The position numbers and the translations under genes are program-made. 64,000 nt of DNA from Xanthostigma xanthostigma (lineage: Eukaryota > Arthropoda > Insecta > Raphidioptera > Raphidiidae), in NCBI GenBank assembly GCA_963575645.1, contig OY754468.1:10168001-10232000 (forward strand). Reading direction: 5' to 3'. Each line of letters opens with the position of its first letter. Within the stretch, counting starts at the first letter, position 1. The notes beneath the pieces are model-generated. The model ran no database searches. It had not been told where the DNA came from and saw only the letters and a program-made list of their open reading frames with translations. Shown here in pieces: positions 1-64,000 of the stretch.

Positions 1-93
1 ATAAATGGGCTATTCAACAAAAAAAAAATTTTCAATTCGAACCAGTAATTCCTGAGATTAGCGCGTTCAGCCAAACAAACAAACAAACTCTCA
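1..93 (-). mobile_element. Helitron 5' fragment, minus strand
   Basis: Read on the minus strand it gives the start of a common lepidopteran Helitron: GTTTGTTTG runs, GCGCTAATCTC, and a segment about a building A-run before GCCCATTTAT. The same order is seen at about 10545 and 29730. The fragment is cut by the window edge. Confidence 0.6.
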
Positions 94-275
94 AATGTCT
101 GTCTGTTTGTTCCGGCTAATCTCCAAAATTATTAGACCAATTTTGACGGGACTTTCACTAGCAGATAGTTGATGTTATAAGGAGTAACTTAGCCTACTTT
201 TAGCTCAGAAAAAGAATTAGGGTTCCGCGCAAAAAAATAAATTCCAGGCGGACGAAGTCGCAGGGTACAGCTAGT
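94..275 (+). mobile_element. Helitron 3' fragment ending in CAGCTAGT
   Basis: It contains TTTTGACGGGACTTTCACTA and TTATAAGGAGTAAC, then GGCGGACGAAGTCGCAGGG and the terminal CTAGT at 271-275. Helitrons end in CTRR followed by a T target base, with a short GC-rich hairpin before it, as here. It is a non-autonomous remnant. Confidence 0.7.
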
Positions 276-974
276 ATGATTAATATATTACCAATAATAA
301 ATTGTAGTGTACTTCAGCTGCGTAAGTAGCGGAGGACTGGGGCTATGGTAGCCTTTCAGGCATGTAAATTAATAATTTAAAAAAAATGTTTAGTTGAAGA
401 TAATCCATCCCTTGATCGCAATGAAATCCCAGTATGATGAACTATGTCATCATTACTGTGATATCTACGTACAGAAGAACGCAGTTTGTGTACTCTAGAT
501 TTATCCAATTTCAGCCCCCTTCGATATATTTTCATCAATAAAATAAATATGTATTTAATTAAATTGGATTTCTCTCGATAACTTTTACAAACCAACGTTT
601 TTATGATTGTGTCACTTTTGAACAAAAAGAGTAACCCATTTAAAATGGCACACAAGCTGCAGCATAAAATCCTGGCGAGAAAATTGGGTATTCGCTTCGT
701 TTGTGGCAGAACGTTCCACCTTAAAGCTCTGTTTTTTTCTGATACAACTTTTAACCCTAAAACTATTTTTAGGACTGAAAACACGATAAATAAATATCAG
801 TGTTAAATGTACTCTAAAAATACTTTTATCTGTTTTATTTGCATCATAAACTTAGAAAATGTAGTGTTTATATTCATCATTGTGTGAAGTTAAAGTAGTT
901 TTTGCTTTGAATCGATCTAAACAAAATTCAGTTCACATGTTTTAAATATCAAAATTTTGCCCAATAATATACAG
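276..974. other. AT-rich spacer without recognised features
   Basis: The longest frame (minus strand, 377-784) has no family resemblance and overlaps an open frame on the other strand. No repeat ends were recognised. Confidence 0.5.
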
Positions 975-1759
975 GTGACCGGTAGTTGCTCGTATTCGTC
1001 TCGGGAGAAGAAACTATGACTAATTTGGAATGATTTAACCTCTGTCACTTGGGGGTCGGAAATGCGTCATTTACGAGAAAGTCTACTTTGGTTTTCTTTT
1101 TACAAAAATCCGAATTTTGGGAGTAAAAATTTTAAAAAAACATCTTACTTTTTGGGCTGAATTTTTGCATAATAGCTTACTAATTGGCCATCCTTCCTGA
1201 AGCTGAAAACCTCGAAATTTACTGTTAGATTTTATATTGTGTGTTAAAAGGTACAATAAATAAAAAAACAAAATGAAATAAAAATTCAAATCTTTGATTA
1301 ACGTCTGAATAGAACTCTTCAAATAAATAAAATTGTCGAACAATTTTTCTCAGACCAATATATTGACAAAAAATAAAAAAACAACAAATCAATATAACAC
1401 AAGATGACGTTGCGATCCGGATTTGGATCTTCTTCAGAAAACTCTAAAAAATTTAAAAATTATTACATTAGTTATTTAATATAGAATGCACGATGATTGA
1501 ATATTTTTGAAAGAATCAAAAGAAATAATGAACGTCATCTTGTGTTATATTGATTTGTTGTTTTTTTATTTTTTGTCAATATATTGGTCTGAGAAAAATT
1601 GGTCGACAATTTTATTTATTTGATGAAATAAAAATTCTTCACAGAAGTGTCATTATTATAAAAAATGACGCATTTCCGACCTCTAAGTATAGAAGTTAAA
1701 TCATTCCAAATTAGTCATAGCTTTTTCTCCCGAGAGGACAACGAGCAATTACCGGTCAC
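975..1759. mobile_element. MITE with CCGGTAATTGCTCG terminal repeats, copy 1
   Basis: The ends GTGACCGGTAGTTGCTCG and CGAGCAATTACCGGTCAC are inverted. The inverted homology runs inward for about 110 bp on each side, through TTTGGAATGATTTAAC and the TCGGAAATGCGTCATTT segments. A foldback element (1288-1622) sits inside, so this MITE is older than that insertion. No transposase is present. Confidence 0.75.
1288..1622. mobile_element. Foldback Penelope-like element with 15-bp target duplication
   Basis: The flanks 1273-1287 and 1623-1637 are identical 15-mers (ATGAAATAAAAATTC). The arms are inverted copies of each other, from TTCAAATAAATAAAATTGTC inward to AACGTCATCTTGTGTTATA, with about 36 extra bases at the left end. 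On the minus strand near 1406-1440 lie CTGAAGA, a GATCC/GGATC hairpin with a 6-base loop, then GCAAC. This resembles a hammerhead core with one change in GAAAC. The long variable duplication favours retrotransposition over cut-and-paste. Confidence 0.7.
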
Positions 1760-2084
1760 TCTATGAATAGAAATTCCACTAGACTTTAGCAGTCGTAAAA
1801 AAAGTGTTTCAGTTTAAAATTTGTCACAGTGTAGGTAAATATAAAAAAGAAATAACAGGATGTACAGGATCACCATAGGTTAGGAAATGTAGGTTATGTT
1901 CTATGACTCAATACAACAAAAAAGTCACTTGAACATGTGTTATCATTTACCTCGTTTTTAAAACACGTGTTAAATTTTTATCTAATTTGCTCGTTTTTTC
2001 TTACCAAGCAAATTGCTACACATCATGTTCATATGACTTTTTTCTCGTTTTGGATCATAGAGCACGATTGTATTTTTATGACTT

Positions 2085-2777
2085 ACTAGCGGCCCGGTCC
2101 GGCTTCTCCCGAATTTGTAGATTGCCACCGTTTTTTTCGTCGACTTACAATGCAAAATTGGTTTCCACAAAAAGCCTTTTTATTTTAACGCCATAATATA
2201 TAGCCTAACGTCCATCCTGAAGGTCCATTCTAAATATTGCTGAAAAAAAATTTTGAAATTGGATGAGTAGTTTCGGAGATTACCTCCTACTTACATCCAA
2301 ACTTTACCTCTTTATCCAAATCTTCTTGGTTTCCAGGCTTCTATGCCGTGGTCCATTGGTATTACTACCTAACGTTTCGTCTACAACTGAGGTAGACATT
2401 ATCAAAGGCGACGTAGTAGCGGGGTCAACCGCAAAGATGAAGATTTGAATCTAAGTAAAACCTGGACACCAGCACTGTGCCCAATGGAACGACCAATCAC
2501 GAGAATACTACGACCGAGTAGAGAACACGAGCACGCTGACTATAAAAGGCAGGAAGTACCACACTTGTTGACACACTTACCTGTGAGCAGCCTAGAGGCT
2601 AGAAGGAAACTTCGCCCGCGACCACATTACCTTTGATGATGTCTACCGCAGTTATAGATGAAACGTCAGGTAGTAATACCAATGGACCACGGCATACAAG
2701 CCCGGAAACAAAGAGATTTGGATCAACATCGACCGTGAAAGTCTACACACTTTACCTCTTTATAATGTTAGTATAGA
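2085..2777 (-). mobile_element. Non-autonomous Helitron split by a foldback element
   Basis: On the minus strand the element starts TCTATACTAAC (its end at 2777) and finishes at ACTAG (2085-2089), the reverse of CTAGT, next to a CGGCCCGGTCCGG segment. The interior carries the TTTCGGAGATTACC region usual in lepidopteran Helitrons. No Rep or helicase sequence remains. Confidence 0.65.
2316..2748. mobile_element. Foldback element with 15-bp duplication and hammerhead-like box
   Basis: Identical 15-mers ACTTTACCTCTTTAT flank it (2301-2315 and 2749-2763). About 110-bp inverted arms begin CCAAATCTT and carry CATTGGTATTACTACCT. On the plus strand TTGATGA (2633-2639) and GAAAC (2660-2664) bracket a GTCTA/TAGAT hairpin, and the other arm has the mirror version. 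The GC-richer centre (about 2440-2630) has no recognised coding content. Confidence 0.7.
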
Positions 2778-3003
2778 TGATTGTGTTACAACCTATATAT
2801 TTAGTATAGCTGGTTATAATTCGAGTTAAAAGATCGTATAAAACGCCAAAGTAAACTGAAGTATTCGATACGGTGATCTGGTGTCAGTCAGTGTAATTGA
2901 CAGCTTGTTAAAAATGTAACTATATCGTGTCAACTCAGGGTCTCTCAAACGGTTCAAGAACCAAATCGTTACTTCAGAAAACTAATTTTGTATGCGTTTG
3001 TAC

Positions 3004-3685
3004 TAGTGATGTGTCCACATGACTCTTTATTGGGAGCTGGCTCCGTGCGCTCCGCTCACTAAAAAGAGTCGCTCAGAGGGAGTCGTTCAAAGGAGCGACA
3101 CTAGACAGCACGCATTACACAAGAGTGCAGGCTGCAGAGGTGAACTGTCATCATGCATGCTCAGGAGTCACGAATTGCACAGCACAATACACACTCAGCT
3201 CTGAGCTCATTTTAATAAGATTCTGATCTTATTCAAATCTTTGATTAACGTCTGACTAATTATATTTTTTGTTAATATATTGTCTGAAAAATTGATCGAT
3301 AATTTTATTCTGATCTTATATTATTCGCATTTCGGATAAATTATAAAGTATAATAAAAGCTTAACAAGAATAATGTTTATTGTTACAATAGTATATTTTT
3401 GTCAACGACATCAATGTGAATGATTTAAGTCACTGTAAGCTTAGTACTATTGCACTTACAGTGTGTCATTCAACATTAAATGACTCAGCAAAGATAACTC
3501 CGTACGTGCAAAATTCAGTAGTGCCTCTGTGGCATGTACTGTGTGCGCTATATAAATATGCGAATGCAACAGTACAGAACAGCTCAGCACAGAGCAATGG
3601 TGCTCGGAGTGAGTCATTCACAAAAAAAGAGCGACTCACTCTGCTCCGAGAAAGCAGTCGTTCATTATGAACGACTCGGTCACTA
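3004..3685. mobile_element. hAT MITE, copy 1
   Basis: The ends are TAGTGATGTG and GGTCACTA. The 8-bp flanks GTTTGTAC (2996-3003) and GTTTATAC (3686-3693) differ at one base, the duplication size of hAT elements. Two more copies lie at 21410 and 32861. AGAGCGACTC and its inverse recur near both ends. No transposase frame is present. It holds a 74-bp foldback fragment at 3233-3306. Confidence 0.85.
3233..3306. mobile_element. Truncated foldback element inside the hAT MITE
   Basis: It begins CAAATCTTTGATTAACGTCTG and ends GATCGATAATTTT, matching the outer parts of the 1288 family. It is flanked by the 13-mer ATTCTGATCTTAT at 3220-3232 and 3307-3319. The other hAT copies have that 13-mer only once, so the empty site is visible within this window. 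Confidence 0.8.
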
Positions 3686-3693
3686 GTTTATAC

Positions 3694-4147
3694 TGATGTA
3701 TAAATTCTTACGAGTGGCCCGCTGAACCGATTTTGACACAATCATTACGGTGTAATTCGACGAGAGAGAGCGTTACAACAAGCAAACAAATATGAACATA
3801 CATTTTATATTGATTTTTGAAGTAACGTACAGAAATTTTATCACGTTTCAGTATGAAAATATGTTGCATTTTACAATATTATTAAATATGTGCAGAAACC
3901 ATTTGACGCGATTTACTGCCATTCAAAGCAGTTGACGGTTCTCTGAACCGTGAATATTATGCAGTAGCGTATTTCTTATGCTTTTGAAATATGCATGAGG
4001 GCTGTCCAATTTATTGTACCCAAACAATAATTTTTTTGCAAAATATATTTTAATATACTTCCAATTTAGGTTAAATTAAATTTTTAATGTAAATTTTTAA
4101 TGTATCTGACGCTATTATATTCCATGGGAATTTTTAAATAAAGAAAT

Positions 4148-4170
<23 letters not shown>
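3694..4170. other. AT-rich spacer ending in a (TTA)n tract
   Basis: No gene was recognised. The (TTA)n run at about 4148-4175 follows AATAAAGAAA and may be a LINE or SINE tail. Confidence 0.4.
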
Positions 4171-4178
<8 letters not shown>

Positions 4179-4179
4179 G

Positions 4180-4581
4180 AGTAATATTGCTCGTATTCCC
4201 CTCGAGAGAAGAAACTATGAGTAATTTGGAATGGTTTAACGTTATCACTTGGAGGTCGGAAAGGCGTCAGTTTTTTATGATAGTGACACTTCTGAAAAGA
4301 ATTTTTATTTTTTTTATTTATTGTAAGTTTTAACACACAATATACAATCTAACAGTAAACCTGGTTCTTAGCTTTAGCAAGGTGGCCAATTAATAAGCTA
4401 TCAGATCATAGAAAAAAAGGCCAATAAGTGAGATTATTTTTTTTTATTTATAACTCCCAAAATTCGGTTTTTGTAAAAAGATAACCATAGTAGATTTTCT
4501 CGAAAATGACGCATTTTCGACCCCAAGTGATTAATGGTCATAGTTTCTTCTCTCGAGCGGAATACGAGCAATTACCGGTCG
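4180..4581. mobile_element. MITE with CCGGTAATTGCTCG terminal repeats, copy 2
   Basis: It shares the TTGCTCGTATTCCCCTCGAG left arm and the CGAGCAATTACCGGTC right end with the copy at 975-1759, but lacks the nested foldback. The comparison shows the family's own length is about 400 bp. The left terminus is a few bases short. Confidence 0.7.
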
Positions 4582-4607
4582 GTATTAGGGTCGTCTTTAT
4601 TTTCATG

Positions 4608-4880
4608 ATAAGTAAAGATCAAGCGATCCAAAAATTAGTTGTTAACAATTTTGAAGACAACGTCTACTGTGGCCAAAGGATCCAGAAAAATGCAATAACA
4701 GATATTAAATTTGCATTTATTGACTAACGTTTCGAAAGATTTACCTTCATTACATATTTGACGGCATTTGTACTTTGAGGATGAACGTAAATCTTTTGAA
4801 GCGTTAGTCAATAAATGCAAATTTAATTGCGTTTTCCTAGGTCTTTTGGCCACTGCAGACGTCTTCAAAATTGTTAACAA
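4608..4880. mobile_element. Foldback element with 12-bp target duplication
   Basis: The 12-mer TTTATTTTCATG flanks it (4596-4607 and 4881-4892). Inverted arms include TTGTTAACAATTTTGAAGAC and AAATGCAAATTTAAT-type segments. Near 4720-4800 each arm has a CGAAACGTTAGT-like box on one strand with a short hairpin before it, a decayed version of the hammerhead-like motif. Confidence 0.7.
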
Positions 4881-4892
4881 TTTATTTTCATG

Positions 4893-7470
4893 GTTTTAGA
4901 ATGTTACGTTTTGCACCCTCCTTATGTTTCCAAAATACGATTATCAAAAAAAAATACTGAAATGCCGCGTCGCCTAATTTTGATTTTAATACTAACGCCC
5001 CAAAATGATCGAAATTTGAATTGCAAATTACTTTTATTTTATTGATCTCATCACTTCACGGCTGTAAATAAAATTTTTTTATCAATAATTTTTTAAATTT
5101 CTATGTTTTCGTTATACGCACAAACTCGCATATTTATTTCTTTCGTTTCGTTAGATTTTAAATTTTTAGTCAGAAATAGTTTTCCAAAAGTTGCTTTAAA
5201 TAAACTTTCCTTAAAAAAAATATTTGACTAAAAAATTATTTTTTCTAAAAATTTCAGAAAAAAGGGTAGTTTAAATTTTTGAAAACTAAAATTTTTAAAA
5301 CAAAAGCTAAGTTGTTGACAGATATGTTCTTTAAAACATTTTTTTCCGAAGACCTGTAAATACGGTGTTTTGCATGGTGGAAGAAACGGAACATTTTTAT
5401 GGTGGAAGCGACGTGATAGTTACGGAAATTTCTTATGATGAGAGGTTGAGAAATTTAGGTCTTTATAAAAATATATTTTTACTCCCTACCAAATGACTTA
5501 TTGACGTAAAAATTTGCAGTCGTAAGCAGTTTTGATGACAATACAAGATTCTATTTTTTTTTAATTTATCAGACTAAAAAATTAAAAAACAAAGTTTGCA
5601 GTTTTTAGACACGCACTTAAATGTAGAATAGTATATTGTGCAACTAGTGCGACAATGCCGCACTAGTTCCACATACTATTTTTTATTACGAATTAAATTA
5701 AATTAAAATTAAAATTTTATTACGAATTAAAAAAAGAAATTAGAAGTAATAAAAATTAAAATTAAATCATTAAAAAGTTGAAAATTCAGTTAAAATTGTT
5801 AAAATTGTCAAGAATAAAACTCCATAATCGAAAATTTTAACCTCAAATCTGCTTCAAATGACAGTTTGTTTCGTTGACATTAACACCGTTATTATTTTGT
5901 TTTTTTATCTGAATTTGCGTGCGGCAAACAATAATTTCAGTGCGACAAATAAAGTTTCCACACGCAAATGAAAATAGCTACTTTTCAGCCGTAACAGCGT
6001 GCGTAAACATACCACTTTTCCCGCATGAGTAATAAAAATAAAGTTTCCGCACGCAAATGAAAATAGCTACTTTTCAACTGTAACAGCATGCGTAAAGATA
6101 CCACTTTTCCCGCATGTGTAATAAAAAATAAATTTATTCATTTTGTATAACGTTTAAAAGCGTGAGGCACTTTATTTCATTTTATTCATCGAGTGCCCCT
6201 CGCTTTTAAACGTTATAGAAGAGACAGAAATGTAATTTCTTCTTTTCAGTGCGTCAATATAAACGTGTTTTTTAGATTTTTTTAAAACTACAAATATTAT
6301 ATTGTGTTTCATTTTATAGATCGTTTATGCATCACTGGAATCGAGCGTACCTAAATTTATGTTTAAATAAATTTTATCTCTGCGCGTCAGTTTTTGATTG
6401 AACGCAAAGCTAATTAAAAATATTGGAAATAGAACTACGATTTTTATTTGTTTGTGAAATTGTACAAGGTGTACACATAAAATGGTGGATGTATAATCAA
6501 TCCTATCAAAAACACAAATGTGAAAAACGGAGCCAAGTTTAATATTCAATTCGAAACGCGATTTCGTGCGTGGCATAATTTTGAGCGGTTATCCGGTCAG
6601 ACTCGCGTTTTTTATTTAAATATCCGGGACAAAAAGTGTTTATTTTATCATAAAAAATCAGGAACTGCAAAAAAACGGGGTCCCCATTTAAAAAAATGAG
6701 TGCAAGTGCATTGCACTGCACCGAAATGCACTAGGTCATAAAAAAATCCGGCAATCGGTTTCCCCCCTGAAACTATGAAAATTATTACAGGGGGTAAAAT
6801 TCCTTTGAATGCAACCTAAGGGAATAAATCAGGTGTTTGGTTTTTAAAAAACCATACTGTATATATTTTCACTTCATAATATTTTTATTGCTGACGGTTT
6901 AGTCACTTTGAAAATCTGAATTGTTTACAAGACAAAGCCTACTTTGCTTCTCTGTCGCTTTTATGGAATCAAATGGCAACTGACTGATAAAACTATTCAA
7001 TCGCAACGTTTGTTTTATTTTACACACTAGTGCAAAACGGATCAATTTACAATCGCTATACAGGTATGAAAAAACATTTTTGTACTATACTATTTCCATT
7101 TGATATGTGAAACTGGGTTGTGATTGTATGCGCGTTAAGAAACTAAAACAAAGAAATCAAATAGAAATAGGCCATTTTGTTGTGGATTTGAGCAAAAAAA
7201 AGAGAAGAAAAACAAAGACTAGAGTTCTTTTCTTTCACGGCGCTTAGTGCGAAAGTAGGCAGTTTGATCTGCGTTGAAATTTCGACTGGCTTCTAGCTTT
7301 GTGTAAACAGACATTTGTCGTCTCCTATCCTTATCTAAAACACAACGTGATTAACACGTCATCAATCTTCGTCCTCGAGTGTGCACAGGACAAACCCTAA
7401 TACAGATGCTTACAGACTGATATTTATATAATATATACGGGGTGTCCATTTACCGTCCATTCTAATGAAG
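4893..7470. other. AT-rich region without genes; small palindromes and a tandem duplication
   Basis: Nothing here resembles a protein. A palindrome at 5641-5669 pairs CAACTAGTGCG with CGCACTAGTTC. A hairpin pairs 6147-6162 with 6201-6216 (16-base arms, ATAACGTTTAAAAGCG). Two copies of an 89-bp unit occupy 5948-6125. From 6230 to 7440 I see no structure. Confidence 0.5.
5948..6125. repeat. Tandem duplication, 89-bp unit, two copies
   Basis: Both units start AATAAAGTTTCC and carry ATGAAAATAGCTACTTTTCA and CACTTTTCCCGCATG. They differ at a handful of bases. The origin is unknown. Confidence 0.8.
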
Positions 7471-7473
7471 GTT

Positions 7474-7720
7474 GATGAATAAAACAATTCCTAAAATTAG
7501 ATTTTTTCTTTTTATGAAATTCATCAGAATCTAAAATTTTTATCTAACATCTATAATATAAAGATAAGTCATAAAATAAAATTATATTTTATGACTTATC
7601 TTTATATTATAGACGTTAAAAATTTTAGATTCTGAGGATGGGAGATAATCTCGAAAGCGCTCAATTTTTATAAAAGAAAAAATCTAATTTTTCGTATTGT
7701 TTTATTCAAACAATACAAAC
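7474..7720. mobile_element. AT-rich foldback element with nested hairpin
   Basis: The ends TGAATAAAACAAT and ATTGTTTTATTCA are inverted, as are AGATTTTTTCTTTT and its complement. The centre (about 7550-7620) pairs TATAATATAAAGATAAGTCA with its complement. Next to it CTGAGGA, a GAGAT/ATCTC hairpin and GAAAGC (about 7634-7660) look like another decayed hammerhead-like box. No clear target duplication. Confidence 0.55.
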
Positions 7721-7789
7721 ATCTTCTCTTATATCAATAATTAATAAGAAAAATCGCAGGTTTGTGGACAAAAGTTATATTTATATATG

Positions 7790-8225
7790 TAGGACGTTTC
7801 GTCTATAAATTTAGACTTTTTCAAGTACAGTATGAAAATTATTTAAAACAATAATTATGAAAATAAACATTAATTACTTACCATAGCAATTACAGAAGTT
7901 AAAGTACATAAGACAAAAACATGGTAACAAGTTTATGTATAAATTTTTAAACAATAAAAAATAATAATTAAAAATTCGAAAGTTAGTTCAATTTCATAAC
8001 ATAGTTGTACTGACTACTTAAATTTTGAGTGTCTGTTCTATAATTAATAGAATTGTTTTTTCTAATAAAACACGTTTCACTGATATTACGTTTCTTCCAA
8101 TTTGACTCTTTATCTAATATTTGAACTTCATTAAATAGAAATTTATGTCCAGTGTCGAAATGATGAGATGACAACGCGGTCTTATTATCACTTAATAAAT
8201 GTATGTTTCTACAGTCCATTCTGTA
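7790..8225 (-). pseudogene. Penelope-like element remnant: GIY-YIG endonuclease C-terminus and tail
   Basis: The minus-strand frame 7983-8219 reads DCRN, TALSSHHFDTGH, FNEVQILDKESNWKKR, ISE and INYRTDT, the typical C-terminal part of the GIY-YIG endonuclease of Penelope-like retroelements (the region after the catalytic YIG and Arg motifs). Downstream on the same strand, near 7795-7830, are a GTCTA/TAGAC hairpin and GACGAAACGTCC, the hammerhead-like box known from the terminal repeats of this class. No reverse transcriptase remains. The fragment is non-functional and gives a likely autonomous relative for the small foldback elements. Confidence 0.65.
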
Positions 8226-8329
8226 TAATGCAAATATCCAAATTCATCGTCACACTATTCAAGACTGTCCATTTTGCAATAGTGTAGTGTAAATACTTCA
8301 TTTTAGTATGAAGTTTTTAATAGATTCCA

Positions 8330-8590
8330 GTAGCCGTTATTAGAAATATATACCCTCATCTGTTATTTGATGATGACAAAGATTATATATTAGAACATTT
8401 ATTCGTTGATAAATTGCAAATGGGTTGCCTAGCTAAATCGCGACTCGATACTGTTAAATAAAATGAATTCTAATCAACGTTTTTGGATCAACTTCCCAAA
8501 AATCGAGCCTAAGATGAGAGAATATGACACAAGGAATTGGAAAAATAGAGGTTGCCTACTTTCCTCGCAGCACAACTGTGAAGTTGCCAG
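8330..8590. mobile_element. Single arm of the AGATCCGG long-TIR element
   Basis: From TTAGAAATATATACCCTC to GGTTGCCTACTTTCC it follows the left arm of the element at 51792-52545. Only one arm is present, so it is a truncated copy. Confidence 0.7.
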
Positions 8591-8599
8591 GTATAAACA

Positions 8600-9640
8600 G
8601 GTAATGATTTCGTGAATTTATTTTTTGAAGAGTCCCTATCAAAAATCAAAAAAATATGTTTTTATAAAAAAACTTTGGCGTTGTTGAGAGCTAAAAAGTT
8701 TTACTTTAAAAAATCAGTGATGTTTTCCCGTTTAAGATGGCCCTGTGTTCAATCGTCAATCAATGATGGAGGTTTTTGTAACGATTCGGGGTCCTATACG
8801 AGATGTAGCGGTTTCACCCGAACACATTGTAGTTATGTAATGTATATGCATTTATGTGTGTAGGTAGTTAAGCATTTGTGAGAGGTAGATATGGTTTCCT
8901 TAATGGGGTCGTTAGATGCAGCTTGCAATACTGTACTGTGGCTCCATTCAGAGTGGTATTAAAAATTGGTAGATAGGGCGTGACTGTTGGGGTTTGGGAA
9001 GTCCTGGAACACGAGACAACATCTGTAATTAATATTATCTGTAATTCTGATGCTATTATGTTTCTTTAGGAAATCTATCAAAAAATTTATTATTTTGGCC
9101 AAATCGCATTTTGTTTTATTGTTAATAAAAAAATATATATTTATTATTATTAAAGTCCCGGGGCTTCCATGGCTTCGAGACTTCTCAGAATATTATTAGA
9201 ATCGAGTTCATTTTTGGCAAGATGTATCAATAAAAAAAGACATTTTTAGTAAAAATCAACATCTATTGAACATAAAAATCAAATCCTAACATTAAATATA
9301 AAAAGTTATTAACATTTTTAGAAACTTCCGGACTACTACAAAAAATATAATACACTACTACTTAATATGAAATTATTACTTACCTATAACTTATTATTGT
9401 AATTACCTGATATATATACCATTATACAGTGCTAATAATCCTCGGGTCGAAGCACACTTTGTGCTGTTTGTTTGCAAAATAAAAAAAAAAATCCTAACAT
9501 TTATAACGTTAATTATAGTCTAAACAATTGCTATGTTTAATTCTTGTATTCACAGATTCAGTTTTTAGCAGTAAAATCTTATGATTTATGTTTCGGAAAT
9601 ATTTTGAAAAAAAAATCAGCTTTTTGTTTGTTTTGTATAT
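8600..9640. other. AT-rich spacer without recognised features
   Basis: Short open frames have no family resemblance. An AT microsatellite-like stretch lies near 9120-9150. Confidence 0.45.
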
Positions 9641-9649
9641 CTGTCAGAC

Positions 9650-9880
9650 ATAAACTAGTTAATCGAATCGTTAATCTTCTAATAAATAAAATAATCGACC
9701 AATTTTTCAGAAAATTTATTGACAAAAATTATAATAATATAATTCAATAGATTTACGTTTCGGTATGGATTTAGGTTTTTTTCAGATTTGATCTAAAAAT
9801 ATAAAAAATAATTATTAATTATCTTCTAATAAAATTCAATTTGGTTTTTAATGAAAAAATTATAACAAACTATAGTTAAG
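9650..9880. mobile_element. Partial foldback element of the 1288/33986 family
   Basis: It contains AATAAAATAATCGACCAATT, TTCAATAGATTTACGTTTCGG and TCTTCTAATAAAATTCAATTT, in the same order as the left half of 33986-34342. The right arm is missing. Confidence 0.6.
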
Positions 9881-10075
9881 CATGCTTTGATTAATTTTTA
9901 CATGACGTGGAGCATATTACATAGGTAACCATGGCACCGAATAGCAAATATCATACTAAATACTAGCCATTACCCGTGTCATCTCACGCAATATCAGAAT
10001 TTTTTTTCTTCATTATACTATATCAAATATCAATATTTTTGAAGTTGGAATGGTCTCGTCGCCCAATTGGCTGGA
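9880..10075. repeat. Unclassified repeat, also present inverted at 31783-31965
   Basis: GCATGCTTTGATTAATTTTT, TACATGACGTGGA, AACCATGGCA and GGTCTCGTCGCCCAATTG recur in reverse order and strand at 31783-31965, and the last part again near 23130. Termini not resolved. Confidence 0.6.
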
Positions 10076-10521
10076 TTTTTTTTTGAGTTTCATTATGAAT
10101 TACATCCTCAGTTTGTGGGAGTCATAGACCAATCAGAAGAAACCTTTATTAATTTGTGATTAAACGTTGTCAAACGTATTTTTCCATTAATACAGACAAA
10201 GCCACGCCTTGGCCTCTTCCAATTTAAGTAGTACCTACACGTGTACTTATAAGTATAGTATCACTACATTGAACAAACACTGAATGCGATTGGTTCCTGT
10301 TTGTGGGTAATTCCCATTTAATTAGTCGAAATAATCTGATGTCGTTAATGATCAGTATCCTTAAACAACAAGCTGATTAACCTTTGATAATGATCAAGGT
10401 GTATGTCTAAAATTGTAATCGATGGGATGTTCAAAGGAAAAACGAAATTGACAATCAAATAATTAGTAGTTTCTGTTCTCCAAAACGATTTATCAAAATC
10501 ATATATTTAATAATCTATACT

Positions 10522-10860
10522 TCTATACTAATAGACAAAGAGTTTGTTTGTTTGGTTGAATGCGCTAATCTCAAGAACTACTGGTTCAAATTGAATTTTT
10601 TCTTTATTGGATAGCCCATTTATTGAGAAAGGCTATATGCTATATAATATCATGCTACAACCAATAGGAGCGGAGCATCAATGAAAAATGTTGCAAAATG
10701 TATCTAAAAAATAAGCTTCTATTTAGGTGAAATGTCCTAACTGAATATACCAATTATTAAGCGTTGTACATTTACAAGCCCGGCTGGCTAGGTCGGTAGA
10801 GCATGCGTCTTTTAATATCAGGGTCGTGGGTTCGAGCCCCGCGTTAAGCAAATATACTTT
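10522..10860 (+). mobile_element. Helitron 5' part carrying a tRNA-Lys-like segment, copy 1
   Basis: It starts TCTATACTAATAGAC and runs through the GTTTGTTTG and GGAGCGGAGCATCAATG segments, as in the copy at 29707. A tRNA-like stretch at about 10777-10850 has a D-arm remnant, a TTT anticodon loop and a B box GGTTCGAGCCC. The 3' Helitron end was not found nearby. Confidence 0.6.
10777..10850 (+). pseudogene. tRNA-Lys-like pseudogene (anticodon TTT) inside a Helitron
   Basis: The order of D arm (TGGCTAGGTCGGTAGAGCA), anticodon loop CTTTTAA and T arm (GTGGGTTCGAGCCCCGC) is that of metazoan tRNA-Lys. The D-arm and acceptor-stem pairing is disturbed, so it is unlikely to be charged. Confidence 0.6.
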
Positions 10861-11322
10861 TAAATTTTTTTAATTTTACAGTCACTCGTTTAAATACTAC
10901 TCATAAAAAAATTACACAGGAAAATAGCATTAAAATATCTCGCAAATACTAACGAGTTTGCATCTGTTCGAAGCGACTTCATCTCGGCGTTGCCAGATGA
11001 TAATATTTGGTGTCCACCACAATGTGAATTTTCTTAGTCTACTACCAATCAAATTGGTTTATTTCCTTTGAAAGGAAAGTGTTTGTACGTATGTGTGTCA
11101 CCTCAAAAATAGCATACTACACTTGGTATACAAGGGTTAAGTTCATATTGTACTCTTCTGTTACACTAGGGTCACTCTGACCAAATTAAACCACTATTTG
11201 ATACTTAGTGAGAAAGATGCTATTTTGGTTACTACAAACACCAAATGCCGACTGAGATTGAGCCGAAACACGTCTCCACTATAGGCTAGTCGGTTCAGCT
11301 TTCTTTGATGCAGAGTGTAGAC

Positions 11323-11802
11323 CAGTGATTCCCAAAGTGGTCCATGCAAGGGGTCCATGTCAGCGGGAAAAAAATTGGGGGTCCATGAAATAAAAATGGG
11401 GGTCAACGATAGTGAATCTCCTAACAAAAAAAGAAACAAACTGGACATCGTTAACCGAAGAGATTTAAGATTAAATCTAACTAAATTGATGCCAATTGTA
11501 AAAATTTATTATTAAAGCATATGTTCATCCCTCACACTAAAAGCATTTATTTTTTGCTTAGTTATTTTATGTAACAGAAAGTAAATTTTAATTTGATTCG
11601 TTTAATTTGAATATAATTAATAAATGTATAAAACTAAACATTTCACACTACATTTCACTTCCGTGATAAATTTAAATCGTTCAAAGTGAGTAGCACTATA
11701 CCGGTTGTCAAGAATACATTTGAAATTAATGAATTTTCAAAAAATCAATATCAGATAAGCATGGCAAGTGGTCTACGAGACAAAAAAGTTTGGGGACCTC
11801 TG
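11323..11802. mobile_element. hAT MITE with exact 8-bp duplication GTGTAGAC
   Basis: The ends CAGTGATTCCCAAAGTGG and GTTTGGGGACCTCTG are the familiar hAT type. GTGTAGAC is present at 11315-11322 and 11803-11810. The 480-bp element has no transposase. It landed at the edge of a GC-rich unique island. Confidence 0.88.
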
Positions 11803-11810
11803 GTGTAGAC

Positions 11811-12350
11811 CGACAGCGCGCGGGTTACAATCGCCAAGATATTCGGCCTGATAGCGAAGCCGACAGTCACGTCCACACCAGTGCAACTTTGCCGATCGGC
11901 TTAAGTCGTGATGACTCGCTCGTCGATCGGTGCATGCGGACGCCGGTTAAAGATGTCGACCGGTCGGACGCGTCTCGACCGGACCGCCGGCCGTGCGCTC
12001 GGTTGTGAAACGAAATCCGTCAATCTGACAACGCTGCAGTTCTGGTCTCCGGGCGAGTATATTATGTGCTATAAGCGGGGCGCCGAGTTCAGTTCCGCAT
12101 CGTAATGTGGTTGAGTCGCGCGCAGTTGGCACGGCAATGATTGATGTCTATAGAGGATCATTACCATCCGGTCTTCTTATCCAATTACCGAGACCAACCG
12201 TTAGTCCAGCGTGGCTCGACTAACCTGATACCACCCACCTACATACCTATATACTGCGTATTACCATCACTCGGTTCGTGCTTGATTTAGAAGTTTTTAT
12301 ACACGACCACCAATGCCGCTACACCACTGGACAAATAAACACAAGTGAAA
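11811..12350. other. GC-rich unique island, no convincing ORF
   Basis: This stretch is rich in CG dinucleotides and does not recur in the window. Short overlapping ORFs exist on both strands but none resembles a protein family. It may be a promoter or 5' exon. A hAT MITE sits at its left edge. Confidence 0.4.
12058..12093 (+). promoter_or_regulatory. Possible TATA plus initiator promoter in a GC-rich island
   Basis: TATATTA at 12058 lies about 33 bases before the A of an arthropod-type initiator TCAGTT (12089-12094). Both sit in a GC-rich unique island (about 11803-12350) that contrasts with the AT-rich surroundings. It points in the same direction as the LRR gene, so it could start a distant 5' exon of that gene or another transcript. 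No clear donor site was found downstream; the evidence is motif and composition only. Confidence 0.3.
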
Positions 12351-12359
12351 CAGTTCGAA

Positions 12360-14450
12360 CTTATCCATGTACGTATTAAGTACTAGTGATATAACGAATA
12401 TTGGCATTCGCAAAATTCATGCGAATATTTTGCGAACATTAATATCAGAATAAAATCGTATTTTATTGATGTGAAACATAATGGCGCGTTTGGTTGGGAG
12501 CAAAACCGTGCAATTGGCGTGACACTTTTATGGAACGACGTTACGTTTATGTGCGTTGAATAATAATAATATATTCCTCAAGATTTAATATAGATAATTA
12601 GTACATTTATGCATTATTGTAATGAAAAGGTTTTCCTATCAAATTTGGCGAACCGATGCTATAGGACAGGAAAGAACAAGTGCTAGGGCAGGCTTTAGTT
12701 GAAGACGACATTTAGATAACAGGACGAAATTTAGTTACTAGTATTTCGTTAAATGACAGCACGTGACGCTTGCTTTGTGTATGCATTGGATTATAACTTG
12801 ACGACAACTAGATAAAAGACAAAATTTTGTTACGCAGTGAAGTTCAATTACTAGAACTTCGTTATTTAACGGGGGGACAAAACAAACTAAAAAGTACTTG
12901 TCGGTTCCAGCAACAATGTGCGTATTGTTGCGACTCCAACAACAATGCGCGTATTGTTGTCACCTTCGGTGGCGTCTCGTTACACTATTTTATGGTGTAA
13001 TGGAGAACGCATTTAGAAATTTATTTACTAGGTGCTATACCATTAATATCAATTTATATGAGTACATCTAATCTATAAAGTAAGTTGGTTACAGTATCAA
13101 TTGGTATATTCGGGGCCATAAGACAAATAGGCTTATGTAGAAATTTCATTTAACTTGCCACAAGATTTACGTGTGTTAAAATTTGTGAAATGTATGTTTA
13201 TTTTACCAAAAAAACAACTAAGAATTTTCATTCTGTAGGTATAATATTATGATCATGCTTAGGCACGACTAGCGTAAACTAAAGCGCCTATATATACGCT
13301 CGCTTTGTGAATTTGTCATACTTCCTGCCTATGACTGATTTTATATCAAAACATATTTTTTTCTTAAAAATAAAAAAAATAACCTTTTTTGAAGTCAGTT
13401 AAAGACGATTGAACGGATTTTTACAAAAATGTTATGGCACCAATCCGAAAACTTCCACACAAAATGGCGTCGAAATATTTCAAATTGGTTAACTCCTCGA
13501 AAAGGTAAAACATAAATAAATATACGCGTCGAACATATAACCTCATTTTTTTGAAGTCGGTTAAAAATCACGAAACATAGGTAAACAGTGAAAATTTGAA
13601 ATGTATATAGACAAGAAACGTTTTAATATATTTTACATATAGTGCCAAAGAGTTAAAAAATCTGTTAAACTCATATATTTAATACCCTCTATATTGCTAG
13701 CAAAGATCGAGAGAAAGACTTAAACACTATGGTGTAGACATTTATGCGTCTGTCTCACTTATTATACTCTGAATCTTATGCGCATATCCATGAACGGGTG
13801 CGCGTCAGTTTGCACCATAAAGAAGAGTTTGCACATAGAACTAGGCTGTGAACGGGTGGCGGCTTGCTCTATTCCACTTACTAATTGCCCCACTACAGAC
13901 GCAACACTTGCGCACAACGGGTCAAGTGATAAGATATAGAAAACAGTCATTTGCTGTTTCACTTCATGGGCCACGCGTCCACTTACGGCCACTACCAATA
14001 TAGAAGCTATTAAATATATGGTTAAAATATAGAAAAGTTTCAAAAAATTTGACCTACATAGTTTTGCTTTTTGGTCAAAGGTTTGAAGGCACCGCTTATC
14101 TATAAATATGAAATAGCTTCTAGCTTTTATACATCAATTTGTTTAGAAGTCGATTTTTTATTTACCTAATGCACTCAAATACATATTATGTACTCCAATG
14201 TGACAGTCGCATGCCATTTCTTAATGTGAATATATTATGCCAAAAGAATATTAAAATCCATATTTGGGAGCCTTATACAGGGTCCTTCAAAAAGAGTTCT
14301 CCAAATGAGAAATTGATTTTTCTGAAAAAAGATTTTCTTGCAGTGCCGTAAAACACTTAACTAATTTTTCAAACCCGAACGTTTTTTTGTCGATAAAGCA
14401 AGAAATCGGAATTTTTAAAAGAACTCCCTAAAAGTACACTGCTCTTAAAA
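12360..14450. other. Spacer with minor repeats; no supported gene
   Basis: Two near-palindromic CAACAATGYGCGTATTGTTG units occur at about 12912-12960. The lepidopteran ACGCGTCGAACATATAACCTC and GAAGTCGGTTAAAAA repeat lies at about 13380-13570. A minus-strand frame at 13762-14043 has a hydrophobic start but no ATG there. A TACAGGGTCCTTCAAAAAG repeat begins at about 14275. Confidence 0.45.
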
Positions 14451-14459
14451 TTTAGGAGT

Positions 14460-15310
14460 ATTAACATTCAAGATGAAGGTTAAAGACAGATGATGACATA
14501 GCGAAGAGAGCCTTAGACTGGAACCCACAGGGATATGGAAGTTCCTCTTCTTCGATATCCCTGGAGAATTTCTTTTCGTGAAGAAGTTTAACATTAAAGA
14601 TGAAGGTCAAATTTTATATCCACAATTTCTTGGCAGATCACATAAGGTGAAGTGGTACGAACACGTCTCGATCAACTAACTTTGGAAACGTGCAGTACTT
14701 CAACTAATCCAGGCGCGGTCCGAAGGGGGGGGTCACAGGGGACATGACCCCCCCCAAAATCTAAAGTCAAATTGAAAAATCTCAAAAATTTGCCAAATAA
14801 TAAAAGAAAATTTTTAGCTACAATACAAAAAGACGACTTTTTTTATTAGTGTAGTGAGTGACCCCCCCAAAATTTCAGGCTGCGACCGCGCCTGAACTAA
14901 TCTGTGTAATTACAAAACGTAGGAAATGGAATTGGATAGGACACACGCTGCGAGAGACAGATGACGACATAGCGAAGAGATTCTTGGATTTGAACCCACA
15001 GGGATATCGAAAAAGAGGAAAACCAAAAATATCCTGGAGAAGAACTGTTCGTGAAGAAGTTATGGAACAAAGAACTACGTGGCTTCAAGTCAAAAATATG
15101 GCAAAGGATAGGACTAGATTCAAAATTTTCGTCCCTATGCTCTACTTAGGAGTTAGGTGATTTTTTTAAGATACCTGTCTGTAAAATTTCATCCGAATCG
15201 ACGAAAAGATGGCGGAATTATAAGACTGTGACATATGGACAAGCAGACGGACGGACGTTTCGACATGGTGAAATTATAAGAGCTCTGTTTTTTGCCATTT
15301 GGCTGCGGAA
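14460..15310 (+). pseudogene. LINE (RTE/Proto-like) reverse transcriptase tail, split by a MITE
   Basis: The frame around 14903-15125 gives RRKWNWIGHTLRETDDDIAK, NPQGYRKRGKPK and WRRTVREE, the conserved C-terminus of RTE-type LINE polyproteins. It is followed by a GGACGGACGTTTCG and GGAACCC tail typical of these 3' UTRs. The reading continues upstream of the inserted MITE as LWKRAVLQ, just after a TAA codon at the Q position. A second copy of the DDDIAK..NPQG segment lies at about 14490-14560, so two insertions or a rearrangement occurred. Not functional. Confidence 0.75.
14710..14894. mobile_element. hAT MITE, 185 bp, inside the LINE
   Basis: CAGGCGCGGTC and GACCGCGCCTG are inverted ends, and AACTAATC is duplicated exactly at 14702-14709 and 14895-14902. 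A C-rich and a G-rich run near the ends would pair in a hairpin. Removing it and one duplication restores LINE reading continuity, which confirms the boundaries. Confidence 0.9.
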
Positions 15311-15369
15311 CCCTTAAGAAATGAAGGGTTACGAGAGCTTTCTAGCCGGAGTTCCGAACTGATTATAAC

Positions 15370-15620
15370 ACTGAAAACAGTTTAACTACATCAATTCCAG
15401 GATCCGCGTCTCCGTTCGTGCCTATCTGCACGGCGTTCGTGTACCGCGCGCGCTCTGATGAGTATATCTTACTGGTATCTCACTTCTGACCGCCGCGTTG
15501 GGCTAACGTCGATACACCCCTTCAGGAACTCACCGAAGGTTGACTCAGGGCCAAACGCACATCCATCAAACGTTTAATACCCGTCCTGTACATCGGATTC
15601 CGATGTACGACTTTATTGAG
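15370..15620. other. GC-rich unique island with a 21-bp palindrome
   Basis: This is a second CG-rich island without a long ORF. It contains two 9-base arms, GTACATCGG and CCGATGTAC, three bases apart near 15590-15610. It is not repeated elsewhere in the window. It could be regulatory or a non-coding exon. Confidence 0.3.
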
Positions 15621-15712
15621 CACATAGACTTAAATACACTGCGTACGGTAATGTTATAAGGCAAATGCAAGCTATAGACTCGCGCGCCGAAGGTTCCGTG
15701 TTTGTTATTTTT

Positions 15713-16246
15713 TGAAGTAAAACTTCTTCAGGCACGCTTAACTTGAGGAGTAAGCTGGTGAATGCGTGACGAGAGCGTTTACGAAAAGTGTGATCGAACG
15801 AGGCGAACGGAAGTTGACGCGAACGGTAATTTGGATGACAAATACTTCACTGGCTAGTGGCGCCATCAGGTGGCCGAAAATAAAAGCAGTACTAACAATA
15901 GAATGACACATACTGTACTTGCCAGTGGCGCTATCGGTGACAGAAAAATGCTTTGTAAACCTACTTAACTTGCAGAGCTGAATAATATTTCATAAAGATT
16001 TACGCTTAAAATCCAACGAGAGATAAGTAATTGCAATGTATTACTAATTTAGTTTTATATTTCTTTCTTCTTACATTAGACTGTTCATTTCGTTCTTGAA
16101 CAATTTTATAAATTAATATTTTGTTCAATACATTAAATATTCTACGTTTAAAGTGAATAAAATTGTAAATTCATTTTAAAGTTCGTATTTTATGAATTTT
16201 CGGGTGAATAATAACAAGTTATGGCAGGAAGAAGTTTTACTTCAGT
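15713..16246. mobile_element. TIR element, TGAAGTAAAACTTCTTC ends
   Basis: A perfect 17-bp inverted repeat bounds about 530 bp. The inside has two GTGGCGC(C/T)ATC segments at about 15857 and 15925. The sequence just right of it (GTCGTGTGGTCTAAAGCACAC) is also a common lepidopteran repeat, so the true element may be longer. Superfamily not assigned. Confidence 0.6.
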
Positions 16247-16283
16247 CGTGTGGTCTAAAGCACACTCGTCTTTTTTATGTTAC

Positions 16284-16560
16284 TAGCGGTCCGTCCCGGT
16301 TTCACCCGGGTGCGATAGATATAATTCTGCAAAATGTATTTTGTTTGCGGCCCGGCGTCTGAACAACAGCTTTGAGCAAATTCTACCCGATTTGCTTCTG
16401 AACTAATAGGTTTGAGCAAATTCTACCAGATTTGCTTCTGAACTAATAGCTTTGGCCTAATTCTAATAGATGTCGCTACTAAAACAGTGTTTTTGTTAGC
16501 TTCTGAACTAATAGCTTTAAATAAATTCTATCAGATGTCGCTGCATGTTTTTGAGAAAAC
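16284..16560 (-). mobile_element. Helitron 3' end with a short tandem repeat
   Basis: ACTAGCGGTCCGTCCCGG at 16284 is the reverse of a Helitron terminus, and CACCCGGGTG beside it forms the terminal hairpin. Four units starting TCTGAACTAATAG lie at 16358, 16397, 16437 and 16502, the first three about 40 bp apart. Confidence 0.6.
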
Positions 16561-17077
16561 ACCGTAATTTTGCGCAAAATATTTAATAAAAACTATCCCA
16601 TTAAAAACAAGGTGTCTTATTTTATTATGATAAAATTTTAGTAGGTACTGTAATGTCCAGAAGATTTTGGACAATATTATTATGTTGTAGATCGGAAGAC
16701 GCGATGCTATAATTTAGCGACAGCTTGTACATCAAGTTCTTGACGTCTCATCTCCGTTTCCACCTTCTTCCTGTTTGTACGCGAACCCAACATCTTCCGA
16801 CTGCTTCTCTCGTCACGTCTTGTGAACTAAAATTTAACACTAAAACTTAACGACCTTAGCATGTTACAAATGTATAACGCACTCCGTATCGGCTTTAAAC
16901 TCCTCGATCAATACAACTACCCATTATGTATGTGTTTGCAGATACTAGGAGACAGTTAACGAAATCTACTATGAAATCAAGATGTCAGATAGAGTAGTTT
17001 TCTGGCCCGGCTTAGCTCGAGTAAATTTTAATTTGGCCAGGAAGTCATCAAAACCAACACATTTCTCATATTATTAT

Positions 17078-17447
17078 TCCCGGCGCGGGGACAGATGTGA
17101 CTAGGACTTTTTCCTACTGCCTCTCGCCGAGAAACGGTTATTCCTGGACCGGCCATCTTGTTGAGGTTTTCCATGGTTTCCCTCAACAGTTCCAGATAAA
17201 TATCGAGATGGTTCCTTATTCAAGGTCATGGCCGATTACCTGTCAAACTCCTATGCTCAAAAATTGCCTACCTTATCCTAATTTCCTAAAAAATCCTTTA
17301 TTCACCCATTGCTATTAATTAAGTTGAAGATTAAAAATTGTAAAAAATAACGGGAAGTGTGGTAGGAAAAAATAGTAAAGTAGTAAAAATAGTAAAGGTG
17401 CGAATGGCGTCTGTTATGACATAAAGTCGAGAAACGGACGTTAAACG

Positions 17448-17492
<45 letters not shown>
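17078..17492 (+). mobile_element. tRNA-derived SINE, 5' truncated copy
   Basis: It lacks the A box but has GCCTCTCGCCGAGAAACGG, CATCTTGTTGAGGTTTTCCA and TCGAGATGGTTCC in the same order as the 39349 copy, and ends in a long (ATT)n tail. Confidence 0.8.
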
Positions 17493-17494
<2 letters not shown>

Positions 17495-17597
17495 TATTAT
17501 TGCTAGTGATCGAAATTAGATCGTAATTCACTCCGCATTTACTCCGCTAATTTTTACAGTGTTTGAACGTAAACAATGAATATTTAATTTAATTTAA

Positions 17598-17705
17598 TTA
17601 AATCTTTGATTAACGTCTGACTGATTGCTCCTCAGTAAATCAAATTATCGACCAACTTTTCAGACAACATATTACGAAAATATTTAATTATAATTCAATA
17701 TATAT
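17598..17705. mobile_element. Partial foldback element
   Basis: AAATCTTTGATTAACGTCTG, AATTATCGACCAACTTTTC and AGACAACATATTA match the left arm of the 1288 family. No second arm. Confidence 0.55.
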
Positions 17706-17814
17706 TATAACGAGTTATTTTTCGTCGTACGAGTGAGGTCAGGACGACCCCTAAGCGTAGCGACCACTCCCGTGAACATACAACGCCAAATGGCGGTAAA
17801 AAGTCCACAAAAAA

Positions 17815-18720
17815 ATTTTGAGTGTGTGTGGACCCCTTTACCAGCGACATTTCAGGTCCTTTTCCATATAAGGTATTAAGCGGAAACTAGAATTGTCTTT
17901 CGGATCTAATAAAATCAATAAGTGAGTGACAACTCGGACTGTTTGTTAGTGAACGTAGTTTTTACTACGAACGACCTATAATTGATTTATCGGTCGATGT
18001 GACAGACAAGCCAAGACATAACTGTCATTTCAAAGGCATGCAGTACTAGAGATTTGATAGCTGGAGAGAAAAAAAAAACGAGTCGAGCCCCGGCTACCGA
18101 TCTGATAGGCCGTGGCTAAAAAGAGTTTTGGAAGTGCACCATAAGTACGGGTGCAGGATTAATTCTGGAGATCTGGGACGTTTTTTTATTGAGTTACCGT
18201 TTTGTGTCGTTTCAATAAGTGTGGTAAAGTATCGAAATTTTTATTGTACGCTACCGGTGTGTGAATATTGAATTCATACTAGTAATTACCGTATCGCGCC
18301 AATGGACTAATTGGTGTAAAATATCGAATTTTCTGTATCGCTATCGATTGTGTTATTTCGAGTGTTGTATCGTTAAAGTTATTTTAGATCTGTGCATTTT
18401 CCGGTTGTTTATATTCCAATTACTCTTGTTAATATTATTAATTATTATATTAAATTTTGGTCATTACGTTAGTGTTTTATTTTTTGCTGGCAGGACCCTT
18501 GCGACGACTCAGGCTAAGGTTACAATAGATCTGGCGCCCATTTGAACGTCTCTCCCTTTAACATACTGCTTATTAGTTGGGTTGACCTTAGCTGCACTAA
18601 ACATCTCTCAAGGTAAGTGCCCTGCCCTCTCGATTTCGCCGACCCACGCCCCGCGCCGCAAGAAAGCTAGTCGCGGCTGAAGAGTGAGCTTTATCTCAAA
18701 GCTAGAGTTACTCTAGGAAA
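17815..18720 (+). mobile_element. LTR-retrotransposon-like fossil: LTR end, primer-binding site and leader
   Basis: A roughly 700-bp unique stretch ends near 18524 in TTACA. It is followed within a few bases by TGGCGCCCA, the form expected for a Lys-type tRNA primer-binding site, and then by a GC-rich leader. No gag or pol remains. It looks like a broken and fairly old copy; the left boundary is a guess. The family could be gypsy-like. Confidence 0.3.
18493..18611 (+). other. Segment bounded by strong acceptor and donor sites, non-coding
   Basis: TTTTTGCTGGCAG precedes 18493 and CTCAAG|GTAAGTG follows at 18611/18612, so the 119 bases look like an internal exon. All three frames contain stops, so it would be UTR or lncRNA. 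It overlaps a TGGCGCCCA motif that resembles a retroelement primer-binding site, which offers a different explanation (see the LTR-like entry). Confidence 0.3.
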
Positions 18721-18745
18721 ATTGTTATAATATATATATTATATT

Positions 18746-18848
18746 AGCGATCCCGCTTGGTTTCACCTGGGTGCAAAAGAAAGAATAAGAGGGGGACATG
18801 AGTACGCATATTTATCTTAGTTTACCGAGATGAATGTTGTGTCCAAAT
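18746..18848 (-). mobile_element. Helitron 3' end fragment
   Basis: CCCGCTTGGTTTCACCTGGG followed by TGCAAAAGAAAGAATAAGAG and GTTTACCGAGATGAATG mirrors the plus-strand tail at about 30375-30460. Confidence 0.6.
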
Positions 18849-19052
18849 CTTCGGTATTAATGATGCCGACAACAAAGCAACAAAATAACAATCAAGTACT
18901 GTTTATTGCTTAATGATAACGTATTGTTGTCGCTATTTAGAGTGGGTGTGTCGTTATTTAGAGTATATCATTGTATGAGCAACAAGGTGAACCAATCAGA
19001 GTTTTAAGGAGTTTGTCGTTATATCGAGTGACGTTAAATGGAGTTTACACTG
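18849..19052. mobile_element. pogo-like MITE, truncated copy
   Basis: It matches the right half of the element at 41754-42295 and keeps the GAGTTTACACTG end followed by TA. The left end is missing, next to the Helitron fragment. Confidence 0.7.
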
Positions 19053-19807
19053 TATTATTTTGTTTGTAAAAAATTGTAATCAAAATCTTCATAGTTCAGG
19101 GTTTGATGAAATTATTGTTGGAAGATATCCACTAATAAATTTAATGTTAATACCTACTGCAAAATATTTTACGGAGTATCCTTGGTAGAAGCAAATATTC
19201 GCCAAGGAATATTGGCCGAGGCTTGGTCAGTGTGTAGTCAGCCTATGCTGCTCGTGCTTCGTTGGAGTGGGGCAAGACCTTGACCAATGTCCAGGCTTGG
19301 TGTGTGTAGCCCTAACCTGCCTGTGAGAAAATGGCTATGATTTTCTGTTACACCCTGTATTATAAAGCGAAACCACTTCCCTTATTAAAGGGTTATTTTG
19401 TAATGTTTTGACTTTTGAAAGTGCCTTCGGACTTTCTCGGTATGTTTGTATGAAGTTGTATAAGGAAACGCGTTATTCGTTACAAATAATTGCATGTACT
19501 TTTGTTTCTTTTAATTAAAAATTTTGTTAATTTTGTAGATTATGCCTTTAGGTCTGTGTTCTTGAAGTTTAAAATTATAAATATGTTAACATGTTAAACG
19601 TCACTCAGCTTTCATAATATTTATTTTGTATAATTTTCCGTTCAGAAAGATACATAATCTAATTAATTAAAAAGTATATACGCCGGGTTTGTTAGTTAGT
19701 ATAATAATTAAGACGCCGAAATTTGTGGCTACAAAAATATTGTAAAAATGTGAAGCGCTAATTAAGTTTACACCAAACTTTTGTTTATCACTTGTCAAAG
19801 AGATAGA

Positions 19808-21168
19808 TACGCTAAGGTTAAAGATGTTTGCCTCCCTTTTTAGAAAAAACCTCACAATTTCTCCACATAAATTATATATCATTATACAGATATTTGCTTG
19901 CTCTACTGACATCGACAACAAAAAAATTTATTATTGCTTTTGTTTTTGTAAATTAATTACAATACAGCAACGCTGAACAACGTCTGCCATCTGACGGCTT
20001 TAATTTTGAAACAACGTCAACACTACAGTTCGGTTAGATTTTCACTTATCTTGTAACTCTCACGATTGGCAAATTAAAGTACTGTTAGACAAAAATAGTA
20101 TTGAATCTTCTGACTCTACAAAATTTTTGGGCATTCATATTACTAGCAATCGAAACTGGAGCGATCATATTAATAATAAGTGCAATAAATTAAGTCAAAT
20201 AGTTTACATGTTCAGAAAATGTAGACCGCTGGTAAACCAGTCAGTCTTAATGCATATGTACTACGGCTATTTTCAATGCGTATGTAGTTATGGCATTATA
20301 TTTTGGGGTGGATCGTCTGCGGGCCTGAACTCTATATTTTTGTTACAAAAAAAGATTGTAAGAATAATAACAGCATCAAATTATTTGGCTCCATGTAAAC
20401 CTCTATTTAAAAATAATGATATTCTTACAGTACCTTCCCTCTTTATTCAAGCATGTGTGTTATTTGTCAGAGAGCATATAAATATGTTTCTCAGAAATTC
20501 CGATGTTCATGGGCGCAATACAAGACATTGTTCTAATTTAAGAGTATCCAAACATTGTTTGGAAATAGTGTGTATAGTAACTGCATCTAATTCTACCACA
20601 AATTACCGAAAACCATAAAGGAAACAAAAAATCCGAAAAAGTTTAAACAGTTATTAAATAACTAATTAAAAATAAACGCATTTTATAGTACAGACTACAG
20701 AGGAGTACATGTGTTTGTAATAATTGAAAAGTTGACTCTCTTGAATATTATCTTCTTTCAAAATTTTAAAATTTCGAATTTTTAATTATTTATTGTGCTA
20801 TTTATTGTTTAAATTATTGTTAAAATAATATAACATTTGACAAACTCTCCTGTTATACGCATGTCATAGAGCAATACAAATTATTATTATTATTATATTG
20901 TAATACAACAGACACAATACTGCACACTGCCATCTGACGGCTTAGCTCAACGCTTTTGCTACTTACGCCTCTATATGACAATTTTAGTAAAATATTTCTT
21001 CGATCTGTCATCTGAGCTTCATATTGTATTACAACAAAAAGAAGAACGTTATAAAAGGTGTGCAAAATTAGAAACGAATTGAATACCTTCAATCATATTT
21101 AAAAAATAATTTTGTAAAGTGATAATTAATATACTTATTTAGTGCGAATAATTCGCAGAGGTCACACT
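19808..21168 (-). mobile_element. GTGTGACCTSYGCG repeat, interrupted by a LINE
   Basis: On the minus strand it starts AGTGTGACCTCTGCGAATTATTCGC and ends AACCTTAGCGTA, the same ends as 42521-43103. About 850 bp of LINE sequence (roughly 20010-20890) splits it. It has no recognised transposase. The terminal palindrome GCGAATTATTCGC is present in both copies. Confidence 0.7.
20020..20890 (+). pseudogene. LINE (Jockey/CR1-like) reverse transcriptase C-terminus
   Basis: The frame from about 20060 reads STKFLGIHITSNRNWSDHI, then LSQIVYMFRKCRP, YYGYFQCVCSYGIIFWGGSS, and LQKKIVRIITAS, the thumb/connection region of Jockey- and CR1-type LINEs. A frameshift near 20600 moves to the frame giving LPKTIKETKNPKKFKQLL. 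A (TTA)n tail at about 20880-20893 ends the copy. It is 5' truncated, as LINE copies usually are. Confidence 0.75.
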
Positions 21169-21409
21169 AGTTTGTATATAATTCAGCTTACTGCTTATTA
21201 ATACTTTTTGATTGAAAATGATTTGTCAGTAAGGTTAATCAATTAGGATCACACTAATTAATTATTTGTACTAATGTAAAGAGCGGCGGGGATCCACAAC
21301 AAAAATGTAAAATCAAGAGGTAGCCACGGTTAAAAAAGTTTCGGACAACTAAACATTTTTGCGCTGAGTCACAACTGTCAACTATTCCAAAGAAATACAT
21401 AGACACAAC

Positions 21410-23110
21410 TAGTGATGTGTCCATATGACTCTTTATTGGGAGCTGGCTCCGTGCGCTCCGCTCACTAAAAAGAGTCGCTCAGAGCGAGTCGTTCAAAGGA
21501 GCGACACTAGAAAGTAAGTACTACAAAAGAGTGCAGACTGCAGAGGTGTGAACTGTCATCATACACGCTCAGGAGTTACGTTGCATTGCACAGCACAATA
21601 CACACACTGAGCTCTGAGCTCATTTTGATATGATTCTGATCTTATATTATTCGTCTTTTGGATAAATTATAAAGTATAATAAAAGCTGAACAATAATAAT
21701 GTTTATTGTTACAATATTATATATTTGTCAACGACGTCAATGTGAATGGTTTCAGTCACTTTAAGCTTAGTACTATTACACTTACAGTGTGTCATTCAAC
21801 ATTAAATGACTCAGCTCAACTCCGTACGTGCAAAATTCAGTAGTGCCTCTGTGGCCTGTACTGTGTGCGCTCTGTAAATATGCGAATGCAACAGTACAGA
21901 ACAGCTCAGCACAGAGCAATGGTGCTCGGAGTGACTCATTCACAAAAAAAATTGGTTGTCTGTAAAGTCGGTTTACGGACGATAGTTTTACGTGATAACG
22001 TATTTCGTAATACATAACCTAAATTTATATAATAATTATAATAATTCGAATCTATGATATTGCATCTTTCGCTTCAAATTTAGGTAAATTTTATTACTCA
22101 CCACCTATAAAAATAATTTTTATTAACTTTCTTTCTTTCGTATTTATTTAAGTCTCAAAGATTAACTGTCATACTATTTATAAAACAATTGTTTCACTGG
22201 TTATATAAAATTCCAAAACCTACTTACAATATTTAAGTATTTTCATACGTCAAAAAATTGATTTTTAACTATATAAAGTACACTATTATTATATAAAAAA
22301 CAACTATGGCATGTATCTCTTTTGCGCATGCGGCGATTTTCCTCAAAAAATTTACAAACATTTCTATTAAAAATAGATAGAGTAAAAACCGTTTTAAAAA
22401 CTATATTATTATTATATAAAACATCATTATAAGAGATATATTCTTTTACGCATGCGCCGATGTTCCCCAAAAACAATAGCCAACTTCATATTTGCATATC
22501 AAACATCCTCCCAAAATTTGGTTTCAATCCGCTTATCCTTGGTGTCGGAATGATAAGAAATGTCAAAAGTGACGTTTGCAACTGTCAAAGTATTATGTTC
22601 TAATAATAATTAGTTATTCCAATACTTAACTTAGAAGGCGTTGCATTTCACAAAATACTAATGTCAAAAAATTGAATTAAACATTATAAATGCAGCCGTT
22701 TTCATGTTAAGACAAGACATACGTTATCTTCTAATTTCCATGTACGGCAAACAAAGACGACCGACCGCGTCGCGCCATGCATTAGACAACATTGCATTTA
22801 TACAGCTATTTTTCTATATAAATTTGTATAAAAAAACTGTTTAGGCAAATTCTGTTATACGAAATCTATGTAAAATGTTCTCCTCTTTCGTTTAAGACTG
22901 GTTTCAAACCGATCTGATTTAAATTGAGCGAGAAATTAGCAAAAAGCACGCACAGGGTCAGGCGGAACGTTACGCGTTACGAACGTTAGGAACGTTACAC
23001 TTTTTCGTGCATGCAGCCGGTGTTTTATCAATTTATAAGATTGGTGATTCATCAATTTATAAGACGTTATCACGTCAAAAAGAGCGACTCGCTCCGCTCC
23101 GAGAAAAGAG
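21410..23110. mobile_element. hAT MITE, copy 2, split by a 1.1-kb insertion
   Basis: TAGTGATGTG at 21410 to CATTCACAAAAAAA (about 21946) matches copy 1. The homology resumes at GAGCGACTCGCTCC (about 23081) and stops near 23110 without a clean right end. The intervening DNA is a separate repeat. Confidence 0.75.
21947..23080. mobile_element. Lepidopteran repeat TTGGTTGTCTGTAAAGTCGG, copy 1
   Basis: It runs from TTGGTTGTCTG to GACGTTATCACGTCAAAA and sits in an A-run of the hAT MITE. A shorter inverted copy is at 25806-26372. CGTGATAACGT occurs near both ends. A CGCATGCGCCGAT segment (about 22310-22560) is repeated at 32150. No coding content. Confidence 0.65.
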
Positions 23111-23535
23111 TCGGAACTCGGAATTGTTCCGTCGCCCAATTGACTGGAATTTTTGAAGTTGGAATGATTCTGTCGCCCCATTGACTGGAATTTTTTATTT
23201 GTATTTGTCAGCTTTCTCCTGAATTTGGCTTCAGTTTAATTGTTTTTGTTTACTCGAATGCGAACATAGAATTATAGTTTTCCCAGTGAGTTTTTTGAAA
23301 TCTTTTTGTCGAAAATAAAAATTTCATTGTTCAATAACAAATGACGCTCGTTGAATTCCTCTGTGTATTTCAGGCGGGTTTTTGTTAGCCTGCTCTTGTA
23401 AGCTGACTCGAACACACCAGTATTGTGGTGGTTACTGGTGTGTAGATACACCTCTTCGTCTGTTTATACCAGTGCTGGTCAAACGGTGTTTCTAAATGTA
23501 CGTTTTCGGCAAACTGTAAATCGTGACTTTTAATT

Positions 23536-23814
23536 CATTGTACCTATTTGCATCCATACTTAAAATATTAATATTGAAATCGTAGGATTGTGGACTTATA
23601 TAGGTATAGTATGCTTATCAAAAAACCAATTTATATTTTAGCGACGTTCTGCCCCTTTTATTGGGGCTTCTGATATAAAAACAAAAAGCAAAACAATATT
23701 TTGTATTGGGTGTGTTTTGCTTTTGAGTTTGTATTTGTATCAGAAGCCTGATGATGCCCCAATAAGAAAACGAAACGTCGGTAAATTATAAATGTGTGTT
23801 TTGATAAACACACT
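23536..23814. mobile_element. Foldback element with clearest hammerhead-like box
   Basis: GTGACTTTTAATT is duplicated exactly (23523-23535 and 23815-23827). On the plus strand CTGATGA (23748-23754), a GCCCC-AATA segment and CGAAACGTC (23771-23779) follow in order. The partner arm, read on the minus strand near 23640-23670, keeps the full GCCCC/GGGGC stem. Together they look like the hammerhead domain of Penelope terminal repeats. No coding sequence. Confidence 0.72.
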
Positions 23815-23827
23815 GTGACTTTTAATT

Positions 23828-24464
23828 TTAATTAAAAATGTATCCAAAGGTTGTAGCCTAGTCGAGAATTGAGTTTCTTGAGAAAAATAGTTCCAAGTTC
23901 TCAAAAAATATGAGCAATAGCTTATTTGAATCGAAAAAATGTTCCAAAAAAGACGTTTTTATGAAATTGCAATTGTTATTAACAAAAAATGAAAAGAAAA
24001 AAAGCTCCTCAGATTTTTGGCAATTTCTCAAAAACTATAAGCGATAGCTGAAATTAAGAAAAAATATTCTTAAAGAGAAGAAAAATTCCAATAAAAAAGT
24101 CTCACTTCCCACAGTCTATCTCTATTGTTTATAGTTTTAATTTAATGTTGAAAATAAGGTTCCGCGGGGCTATTACAGCTCGACCGGAACGCTCTGTTGA
24201 GAGAGTACAACACATAAAATATTTTTTTATAGTATTAAATAACAATTCAAAAATTTGAATAAATTATGGTGTCATCTTAACACTTGAAAGAATAGAGTTC
24301 CGTTGAAAAAAATGTTTAAATTCATTTTTAACAAAGTCTTGAAAATAACACAAAATGTATAAATAATTCGCTTATACATTTTTTGCTTTATGAAGCCATT
24401 AATTTTACATATATACCTACTTAACAAGGTCACGTTATAAAAGTTTTTAAAAATCGTTTATTTT
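23828..24464. other. AT-rich spacer without recognised features
   Basis: No gene or repeat ends were recognised here. Confidence 0.4.
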
Positions 24465-24601
24465 AAATCTTTGATTAACGTCTGAATAGAACTCTTCAAA
24501 TAAAAAAAATAAAATTGTTTTGTTATATTGATTTATATTTTTATATTATTTTTTGTCAGTATATAGTCTGAAAAAAATTGGTCGACAATTTTATTTATTT
24601 G
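24465..24601. mobile_element. Short foldback element with 13-bp target duplication
   Basis: AATCGTTTATTTT flanks it (24452-24464 and 24602-24614). It keeps AAATCTTTGATTAACGTCTG and GGTCGACAATTTTATTTATT ends but lacks the hammerhead-like centre. Confidence 0.8.
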
Positions 24602-25034
24602 AATCGTTTATTTTGTTTATTATGGTTTTTTAGAGCTAACATTTTGACAATTTCATTATTGAGGTTGACAATAATTGATAAACTAAAAATAAGCGAGACT
24701 TGCAGTAGTCGTCAATATTTATTTATTAATACTTACTATTTACCCTACTAGTTTTGGAAAATTATTTCGTAGCTAGTCAGAGGTGCTGCTCCCAGGAGAA
24801 AGCCTTATTCAAAAATGTTGATGTTTACTGGTTTATATTATATGAATGTGTCTGTATATTGTTTTTGCATTCGTTGAAATTGGTAGGCGATAAATTTAAC
24901 AATCCACGACACTTCGCTTGAACAAAACCTTGTACTTTCGTTGTACTCCGACTAAAGTGGTTCGCCTTGACACGTCACAAGAGTAAACCAAATTGCAATT
25001 TTTTTTAGAAAACCGAAATGAATTGTCACTGTCA

Positions 25035-25352
25035 ATTATAATACGCGCCACGAATCTAAAAGGCTCGGAATTTATATGCGAATGCGCGGTTCCGCTTGTA
25101 CAGTCTGTTGAAAAACTACAACAAAACTAAAATAGCAATAACAACTTGACAATAGCGTACTCGACTGTACTTTAAAGCGGGAAAGCGACAAGTGACAAAG
25201 GCAACGAGCGATCACGGCCAATCACCGACGAGCGCACGTTCCGTGCAAGTAGCTGGGAGGTGGTGGGAGTATCAACGGCTCTAAAATGTGCCTTTGCGAC
25301 GCTGTTTGTGACTGACTCCCGAACATTTTAAATCCGTGGCGCGTATTATAAT
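25035..25352. mobile_element. MITE, ATTATAATACGCGCCACG ends
   Basis: An 18-bp inverted repeat bounds 318 bp of GC-richer DNA. Superfamily and duplication not determined, because the AT-rich ends are ambiguous. Confidence 0.6.
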
Positions 25353-25805
25353 AGTTTAACAGAAAGTGGTTCCCAAACTTGTGTCTATAAGGCATCACGT
25401 TCAGAAAATATAGTGAGTGCGACTTAAGAACGGATGACAATTTTTCAAGTGAACTTCTTTAGCGATGTATTTGTTTTCTGTGACGTTAAAGGGGAAATGA
25501 TTCAACAGCGGGGAAATATAAGCGTAACATTTAGCACGGGAAAGGAAGGAACACGCACATTTAAACCTGTACAAACCTGAAAAGATTGATTTATTCAATA
25601 GTTTTGTCATATTATTGTAGCAAGTTTTGTTACATTAACTCTCTCTCTCTTTTTTGTAATATGGTAAAATTAGTTTTCCTTAGCTTCGCTGGAAAAATGA
25701 ATGTTGTTATTATTTTGGAAAAATTTAATACTTAGGTTAATTTCTTCTCTAGAGAAAACATAATTTTACGAATTATTTATAATTCAATTAAAGCGTTTTA
25801 TTTTT

Positions 25806-26372
25806 TGACGTGATAACGTCTTATAAATTGATGAATCACCAATCTTATAAATTGATGAAACACCGGCTGCATGCACGAAAAAGTGTAACGTTCCTAACGT
25901 TCCGCCTGACACTGTGCGTGCTTTTCTCGAAAACGGCCCTAACGATTTGGATGAAATTTACTGAAAAGGGATTTTGGGGGGCAAAAAATCGTTTTAGCTA
26001 GGTCTCATCTCTCGAAAAAATCGTTTTCATACTAATTTTATCATTATAAAAATCAATTTTTTGACGTATGAAAATACTTAAATATTGTAAGTAGGTTTTG
26101 GAATTTTATATAAACAGTGAAACAATTGTTTTCAAAATATTATGACAATTAATCTTTGAGACTTAAAATAAATACGAAAGAAAGAAAGTTAAAAAAAAAC
26201 AATTATTATTATAGGTGGTGAGTATTTAATACATAAAATTATTTGAAGCGAAAGATGCAATATCTTAGATTCGAATTATTATAATTATTATATGTAGAAT
26301 TTAGGTTATGTATTACGGAATACGTTATCACGTAAAACTATCGTCCGTAAACCGACTTTACAGACAACCAAT
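25806..26372. mobile_element. Lepidopteran repeat TTGGTTGTCTGTAAAGTCGG, copy 2 (inverted)
   Basis: It starts TTTTTGACGTGATAACGTC and ends CAGACAACCAATTTT. It lacks the CGCATGCGCC segment of copy 1, which suggests that segment was a later insertion there. Confidence 0.65.
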
Positions 26373-26817
26373 TTTTTTTTTAAGTAAGAACTTTATAGTG
26401 CCTACATTATATAACTGCCAAAGTATTGCATAAAAAGGAATAGTATGTGTTAATAAATAATTTATGTACAATGTTCACACATTGTATATGTTACGCTCAA
26501 AGATCAAAAACGCTCAGTGAGCGAAAAAATAGCTCACAACGCGTTGTGGTCACAGTAAAACATCCGCATGGCGAAATTCGTGTTATGGCTCTAATGAAAA
26601 CGCGCACGACGCGTTGTGGCAATCACAAAGACCAAATAGCGAAATTCGTGTCGTGGCTGACATGCTATTCGATGTCAACGCGTTGTGGCAATGAAGAAAA
26701 GCCATGACGCGTATGGAATATTATTTAATTACGACGCACACTACTTTCCGATATGGATCCTACTAGGCCTAGGCTGGAAACGTTTTTGTAGATGTCCTTA
26801 GGAAATACTTTTTATTT

Positions 26818-26820
<3 letters not shown>

Positions 26821-26889
<69 letters not shown>
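26821..26889. repeat. (AAT)n microsatellite
   Basis: About 23 units of AAT or ATA form an almost perfect run. The Ile-rich peptide it encodes is an artefact. Confidence 0.95.
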
Positions 26890-27055
26890 TAATATATCTT
26901 TAGTCCATCATACTGAGTACAGTGTAGAATGGGTCAACATTAACAATTTTCAAGAGAAAACAATAAAAATAGAAAATATTATCAATATGGCTGACTAAAA
27001 TATTCGTTCATAGAATAAAAATTATTTGTTTTTAAGTACATTTTGAGCTATAAAA

Positions 27056-27394
27056 TCACTGCATAATATAGATGCTGAGCGAACCTTGACTTTGAGAATG
27101 TCGAGGCTTTCCATGAACAAGTTTCATCCCTGGCCACATTTCAGCTAAATTTTTGATGACTTTATTTGAAAATTCACGACCGTTGTCGCTTTGCAGTATA
27201 CATGGAGCGCCGAACAAACAAAATATATCTAAAAGCTGATATGCTACTTCTTCAGCATTCTTCGTTTTGATTGGTCTTAGAAAAGTAAATTTAGTCAAGT
27301 GATCTTGATAATTCATAATAAATTTATAATCTTTATCTGGTTCAGACGGCATATCGATTAAATCAACTTGAAATATAGAGCCGACACCGACAAG
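27056..27394 (-). pseudogene. Integrase-core fragment of the Ginger-like element
   Basis: The frame reads QVDLIDM, MNYQDHLTKF, EEVAYQLLDIFCLFGAPCIL, QSDNGREF and HGKPRHSQSQG. This is the rve-type integrase core with the first two acidic positions of the D,D-35-E triad (in VDLID and SDNG). The closest relatives I know are Ginger transposases and the host KRBA2 proteins related to them. It is a partial remnant, bounded by TIRs of the same element. Confidence 0.75.
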
Positions 27395-27732
27395 TTACAA
27401 CCTGTCCGTCGTGATATGGTAAACAATGAATGCTCAGAACGCGTCATGGCTTTTCTTCATTGCCAAAACGCGTTGAGATCGAATAGCATGTCAGCCACGA
27501 CACGAATTTCGCTATTTGGTCTTTCTGTGATTGCCACAACGCGTCGTGCGCGTTTTCATTAGAGCCATAACACGAATTTCGCCATGTGGATGTTTTTATG
27601 TGACCACAACGCGTTGTGAGCTAATTTTTCGCTCACTGAGCGTTTTCGATCTTTGAGCGTAACATATAGATACACATACACATTTACATATATTGTGCAA
27701 GTATTTATAAATACATATATTTTGTTGAAGGA

Positions 27733-27892
27733 TCGAGCTTGGCGGCGTAGTGGTGAAAACACTAGACTGGCATTCGAGAGGTACCGGGTTCGAATCCCGG
27801 CGAGGGCAAATGTAGCTGGGAGTTTTTCCTGCTGCCTCTTGCCGAGAAACGGCCATCTTGTTGATGTTTTCCATGGTTTCTATTCGGCATAC
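27733..27892 (+). mobile_element. tRNA-derived SINE, 3' truncated
   Basis: GGCGGCGTAGTGGTGAAAAC (A-box region) and GGTTCGAATCCCGGCG (B box) are followed by CCTCTTGCCGAGAAACGG and CATCTTGTTGATGTTTTCC, after which homology to the other copies ends. Confidence 0.8.
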
Positions 27893-28204
27893 TTCACGTA
27901 CCGCCAACGTTTGTCCGTTGGCCACGGAGTGTGGAACCGGCATTAAATAAGAGATTAGGTACACCACTATCCGGTCTCTATAGTTATAACTGATGACGTA
28001 AATGTGCAGGCAATTCTTGTCGAGAATATTATGTGAGCGCCGGAGAAACACGAAGAACATTCATCATACTGCGATTGTTTAATAATTCAACCCTGGGCTG
28101 CATCGTCGGCTATTTATATTTATTTATGTCATATGGATTTGTTCTTTTGACGCTGATTTTTGACACTCAAATAAATGTATTTTTCATATACAGAGTGTTT
28201 CAAA

Positions 28205-28515
28205 AGACATACCTTTACTAGGTACGACAAAAATTACGAAATTCAACTTTCAATTTTTGTCGTACCTAGTAAAGGTTTGTTACCCAATCAAGTGGCAGCG
28301 GTGGCAAGCTTATGAACCATATTTCCGTTATGCACTTTCGGTGATATTTGTCGTAGGCAATGACGCAATCATCGGGGTTTAAATAGAGCGTTAGTTGATC
28401 AGTGTCCACAGTGGTAATGAATTGGCCGGGTCACAAGTACTTAGGTCCAGGAAACAAATTAGAAAACGGCGAGCCGGTGGAATGGCTTAATATTTATTAT
28501 CGGGTAAGCTAAACT
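28205..28515 (+). mobile_element. Densovirus-like fossil: hairpin, leader and VP1 phospholipase-loop fragment
   Basis: The frame from 28417 contains GHKYLGPGN and NGEPV, the calcium-binding loop signature of the parvovirus VP1 phospholipase A2 domain. About 140 bp upstream, 28211-28235 and 28252-28276 form a perfect 25-bp hairpin, which could be the remnant of a viral terminal repeat. A TTTAAATA and TCAGTG pair precedes the frame. It is a short broken copy of an insect parvovirus, family Parvoviridae (Densovirinae), of unknown age. Confidence 0.5.
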
Positions 28516-28774
28516 AAAAATGTTAAAATGGTTTTTTTAATAACTTCTTCCTGTTTATCGAATGTCGAAATTAGATTTTGGTCTCGAGGACCCTAAAAGG
28601 GTCCCGTAGGGCCCAACTTTGAAATTTTAAATGGAAAACATACTTTTTTATTTCATATTCAGATCCTGCGGGAAATTTTAGATAGAAATACGTCTTAGTA
28701 TTTTTTTTAATAGGCCGTGTAAAATAAATATCTAAATTTGAAATCATTGACTTATTTTAACCTAAAATATTCGT

Positions 28775-29028
28775 ATGATAAAATTATACGGGATGCAAGG
28801 CTAAAATATTAAAACAATTTTTATTCACTAGAACATTATTTATTGGTCAACGTTTAGGCAAAATTTTTTGTCTTTTTCAGGACCTTAATAAAGTCACAAA
28901 GGCAAGAAATTTTGCCGAAACGTTAACCAATAAATAATCTTCTAGTGAATAAAAATTGTTTTAATATTTTAGCCTTGTATCCCGTATATTTTTATCATAC
29001 CATAATACCAAGGTGTCATTTTATTTTG
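28775..29028. mobile_element. Foldback element with 13-bp target duplication
   Basis: CTAAAATATTCGT is duplicated exactly (28762-28774 and 29029-29041). Arms of about 100 bp begin ATGATAAAATTATACGGGAT. In the right arm a GGCAA/TTGCC hairpin precedes GAAACGTT (28917 onward); the left arm on the minus strand has CTGAAAA and TAAACGTT. Confidence 0.75.
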
Positions 29029-29589
29029 CTAAAATATTCGTTTTGAGAAGAAATTTCACTAATCGATACTTCATAAAGCTTCTAAAGCTTGATATTGAAC
29101 CTTAATGCTCCTTTGTAGGGCCCCTAAAAAGATCTAAAAGTGCTCAAGGTGAATAAATCTGAATTTAAATTCGGTGACTTAGTATTATCTTAAATACTTT
29201 CTTTCGGAATGAATTTTTACAGTTTCAGCTCGCCTCGGGCATCATGAATCGCATTTCGAGGTTCTTAAGAGACAGTATTCTTGCTTAAAAAAATTAACCC
29301 AAAACTTAAACGTTTATGTTCAGAATAAGGATTGTCACATAATGGTGAACGAACTGTACCTATCGGAACTAAGAGCAGTGTTAAGTGAAAACCAATTTCG
29401 ATCATTGACTGAACTATTCTTTTCATTCGGCTTTGTATAAACTCCAACACAAATACGATGGAATTCTATACGATTAGAGTTAATCCACGACGAACCAAGC
29501 GGCTAGTGAAACAGAAACTCGCGGAAAAAAGGGTTTTCATTGAAGATAGTTCATTGTTACAATAGAACCAAATGAACAAATAATTATGA

Positions 29590-29640
29590 TTGAAAACAAT
29601 CAACGTTTTGGCCAACGTGGTGGCTCTTTTCAAGAATATA
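29590..29640 (-). repeat. Isolated hammerhead-like box
   Basis: On the minus strand CTTGAAAAGAGCCACCACGT, then TGGCCAAAACGTTGAT, with a GCCA/TGGC hairpin. It resembles the Penelope tail box. No arms or duplication were found. Confidence 0.4.
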
Positions 29641-29706
29641 CGAGAAAAATTAAAAAGAAAAAATGCTTTTTTAAATATGTCAAATATAGATAGAAAACGA
29701 AAATAA

Positions 29707-30460
29707 TCTATATTAATATATAAAGCTGAAGAGTTTGTTTGTTTGTTTGTTTGGTTGAACGCGCTAATCTCCGAAACTACTGTTTTTTTTTTTTTTGTTG
29801 GATAGCCCATTTATCGAGGAAGGCTATATGCTATATAATATCACGCTACGACCAATTGGAGCGGAGCATCAATGAAAAATGTTGCAAGATGTATCTCAAA
29901 ATTTGTCCGTCCGACAAATACTAACAGGTGAAATGCCCTAACTAAATATTGCAATATTAGCGCCTCACAAATCACAATCACAAGTCCGGATAGCTCAGTC
30001 GGTAGAGCATGAGTCTCTTAATGCCAGGGTCGTGGGTTCAAGCCCCACGTCGGCGAATATATTTTTATTTTTTTTTTATATTCTACATTGCTTCTTCTGA
30101 GGCTTACATTTCAATTTTTTAAAATTTTATTATGCCTAATTAAAACTAAATAAATCTAATTAATAGCTCATTTGAAAAGTGACTATAGGTACCTATATAA
30201 AAATAATTATCCTACAGTGTTTTCAATTAAAAATTTATTATATTTTATTAATTACAGTAATTATTGATTTAAAAGTAATTTATTACCAAAAAAAAGTATA
30301 AATACTGCTTTTTATCGACAAAAACTTTTGAACGCTAACTCCGATCATCATGAAATTTGTACACAATATTCATCTCGGTAAACTAAGATGAATGTGCGTA
30401 CTCATGTCCCTCCCCCCATTCGTTCTTTTGCACTCGGGTGAAACCGGGCGCGGCCGCTTG
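29707..30460 (+). mobile_element. Non-autonomous Helitron with tRNA-Lys-like segment, copy 2
   Basis: It starts TCTATATTAATATATAAAGC after an A and ends CGGGTGAAACCGGGC, CGGCCGCTTG before a T. The interior holds GGATAGCCCATTTATCG and CGGAGCATCAATGAAAAATG, then a tRNA-Lys-like segment at about 29992-30063. No Rep/helicase sequence. Confidence 0.7.
29992..30063 (+). pseudogene. tRNA-Lys-like pseudogene (anticodon CTT) in a Helitron
   Basis: The D arm GCTCAGTCGGTAGAGC and T arm GTGGGTTCAAGCCCCAC are intact, and the anticodon loop is CTCTTAA. The anticodon stem (TGAGT/TGCCA) and the acceptor stem have several mismatches, so it is probably not functional. Confidence 0.65.
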
Positions 30461-30675
30461 TATATTATATTTATACAACGCTGTCGTTAAAATCTTTGTC
30501 ATGCAGGACGTTTGACTGCACTCATAGAAAAACAATTGAAAAATGTTGCTTTTCAAAAACAAATTTTCATCAATAGAACAAAAAAATGTTAATTCGAAAC
30601 GAAAACTATACAAATAACCATGTTAAAAACATCTGCACACAGTTTAAAGAATGATACACCAGAACGTTAGTCTAA

Positions 30676-30885
30676 GGCCTAGTTTATATGAGAGGCGTTC
30701 AACGCGCGTTGGCCCAACGCGCGTTTACAGTTTCTATACAATTGTATAGAACTGTTTATATGATAACGCGCGTTGGTGGCGCGTTGAACGCGCGTTATCA
30801 TATAAACAGTTCTATACAATTGTATAGAAACTGTAAACGCGCGTTGGGCCAACGCGCGTTGAACGCCTCTCATATAAACTAGGCC
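30676..30885. mobile_element. PIF/Harbinger-type palindromic MITE, 210 bp
   Basis: It begins GGCCTAGTTTATATGAGAGG and ends in its exact complement, and TAA flanks both sides (30673-30675 and 30886-30888), the 3-bp duplication of PIF/Harbinger. The two arms of about 100 bp pair almost perfectly, with ACGCGCGTT units repeated inside. Almost identical 64-residue frames on both strands arise only from the palindrome and are not genes. Confidence 0.88.
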
Positions 30886-30888
30886 TAA

Positions 30889-31690
30889 GAATGTATGTGG
30901 TGGGAGAGCGGGTCATATATGGTGGAAGTAATGGTATGTAGCAATGTAGCATGCATACATTATATTATTATTGTGCTAAAAGAACGGCTAATAACACTGT
31001 TATATTATGATTTAAAATTATAATTGTGTATTTCGAATGGATATTTTTGCACATTGCACATTGAATTATCGTACTCTAACCAAAATATTTTTCTTCAAAC
31101 GTTTGCTTCTTCTATTATTCATTATTAAAAAAAAGAAAAAATTAACAAAAAAAAAAATAACTTTGAGTAACTGAACAACGTTACACTGGGAAAGATTATA
31201 TTATTTAAAACTTTATTTCTGTTTTGACATCGGTATGCGGTAGTTTGTCTTATATAAATTCCAATTACACAAATACTCTTTTCTTTTACCCGCATTATAA
31301 ATAGTCTTTGTGAACTTTGTGCAGACGAATATCTGCAGCTTTATTAAATCAAACATATATTTTTATGACTGACCCACATTTCCTTGTAGCGGTCACTATT
31401 TTATATGTAAAGTTGTCTGTAGTGTTTCATTTGAATATAGGCATGTCTATAGACAGTTCCAAGAGATTTTAGGAAATTTTTTTCACCATTTCTACCGTCC
31501 TCTTCAAGGGATTAATTTAAGTCTGAAAATGTGTAAGGCTTAACACCGAACATGTTCAACTTAATCTCAGTTCGGAAATTGGAAATACAGGTAGTTGAAA
31601 GATGATCGAGAACGTGTTCAAAATTTAAAAACGGTACTACAATAAATTCTTTGTATAGGCTGTGTGCACGAAGTGGATATTATAGAGAAT
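30889..31690. other. AT-rich spacer without recognised features
   Basis: No family-like ORF, repeat end or RNA gene was recognised. Confidence 0.45.
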
Positions 31691-31692
31691 TC

Positions 31693-31965
31693 TAATCTTT
31701 GATTAACGTCTGATTAGAACTTTTCAGTAATTAAAATTATCGACCACTTTTTCAGACAAATATATTAAAAAATATTTCAGTCAATTGGGCGACGAGACCA
31801 TTCCAACTTCAAATATGTTGACATTAATTGATTAAAATAAAGAAAATAAAATTTCTGATATCGCGTGAGTATTCAATATGATATTTGCTATTCGTTGCCA
31901 TGGTTACCTACATAATATGTTCCACGTCATGTAAAAATTAATCAAAGCATGCCTAACTAGTTTAT
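31693..31965. mobile_element. Foldback fragment joined to the inverted 9880-10075 repeat
   Basis: AATCTTTGATTAACGTCTGA to CAGACAAATATATT is a partial foldback copy. From CAGTCAATTGGGCGACGAG the repeat of 9880-10075 follows in reverse. Confidence 0.55.
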
Positions 31966-32089
31966 TTCTGACAGACCCATAAAACAAAAGAGCGGCTTAT
32001 TTTTTTTATATTCAAAATATTTCCAAAACTATAAAGTTTTAATAATAATTTTTTTGACAAAACTTTCTTGAAAAAATTAATAGAATAAT

Positions 32090-32380
32090 AAGCCGTTATG
32101 AAAAGTATACCATTATTATATAAAAAAACACCGTTATAGTATATATCTCTTCTGCGCATGCGCCGATTTTCCCCAAAAACAATAGGGTCTTCATATTTGC
32201 ATACCAAACATCCTCCCAAAAATTGGCTTCAATCCGCTCATCCGTTTGACCTGTATCGTGTTCACAGACAAACAGACTAACAGACGCACAGTTTTTCGAA
32301 AAATATGTTTTTTGGATTCGGGGGACCTCAAAACAGAAAGATATTGTAAAATTTTTGACCTAAACTAGTACCATTCCCCA
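32090..32380. repeat. CGCATGCGCCGATTTTCCCC repeat
   Basis: It shares CATCCTCCCAAAA, TTCAATCCGCT and the preceding TTATATAAAAAAACACCG-type stretch with 22270-22560. GGGACCTCAAAAC is a common insect repeat tail. Termini not resolved. Confidence 0.5.
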
Positions 32381-32384
32381 CTTG

Positions 32385-32516
32385 TGGGTTGGAATGGTAA
32401 AATATATAAATTCAATACATTAACGTTTCGGTCCGGATTAATGTATTGAATTTGTATATTTTTTGTTAATATATTTGTCTGAAAAATTGGTCGATAATTT
32501 TATTTATTGAAAAGTT
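32385..32516. mobile_element. Partial foldback element
   Basis: It contains AACGTTTCGGTCCGGATT and GTCTGAAAAATTGGTCGATA, the right half of the 33986 type. A second arm is missing. Confidence 0.55.
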
Positions 32517-32860
32517 TACTAATCATACTTAAAAAGTACATCCTACAAAATATTCTTTTAGACCTGTTATCTATCTCAATGGACATAGGATTTTCCAAAA
32601 TACTGTAAATGTTAAATTTAATTTTGATTACACCCTAAATAAGCCCAACTCCCTAAAAAAAATTTGTGTTTTAAAAATATAAAATTCAGATCCGAAAGGG
32701 ATAAAATGGAACGCCCAGTATAAATAAGACGAAATAATTGAAATGTTGTTTCACGAAACAAACTCATTCGTAAATGTAAACATAAGACAACGTAAATTAA
32801 AAAAATAGTCCACTTTCAAACGATAATTCTCAGTGGTCCTGGCTCGTGGCAGATGGATAT

Positions 32861-33420
32861 TAGTGTCGTGTCGTTCCTTTCTCGGAGCGGAGCGAGTCGC
32901 TCTTTTTTTTGTGAACGACTCGCTCCGAGCGCCATTGCTCTATGTTGAGCTGTTCTGTACTGTTGCATTAGCACATTTACAGAGCGCACACAGCACAGGC
33001 CACAGAGGCACTAGTGAATTTTGCACGTACGGAGTTATCTTTGCTGAATCATTTAATGTTGAATGACACACTGTAAGTGTAATAGTACTAAGCTGAACAG
33101 TGACTTAAACCATTCACATTGACGTCGTTGACAAAGATATAATATTGTAACAATAAACATTATTATTGTTAAATTTTTATTATACTTTATGGTTTATCCG
33201 AAATGCGAAGAATATAAGATCAGAATCATATTAAAATGAGCTCAGAGCTGAGTGTGTATTGTGCTGTGCAATGCTTTGTGACTCCTGAGCATGGCATGAT
33301 GACAGTTCACACCTCTGCAGTAGTGCGTACTGGCTAGTGTCGCTCCTCTGAGCGACTCTTTTTAGTGAGCGGAGCGCACGGAGCCAGCTCCCAATAAAGA
33401 GTCATGTGGACACATCACTA
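32861..33420. mobile_element. hAT MITE, copy 3 (inverted)
   Basis: ATGGATAT is duplicated exactly at 32853-32860 and 33421-33428. The ends are TAGTGTCGTGTCG and GACACATCACTA. It is the cleanest copy of the family, uninterrupted at 560 bp. Confidence 0.9.
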
Positions 33421-33474
33421 ATGGATATAGTTCTGACGGAAGTGTAGTAATACGTTTGAAGTAAAGGTTTTATT

Positions 33475-33720
33475 TTAGCGCTCGCCGCACTGCCGTTCCT
33501 TGTACGGACACCGATAATGTGGCTTTTCCAATTCGATTTTCACGACCGACGGCCGTTCGACCCGGTAACGGCTGCCTGCATGTCGACGGCGAGACGAGAA
33601 GCGACCGGGCGACGGCGGGGAAACGAATTGCCTCGGGCAGGTCGCGTATCAGATCGTTTAAACGTGACGTTAGCGAATTGGTTTGCTTATGGGTATCGAG
33701 TAGATGAGTTAATATCAGTG
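33475..33720 (+). other. GC-rich island with an ATG-started open frame
   Basis: A T-rich acceptor-like tract ending in TTTTAG (to about 33479) precedes a CG-rich stretch. A frame opens at ATG 33517 and stays open for 134 codons, but the compositional signal fades after about 33700. The peptide is rich in Arg and Asp and matches no family I know. It may be a first exon or chance openness in GC-rich DNA. Confidence 0.25.
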
Positions 33721-33985
33721 GCGTACTTCGTTAAGGGCGCTCCTAAATTAAATGCGTTATACAAACGATACTCATGTTTCGACCTACTTCAAAAAAAAAT
33801 TGTCGATTCGTTATGTAAGGTAAAGAGCCCAGTTATTGACACTGGCTCAGTGTTTCCGACACTTATTTTATTTAAATTAAAAAAAGACATTATCTCGAAT
33901 AGGTTAATAATTTTTTTTTAGTTTATTGAATTTTATCGTGTACCTAATTAATGGCAGAAACAAAAATTAAGAAAAAATAACTCAA

Positions 33986-34342
33986 ATCATTGATTGACGT
34001 CTGATAATCTTCAAATAAATAAAATATTCGACCAATTTTTCAGGCAATGTATTGACAAAACAAATTTAAATCAATAGATTTACGTTTCGATCCGGATTTG
34101 GGGTTTCTTCAGAGTTGATCTAAAAGTATAAAAATGTGAACATTAATTATTAATTAGCTTCTAATAAAATTCTATTTGATTTTTAATAAAAAAATTATAA
34201 CAAACAATTTTTTGATACGTAGTCATGGATATATTTTTAGAAGGCCCAAGTCCGGACCAAAACGTAAATCTATTGAATTATATTATTTCAATTTTGTGTC
34301 AATACATTGTCTGAAAAATTGGTCGATTATTTTATTTATTTA
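33986..34342. mobile_element. Foldback element, fullest copy of the 1288 family
   Basis: AAAAAATAACTCAA is duplicated (33972-33985 and 34343-34356). Arms carry CGACCAATTTTTCAGGCAAT and the complementary right end. On the minus strand near 34085-34125 CTGAAGA and CGAAACGTAAA bracket a weakened hairpin; CCGGACCAAAACG is its partner in the right arm. Confidence 0.75.
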
Positions 34343-34551
34343 AAAAAATAACTCAATTAAATTTTTTTTAAATTGCTGCTTCTGTCATCAAATTTAATTT
34401 AAATTTGCGAGAATATAAAAAAGCGACGCATAAAATAACACTTTAATTAAAAATTGAGAAAACTTTTTTTTATTTTTTTACAAATATCAGCAGGGTTTAA
34501 TTAATCGCTAACAATCCATTGCATAAATAATGTATCTTTGTTCTGTTCGTA

Positions 34552-34911
34552 TTATTTATGTAAGTACCTACATAAAACAAAGTCACCCCGCCGCGTATGT
34601 CTGTCTGAACGCGATAAACTCAAAAACTACCGAACTGATTTTCATACCGTTTCCACTGATAGAAAGAGAGATAAACGAGGAAAGTTTCTGTATATAATTT
34701 GTAAATATTTTGTGCAAAATGGCTGAACTAGGACGGTGTTTTGTACAAAAAAAAAAACTTTTCGTACTCTTGCATGACAAACGCTGGCCAAATCTTTAGA
34801 GACACATCAAAACAATATACTTTGGTAGTTCTGCTGTGTAGACGGGAAGGTCAATATAACATTTCCAGAACAGTTTTGCACCCGGGTGAAACCGTGTCGG
34901 GACGCTAGTAT
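34552..34911 (+). mobile_element. Non-autonomous Helitron
   Basis: ACAAAGTCACCCCGCCGCG, TACCGAACTGATTTTCATACC and AGAGAGATAAACGAGGAAAG are standard insect Helitron-interior blocks. The end is CACCCGGGTGAAACCG and then GACGCTAGT. The 5' boundary is approximate. Confidence 0.65.
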
Positions 34912-35378
34912 CGTATAAATAAAAATTCGACTATTTTCGAACAAAACCGCCAGTTAGAACCAGACGGCGAGTGGCACATAGCTCATGTCTTATGCCTCTT
35001 AAAAAGTTTTAGCCCCGCTACTGACGCTATCTGGAAGACAATATATATCGACTAGACGTTGTAATCGTTTCCTATAGGTACTCATATAAACGCACTTAAC
35101 TGGTCCGTTAATGAGCCTTATTAAAAGAGCTTCCCTGTCTTTTAGCTCTATTCTTCGCAACTTCGCACTACGGCTCGAACAGAAAAACATTCATGGATAT
35201 AGAACGGTGTCAGCCAATAAAATTAAACGCTCTGTAAAACTAATTAACCCTTTTGCTTCCACATTTTCTTTACCAATAGCATGAAGTTCGTCCTCTCCGA
35301 TATCGTGGAATTAAAACCGTCAGTTCTAATCTTTCAACGTCGTTTTTCATATGTAAACATCTTAACTTTTGAAATGCA
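34912..35378. other. Spacer, no gene recognised
   Basis: No protein-like frame or repeat end is visible. Confidence 0.4.
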
Positions 35379-35781
35379 TCGAACGGAGTAGCGTAGTGGT
35401 GAGAGTACTGGACTCGCATTCGGGAGGTACCGGGTTCGAATCCCGGCGGGGCCAGTTGTGGCTGGGACTTTTTCCTGCTGCCTCTCGCCGAGAAACGGTA
35501 ATTCCTGTTCCGCTTATCTTGTTGAGGTCTTCCATGGTTTCCCTTAATAATTCCAGATAAATATCTAGATGGTACCTTATTCAAGCCCATGGCTGATTAC
35601 CTATCAAACTCCTATGCTCAAAATTTGCCCACCTTATGCTAATGTCCTTCATTCACCCATTGCTATTAATTGAGTGGCAGTTTAAAAATGTAGAAAATGA
35701 CAGGAAGTGTGATAGATGTAAAATAGTAATGGTGCGAATGGCGTCTGTTATGACATAAAGTCGAGAAACGGGCGTTAAACC

Positions 35782-35834
<53 letters not shown>
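35379..35834 (+). mobile_element. tRNA-derived SINE, full-length
   Basis: The tRNA head has GTAGCGTAGTGGTGAGAG and B box GGTTCGAATCCCGGCG. The body has CTCTCGCCGAGAAACGG, CTTGTTGAGGTCTTCCATGG and TAAATATCTAGATGGTACC, and the tail is (ATT)n of about 18 units. Confidence 0.9.
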
Positions 35835-35836
<2 letters not shown>

Positions 35837-36460
35837 ATTGAAACAGAATTCACTTCCGGGAGACATTGGACTAAACCACCTAGTAAAATGGTTTTTGTTA
35901 TTTAAATCTAAAAAAAAATTCCCGACAAAATAGACACCTCCTCGTAAACACTCAGTGTCAGTTGTGTACCTACCTTTAAATGCAATTCCAGTGCATCCAC
36001 TGCCGCAAACTAGTATATCTGCGGTTAAAATTAGACTAAATTCATTTTTTGATAAAAAAGTAAAATTTAATTATATTTTTTTATCAATGTTAAAATTTTA
36101 ATTATAAAATCTATAATTAAAAGAGCTTATTTTTACAATATAAGCGGGTAACAGAGACACAGAAAAAATTTAATTTTGGAATCCATAAGCGGGTGTGCTT
36201 AATTCCCAACTCGGCGAATGGGGAGGCGCGACGAGACATTCGTACAAACTGAATTAAATTTGCGAACTTGCATTCGGAATTGTCTCAATAAATGCCTTTT
36301 CTAAACTACTTTTTCAGGTTATTGGCATTTCATTTAAGGCAGATATAAATATATTTATCGGAACTCTTAACACGGATTCAACTAAATGTCTCAGACTATT
36401 TAATCGGCTGATTTTACAGTTTTCAGGGGCGGGTACAGGTTTTTATTTGGGCTGGGGACA
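35835..36460. other. Spacer, no gene recognised
   Basis: AT-rich, with no recognised family or structure. Confidence 0.4.
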
Positions 36461-36462
36461 TA

Positions 36463-36960
36463 CAGGGTGTCCCACGACATGACTGCCATAGCCTGGAACT
36501 GTGTTGCTGGGGTGATTTCAAGTCAAAAATGTCTAATGAACATATACCCGGAACGCTATCCTAACTGAGCTAGAAGCATTTGAAATTTTAGATAAGTTAG
36601 TAGTAGGAATTCCCTACTAATTTAAAAACCATTTAAAAAGAAATCGCTTTATTGAATAAGTTGCTCAAAATGTTCACCAAGTTGCTGTATACATAGTCTA
36701 GCTCTTCTTATAGAATTGAAGTGGTAGCTCTGCGAAGAGTCTCAGGATCAGCATGAATAAATACTAATGGTGATTCACAGCTACCTGGTCTTTTTAATAA
36801 TAACAAAACCAACAGCCGAACCTAATACCAGCATTAGTGGGCTTACTTATTTAAAATTTCAAATGCTTCTAGCTCAGTTAGGATAGCGTTCCGGGTATAT
36901 GTTCATTAGACATTTTTGACTTGAAATCATCCCAGCAACACAGTCTCAGGCTATGTCGTG
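36463..36960. mobile_element. Tc1/IS630-like element remnant with about 120-bp TIRs
   Basis: CAGGGTGTCCCACGACATG follows a TA at 36461-36462. The inverted partner reaches CTATGTCGTG at 36960, where it is cut about a dozen bases short. Inside, on the minus strand near 36650-36710, SIRRARLCIQQLGEHFEQLIQ is the C-terminus of an IS630-type transposase, followed by TAA. Most of the transposase is lost. Confidence 0.6.
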
Positions 36961-37279
36961 AGAAAGGAATTAAGGTCGCTGAACGCGAGGCTAGAAACAC
37001 TGCTTGGATTTCTGCTGGCCGCTAGGCTGGGTACGAAGCTGGAAATGACGTCAATGCGGTCTCGCCTGCTAGCTCACAAAATAAGTTTTGGAGGACATTA
37101 GTCAAAGATTTTGTACATGCCGGAACTGTAAAATTCTTTTTAAAATGCAGTTTTAGTGACTTCTAAATTATAAACGCAATCGGTAACTATAACCCCAGTG
37201 ACCTTACGGGATGTAAGCATAAGCGGATCAATCATATACTGTTCCAAAATTAGTGCTCAGTGCATCCTAGAACATTTAA

Positions 37280-37740
37280 ATGTTTGTTTTTAACCGACGA
37301 AAAACAAAAACGGAGGAGGTTCTCAATTCGACGCGTATATTTTTTTTTTTTTATTTTTTTTTTTTATTTTTTTTTTAATTTATGTATGACCACGCATAAC
37401 TTTTTACAGAGTACTCCGATTTTGATAATTATTTTTTTGTTTGAAAGGGTATACCCCGAAGTTGGTCCCATATAAATTTGGTAGAAAAATTCCAACCCTA
37501 AGGGTAGGAAAACAGGGGATGATTAATTGTTCATTCACTGATTGTAATGTATGACCACACATAACTTTTTACAGAGTGGTCCAATTTTGATAATTATTTT
37601 TTTATTGGATAGGGTATACCTCGAGGTTCGTCTCATATAAATTTGGAAAAAAAATTCCTACCCTAAGGGTGGGAAAATAGGGGTGATTTATTGTTCACTC
37701 ACAGATTTTCATGCTGAATTGTGTATATTACAATTATAAA
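37280..37740. repeat. Lepidopteran GGAGGAGGTTCTCAATTCG repeat, two tandem parts
   Basis: TTTTAACCGACGAAAAACAA, the GGAGGAGG motif, T-rich runs and TTTTGATAATTATTTTTTTG occur, and the ATGTATGACCACRCATAAC to ATATAAATTTGG part is repeated at about 37546-37730. No coding content. Confidence 0.6.
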
Positions 37741-37767
37741 TTATATAGCCACAAAAAAATATTAAAT

Positions 37768-38260
37768 AAAAACTTTTTAACAAAAAAATTAAACCGCCGA
37801 AAAACTGAAAAGGAAAAAATAATAAATCTTTTTATTCAACTAAGTTCTATCTAAGTAGTTGAACGTATGTGACAGTCTAGTATATCTAAGTAATTTTGAG
37901 TCGGCGTCAAACCATCAATGAACAAAGATCACTAAAAGAAATAACCAAATCAAATTAACAATGATACGTGAAATCTTCAGCGATAAACATTAACATTCCA
38001 AACATGCGCTCTCCACACGACCACTCGCAAAGACGTGTGCCCTCAGTGTGCCCGTTCGGGTTGCTCTGTCGCTGACATTAACTTCGTGAACGCTCAGAGA
38101 TTTCCGGCGAAGGATTGTTGACGCCGACTCAAAATTACTTAGATATACTAGACTGTCACATACGTTCAACTACTTAGATAGAACTTAGTTGAATAAAAAG
38201 ATTTATTATTTTTTCCTTTTCAGTTTTTCGGCGGTTTAATTTTTTTGTTAAAAAGTTTTT
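37768..38260. mobile_element. Foldback with perfect 143-bp arms
   Basis: 37768-37910 and 38118-38260 are inverted copies and I find no mismatch between them. The 207-bp centre is GC-richer and unique. The ends (AAAAACTTTTTAAC) blend into the surrounding A/T runs, so the duplication is unresolved. Perfect arms suggest recent insertion or gene conversion between arms. Confidence 0.75.
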
Positions 38261-39348
38261 TTTTTACACCTTTTTTCCCATAGGAACAATTTAATTATGT
38301 AAACATGTTTATTAATGTTTTGATACAATGTAATAAATATTGTAATTTTCTGTTCTCTTACTATTCTTTGACAATAAAAAAATTACTATTAAAAAATATA
38401 GGTTTTAAAATTAGAACAGGGGCTATTTTGCTTGCTAGGTTTGCGGCTAGGTATGAGCAAGAACCAATCAGCAAGCAGTATCTTGTCACGTGGGCGACTT
38501 GAACAAACGCCTACAAACAAACACTATGTAATAGTGTGTGTTCTGTTCAGAGACAATAAACATGCACTTTTGTTACCGTTCTATCACTGCGCACGCATCG
38601 AACCTATCTACAAAACAAACTTGAAAAGACGTCTCGTGTGAAGCGAGCACATAAAAGCAATCAAGAAAACCAACGCTAGAAAACTAGTAGTGAAATCTAG
38701 CAAGGAACTTAGCGGAAAATCCAGCCTCGTGTGCAGCGGAAAAGATAGATCTATACACAATACACTTTTTTTCAATAGTTAAGGTATTGACAACTTCAAA
38801 AAAAGAAGTTTTTTTGTTATTATAATATTATAAATTATTATATTATTCAATTTATTGACCACAAACGACCTAAAAAAACCACACGTCAAAGATGCAGTTC
38901 GAGCTTCAAATGCTTCACAGATTTGCGCTGTGAATCGTCCTTTATACGTTTGAATAAACGATCGTTTCTAGTGTATGAATAAGTTCTCCTGACAGGGAAA
39001 TTGTCTTGAATCAATTTATTTTAAATTTTAGTTTGAATTTATTTCCCTTATGGGAATCGCCTTAAAAATAGATTTAAAATTGATTGATTTTCTTGCAGTT
39101 GATATTAAACGCGAAACTTTTCCAAAAGTAATAAATATTACTTTATCATTATAAAGCTTTGAAACTTCTGAATAAGTTTTGTGCGAATATAAACAATTTT
39201 AAAGAATTCAAGAAGATTTGAGATAATTTTAAAATAATTAAGAAAGTGAAAACACGTTCAGCTATGAAAAAAGAATTACGGAAAACTTTCCAATTAACAC
39301 TTTTTTCCAAGTATTTTCTATTTACTGTTCTAATATTCATTTATAACA

Positions 39349-39765
39349 CCGAGCGGGGTGGCGTAGCGGTGAGAGCACTAGACTCGTATTCGGGAGGTAC
39401 CGGGTTCGAATCCCGGCGGGGGCAAATGTGGCTGCCTCCAGCCGAGAAACGGTAATTCCTGTACCGGCCATCTTGTTGAGGTTTTCCATGGTTTCCCTCA
39501 ACGATTTCAGATAAATATCGAGATGGTTCTTTATTCAAGGCCATGGCCGATTATCTGACAAACTTCTATGCTCAAAATTTGACTATCTTATCCTAATGTC
39601 CTAAAATTCCTTCATTCGCCAATTGCTATTAATTAAGTTGAAGTTTAAAAATTGTAGAAAATAACGGGAAGTGTGGTAGAAAAAAAATAGTAATGATGCG
39701 AATGGCGCCTGCTATGACATAAAATCGAGAAACGGATGTTAAACGCATTATTATTATTATTAATA
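39349..39765 (+). mobile_element. tRNA-derived SINE with short tail
   Basis: The head contains GGCGTAGCGGTGAGAGCAC and GGTTCGAATCCCGGCG. The body keeps CCAGCCGAGAAACGGTAATT and TTGTTGAGGTTTTCCATGG. A short internal deletion is present relative to 35379-35834. The tail has only about five ATT units. Confidence 0.9.
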
Positions 39766-40083
39766 ATATTTATCCACAACATTCTGGTCTTATATTAAAA
39801 TGGGTCCAGATTCCGCCTATATATCATATAGAAGAAAAAATGCTCTAAATTACTTAAATAGCTATGTACCAGGCAGTAGAAACTTGGTTTTCTTTGGGTC
39901 AGCTCCCTAACTATATTAACTATTTTTTACTATACGACAAGTTCTCATTGTTAATAAAAATTTATGATAATCATTCAATTTTTGTGGGCCCTTGACACTT
40001 GGAGGCCCAGCGTATAAGCTTTGTTAGTCTTTATGCAAATCTGCCCTTGAGCATTTAAAAAAAATAAAAAACAACAACATAAA

Positions 40084-40492
40084 GGCCGCTTCACACGATG
40101 TTAGAAATGTTGCTAGAAACACTGCTTGGACTTCTGCTAGCCAGTAGCTGGAAATGACTTCGTTACGGGCTCGCCTGCTAGCTCACAAGATTGGTTTTAA
40201 AACTAGAACAAGAGCTATTTTTCTTGCTAGGTCCGCTGTTAGTTATGAGCAAGAACCAATCAGGAACTATTATCTTAAACAAACGCCCACAAACAAACAC
40301 TATGTCATAGTGTATGTTCTGTTCAGAGACAATAAACATGCACCTTTGTTAGCGTTCACTGCGCGCGCACCGAATATACCTGCAGAGCAAGCTTGTAAAG
40401 ACGTCTCGTGTGAGATAATAGCAATTAAGAAAACTAGTAGTGAAATCTAGCAAGGAGCCTAGCGGCAAATCCAGCCTCGTGTGCAGCGGACT
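40084..40492. mobile_element. AAGGCCGCTTCACACG MITE, uninterrupted copy
   Basis: Ends GGCCGCTTCACACG and CGTGTGCAGCGGAC are near-inverse. The interior is shared with 36965-38740 and partly with 49233-49455. Confidence 0.7.
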
Positions 40493-40994
40493 TAATAATC
40501 AGTTGTGAGTTTCGCTGAAAGAAAATGCAAATTCTGTTAACGTTTATTTGTTTTTAAAACGTAAGAAAATGTTTTCTGACGTTTCAAGTTTTGTCTGAAT
40601 ACTTGAAATTATATTACACAGCAATCGTAGTTAATTTTTGCACCCTTTTATACGAATACACAACCTTACAACACGTGTTGCAGACGATGTTCGCGATGCC
40701 AATTTTGCACAATCTCTTTGTTCTTTAATATTCAAAAGTAACATTTAAATATATTACAAAAATTATACAAGTTTTGTGTTTAAAATTCAGACCGTTGTTC
40801 TGTTGTAACTTTAAATTAAATTATGCAAATTTCGTTCGACTTTGAGAAGGGGATGTTAGGTAATTATCTCGCGGGCAATAAATCAGCCGCGAATGACCTT
40901 AGTCGTCAAAGCGTTGTTAATTTAAAATTCTTCTTCTTTTAGCTATAATATATCGGCGTTAAACAATCGATAATTGATTTATGTTTCTATAGGC

Positions 40995-41560
40995 TAAGGT
41001 GACCAACTATATTTTGTTCAAAAAGAGTACACTTTGCAAGTATTTCATATGTGAAAAAAAGAAGAAATAACGTACATACTAGGCATGCGTCAAGACTGTC
41101 AAGCATGCCGTACATACTGCACATCAAAGATCAGCCTGGGGATTACGTACACAAATATTGGAGAGATAGATATATCCATCTCTTTTCACAAATGTAATTT
41201 TGACGTTGTTAGAAAAAGAGGTCTGTAGTATCTATCTATCTCTCCAGGTACATAATACGGCCTCTCAATTGCGCCGGAAACGGCAGCCATATGTGCGCGC
41301 GAAATTCAAATCACTGTCAAACTCGTGTCTGGTGTTTGCCCTGTCCTCTGACGTGCCGGAAATGGCAAGCAATATGCGCGCGTGAAATTCAAATCACTGT
41401 CAAAATAATTTTAAATATTTAATTAAGAAAATTGAAATAAAATAATCTAAAAAATGTTTTAGAAATACAAATGAGTATAAAATTATACAAATGAGTACTT
41501 TCAGAGTACATGTTTGAAAAGAGTACAAAACTCAGTAAATGAGTATAGCTGGTCACCTTA
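40995..41560. mobile_element. hAT MITE with exact 8-bp duplication CTATAGGC
   Basis: TAAGGTGACCAACTATA and TATAGCTGGTCACCTTA are inverted ends, and CTATAGGC flanks both sides (40987-40994, 41561-41568). Inside, GAGAGATAGATA pairs with TATCTATCTCTC, and GAAATTCAAATCACTGTCAAA occurs twice about 80 bp apart. Confidence 0.88.
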
Positions 41561-41753
41561 CTATAGGCTGGACCCGCAGTTTCGTTTGAGCAATATTCGC
41601 GGCTTCCCTCCCGTGAACGTCTGTTATCCGTCGATTCGATACATTAAAACTTTTGTCAATGGATGTGTCATCCTTGTTCTATTGTTTATACAAAAAAAAA
41701 CCGATGAACTTGTTCCATATTTTTTTTTAGGGTTGGAATCTGCTTTATAAATA

Positions 41754-42295
41754 CAGTGTAAACTTTATATAGCGACCACTCAAGGGACTGTGCACTTTGT
41801 AGCGTTATTGACAGTTGTCGTTAAACGGAGAGAAGAAATAATCCATTAATATTTTTTACTATAATATGTATTTACTCATAATTGTATATAAAATTTACAA
41901 CTGCCCTACAAACATTAACAAATTACAGCACTTATTGCCTATAGTCTGTTATCTTTGTCACGTTTTTCGCTACTCCAGTATTTTAATTGTATTTTCTTAT
42001 ACATATATTTTATTCATATCTTGAGCAGGTGAGCTAAACATATTATGAAAGATAATCCCAACAAACAAAACAACAAATATCTTAGAATCTTCGGTATGAT
42101 GCCGACAACAAAGCAACAAAATAACAAACAAGTACTGTTTATAGCCTAATGATGACGTATTGTTAACGTTCTTTAGAGTGGGTGTATCGTTATTTACAGT
42201 GTACCGTTGTATGAGCAACAAGGTAGAGTTAAGTAATTTCGACGTTTTAAAGAGTTTGTCGTTATATCGAGTGACGTTAAATGGAGTTTACACTG
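41754..42295. mobile_element. pogo-like MITE with TA duplication
   Basis: CAGTGTAAACTTTATATAGCG and CGTTAAATGGAGTTTACACTG are inverted ends between TA dinucleotides (41752-41753, 42296-42297). The CAGTGTAAACTCC end with nearby CGTTATATCGAG resembles pogo/Tigger elements. No transposase. A truncated copy is at 18849-19052. Confidence 0.8.
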
Positions 42296-42520
42296 TAGAT
42301 AATAAGAAAATTTTTTGAGAATTTTTCGGAAGCTTTTTTTACAAGAGAAAACTCTCGAAAGTTTGTATTTTTCATTGTACATTTAAACATAGAATAATCT
42401 CGCTACGGATTTACTGCGTCAGCTGATTGGCTGCCTGTAGTTACCCATTAGCGGGGCTAGTAGGCTGCATGCACACAGCCTTATAAGAACCAAAAATGTA
42501 TATTATAACAAAATGATAAC

Positions 42521-43103
42521 CAGTGTGACCTGCGCGAATTATTCGCACTAAATAAGTATAATATTTATCACTTTACAAAATTATTTTTTAAATATGATTG
42601 CAGGTATTCAGTTCGTTTCTAATTTTGCACACTGCTTATCACGTTCTTCATTTTGTTGTATTACAATATGAAGCCCAGATGACAGATCGACGAAATATTT
42701 TACTAAAATTGTCATATAAAGGCGCAAGTAGCAAAAGCGTTGAGCTAAGCCGTCAGGTAGCATCATGCAGCATTGCTGTGACGTTGTTCAGCGTTGCTCG
42801 CTGTTTCAAAATTAAAGCCGTCAGATGGCAGTATGCAGTATTGTGTCTGTTGTATTACAATATGAAGGTCAGATGACAGATCGAAGTGTTGACGTTGTTT
42901 CAAAATTAAAGCCGTCAAATGGCAGACGTTATTCAGCGTTGCTGTATTTTAATTAATTTACTATAACAAGAGCAATAATAAATTTTTTAGTTGTCGATGT
43001 CAGTAGAGCAAGCAATTATCTATAAAATGATATATAATTTATGTGGAGAAATTGTGAGGTTTTTTCTGAAAAGTGAGGCAAACATCTTTAACCTTAGCGT
43101 ATT
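42521..43103 (+). mobile_element. GTGTGACCTSYGCG repeat next to the LRR gene
   Basis: It runs from AGTGTGACCTGCGCG to AACCTTAGCGTA and matches 19808-21168 in reverse without the nested LINE. It contains internal duplications of GCCGTCAGATGGCAG-type segments. It ends about 50 bp before the LRR gene's first coding exon. Confidence 0.75.
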
Positions 43104-43141
43104 AATATATATGATATGGTTATAGATTTTAACTGAGGGTA

Positions 43142-43157
43142 TTTTCTTTTTTTCAGA
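43142..43157 (+). promoter_or_regulatory. Splice acceptor just before the start codon of the LRR gene
   Basis: A run of T and C ends in TTTCAG at 43151-43156, followed by one base and then the ATG at 43158. This is a typical acceptor and implies that the 5' UTR continues in one or more upstream exons. The promoter is therefore not immediately upstream of the coding region. Confidence 0.7.
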
Positions 43158-45059
43158 ATGCTGTGCGCACGAGTTTTTGTGATACTGGTGATGTGCTGCC
43201 TCACCCTCGGCTTCAGCACATGTCCCGACCAATGCAAGTGCAACCTGGACGACAAGGGGCGCAAACGAGTTCTCTGCACTCAAGGCCACATGAATGTTGC
43301 GATACCTGTGACTCAAATCGATCAAGACATCGAAGTTGTGATTATAACAGCTCCTAAAGAAGCTCCGAATCGCTTGACAATAGGACCCATCTTCCAACAG
43401 TTCCATCATCTGGAAGAATTACACGTTGTTCGATCTAATGTTCCTGCTATTGGAAGACATACCTTCTGGGGCGTTCCAACTTTAAGGGTTCTTAATCTGA
43501 CCCAAAATAATATAACAGCCGTTGTCGATAATAATTTTAGGGGACTTGTCAATTTGCTCGAACTATATTTGGACGATAATAAAATCGAAAGTTTGACAAG
43601 TGGTACCTTTCGATATCTTTCGGAGTTGAGAGTCCTCTCGCTTAGTAATAATCGCATCAGCGAATTGGTGCCAAGATTATTCTTAAGCTTGGGAAAACTG
43701 CATGATTTACAGTTGAGCGGTAATCCTTTGTACGAACTGACGCCAGAAGTATTCAAGGATATTCAGGTAAGTTTCGGATTCTTTTATACGTTTTTTCGGT
43801 GTTGAACTTATTACAGTAGCAATAGTCTCAACTTGTTTCAGGAGCTCAGAGCATTGAAATGCCGATCGTGTGGATTGAGAAGCGTTAATACACAAATCTA
43901 TCACCTGCTGCCTTACTTAGCCTACTTGGATCTGGGAGAAAACGAGTTCAAATACATAATGGCGGACGAATTCAGAGACTTGAGAAGATTAAGAAAACTG
44001 TGGTTGGATGGTAATCAATTGCCGGTCGTTCTTGAAAAAACGTTTGGCAATCAAGATGGTTTGGAGTATTTAAATTTGGCGAGGAATCGATTAGCGAAAG
44101 TAACTAACACCGCATTCACAAATTTATCATCGTTAGTGACTTTAGATTTGAGTTATAACAAGTTGGATCGCCTTGAGACCGAAAGTTTTCATCCAATAGC
44201 TGACTCGCTTCAAAATTTAAACATCAGTGGGAATAATATTCCCATAGGTGAACTGAAGTACGTTTTGCAAGTTGTGACTAAAGTCCAACAATTACATATG
44301 GCTCAAATGTCGCTTACCGATCTTCCGCTAAGATTGTTCGACTTCCAAGATCACCTATTGACCTTGAATCTGTCACGGAACAATTTCGCATCGTTTCCAT
44401 TGCAAGTAATCGGTGCAGTTTCGACGCTCGCTCAACTAGACATGTCTGGAAATAAACTTCGTGATTTAGATGAAAAAGTTTTAATCAAACTGGAATCGAT
44501 TCCAAAAATTAATTTGGATCACAATCCGTGGGCTTGTGATCTGTGCCATTTACTACCAATGATTAATCGTATCAACACATCTTCAGCAAGTGCGCGCCTC
44601 AAAGATCTCAGATGTGTGACCCCACATACACTTGCGGATCGAACTATAGGTTCGATGCAAAGATCAGAACTGGACTGGTGTAATAACGTCGGATATGATC
44701 GTGGCGGCGTCGCTAGCATATCTCACAGCTTCCTGGGGGAAGACGGCAAGCTCGGCATCATTGCAGCCGGAGCAGCTGTCTCTCTCTTACTCATCACATC
44801 GATAGCGCTGACTATAGGAATATGCTATTCCAGAAGACAGACGGCCAATTATTATACTAACGAAGAAAAGCGCGGACCGGAAAGCGAAGCAATCTTTGAA
44901 AATCCGACAGCTATTTTAGGTGAAAACGGCGAGATAAGTTTTAAATTTCCGTTGGATGCGAATCAAAGTAAAAACAAAAAAGTATCGATATCGACAATAG
45001 ACGAAATCAAAAAAGATCCGGTACAATTGAAAGTTTTGTCGAACGGAAACGGAACTTGA
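43158..45059 (+). CDS. Leucine-rich repeat type I transmembrane protein, two coding exons
   Basis: Join 43158-43766 and 43842-45059; the intron is phase 0 and the product is 608 residues. Residues 1-20 are a signal peptide. An LRRNT cysteine cap follows (Cys22, 26, 28 and 40). About 14 LRRs start near residues 85, 109, 133, 157, 181, 205, 229, 253, 277, 301, 326, 351, 375 and 399, mostly at an exact 24-residue spacing. An LRRCT cap lies at 430-483 (NPWACDLC, then Cys461 and Cys483). Residues 507-532 form one transmembrane helix, followed by a RR stop-transfer and a cytoplasmic tail of about 76 residues with no recognised catalytic domain. Sequons at Asn113, 118, 297, 330, 379 and 448 face outside. 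Proteins of this build act in cell adhesion, axon guidance or receptor signalling; the specific role here is not known and I do not assign an ortholog. The start is the first ATG, just after a splice acceptor, and begins a clean signal peptide. Codon use is even and both exons are open throughout, so this is a live host gene. Confidence 0.95.
43767..43841 (+). other. 75-bp phase-0 intron of the LRR gene
   Basis: The donor is CAG|GTAAGT, close to the consensus, and the acceptor is TTGTTTCAG|GAG. The intron falls between residues 203 and 204, at the boundary between the fifth and sixth repeats. Reading through it in frame 1 meets a stop, so splicing is needed. Confidence 0.93.
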
Positions 45060-45480
45060 GATCTTATTTTCGAATCGTGCGGGAACGTATCATTGTGCCT
45101 ACTGTACTACTTTTTCACAAACAGACTAGTCGGGGACTTTTATTTTTACACGGTGATAGTACTGCGGACAGTTACTAGTGTGACAGTGTTCCTTGGGGAA
45201 TTGTTTATTGAATTGAACTCCAGTCTCGAGCATAGTCATAAGTTGTCGAAATCCTGTGGGACACAAAGCGATACGTTACTGTTCTCGGTCATTCGGGTAT
45301 TTCAATAAACCGTCCCGTTCCCCGACGAAAACCTCTTCCCTCCTCCCTCTTTTATTTCAAAGCTTTTGTCCGACCTGCTCGCGATTCTTTTCACCTAGAC
45401 GTCATCTTTTTCATCGACTTCCTTCAAACCGCGTGAACTTTATATAGTGTCGAACGTCAATAAACTGAAATATTAAAATC
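45060..45480 (+). terminator. 3' UTR and polyadenylation signals of the LRR gene
   Basis: After the TGA there is unique sequence containing AATAAA at 45304-45309 and again at 45459-45464. Either could be used. The second is followed by T/A-rich sequence and then GTG-containing sequence. Beyond about 45780 the DNA turns into (ATT)n microsatellite and AT-rich spacer. Confidence 0.6.
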
Positions 45481-47568
45481 AATGCTGTGACGAATTATTT
45501 CTTCACGTAATATAAAAAAAACAATCGGTTTTAGTGCAGTGCTTCTCAAAATGTGTACAAGGAAACTGTATTATTGTGCCTGGATAAAAAAACAGTTGGA
45601 ATGTGTGAAAATTAATAGTGATAATTCGGTCAATTTAAAGAATACGATTTTTACAATTAATTTATTTCAACTTTTTTATGTGACTGACGCAACATATTTA
45701 TTGTAATCCGACAGATTGCAGATTGGGTTTGGATTGAAAACCAGCTTTAAGCTGAATTCACGCCTTTTAATAAAATTTCTGTTTTTTCAACAATAAAGAC
45801 ATTATTATTATTGTTATTATTATTATTATCATTATAAACGCTCGACATTATTATTATTATAAACGCTCGATAACTGAGGTCATCAGTGTGATAATAATTC
45901 GAAATTTTAACGTTATATTAAGTAACGTATCAGTGCTTCCTAATCGTTTTTTACTTGCGGCACACTTGGGGGATAAAAATGTCATTAAATGGCACAATTT
46001 CAAGATCAACTTGATGCGCCAGCTTTTTTATAAGTGTAGTGCATTTTTTTTTTGAAAGTTGTTAAAGTTTATCGAAACAATGCGATAATAAAATTACAGT
46101 TCAGAAAATTAAGCATGTTTTTTGGAAGAAATATATTATTTTTTCCAGACTAACTTTGTTTGGAAACATGGTAGTGTGTCGCGGCACAGCGTTTGAGAGG
46201 CACTGGGATGTTAAGTTGTTTTTTTGCACTGTCCCTCTATAAAATAGCTGGTTTTCCTGCCTATATAGCGGTCCCCATTTAAACTCATTTGAGCAAAAAA
46301 CAATGTCCACATATAATTCCAATATGGCCGACTCGAACTGTTCAAAATAAAGCAGATAATATACTTATAATGATGTGAAAATTAGCTTTTGTAGGAGGTA
46401 CGTGCAAAAAATGAAGTATGCATCGGGATTGTAATGCTTTTATAACTGATTTGACTATTAAAACTCGCTAATGTTCGTTGTTAACAATGTCACAAATCGT
46501 ACATTAAATAAAGCATTACAATCTTAATAAATAAACCACGTTTCTTTAATATTGTTCAAAAACTACAACAATTAAAATTTTGACGAAACAGATTTTAGGA
46601 ATTTTAATTCCAAATATCTATTGAAAATGGAATTTTATTCATACATTTAAAAACTATTTTTTTTTTAAAGTTGAATCGAACATAATTTATTTTAATTTTC
46701 AATCAAACCAACATTTGAAAATGAAAACAATTGACGAAAAAAATTTTTTTTAATATCAGCAACGCAAAATTTTAAGTATTATCCACCAATTTTTTGGGTT
46801 TTTGTTTATTCTCTAACGCACAAAGTATAATAGCCAAAAAAATTATTAGTATTTTAAACATAACACGAAAAAACTGTAAATATACATTGGTTTTAAAACT
46901 CTAACCACTAAATAAAAAGTTTGAGAATCACTGCTTTAATGTAGCGTGTAAAATACAATTTGTACATAGAATATCGATTAAGAACCTAAAACGACAACTT
47001 ATATTTTATGGTTATGAAAGTTGTGTATAAGAGTTTTCAAGAATTTGTTTTATATATTAAAAGTGAAAATGAAAGTCTAATGAATTACTTTATTTCTTAC
47101 TGAATTTTATTTCTTAAAGAATAATTATTTAATTTAACTTTGTGTAACATGTTCGCACTTTATAGAAATGACACTTCTTTAACCGTGATTGAACAGCATA
47201 ACGAAAACAATAAAGGACACTGGCAGGAGCGGGACAACCGGATTGGCTGGCAGGTAGGTTCGAAAGCGTGGAAAATGCAACTCGATCTTTACGTCCCGTT
47301 CTGTTTAGTGTTTACTTCGTTACAAATGTTTACCCTTGAAATTTCACTTCAGACGCGTGAGATTTACAATCTGACAGACGTGACTGTTTAAAAATTACTT
47401 AACTGTTTATGAAAAAAACATTGTTGCAGAAAGCATTGTTAGAAAATTTGATTTGGCAAGGACCCCCTAGATTGTGAACATAATATGAAAAGCATTGTAG
47501 TTTTAAATCGAACTGTTCGAAAAATAATTGATCGATTGAACTATATTTTTCTTAAACTGTGTATATGT
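45480..47568. other. AT-rich downstream region of the LRR gene, no gene recognised
   Basis: (ATT)n-like tracts at about 45800-45870 contain ATAAACGCTCGA twice. The rest is A/T-rich without recognised repeats or a family-like ORF. An 83-residue frame at 47140 has no support. Confidence 0.45.
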
Positions 47569-49010
47569 TATAGACTATGTGATTAATCAGGGCATTGTGT
47601 ATAATGCCCGGGCAATATGAATAATGACAAGTCACATCGGGCTATGTAATAAATAATCATTAAAACTTCATTATTTATCACAGTGCCCGGTCATTATGAA
47701 TATTGCTATGTGATTGTTGGGAAATTTGATAATTTAGGTACATTTGGCAAGACGTGGGGACCAGGGACAAATATGTGATACGTACTAGCCAATCAGAGCA
47801 CGCAACTCATCCCCTGCTCACAACAGAGTGTATTTTACAATATTTTATCGTTTTGAGGTCCCTCGATCCCAAAAAAACATATTTTTAATTTAAGACTGAT
47901 TATCTTTAAAAAAAACTAATATTCGTTTTATATTTTGAATTTGTTACTTAATACTATTCGTACCTTCCTACTATAATTATTTTATAATAATAATGTAGGT
48001 ATGTCAACATTAAAATAATTTAATAAAAATATCTTTTTATTATTCTGCCCAATAGGTGAAGGGCATTATTCATAAGAAGTAAATATTTTGATTAGCTGTA
48101 AAATAATTTGGTTAGCAACATAAATCAGCCGTAAAATCATTTGGTCAGCATACAAAGATTTTGTTTGCAATAAATAAAAATCGGGCAGCAATCCATGTTC
48201 TGCAAAGAATCTTAATAAGGGTCAGTACTTTAACCTTAAGCGGGCAGCTAGCAATATTATGTATCTGCTTAATAAACAGTCGCGCAGAAAAATGATTACT
48301 TGGTCAGCAAGATCTCAAAATTGGTCAGCAGAGAAAACATTTCTGTATCTAGTTTGTTTCATTGGTATGCATATTTAAAATATAGTTAACAATATAAACA
48401 AACTGATTGCATTTGTGTTTGGATGAAGTTATTTAAAACAATTACGGGGTCGTGTCGATGCGATGGCGTTTTTTTTGCGCAGTGAAAAGGGGAGGGCGTT
48501 TGGGGGGAGTTCTTTAAAAAACAATTACGAGGTCATGAGATAGTAATACGGTAATTCTACACCAGTTGCTATGACATGTATATTATGTGATTAGATTAAA
48601 AAAATGACAGTGAAAGACGAAAAAGAATGCCAATTTTTTACGTATTTTTGAGAAAATTGAATATTTTGCTTACCCTCTGAGTGCTCACCAAAATTTTATT
48701 TAACATGAGTCACTCATTGCAGCTTATATATTTAATCAGCTATGCAAATATTTTTACAGCTGTCCAGAATGACATAAATTACTGATCGATTTAAAAATGT
48801 TTGCTAACCAAGAGTTGCCGACCAATGAGCTATTTTAGTTGACTGATTACATTTTCCTGCTCACAAAACATGAATACTTGGCTAACCCATTAAATAACAC
48901 CCTTATTCATAATGTTCTGTCAATAGTTGTTATCACACTGCCTTCTCATATAGGGCATTTTTCAAACTGCCCGGGCGTTATGAACAATGCCCTGTTAATC
49001 ACTTGGTCCA
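47569..49010. mobile_element. TIR element with GCCCGGGC palindromes
   Basis: GTGATTAATCAGGGCATTG at 47579 and CAATGCCCTGTTAATCAC near 48985-49003 are inverted. Next to each lie ATGCCCGGGC-type palindromes, with one more near 47685. Between 48100 and 48330 the motif TTGGTCAGCA is repeated irregularly. No transposase was recognised. Confidence 0.55.
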
Positions 49011-49232
49011 CAACATATACATATAGTTAGCATCGTTTTTGTATAGTTGCGAAACAACGTTTTTCTACGCATTCTAATCACAATTTAGCTTGAAAATCGA
49101 TCTTTTTCTATGTAGAACAATCATTTGTTTTTTGTGAGTACAATCTAATGTTCTAGATAGATGACAGGGAGTTTGAATACGACATTAGACTGCTCCTGAC
49201 GTATCGAAACTGTGAATATGATCACAATCTAA

Positions 49233-49455
49233 AAGCCGGAATACACGAGGCTGGAAATACTGATTGGACTTCTGCTGGCCGATAGGCTGGATATGACGCT
49301 GGAAATGACGTCACTACCTACCTACAAAACAAGCTTGAAAAGACGTTTCGTGTGAAGCGAGCACATAAAAGCAATTAAATAAATCAGCACTAGAAAATTA
49401 GCAGTCAAATCAAGCAAGGAATCTAGCGGCAAATCCTGCCTCGTGTGCAGCGGCC
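49233..49455. mobile_element. AAGGCCGC-type MITE, internally deleted copy
   Basis: From GCCGGAATACACGAGGCTGG to CGTGTGCAGCGGCC it follows the 36965/40084 family but lacks most of the centre. Confidence 0.65.
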
Positions 49456-50146
49456 TTAAGGTCATTGTCAAATCAATTTTTTGACAAGCCTTTCTGCAAC
49501 CCAGCATGATTGTTTTATATTATCCATTTTAACAAATAGTTTTAATATCAACAAAACTGATTGAAAGCGAAAAGGTGAAACAGTAGACTTGCAATAACAA
49601 AAGATCTAAATTAAAATTTACATAGCTTACTTTGTTTCTCGACTGCGAAATTCTTTATTATTTACTTAGCATTGTTGAAGAAATACGCCGTTTTGAGATT
49701 TAAAGAACTTTTTGTGAACAAAACGAATTTGTCAACTCTCGAATAACAAACATACAAATACAGTAGACACTCGTTATTCGCAGTACATCTATTTCAAAAA
49801 TGTATTCTATCAAAAGTAACATAAAAACTCAAAACACTGTCGATTTTTTTTTATTTGTCAAATGATGTTATTCATTACTCTTTGATATTTATCCTAAAAT
49901 GGAAAGAAGCATCAATTTTAATAATAATAAATATTATTATTATTATTAATAATAATAATAATAGTAGTAAAATCATGTTACAAAAATAATATTTCCAAAT
50001 TGGGCTGTAAATTCTTATTCATTTAATTTTTTTCATATCAATAACAACTTTAATTCAACACGCGTGAGTAACATATAATTTCGGGGCCCTGCTAAATTCG
50101 GGAGAAATAATAAATTACTTCATGTTGACGCGTAGAGTGCTAATAA

Positions 50147-50275
50147 CGAGCCGAAACTGTACGATAATTTATTACTGCATAGTTTCTGGACCAATAGGAA
50201 CACGGTAGCGAGCCGAAACTGTACAGTAATGAATTATTACTGCATAGTTTCTGAACCAAAAGGAACGCGGTAGTG
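50147..50275. repeat. Tandem duplication, unit about 62-67 bp
   Basis: Both units start CGAGCCGAAACTGTAC, share TTATTACTGCATAGTTTCTG, and end in GGTAG. Confidence 0.8.
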
Positions 50276-50431
50276 ATTTGTATATATGAAAACAGCATCG
50301 CAATTCATCGAAAGTCAAGACCATATTGTGTGCATCGAGGGCGGTGGGTACGTCAATCAATGAAGTGATTTATTTTTTTTCCCTCTTTTATCAGGGCCTC
50401 GATTACATATTACTCGTGCTAGTTGAATAAA

Positions 50432-50558
50432 GTATTATGTGCGACCATTGATCGAAGAAGAATATTCCACTCCGTGTTACCGCACGAGCGTAGCGAGTGC
50501 GGCAAATTTCACGCTCATGGAATCTTCTCCTTCTCTCACTAGTCGCACAATATACTAT
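50432..50558. mobile_element. Short palindromic repeat, GTGCGAC ends
   Basis: AGTATTATGTGCGACCA and TAGTCGCACAATATACT are inverted, with CACGAGCGTAGCGAGTGCG as a central palindrome. A similar palindrome is at 5630-5690. Confidence 0.55.
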
Positions 50559-50599
50559 TTTTATTGTCAATTTAAAAAAAATATCAAAAACTGTAATGT

Positions 50600-51790
50600 A
50601 TTATTTAATAGAATTGGTTAAATACGACAGATTTTTTTCGATTCTTTGAAAAAGGTTTTCTTTTATTGAAGTCTACTGTTTTTTTTTTCAAAAGTGTTTT
50701 CTTCTTAAAGTTTATTTATGTATATAAAAATCTATTCTTAAAATTATGTCTTAGAATGTATTTGTAATAAAGATTGATGCATTTTTCGCTTACGTGAACG
50801 AAAAATATCTTCAAATTCATCTTTATTATGTATTCATTTTTAGCAAAATTAATCTTTGTCGATGCTCAGTTATTTTAGTATATTATTCAATTAAAGAGGT
50901 TCGGATTTTTAACATTGATCAATCTTCTATGCAGAGTGTTTATTGTCGAAAATCAAAGAGTGTTTTTATGCTTAAGGAATAAGGCTCTCTCAAAAACTCA
51001 TAAATTAAAGATCAAAGTGATGTACAACAATGAAAACCGCATTTTATTTTTTTTAATCAAGAAAAAATAACAAAAAATGGTGGGTCTGTCACCTCATTTT
51101 TTATGGGTCGGAGGCTTAGAAATACAATTTACTTAATTTACGAAGAAGATGAATACATCTCTTTCTATAGATAAAGCAGTGTGACTAGTCTTCTATGTAA
51201 TCATATGGCGGTTTTTAATTATTGTAATAACGAGGAACGTTATAACAATGAATGAGCTCACATTATTTGTTAATGTATGAGAAATAATTATATGCATTGT
51301 TTGAAATTATCAAATTTTGGTACAGCCCTATTATAAGCTGGAATAAGGCTAATTAAAAAACCATTGTTTGTTATTTTATCAGATCATCGACAAAGGTAAA
51401 TTCTATTTTAATTTTAGAAATATTTCTAAGTAAAGTGTTCATTTACTAAAAAAAGCAAACAAAAAAATCGAAAAAAAAAATACAGAGACGTGTGACTGCC
51501 TAACTTTTTTAACAAATGAGTGAATTTAATATAAAAAACTAATATTAATATAATAGATTCTAACTAAAAGCATCATATAATATTCTATGATAATGTAAAA
51601 AAAATATCTGTACTACTTAATTATTGCATTATATCGCGAAATTTTAATATATTATGTATAATTTACATATCAGTAATAATGTATCAGTCGGCATTTTTGG
51701 TATATTTATCATAGAAAAATAAATAAATCTAAGAACGGCATAATGGACACTGTTTTTTCAAATGAATCAGCTCATACCTAATTATAGTGC
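50600..51790. other. AT-rich spacer without recognised features
   Basis: No gene, RNA or repeat terminus was recognised. Confidence 0.4.
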
Positions 51791-51791
51791 A

Positions 51792-52545
51792 AGATCCGAT
51801 TTTAGAAATATATACCCTCATCTGTTATTTGACGATAATATATATACATTGATAAATCGCACTTGAATTGCCTAGCTAAATCGCGTACCACTGTTGTTAA
51901 AGTAAATAAATTCTAATTAACTTTTTGGATCAACATCCCCAATCTGTTAATCATAAAAAACGAACGTAAGATGAGAGAATATATTACAAGGAATTGGAAA
52001 CATACAGGTTGCCTACTTCCCCCGCAGCCCACGAACGCCACTGGAATCAGCCGAAAGTTCTGGAAGTATCGAGAAACGAGACTGGAGAGAGCAGACAGTA
52101 TAAACAGTGCAACCAAGTACAGAGGTAAGGTGTGAGATATACCATTGATTCTATACATAAATATAGATCATCCACATAAACATACAATAGTTGTGTTCTG
52201 TGTACTTTGATAGTATTTACACTGTCTGCACTGTTCGCGCTGCCTAATAAATCTCCAGCCTCGTTTCTCGATACTTCCAGAACTTTCGGCTGATTCCAGT
52301 AACGTTCGTGGGCTGCGGGTAAAGTAGACAAGCTGCATTTTTCCAATATCTTGTGATATATTCTCTCATCTTAGGCTCGATGAGATGATTAACAAATCGG
52401 GAAAGTTTATCCAAAAATGTGAAATAGTATTTTTTTAATTTAACAGCATTGGTACGCGATTTATCAATGTATTTATATTATCTAACATATAATCTTTGTC
52501 ATCATCAAATAGCAGATGAGGGTATATATTTCTAATACCGGATCT
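51792..52545. mobile_element. Long-TIR element, AGATCCGG ends, complete copy
   Basis: AGATCCGATTTTAGAAATAT and its near-complement ATATTTCTAATACCGGATCT bound inverted arms of about 330 bp that continue through CCGAAAGTTCTGGAAGTATC to near the centre. No transposase frame. Flanking duplication not visible. Confidence 0.8.
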
Positions 52546-53177
52546 TAGATTATTAAGCAATTTTAATAGTGATCTCTAATTATAATTTGAATTATGGATA
52601 GTCGGTTAGTTGCTACGCAAGGCCAGAACCGACAAAGCATAGGGGAGAAGGTAATATATACTCTCATGCATCATGAGAATTAGATGTTTCCCATTTTTTT
52701 AACTCTTAAGGGTGTATGAGGGGTATCCCAAATCACCGCGAAATGAATGAAATTTTGCCAAGTTATTTCTTAATATATCTGAAATAAGTACCCAAAATTT
52801 GCGAGCGGATTACTAACCCATAAAAATTTATAAATTATGAAATGAACATGAGCTAATTGTCTTTCTTCGATTTATTCATTTTTCAGAGGTACTACTTGTA
52901 TAATTTTATATTGATGGGACCAGATCATTTTAAACATTCCAATGTAATATGATTATAGAAAAGATAAAATGCAAGTTTGGTAGTTCCAATACTGTTCTAT
53001 ATTAAATATATGTACCTAAGTTTGATTTTCGTGTCTTTATATTTCTCATAGAGTTCACAAGAAAAAATATATTATTATTTGCTATTATAAAAGTAAATAA
53101 ATAGAAGTATTATAATCTTTATTTCTCTCTAAGAACCAGCTACAATTCATTGATATAGAAATATATTTTTTTAAGAA

Positions 53178-53603
53178 TTATTCCGTCTTTCGATCAATCA
53201 TTTGTTCAATACTAGCTTTTACCCGCGACTTCGTCCGCGTGGAATCAATGTAGGTATACAATTGTTTAAAAAATGCAGGACTAAAAGACGGCCCTAAAAA
53301 CGATGTTTTTTGTTTTACCATCTTTTGCAAAAACATAAAGCTTTTATAGATTCGATACACGTGAGCAAGCCATATGCAGCTGGCCGTGCGAAACACACGG
53401 TTTTTCTTGAATGTCAGACCTACCCTAAGTGTTTGTCTCTGGGCAGTTTTTAATGGAAATCGTAATCTTTTAAGTTCTATTGCCTTTAAAAAACGAGACT
53501 TTGTGGCTGGCGCCACATTAACTGATAAATTTGTACAATAAGTTATTAGACAGGTGTCCAGGAAACCAGCCATAAAATTGTAACCGACAATAGGTCTGGT
53601 CAT
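53178..53603 (-). pseudogene. Helitron helicase C-terminal remnant joined to a Helitron 3' end
   Basis: On the minus strand IELKRLRFPLKTAQRQTLRV, then SCIWLAHVYRIYKS, loosely follows the last helicase motifs of RepHel (FPLK.AFA.T..K.QGQTL, ..YVA.SRV..). It runs into the terminus TCCACGCGGACGAAGTCGCG before AAAAGCTAGT at about 53213. The stretch between FPLKTA and QTL is shorter than in intact helicases. It is a decayed autonomous copy at best. Confidence 0.45.
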
Positions 53604-54885
53604 GAGCTATTAAAATAACAAAACACGACACAAGTAAACACCCCACGGTTTACGAAATTATGTTACTTTATTTAAACGAATCTTGTGCCCATGGTCTCAA
53701 AATCTTACTTATTTCATCCAGATTTCAAAATGGTATATAAAACACGTAAATATTTTTTTTTTCATAAAAGCTACTGCTCTTTTATTTGAATAGGGTCTCA
53801 TTGTAATTATCAACTAATAGAATCCTACTCAGTTTTATGGCCAGGAACAAATGGTTCTAAAATTTTTGAAAAGTTTAAATATCTCAACAATCCGGGTGTT
53901 GTCGTGTTTAGTTATTGCCAGATATGTCAGAGGATAAAGTCTTACAGACGGTTTACTGCACACAAAAGACCTAATGTTCCGCCCCTCATATTTTCATATT
54001 TTCACTTATACTTAACGTTGACGTTATGCTACGCTATGTTTTCGGGAGATCGGGACTTATTTTAATTATTCAATAACTATAAAAAAATTTTGGTTGATTG
54101 ATAAATCTATATGCGGCCTGTGGCCGCCCCTTGTTATGGCCGCCCGCGTGCGGCGCACGCGCTGCACAACGTGTTTCTATTCCTGTTAACCTGTTCCATA
54201 ATAACTCACAAGAGTGTGGTGAAAGTTGCTTATCTTAATTTAGTCGCTACGCTAGAGGATCGTCTTAATAAAGTCTTGTCGGTTGGCCATTAAGGCTATT
54301 TCAACTCAATTTTTTAGATAGATGTTTTTCCCACCGAAATAATCGCTTGCATATAGTTGGTTCATTATTATCAGATTGTATATTATTATTATTTATAAAA
54401 TTAATAATAAGTGTACATAGTACATACCAAAAAAATATTAATGTTAATTAGATTTAGAAGAATTTTAAAATGTCATTATTTATGAAAAAATTTGGGCTGT
54501 GAAAATCGAGTAATATATTTTTTCTTAGTGATAATGTATAAATAATATTGGAGTATATTGGAGTAACTTGATTGATGCAAAAATAGTTTTATGTTTTGTA
54601 ATTTTATTTTGCGTATCGCTCAAACTTTGAGATAGTTGCCTTTGGGCTCTTGAATATTATTACACATAAACAATTAAGACATGTTGTATTTAATTTTCAA
54701 TTTTTTTTTTTTATTATTTCAAATTTTAAATAGATACTACTAATTCACTGCAAATTTTAAGTTTTCGAATTTTGAGCGATAGTTTTTTATAGACCTTTTC
54801 TAGCTTTTACGTGCTTTAATGTTTAAATATACATATATAGCTTTAAAAGTTTCACTGGATCAAATAACAACTTCGCAAAACTAAT
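53604..54885. other. Spacer with a short GC-rich patch at 54105-54180
   Basis: The patch GGCCGCCCCTTGTTATGGCC to CGTGCGGCGCACGCGC stands out from AT-rich surroundings, but no family is recognised. Confidence 0.35.
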
Positions 54886-54887
54886 AC

Positions 54888-55135
54888 CAAACTGACGAGT
54901 CATCCGCCGTGATAGTGGAAGTTTCGGGTTTAAGTTCCGACAGTGACATTGTTTGGAAAATAGATTTTTCTTATTGGTTTAAAGTATAACTACATTGTTA
55001 AGGAACAACCATTGTTACAACACTATATTAGAAAATTTATTTTTTCAACAAAGTCGCCGTTGGGATACGAACCCCGAAACATTCCAGTATCGCGGCGGAC
55101 TGAGTTACATTACTCCATAGTGACACAGCAATATC
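54888..55135. mobile_element. Palindromic element with tRNA-like ends
   Basis: Each arm, read inward from its outer end, has a tRNA-like stretch. The right arm on the minus strand has ACTCAGTCCGCCGCGATACT and a B box GGGTTCGTATCCC; the left arm on the plus strand has GGGTTTAAGTTCC. Both are followed by GAC, A-rich sequence and AATTTTC or ATTTTTC. It looks like two SINE heads facing each other. Confidence 0.5.
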
Positions 55136-55702
55136 AATTCATCATTCTAATATATTATAGCAATTTGTAACTGTTTATTTCACATCATGCGAGAGCTAAT
55201 TTTTGTCTTAGGTGACGCAGAAGTGAGAGTATGGGTGAAACAAAGATGAAATTGTTTCCTTTCGTTATCGGTTACAGATTTTTCTTATTTGTAAACAACA
55301 ATAGCAAATATTGTTTTTTTTCTCACCGACTTTTTTTAGATTTTAGAATGTAATTGGTTGCGGACTGCAAAAAATGTGAACAAAGCTATATCCCTTTAAT
55401 TTATTTGTCTGAGGTTTTTGTATTAACAGATTGATTGATTTTAAAACGCTTTGTATTAATTTCGTAGAAGTACACTGTAAGAAGGTCAGTTTGAGCTTTT
55501 AAATAATAATATTATTTGATCTACTAATAACTATTAGACTATAGGTATATTAAGCGTTTTTTTAATTTTTACTAAGTCAAGAGTGCAAAGCGATTTCGCT
55601 ATTTTTTAACATTATTGTAAGAGTGTAAAACGTTTAGTCTAAGATCCGGTGTTATACCATTATCTGTTATTTGACGATGACAAATATTATATTAATATAT
55701 AT

Positions 55703-55840
55703 GTCGCCGGGATATTGTCAAACCCGTGATATTAAAATTTCACTTAGTAAAATTATAATATCACGACTCTTTGTCAATCGTGATATTGTAATTTCACTAG
55801 TGAAATTACAATATCACGGATTTGACAATATCCCGGCGAC
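55703..55840. mobile_element. GTCGCCGGGATATTG MITE, 138 bp
   Basis: GTCGCCGGGATATTGTCAAA and its complement bound it, and the centre is a second palindrome (ATTTCACTAGTGAAAT). The uninserted site is visible in the sister copy at about 51840. This family is widespread in Lepidoptera to my knowledge. Confidence 0.85.
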
Positions 55841-56238
55841 ATATACATTGATAAATCGCACATGGGATGCCTAGCTAAATCGCGTACCGATGCTGTTAAA
55901 TTAAAAGAAACTCTAATTGACTTTTTTGGATCAACTTCCCCGATTTGTTAATCATAAAAATCGAGCCTAAAATGAAAGAATATGACACACGGAATTGGAA
56001 TATACCATTGATTCTATACATAAACATAGATTCTCTACATAAATAGTTGTGTTCAGTGTACTTGTAGTTTATTTGTTTTGTTAACAATTTTTATTTGTGT
56101 CATATTCGTTAATCTTAGGCTCGATTTTTATGATCAAATCAGGGAAGTTGATTCAAAAAGTTAATTAGAATTTATTTAATTTAACAGCATCGGTGCGTGG
56201 TTTAGCTAGGCAACCCATGTGTGATTTATCAATGTATA

Positions 56239-56750
56239 CCGGCACTTCACATGGCTATTTATAGTTGTGTATTTGGCATATTTGGCGAACAATTACCATG
56301 TGTGGACAGTCTATTTGACAAAGTGTTGGTCTTGTTTGCCTATTTGACAAATAAGGCCAATACCAAATACGCGTTACCGTGCGCTTGTCGGTTTTTCGAG
56401 GCACATCAAAGGAGTCAAATAGGCAAATACGCAAATAAACCGTCCACACAATGGCCATATACAGAAGCGCACGCGCCGTGAACCTGTGCGGTCGTGCAGT
56501 ATTTTTGTGTCTGTGCTGTGAGCGAGAACTGGAACAATTACTATTGAAAATGAATTGGGACAATGAAACAGTGCTAAAATTCCTGGAATTTTTAACCTTG
56601 CGTTCTGCTGCCAAATGTTTGTGTGTTTGTTATTTGACTGCATGTGTGGATGGTCGTATTTGCCTCTATTTGCATGTTTGCCTTGAACGTCATATATTTT
56701 GCTGAATAAAACAAACACCCAATAGCGAACACAAATAGCCATGTGAAGAG
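56239..56750. mobile_element. PIF/Harbinger-derived element with a MADF gene start
   Basis: GGCACTTCACATGGCTATTT and AAATAGCCATGTGAAGAGCC are inverted ends differing at one base. Inside, MNWDNETVLKFLEF (56550-56591) is what the start of a Harbinger MADF/Myb-like second protein looks like; the reading then departs into unrelated sequence. So this is a deletion derivative of an autonomous element. Confidence 0.6.
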
Positions 56751-56820
56751 CCACCATAACATATAATTCTTTGTCATCATCAAATAACAAGTGAGGGTAT
56801 ATATTTCTAATACCGGATCT

Positions 56821-57880
56821 CGCGCTAGTTGGTTAGTTTTAAATAATTTATATAAACTCTGTGAAATACTCCAATTTAATATAAATAACTATCATAATAA
56901 TTTATAAAACTACTCTAATTTGATTAGTAATTATTTTTTTGATATTATTATTTATTAATTACTTAAGTATTTGTAATTATATTATTATGTGTCACATATT
57001 TTATGACAACAATTGTCAATTGTAAGACCTTCAGTAAATACAAATTAGACGTTTTTTAAATTTGTTTTTATATCTCGTTTAACCTTTTTTATATTTCAGA
57101 ATCTACCCGCAATTTTTACGTAGGACTTATTACTCATGCAACCCAACGTAAACTAACAGAAAATGATAAACACTGATAACTAAATCCAAAAATCAGCTCA
57201 AATTTGCCTTCTGCAACCTTTTGAAAAATTTTTTAATTTCTCATTTTTTTATTGACGCTAGATCCGAAACGGTAACAGATAAAGATCACCAGGCGTGCTC
57301 ACTGAATTTAGAATGTATGTCAGTACACCCAATTTTGAAAAGTTGCCGATACGTAATCCAGACTTTCCAGAAAAAAGTTGAGATCGGTCTATCTCCGAAA
57401 CGGTAAGTAATGCAGCGCAACAGGTGTGGACTTCCTGAATTCAGCGTGTCATTTTTGATAAGCAGATTGAATTAAAAAAGGATCCAGTTTTTTTTCAGTT
57501 CCGACTAAGAAAACACTAAAGGCACTGTGGGAAAATTGCCGATTTTTCCCAAAATTCCAGAGCTCGATGACTAATTCAAAAATAAGTTCAAGTTGGCGAT
57601 TAAGAAGAATGAAAAATGTTTGAAAGATATTTCCACCGCACTGATATTTAAAATTTGTAATTTTAAGAGTAGAGCAGCAGACACGCAAAAAGGTGATTCT
57701 TAGCAATTTTTATAGTTCAACACCTTGTTACTCGATGGAAGAAATGGCTTATTAAAAAACGTTTACCTATTAGTTTTAATCAAGGTCACTAGATATCACT
57801 AAAAACTTATTGTAATGAGGGCTTCTAAATACAAAATCTCTGTCGCACCTACCTCTTTCTCTATGCCTCTGCTTTGATTA
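56821..57880. other. AT-rich region leading into Helitron satellite
   Basis: TCTCCGAAACGGTAA blocks at about 57250 and 57390 already belong to the Helitron-type repeat downstream. No gene recognised. Confidence 0.45.
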
Positions 57881-60800
57881 AGTAGTTAAACCCCCTAAGG
57901 GGATGAATTTTCAAAAATTCCAAGGAACTCTTGACCAAAATTCCAGGTTTCTAGACCCACCGATTTAGCCTGTGCGGTTGTACGTCAGCTCAGTGTTTTT
58001 TAACTAAATAGATTTAAGACCCTTTAAGAGGATGCATTTTCAAAAATACTTTCCTAATGCTCACGTACGTCATATAGGGAACTTCTGTGCAAAATTGCAT
58101 GCTTTTAGACCCACCGGTTTAGGCTGTGCGTTGTAGGGTCAGTCAATGTTAGAGTTTTAACCAAGTAGATTAACCCCCCTTAGGGGATGAATTTTCAAAA
58201 ATCCTTTCTTAGTACACATCCACCTTATATAAGGAACTCACGTACCAAATTTTATTGCGCTAGACCTACCGGTTTACTCAGTGCGTTGTCCGTCAGCCTT
58301 TGAGCTTTTTTATTAAGAAAAAAGTGACAAAAAAGTGCATAAAATCGATAGAAACGTAAAAATCAGAAATTTGCTATCCAGCTCCCAGAAACAGTTAGAG
58401 GTATTTATATCGAATAAAACAAGACAAATAGTTGCATAATAGTTTTTATACTCACACCAAATATTGCCGTCTTTAGAGGTCAGACTGTTATCTAATGTAT
58501 TATATTTTTAAAATGTTAACCCCTTCCACAGTCAGGGCCGAACTATCCACTTTGGCCTTTTTGAAATCTGAAAAATAGTTGTTAATAGTTGTCTTACTCC
58601 AAGAATTTGAAGATGGCCTCCATCTAACGTTACAGTATAAGCCGTGTGAACCTAAAAGCGAGTTATTGGAAAATTTCGTTAGTTTATTATTATTTTGTGA
58701 TTTTTTTGACAATTTTAGACAATGTCTCGGATCTAATTCAAATTCGGTAGGCTTACAGAAAATGACACGTCGAAGTCACCAAGCCCATCGGTTGCTCTGT
58801 ATCAGCTACGGTTTCGAAGATAGACCCGTTCGAAGTGCTTTTCTGGAAAGTCTGGAATACACCTCCAACACATTTCAAATTCGGTGTATTGATAGAAAAC
58901 TACACGCTGAATTCAATGAGCGCACCCGGAGGTCTGTATCTAATACCGTTTCGGAGATAAGACGTTGAAATTTTGCTTCGGTGTTCAAACACACTTTAAA
59001 TGGCCACAGAATCAAAAGTTAAGCTTATTTTTTTAATTGGAGTGTCATTTCCTGTTAGTATAAGCCGTGTAGACCTAAAAGAGTTTTAGGCTGTGCGTTG
59101 TTATGGTCAGTCGATGTTAGAGTTTTAACTAAGTAGATTAACCACCCCCAGGGGATGAATTTTCAAAAATCCTTTCTTAGTAGGTACACATCCACGTTAA
59201 ATAAGGAATCCCTGTGCAAAATTCCATGCAAATAGACCCAGCGGTTTAGGCAGTGCGTTGTCTGTCAGCCTTTGAGCTTTTTTATTAAGAAAAAGTGACA
59301 AAGAAAAGCGCATAATTTCGATAGAAACGTAAATATCAGAAATTTGCTATCCAGCTCCCAGAAACAGTTAGAGGTATTTATATCAAATAAAACAAGACAA
59401 ATAGTTGCAATTTTTATACTCACACCAAATATTGCTGTCTTTAGAGGTTATCTAATGTATTATATATTTAAAATTTTAACCCCTTCCACAGTCAGGGCCG
59501 GACTAATCCACTTTGGCCTTTTTGAAGTCTGAAAAATAGTTGAGAGTAAATTGAAATATTTCTTTTTTTTTGGGTGTATGGTCTGTGTGCACGAAGCCTA
59601 TTAGCGCCTCTAGTGGGTAATAGAGAATTATTGAACTAACTTTTTATGGAAATCTCGACATGTTTCTAAGGTGATAAGTCAAAAGCTTTAGTTGGCCATG
59701 ATGTGTCAGAAAAAAATGTATTAAGGAAAACTGATGTTAATTTGTTTACACCGACAGCGGAGCGTTAAATTAGGGCACCAATAGTCTTTATTTTATACTT
59801 AAATCGCCATCAGCGTAACAGCCCGGAACACAACAAGCATTTCCAGATCGCTTAGTTTTCCTATGTTTTCTTTGTAATTAAAAAACTTTATAAAATTATA
59901 ACTACTTTCACTTTTAATAAACATTGCTAACTGACATACGGAAAATTGGAGTTCAAAGTTTCCCCTAGTGCTCACCACAAACGCTCGCATCGAAAAATTT
60001 GGAACTCCGCCTCTCTGCACATAGCCCATAAAAAGAATTCTAAATTATCGGAACAATAAGTTTTTAAATAAAGTGAAACATAAGAACACATTTTCTTTAG
60101 ATTTTAGAATAACCATATAAAAAACAACACATTTTTATTTATTTGTTTATTATGCACAGTTGTCCAACAGAAAACTGAACTATCTTGTTTACAAATCTGT
60201 TCAAAATAGACAGTTGACCAGGTGCTTCTAAAAACCGGGCCCAAGACATTTGTCTCATTTGTCTATACAATAATCCGGCTCTGCCCACAGTATTGCAATA
60301 TTATTACCTATTGCATAATAGTTTTAAAATTTGACTTTGACAAAGTATAAACAAGCAGGTATAATAATAATTAACTTGGTACCAAAACAGTTATTTTTTT
60401 TTTGTATTTTTGTAGATATTTAAAATTTAATGTTGAGATAAAAACATCTAAATATATCACTTCAGTGCTAAATCTATTTAATTTAAATAGATATTATGGA
60501 TGCATAATAAAGCATGATCAACAAACAAAAGAGGAAATAATGTTTCAGCTTTTCAAGTCTAAATATTTCAAAAATGTAAAATTACAGACATGACCTCTTG
60601 ATTTGGTACTGCAGTATACGCAGCATTCGACATTACGCAATCTTTAAAAATTCGTCAGTCAATAATATAAACACAAGGTATCAGGCGTACAGCTGAATAA
60701 TAATTTTATACAGAAACTAGCTTTTACCCGCGACTTCGTCCGCGTGGAATTTATATTTGTAAGCTTGGTATAATTGAATTTCTACTATTTGCAGTCAGAA

Positions 60801-62110
60801 ATTTTAAGCTTAACATTTCAGAGATAAAGACGTTCAAATGTTGCATTGCAACGGTGTTTAAACACACTTCAAATATCCACAGAACCAAAAGTTGAGCTTA
60901 TTTTTGGAGTGTGTAGTTCCCTGTCAGTATAAGCCGTGTGAACCTAAAAAGCGAGTTATTGGAAAATGTCAAAAATCGACTAAGTATATGTAAATGAGAT
61001 TTTTCGCATACCTAGTATAGTTTTTTATGATTTTTTTTAGACAATTTTGGACGATCTCTCGGATGCAATTCAAATTCAAAAACGAGACCCTGAATGAAAT
61101 GAGAGCACCATGAGGTCTGTACCTATTACCGTTTCGGAGATATAGGTCCGTTCGAAGTGATTTTCTGGAAAGTCTGGAATACGCATCGGATTCATTTTAA
61201 ATTCGGTAAATAGATAGAAAAAGACGCGCTGAATTCAATGAGCGCATCCGGAGTTCTGTGTCTAAAATACCGTTTAGGATATAGAGACGTTCAAATATTG
61301 TTTCGGTGTTTAAACATACTTCAAATGGCCACATATTTTTATTTGGGGTGTCATTTCCTGTTAGTATTAGCCGTGTGTGGACCAAAAAAGCGAGTTATTG
61401 GAAAATGTCGAAAATCGACTAAAAACGACAAAATTTCCTTAGTCTTAGTTTTTATTTGGACAATTTTGGAAAGTCTCTTGGAACCGATTCAAATTCGGTA
61501 GACTTATAGAGAGCTAGCAGCTGTTACCTCCACTGGCTTCGCCCGTGTGTGAGATGAAACACAATAGCAACAACAGTAGTGGTTGTACGTTGTACGTCAA
61601 TAAGTCAGTGTTAAAGTAGATATTAGCAATCTAAGGAGAAGAATTTTTAAAAATCCTTTCTAAGTGCTCACTTACGCTATATAGGGGACTTCTTTGCAAA
61701 ACTGCATGCTTATAGACCCACCGGCTTAGACTGCTTTGTACGGTCAATCAATGTTAGAGTTTTAACCCCTTAGGGGATAAATTTTTAAAAATCATTTTTA
61801 GTACGCATCCACGTTATATAAGGAACTCGAGTACCGAATTTCATTGCGCTAGACCTACCGGTTTAGGCAGTACGTTGTCTGTCAGCCTTTAAGGGGACTT
61901 TTTATTAAGAAAACGTGCAAAATACCTAAGTGCTAAAAACGTAAATATCAGAAATTTGCTATCCGGTACCCAGAAGCAGTCAGGAGGTATTTATAGCAGA
62001 GAAAACAAGACGTCCGACTGTTATCTAATGAATTATATTTATAAATTTTAACCCCTTCCACTGTCAGGGCCGGACTAATCCACTTTGGCCCTTTTGAAAT
62101 CTGAAATTCA
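57880..62110. repeat. Helitron-internal tandem repeats, about 1-kb unit, three copies
   Basis: Units contain TTAGGGGATGAATTTTCAAAA, CGGTTTAGGCWGTGCGTTGT, CAGAAATTTGCTATCCAGCT and ACCCCTTCCACAGTCAGGGC. They run at about 57895-58580, 58600-59540 and 60900-62110, with the TIR element at 59576 and Helitron tail sequences between. CTAGCTTTTACCCGCGACTTC at 60718 and its inverse at 62830-62862 are Helitron 3' ends. Confidence 0.65.
59576..60032. mobile_element. TIR element, TATGGNCTRTGTGCACGAAG, copy 1
   Basis: TATGGTCTGTGTGCACGAAG and CTCTGCACATAGCCCATA are inverted ends about 455 bp apart. The matching copy in the other arm of the large inverted repeat lies at about 63539-63990. Inside is a short frame MNIGKLSDLEMLVVFRA in the right-arm copy (63705 onward), kept at about 59820-59880 on the minus strand. 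Function unknown. Confidence 0.6.
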
Positions 62111-63538
62111 AATGTGTCTTTTTTGTGTTTAAAAATAATTCTAAATTATCGGAAAAAAATAGTTTTTAATAAAGTGAAACATATGAACACATTTTCATAT
62201 TTATGTTTTTGGCACTTTTTGCACTTTTTCTTAATAGTCCCCTTAAAGGCTGAAGGACAACACTGCCTAAACCGGTAAGTCTAGCGCAATGAAATTTAAA
62301 ACACGAGTTCCTTATATAACGTGGATGTGTACTAAAAAATGATTTTTGAAAATTCACCCTAAGGGGGGTTAATCTACTTGGTTAAAACACTAACATTGAT
62401 TGACTGTACAACGCACAGTCTAAACCGGTGGGTCTATAATCATGCAGTTTTGCACAACTGTCCTCTATACGGCGTAAGTGAAGACTCAGAAAGGATTTTT
62501 GAAAATTTATCTCCTTAGAGGGCTAATCTACTTTAACACTGACTTACTGACGTACAACTGTTGTTGCTATTGTGTTTCATCTCAATCGTTTTTAGTTGTT
62601 TTTCGACATTTTTCAATAACTCGCTTTTTAGGTTCATACGGCTTATACCAACAGGGAACGACACTCCAAATCAAAAAATATTCTCAACTTTTGGTTCTGT
62701 GGCCATTTGAAGTGTGTTTAAACACCGTTTCAATGAAACATTTGAACGTCTTTATCTCTGAAATGTTAAGCTTAAAAGTTCTGACTGCAAATAGAATTAA
62801 TTCAAATATACCAATCTTACAAACATAAATTCCACGCGGACGAAGTCGTGGGTAACAGCTAGTTTATGTATAAAATTATTATTATAATAAATACTTTTGT
62901 GTTTATATTATTGAAAGACCTATTTTTTAAGATTGCGTAATGTCGAATGCTGCGTATACTGCAGTACCAAATCAAGAGGTCATGTCTGTAATTTTACATT
63001 TTTGAAATATTTGCACTTGAAAAGCTGAAACATTAATTCCTCTTTTGTGTCTTTATCATGCTTAATTAAACATGCATAATATCCATTTAAATTAAATAGA
63101 TTTAGCACTGAAGTGACATATTTTGATGTTTTTAACTAAACTTTAAATTTTAAATATCTACAAAAATACAAAAAAATAACTGTTTTGGTACCAAATTAAT
63201 TATTATTATACCTGTTTGTTTGTACTTTGTCAAAGTCGAATTTTAAAACTATTATGCAATAGGTAATAATATTGCAATACTGTGGGCAGTGCCGGATTAT
63301 TTTATAGACAAATGACACAAATGTCTAGGGCCCGGTTTTTAGAAGGACCCAGTCAAACTGTCTATTTTTAACAGATTTGTAAACAAGATATATTAGTTTT
63401 CTGTTGGACAACTGTTTATAATAAACAATTAAATAAAAATGTGTTGTTTTTTATATGGTTATTCTAAAATCTAAAGAAAATGTGTTCTTATGTTTCACTT
63501 TATTTAAAAACTTATTGTTCCGATAATTTAGAATTTTT

Positions 63539-63990
63539 TTATGGGCTATGTGCACGAAGGTGGAATTACAAATTTTTCGATGCGAGCGTTTGTGGTGACC
63601 ACTAGGGGAAACTTTGAACTCCAATTTTCCGTATGTCAGTTAGCAATGGTTATTAAAAGTGAAAGTAGTTATAATTATTTTATTTTAGTTTTTTAATTAC
63701 AAAATGAACATAGGAAAACTAAGCGATCTGGAAATGCTTGTTGTGTTCCGGGCTGATACGCTGATAGCGATTTAAGTAAAATAAAGACCATTAGCGCCCT
63801 AATTTGACGGTCCGCTGTCAGTGTAAACAAATTAACATCAGTTTTCCTTATTACATTTTTTTTAACACATCATGGCCAACTAAAGTTTTTGACTTATCAC
63901 CTTAGAAATATGTCGGGATTTTCATAAAAAGTTAGTTCAATAATTCTCTATTAGCCACTAGCGGCGCTAATAGGCTTCGTGTCAACCCAT
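63539..63990. mobile_element. TIR element, TATGGNCTRTGTGCACGAAG, copy 2
   Basis: TATGGGCTATGTGCACGAAG opens it and GGCTTCGTGTCAACCCATAC closes it. It is the inverse partner of 59576-60032. Confidence 0.6.
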
Positions 63991-64000
63991 ACACTCAAAA

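Follow-up and report, generated by a model that had tools for sequence, protein, structure and literature searches.

Foldback elements of Xanthostigma xanthostigma as probable short insertions of Penelope-like element ends, apparently formed anew at each insertion

The small foldback elements found in this DNA are probably 3'-terminal units of Penelope-like elements (PLEs), each foldback having been formed at its own insertion by reverse transcription on both cut target strands and head-to-head joining of the products; we put the probability of this reading at about 0.7. What is read directly from the DNA is the structure of the outer ends, the target duplications, the relatives uninterrupted by an element, the inner junctions, which vary among copies, and a PLE of this genome (locus L052, family P) that shares this anatomy and bears reverse transcriptase (RT) and endonuclease domains. 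How PLEs insert is still poorly understood (PMC11167929), and each small foldback preserves its outer ends, its junction and often its duplication, so that a single insertion event can be read from it.

Eight such elements lie in the window, the whole 64-kb stretch of DNA that was analysed. Those at 1288, 3233, 24465 and 33986 belong to one sequence family (A), and those at 2316, 4608, 23536 and 28775 to four separate families (B, C, D and E); the preliminary description missed both this kinship and the inequality of the ends, one arm being ~30 nt longer than the other. The family A foldback at 1288-1622 (sense on the minus strand) has its tail on the left (~1288-1317), a hammerhead-like core at ~1406-1437 and a 15-bp duplication (1273-1287 / 1623-1637). 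Also on the minus strand are the mini-foldback at 3233-3306, whose tail arm is just ~24 nt long (13-bp duplication, 3220-3232 / 3307-3319), the foldback at 24465-24601 (left tail; 13 bp, 24452-24464 / 24602-24614) and a diverged copy at 33986-34342 (left tail; core ~34081-34112, minus strand; 14 bp, 33972-33985 / 34343-34356). Further family A copies or fragments, all minus, are found at 9675-9870 (without tail; core near 9755-9785), at 17600-17702 (one arm, with tail) and at 31694-32508, where the arms enclose ~690 bp of other sequence and a search for a target duplication found none. The family B foldback (2316-2748, plus strand) has a right tail at ~2723-2748, a 15-bp duplication (2301-2315 / 2749-2763) and cores at 2371-2405 (minus) and 2633-2667 (plus); the right core is also the start of a short open frame (2636). 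Family C (4608-4880, minus) shows a left tail at ~4608-4638, a decayed core near 4725 and a 12-bp duplication (4596-4607 / 4881-4892). Family D (23536-23814, plus; core 23748-23779, plus; 13-bp duplication 23523-23535 / 23815-23827) has, instead of a 30-40 bp tail, a left extension of ~72 nt, which exceeds the tails of the other families, and family E (28775-29028, plus; 13-bp duplication 28762-28774 / 29029-29041) has a right tail at ~29000-29028 and cores at ~28849-28880 (minus) and ~28893-28924 (plus). A PLE remnant on the minus strand at 7794-8243 includes a core (~7793-7824) and a C-terminal coding piece (7983-8243) whose peptide is related to part of the L052 PLE (tblastn, E 2e-8, 40%) and by itself scores above the cut-off for no Pfam family.

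Direct repeats of 12-15 bp had been reported to flank these eight elements, and all eight were recovered in place, with lengths of 15 (1288), 12 (2316), 13 (3233), 12 (4608), 13 (23536), 13 (24465), 13 (28775) and 14 bp (33986); the repeat at 2316 reaches 15 bp once the search slack is widened. At 8000 random window places examined with the same search frames, 0.7% reach 12 bp. Family A was sampled as 40 scored places out of 1459 first-look candidates, ranked by their resemblance to a single foldback, which biases the share of foldbacks among them; 28 of the 40 have duplications of at least 12 bp, and the best score among displaced controls (20 per locus) is 10. A usable duplication is missing from 7 of these 40 places and from 5 of the 16 family P places. 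Tabulated across families, as had been proposed earlier, the lengths prove variable (12-16 bp) rather than fixed, and the 41 listed duplications of at least 12 bp are 82% AT, against 66% for window words; variable-length duplications at AT-rich sites are a PLE character.

The flanks of the elements, once joined, match relatives that have no insertion. For 3233, two such relatives lie in the window (21476-21795 and 33063-33358), each with the 13-bp word present exactly once, and a third, in L034, has the word with differences. The uninterrupted relatives of L065 and L053 differ at one base of the duplicated word and that of L011 at two, while the relative of 1288 (window 4186-4442) keeps 12 of the 15 duplicated bases and has a 9-base gap at the left edge. 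Elements that are small, non-coding and inverted in their arms might also be taken for MITEs or foldback DNA transposons mobilised by a transposase, but this is very improbable: in place of symmetric inverted repeats reaching both ends and a fixed short duplication, the ends are unequal and the duplications 12-16 bp long, and in both respects the elements match the RT- and endonuclease-bearing L052. Under the same test, 9 of 11 other inverted repeats in the window have no direct repeat of at least 8 bp at their ends, the exceptions being 25035 (8 bp) and 7545 (9 bp).

The L052 element has matches to RVT_1 (E 1.5e-9) and to the GIY-YIG domain PF01541 (E 4.3e-7), flanked by inverted repeats that are 98% identical, each with a core, and with a tail on one side, the whole lying within a 14-bp target duplication with 1 mismatch; the copy looks broken, since the two domains sit in two overlapping frames. 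Its anatomy -- inverted core-bearing end repeats, a ~30-nt tail at one end and the duplication length -- is that of the foldbacks, and its pseudo-LTR alone yields foldbacks (L053, L055, L060, L065, L067) with duplications of 13-15 bp. The pseudo-LTRs expected around a PLE are thus present as inverted pairs, both in L052 and in the foldbacks, while the telomerase-like RT with GIY-YIG endonuclease is seen in family P alone, in L052. No coding parent of families A-E was found, so their kinship to PLEs rests on end features. The relationship to Penelope-like elements put forward in the preliminary description is supported by what L052 has in common with the foldbacks, namely the architecture of the ends, the core, the tail and the length of the duplication, for families A-E by way of those end features. 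The variable duplications and the hammerhead-type motif to which it had also appealed hold up as well, stem II of the motif being covarying.

A tail of 30-40 bp at one end, characteristic of PLEs, is found in families A and P and, by comparison of ends, in B, C and E. Exactly one tail is present in 30 of 35 family A pairs, that is, in 30 of the 32 that could be classified (binomial 1.2e-7 against even, independent choice); L027 has two tails and L034 none, and L026, L030 and L048 have odd ends. All 8 classified family P pairs are one-tailed; a diverged copy, L008, possibly has a tail at both ends (P583, P571), and L056 is a symmetric palindrome with no duplication. In 6 of 7 family P pairs excluding L052, or 6 of 8 with the interrupted L001 added, the arm with the tail is shorter than its partner, too few pairs for this to be claimed as general. 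A single cDNA that folded onto itself and was copied would also give a foldback, and self-priming of this kind, on antisense RNA, has been proposed for bdelloid Penelope palindromes (PMC3846280). Such snapping back would produce inverted, head-to-head arms, arms alike within a copy, the few near-symmetric junctions (3/3, 30/30) and the symmetric L056. A snapped-back strand copied through its first base should, however, have matching ends, and a tail is present at one end and absent from the other in 38 of the 40 classified pairs of both families; moreover, merely 4 of 35 junctions connect positions no more than 20 nt apart. We therefore consider this origin unlikely.

The inner junctions of the family A foldbacks are all distinct by coordinates (35/35), and a 24-nt junction core is common to none of 595 pairs of copies, while the outer ends stay constant, so that a foldback seems to be made anew at each insertion. 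This contradicts the preliminary description, in which the elements were amplified as foldbacks, the hairpin itself being a non-autonomous replicating unit. The high copy number (the 1459 candidates, 40 of them scored) suits that view, as does the similar size of the top matches, which the choice of query explains too; the distinct junctions, and the existence of one-armed copies with duplications (L037, L062, L064, L071), speak against it and make it distinctly improbable. Joining at microhomologies was considered and set aside, an overlap of at least 2 being found in 0.40 of the junctions and 0.39 of random joins; at least 5 unexplained bases are present at 40% of junctions, against 2% of random joins. 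The two arms of one copy are more alike (0.963) than re-paired arms (0.955; 0 of 2000 shuffles as high), a small effect in which 7 of 18 shared variants fall at one position (S182) and to which gene conversion or subfamily structure could contribute.

The hammerhead-like boxes previously noted in the longer foldbacks were confirmed by direct reading and by a box search. They lie in the left arm at 1288 (GAAA decayed to GCAA), in both arms at 2316 (first C replaced by T), in the right arm at 23536 and in the left arm at 33986; at 28775 the left arm has CTGAAAA and TAAAC and the right arm the stem and GAAAC with the CTGA box absent, and at 4608 a decayed version is found. Throughout the DNA examined, box and stem accompany 45 of 115 GAAACGT sites, overlapping loci being counted twice and family A contributing 30 of the 45, whereas none of the 21 such sites in letter-reversed sequence has them. 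Stem II is 91.7% paired, compared with 30-40% in slid controls, and it covaries. As in PLE-type hammerheads, CUGANGA, a paired stem II and GAAAC followed by NUH are present and helix III is absent; the triplet is GUH in 10 of 12 cores, AUA in L004 and, in violation of the NUH rule, AUG in L003. The Rfam hammerhead families, suggested earlier as a check, gave no match: nothing at gathering score in the entire window, and nothing at E <=10 in seven loci and in window positions 1200-5000, in a run without a positive-control PLE hammerhead. The preliminary description had named such an absence as a refuting outcome; on our reading it does not refute the motif, since PLE hammerheads, described as lacking helix III (PMC6155905, PMC7761336), are without a helix that canonical models expect. 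The cores fit this helix-III-less type and are putative ribozymes. Matches to miRNA families in hairpin stretches fell below gathering scores and were taken as inverted-repeat artefacts.

In families A, B, C, E and P the distal end lies 81-118 nt from the core, compared with 85-92 nt in the Anolis PLE as calculated from figures of PMC11167929; in family D the tail-less end is just 35 nt from the core. The short-arm ends of family A cluster at S141-161, around the predicted cut (S151), a cluster biased by the query, whose junction is 19/146, so that similar copies rank first; that short arms end at the cut is not claimed, several ends extending beyond it. A hammerhead-like core within small non-coding elements could also indicate retrozyme-type elements spreading through circular RNA cut by the ribozyme, but there is very little chance of this: the element ends lie 35-118 nt away from the predicted cut and not at it, and the pairs are head-to-head, not tandem as animal retrozymes are described (PMC7229834).

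Under the preferred reading, that of 3'-terminal PLE units joined at insertion, the elements would be pseudo-LTR units of PLE retrotransposons inserted through PLE machinery, the sense order being unit, hammerhead-like core, ~55-90 nt, proximal end, ~30-nt tail and distal end. Both target strands would be cut at AT-rich sites, with 12-16 bp between the cuts, and on each cut strand reverse transcription would begin internally in the PLE RNA. A start at the distal site on one strand would produce the end with the tail, and a start at the proximal site on the other strand the tail-less end. The two cDNAs, with varied 5' stops, would then be joined head-to-head. Two short cDNAs would make a foldback without coding sequence, one long cDNA a PLE with inverted pseudo-LTRs, and use of a single strand a plain 5'-truncated copy. 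Within this scheme we infer the membership of families A-E in the PLEs, the initiation on two strands, the single site per end and any part that the ribozyme may play. More tentatively, and with somewhat less than even odds, PLE retrotransposition may normally be two-ended and asymmetric, with one start site per strand, the tail being the inter-site stretch and foldbacks the normal short outcome rather than a by-product. A rule by which each insertion has the tail at one end and lacks it at the other would account in one step for the inverted pseudo-LTRs and the short extension, given as peculiarities of single copies in PMC8969392. The rule also predicts that the two starts of reverse transcription are asymmetric, which is testable in the Anolis in vitro system. 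In annotation, hairpins of this kind belong under PLE derivatives and not MITEs.

A survey of titles and abstract openings turned up no published report of non-autonomous PLE foldbacks, though a precedent in print is possible. As described in PMC3846280, Pen2a of Adineta vaga likewise has inverted end repeats, an outside duplication, solo pseudo-LTR derivatives and a one-sided tail (31 bp, optional); it differs in that the non-coding foldbacks here are numerous, core-bearing and variable in junction from copy to copy, and duplications are 12-16 bp here against the 8-10 bp given there. Published PLE hammerhead variants (Cervera and de la Pena 2014; Lunse et al. 2017), as cited by other papers, share CUGANGA, stem II and GAAAC directly followed by NUH; at 44 of the 45 sites here one additional base separates CUGANGA from stem II. 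Animal retrozymes, as described in PMC7229834, are likewise small and non-coding, with type I hammerhead motifs and suspected PLE mobilisation, but they are tandem, with fuller hammerheads and circular RNA, whereas the units here are head-to-head with ends beyond the core. For Poseidon of Anolis carolinensis (PAc; PMC11167929), the main text does not describe foldbacks, which are present here, and the start data are mainly in vitro, the one site per end given here being read off genomic copies. The PAc protein cleaves and extends both strands in vitro, at AT-rich targets as here, and uses two internal start sites; these lie downstream of the hammerhead, likewise as here, and delimit the tail.

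Direct flanking repeats had been described at eight foldback elements of the window, named by their starts at 1288, 2316, 3233, 4608, 23536, 24465, 28775 and 33986. All eight were found, and their lengths, when tabulated, do vary between 12 and 15 bp (15, 12, 13, 12, 13, 13, 13 and 14 bp in that order, with 15 bp at 2316 once the frame is widened), the chance level being 0.7% of 8000 random same-shape frames giving a direct repeat of at least 12 bp. The source genome is 623 Mb. By sequence the eight group into five families: A (1288, 3233, 24465 and 33986), with further members or fragments at 9675, 17600 and 31694-32508, and B (2316), C (4608), D (23536) and E (28775).

For 31 insertions, the two flanks were joined and searched for in the window and the retrieved loci, and nine alignments were inspected. 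Insertion with duplication is shown directly at 3233, since empty relatives in the window (21476-21795 and 33063-33358) carry its 13-bp word once, exact and in line; locus L034 is a third relative, with differences in the word. It is well supported at loci L065 and L053, whose relatives carry the duplicated word once with one difference. The relative of locus L011 has the word with two differences, and that of 1288 keeps 12 of the 15 duplication bases, with a 9-base gap adjoining. The 1288 foldback is itself nested inside an inverted-repeat element at 975-1759 (arms 975-1043 and 1691-1759, 90%), a relative of which lies at 4186-4572. The window also holds long inverted repeats at 26485-27668, 36487-36955, 30671-30890 and 37753-38275 (arms 96-99%), at whose ends no direct repeat of at least 8 bp was found; these are perhaps DNA transposons. 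By eye, frames in two pieces at 43137-45059 resemble a leucine-rich-repeat protein, and an open frame at 20010-20618 resembles the C-terminal region of the reverse transcriptase of a non-LTR retrotransposon.

When the genome was searched with the 1288 element, 1459 first-look candidates came up, and 40 of them were scored. The family-A sample comprises 41 loci (L009-L049, L009 being the window element itself) at 40 places, as L031 and L035 are the same place; L012 is nested within another family-A copy. Duplications of at least 12 bp are present at 28 of the 40 places and of 10-11 bp at five, with none usable at seven; the best score among displaced controls, 20 per locus, was 10. The 268-nt reference unit S was taken from the one-armed copy L037, which is flanked by an 11-bp repeat; its hammerhead-like core starts at 120, the predicted cut falls after 151, and the tail, a stretch at one outer end, occupies 239-268. 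Mapped onto the 40 places, S gives 35 two-armed and five one-armed copies, a share of foldbacks that is inflated, as is that of similar junctions, by the ranking of loci by likeness to one foldback.

In 30 of the 35 two-armed places one end lies at S262-268, with the tail, and the opposite end at S228-248, without it; the exceptions are L027 (two tails), L034 (no tail) and L026, L030 and L048 (other ends). Exactly one tail is found in 30 of the 32 classifiable places, with a binomial probability of 1.2e-7 against an even, independent choice at each end, and the proper arms of L012, once separated from the outer nested copy, also have one. We see no route by which ranking by likeness would create this rule; the query, itself one-tailed, is not neutral. 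Simple snap-back would make both ends alike and fails to explain a tail that stands at one end; movement by a transposase, from which symmetric ends are expected, fails because the ends are unequal.

The inner end pairs are distinct by coordinates in all 35 copies, nine of them lying within 2 nt of another pair on both sides. Among 595 pairwise comparisons of copies, no exact 24-nt junction core is shared, and in six the cores are at most 4 mismatches apart. Propagation as a hairpin predicts common junctions and fails, as the junctions differ. No excess of microhomology was found at the family-A joins, 40% of which have at least 5 bases unexplained by S. Over S162-236 in 32 copies, arm likeness is 0.963 within a copy versus 0.955 between copies, a small effect that re-paired arms equalled in 0 of 2000 trials; 18 off-majority bases are common to both arms, seven of them at S182, and 86 are confined to one. 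This agrees with, and does not prove, a putative single source for both arms.

The best explanation, to which we give a probability of roughly 0.7, is reverse transcription on two strands from two sites: each cut strand would carry its own reverse transcription, the two would begin at different internal sites, and the products would then be joined. This would account for outer ends that stay constant, a tail at only one of them, and junctions that change from copy to copy.

The link to Penelope-like elements comes through family P. Its coding member, L052, has on the minus strand two overlapping frames with RVT_1 (E 1.5e-9) and GIY-YIG (E 4.3e-7) domains, enclosed by inverted 98% repeats each with the core CTGATGATGCCTTTTTAGGCGAAACG; its duplication is 14 bp long, one mismatch included, and only one end has a tail. 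Family P was located by an exact core pattern and so was not picked for being foldbacks, though several fetched places were picked for two closely spaced cores. Its 584-nt reference P, the L052 terminal unit, matches 21 separate places among the loci examined. All eight classifiable two-ended places (L052, L053, L054, L055, L060, L063, L065 and L067) have exactly one tail; L054 is interrupted, and L001, interrupted likewise, also fits the pattern. The diverged L008, with ends at P583 and P571, may bear two tails. L007, L056 (a symmetric palindrome without duplication), L066, L068 and L070 were left out of the classification, and the remaining places are one-ended. Duplications of 12-15 bp occur at 10 of 16 places tested, with 10 bp at one and none at five; the one-armed copies L062, L064 and L071 bear them. 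The apparent use of one start site per end, not of random sites, is a regularity of two families in one genome. The preliminary description had proposed small non-autonomous Penelope relatives amplified as foldbacks: the core, tail, inverted arrangement and duplication length that they have in common with L052 support the kinship, and the differing junctions speak against amplification in foldback form. It is possible, and we suggest it tentatively, that Penelope-like retrotransposition is normally two-ended and asymmetric, with one start site per strand, foldbacks being its normal short outcome.

In the window and retrieved loci, a CTGANGA-like box with a stem of at least 3 bp accompanies 45 of 115 GAAACGT sites, versus 0 of 21 in the letter-reversed control; family A accounts for 30 of the 45, and loci that overlap enter the count twice, so independent support for the core comes from differences between families. 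An extra base precedes stem II at 44 of the 45. Of the stem II cells in 12 cores, 91.7% are paired (30-40% in slid controls), and the covariation score is 0.876 versus 0.266 shuffled. GUH directly follows GAAAC in 10 of the 12, and helix III is therefore missing from these. The L004 core has AUA after GAAAC and that of L003 has AUG, which under the usual rule would escape hammerhead cleavage. A scan with the Rfam hammerhead covariance models, proposed earlier, gave no match in the window at the gathering threshold, and a rescan of 1200-5000 and seven loci that admitted E values up to 10 was likewise negative. From its sequence the core is hammerhead-like, with cleavage activity predicted. L041 holds two hammerhead-like cores of different sequence, at 53 (-) and 725 (+), perhaps of further Penelope-like families; in L058, 168 bp separate a pair of core-like patterns on the same strand (C2:67172002 and 67172170), which are tandem, not inverted, within a direct repeat of roughly 170 bp.

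Hammerhead motifs without helix III are described for Penelope-like elements in passages of PMC6155905 and PMC7761336, and in the Anolis system insertion is unaffected by ribozyme mutants (PMC11167929). One-sided extensions are seen in the window in families A (1288 and 33986), B, C and E, and a longer one, of ~72 nt, in D. Measured from the predicted cut, the tail-less end and the end with the tail lie at 87 and 117 nt in A, 82 and 109 in P, 87 and 118 in C, 76 and 104 in E, and 55 and 81 in B; in D the tail-less end lies at 35. The short open frame of family B starts at its right core, much as the Anolis frame starts at stem II (PMC11167929). A bdelloid element, in the portion of PMC3846280 that describes it, has inverted pseudo-LTRs, one with a 31-bp tail, and duplications of 8-10 bp. 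The Anolis protein cuts and extends both strands, and its element has a preferred reverse transcription start 111-118 bp into the frame and a cut 26 bp into it, giving by subtraction a cut-to-start distance of 85-92 nt; its tail is the stretch between two start sites (PMC11167929).
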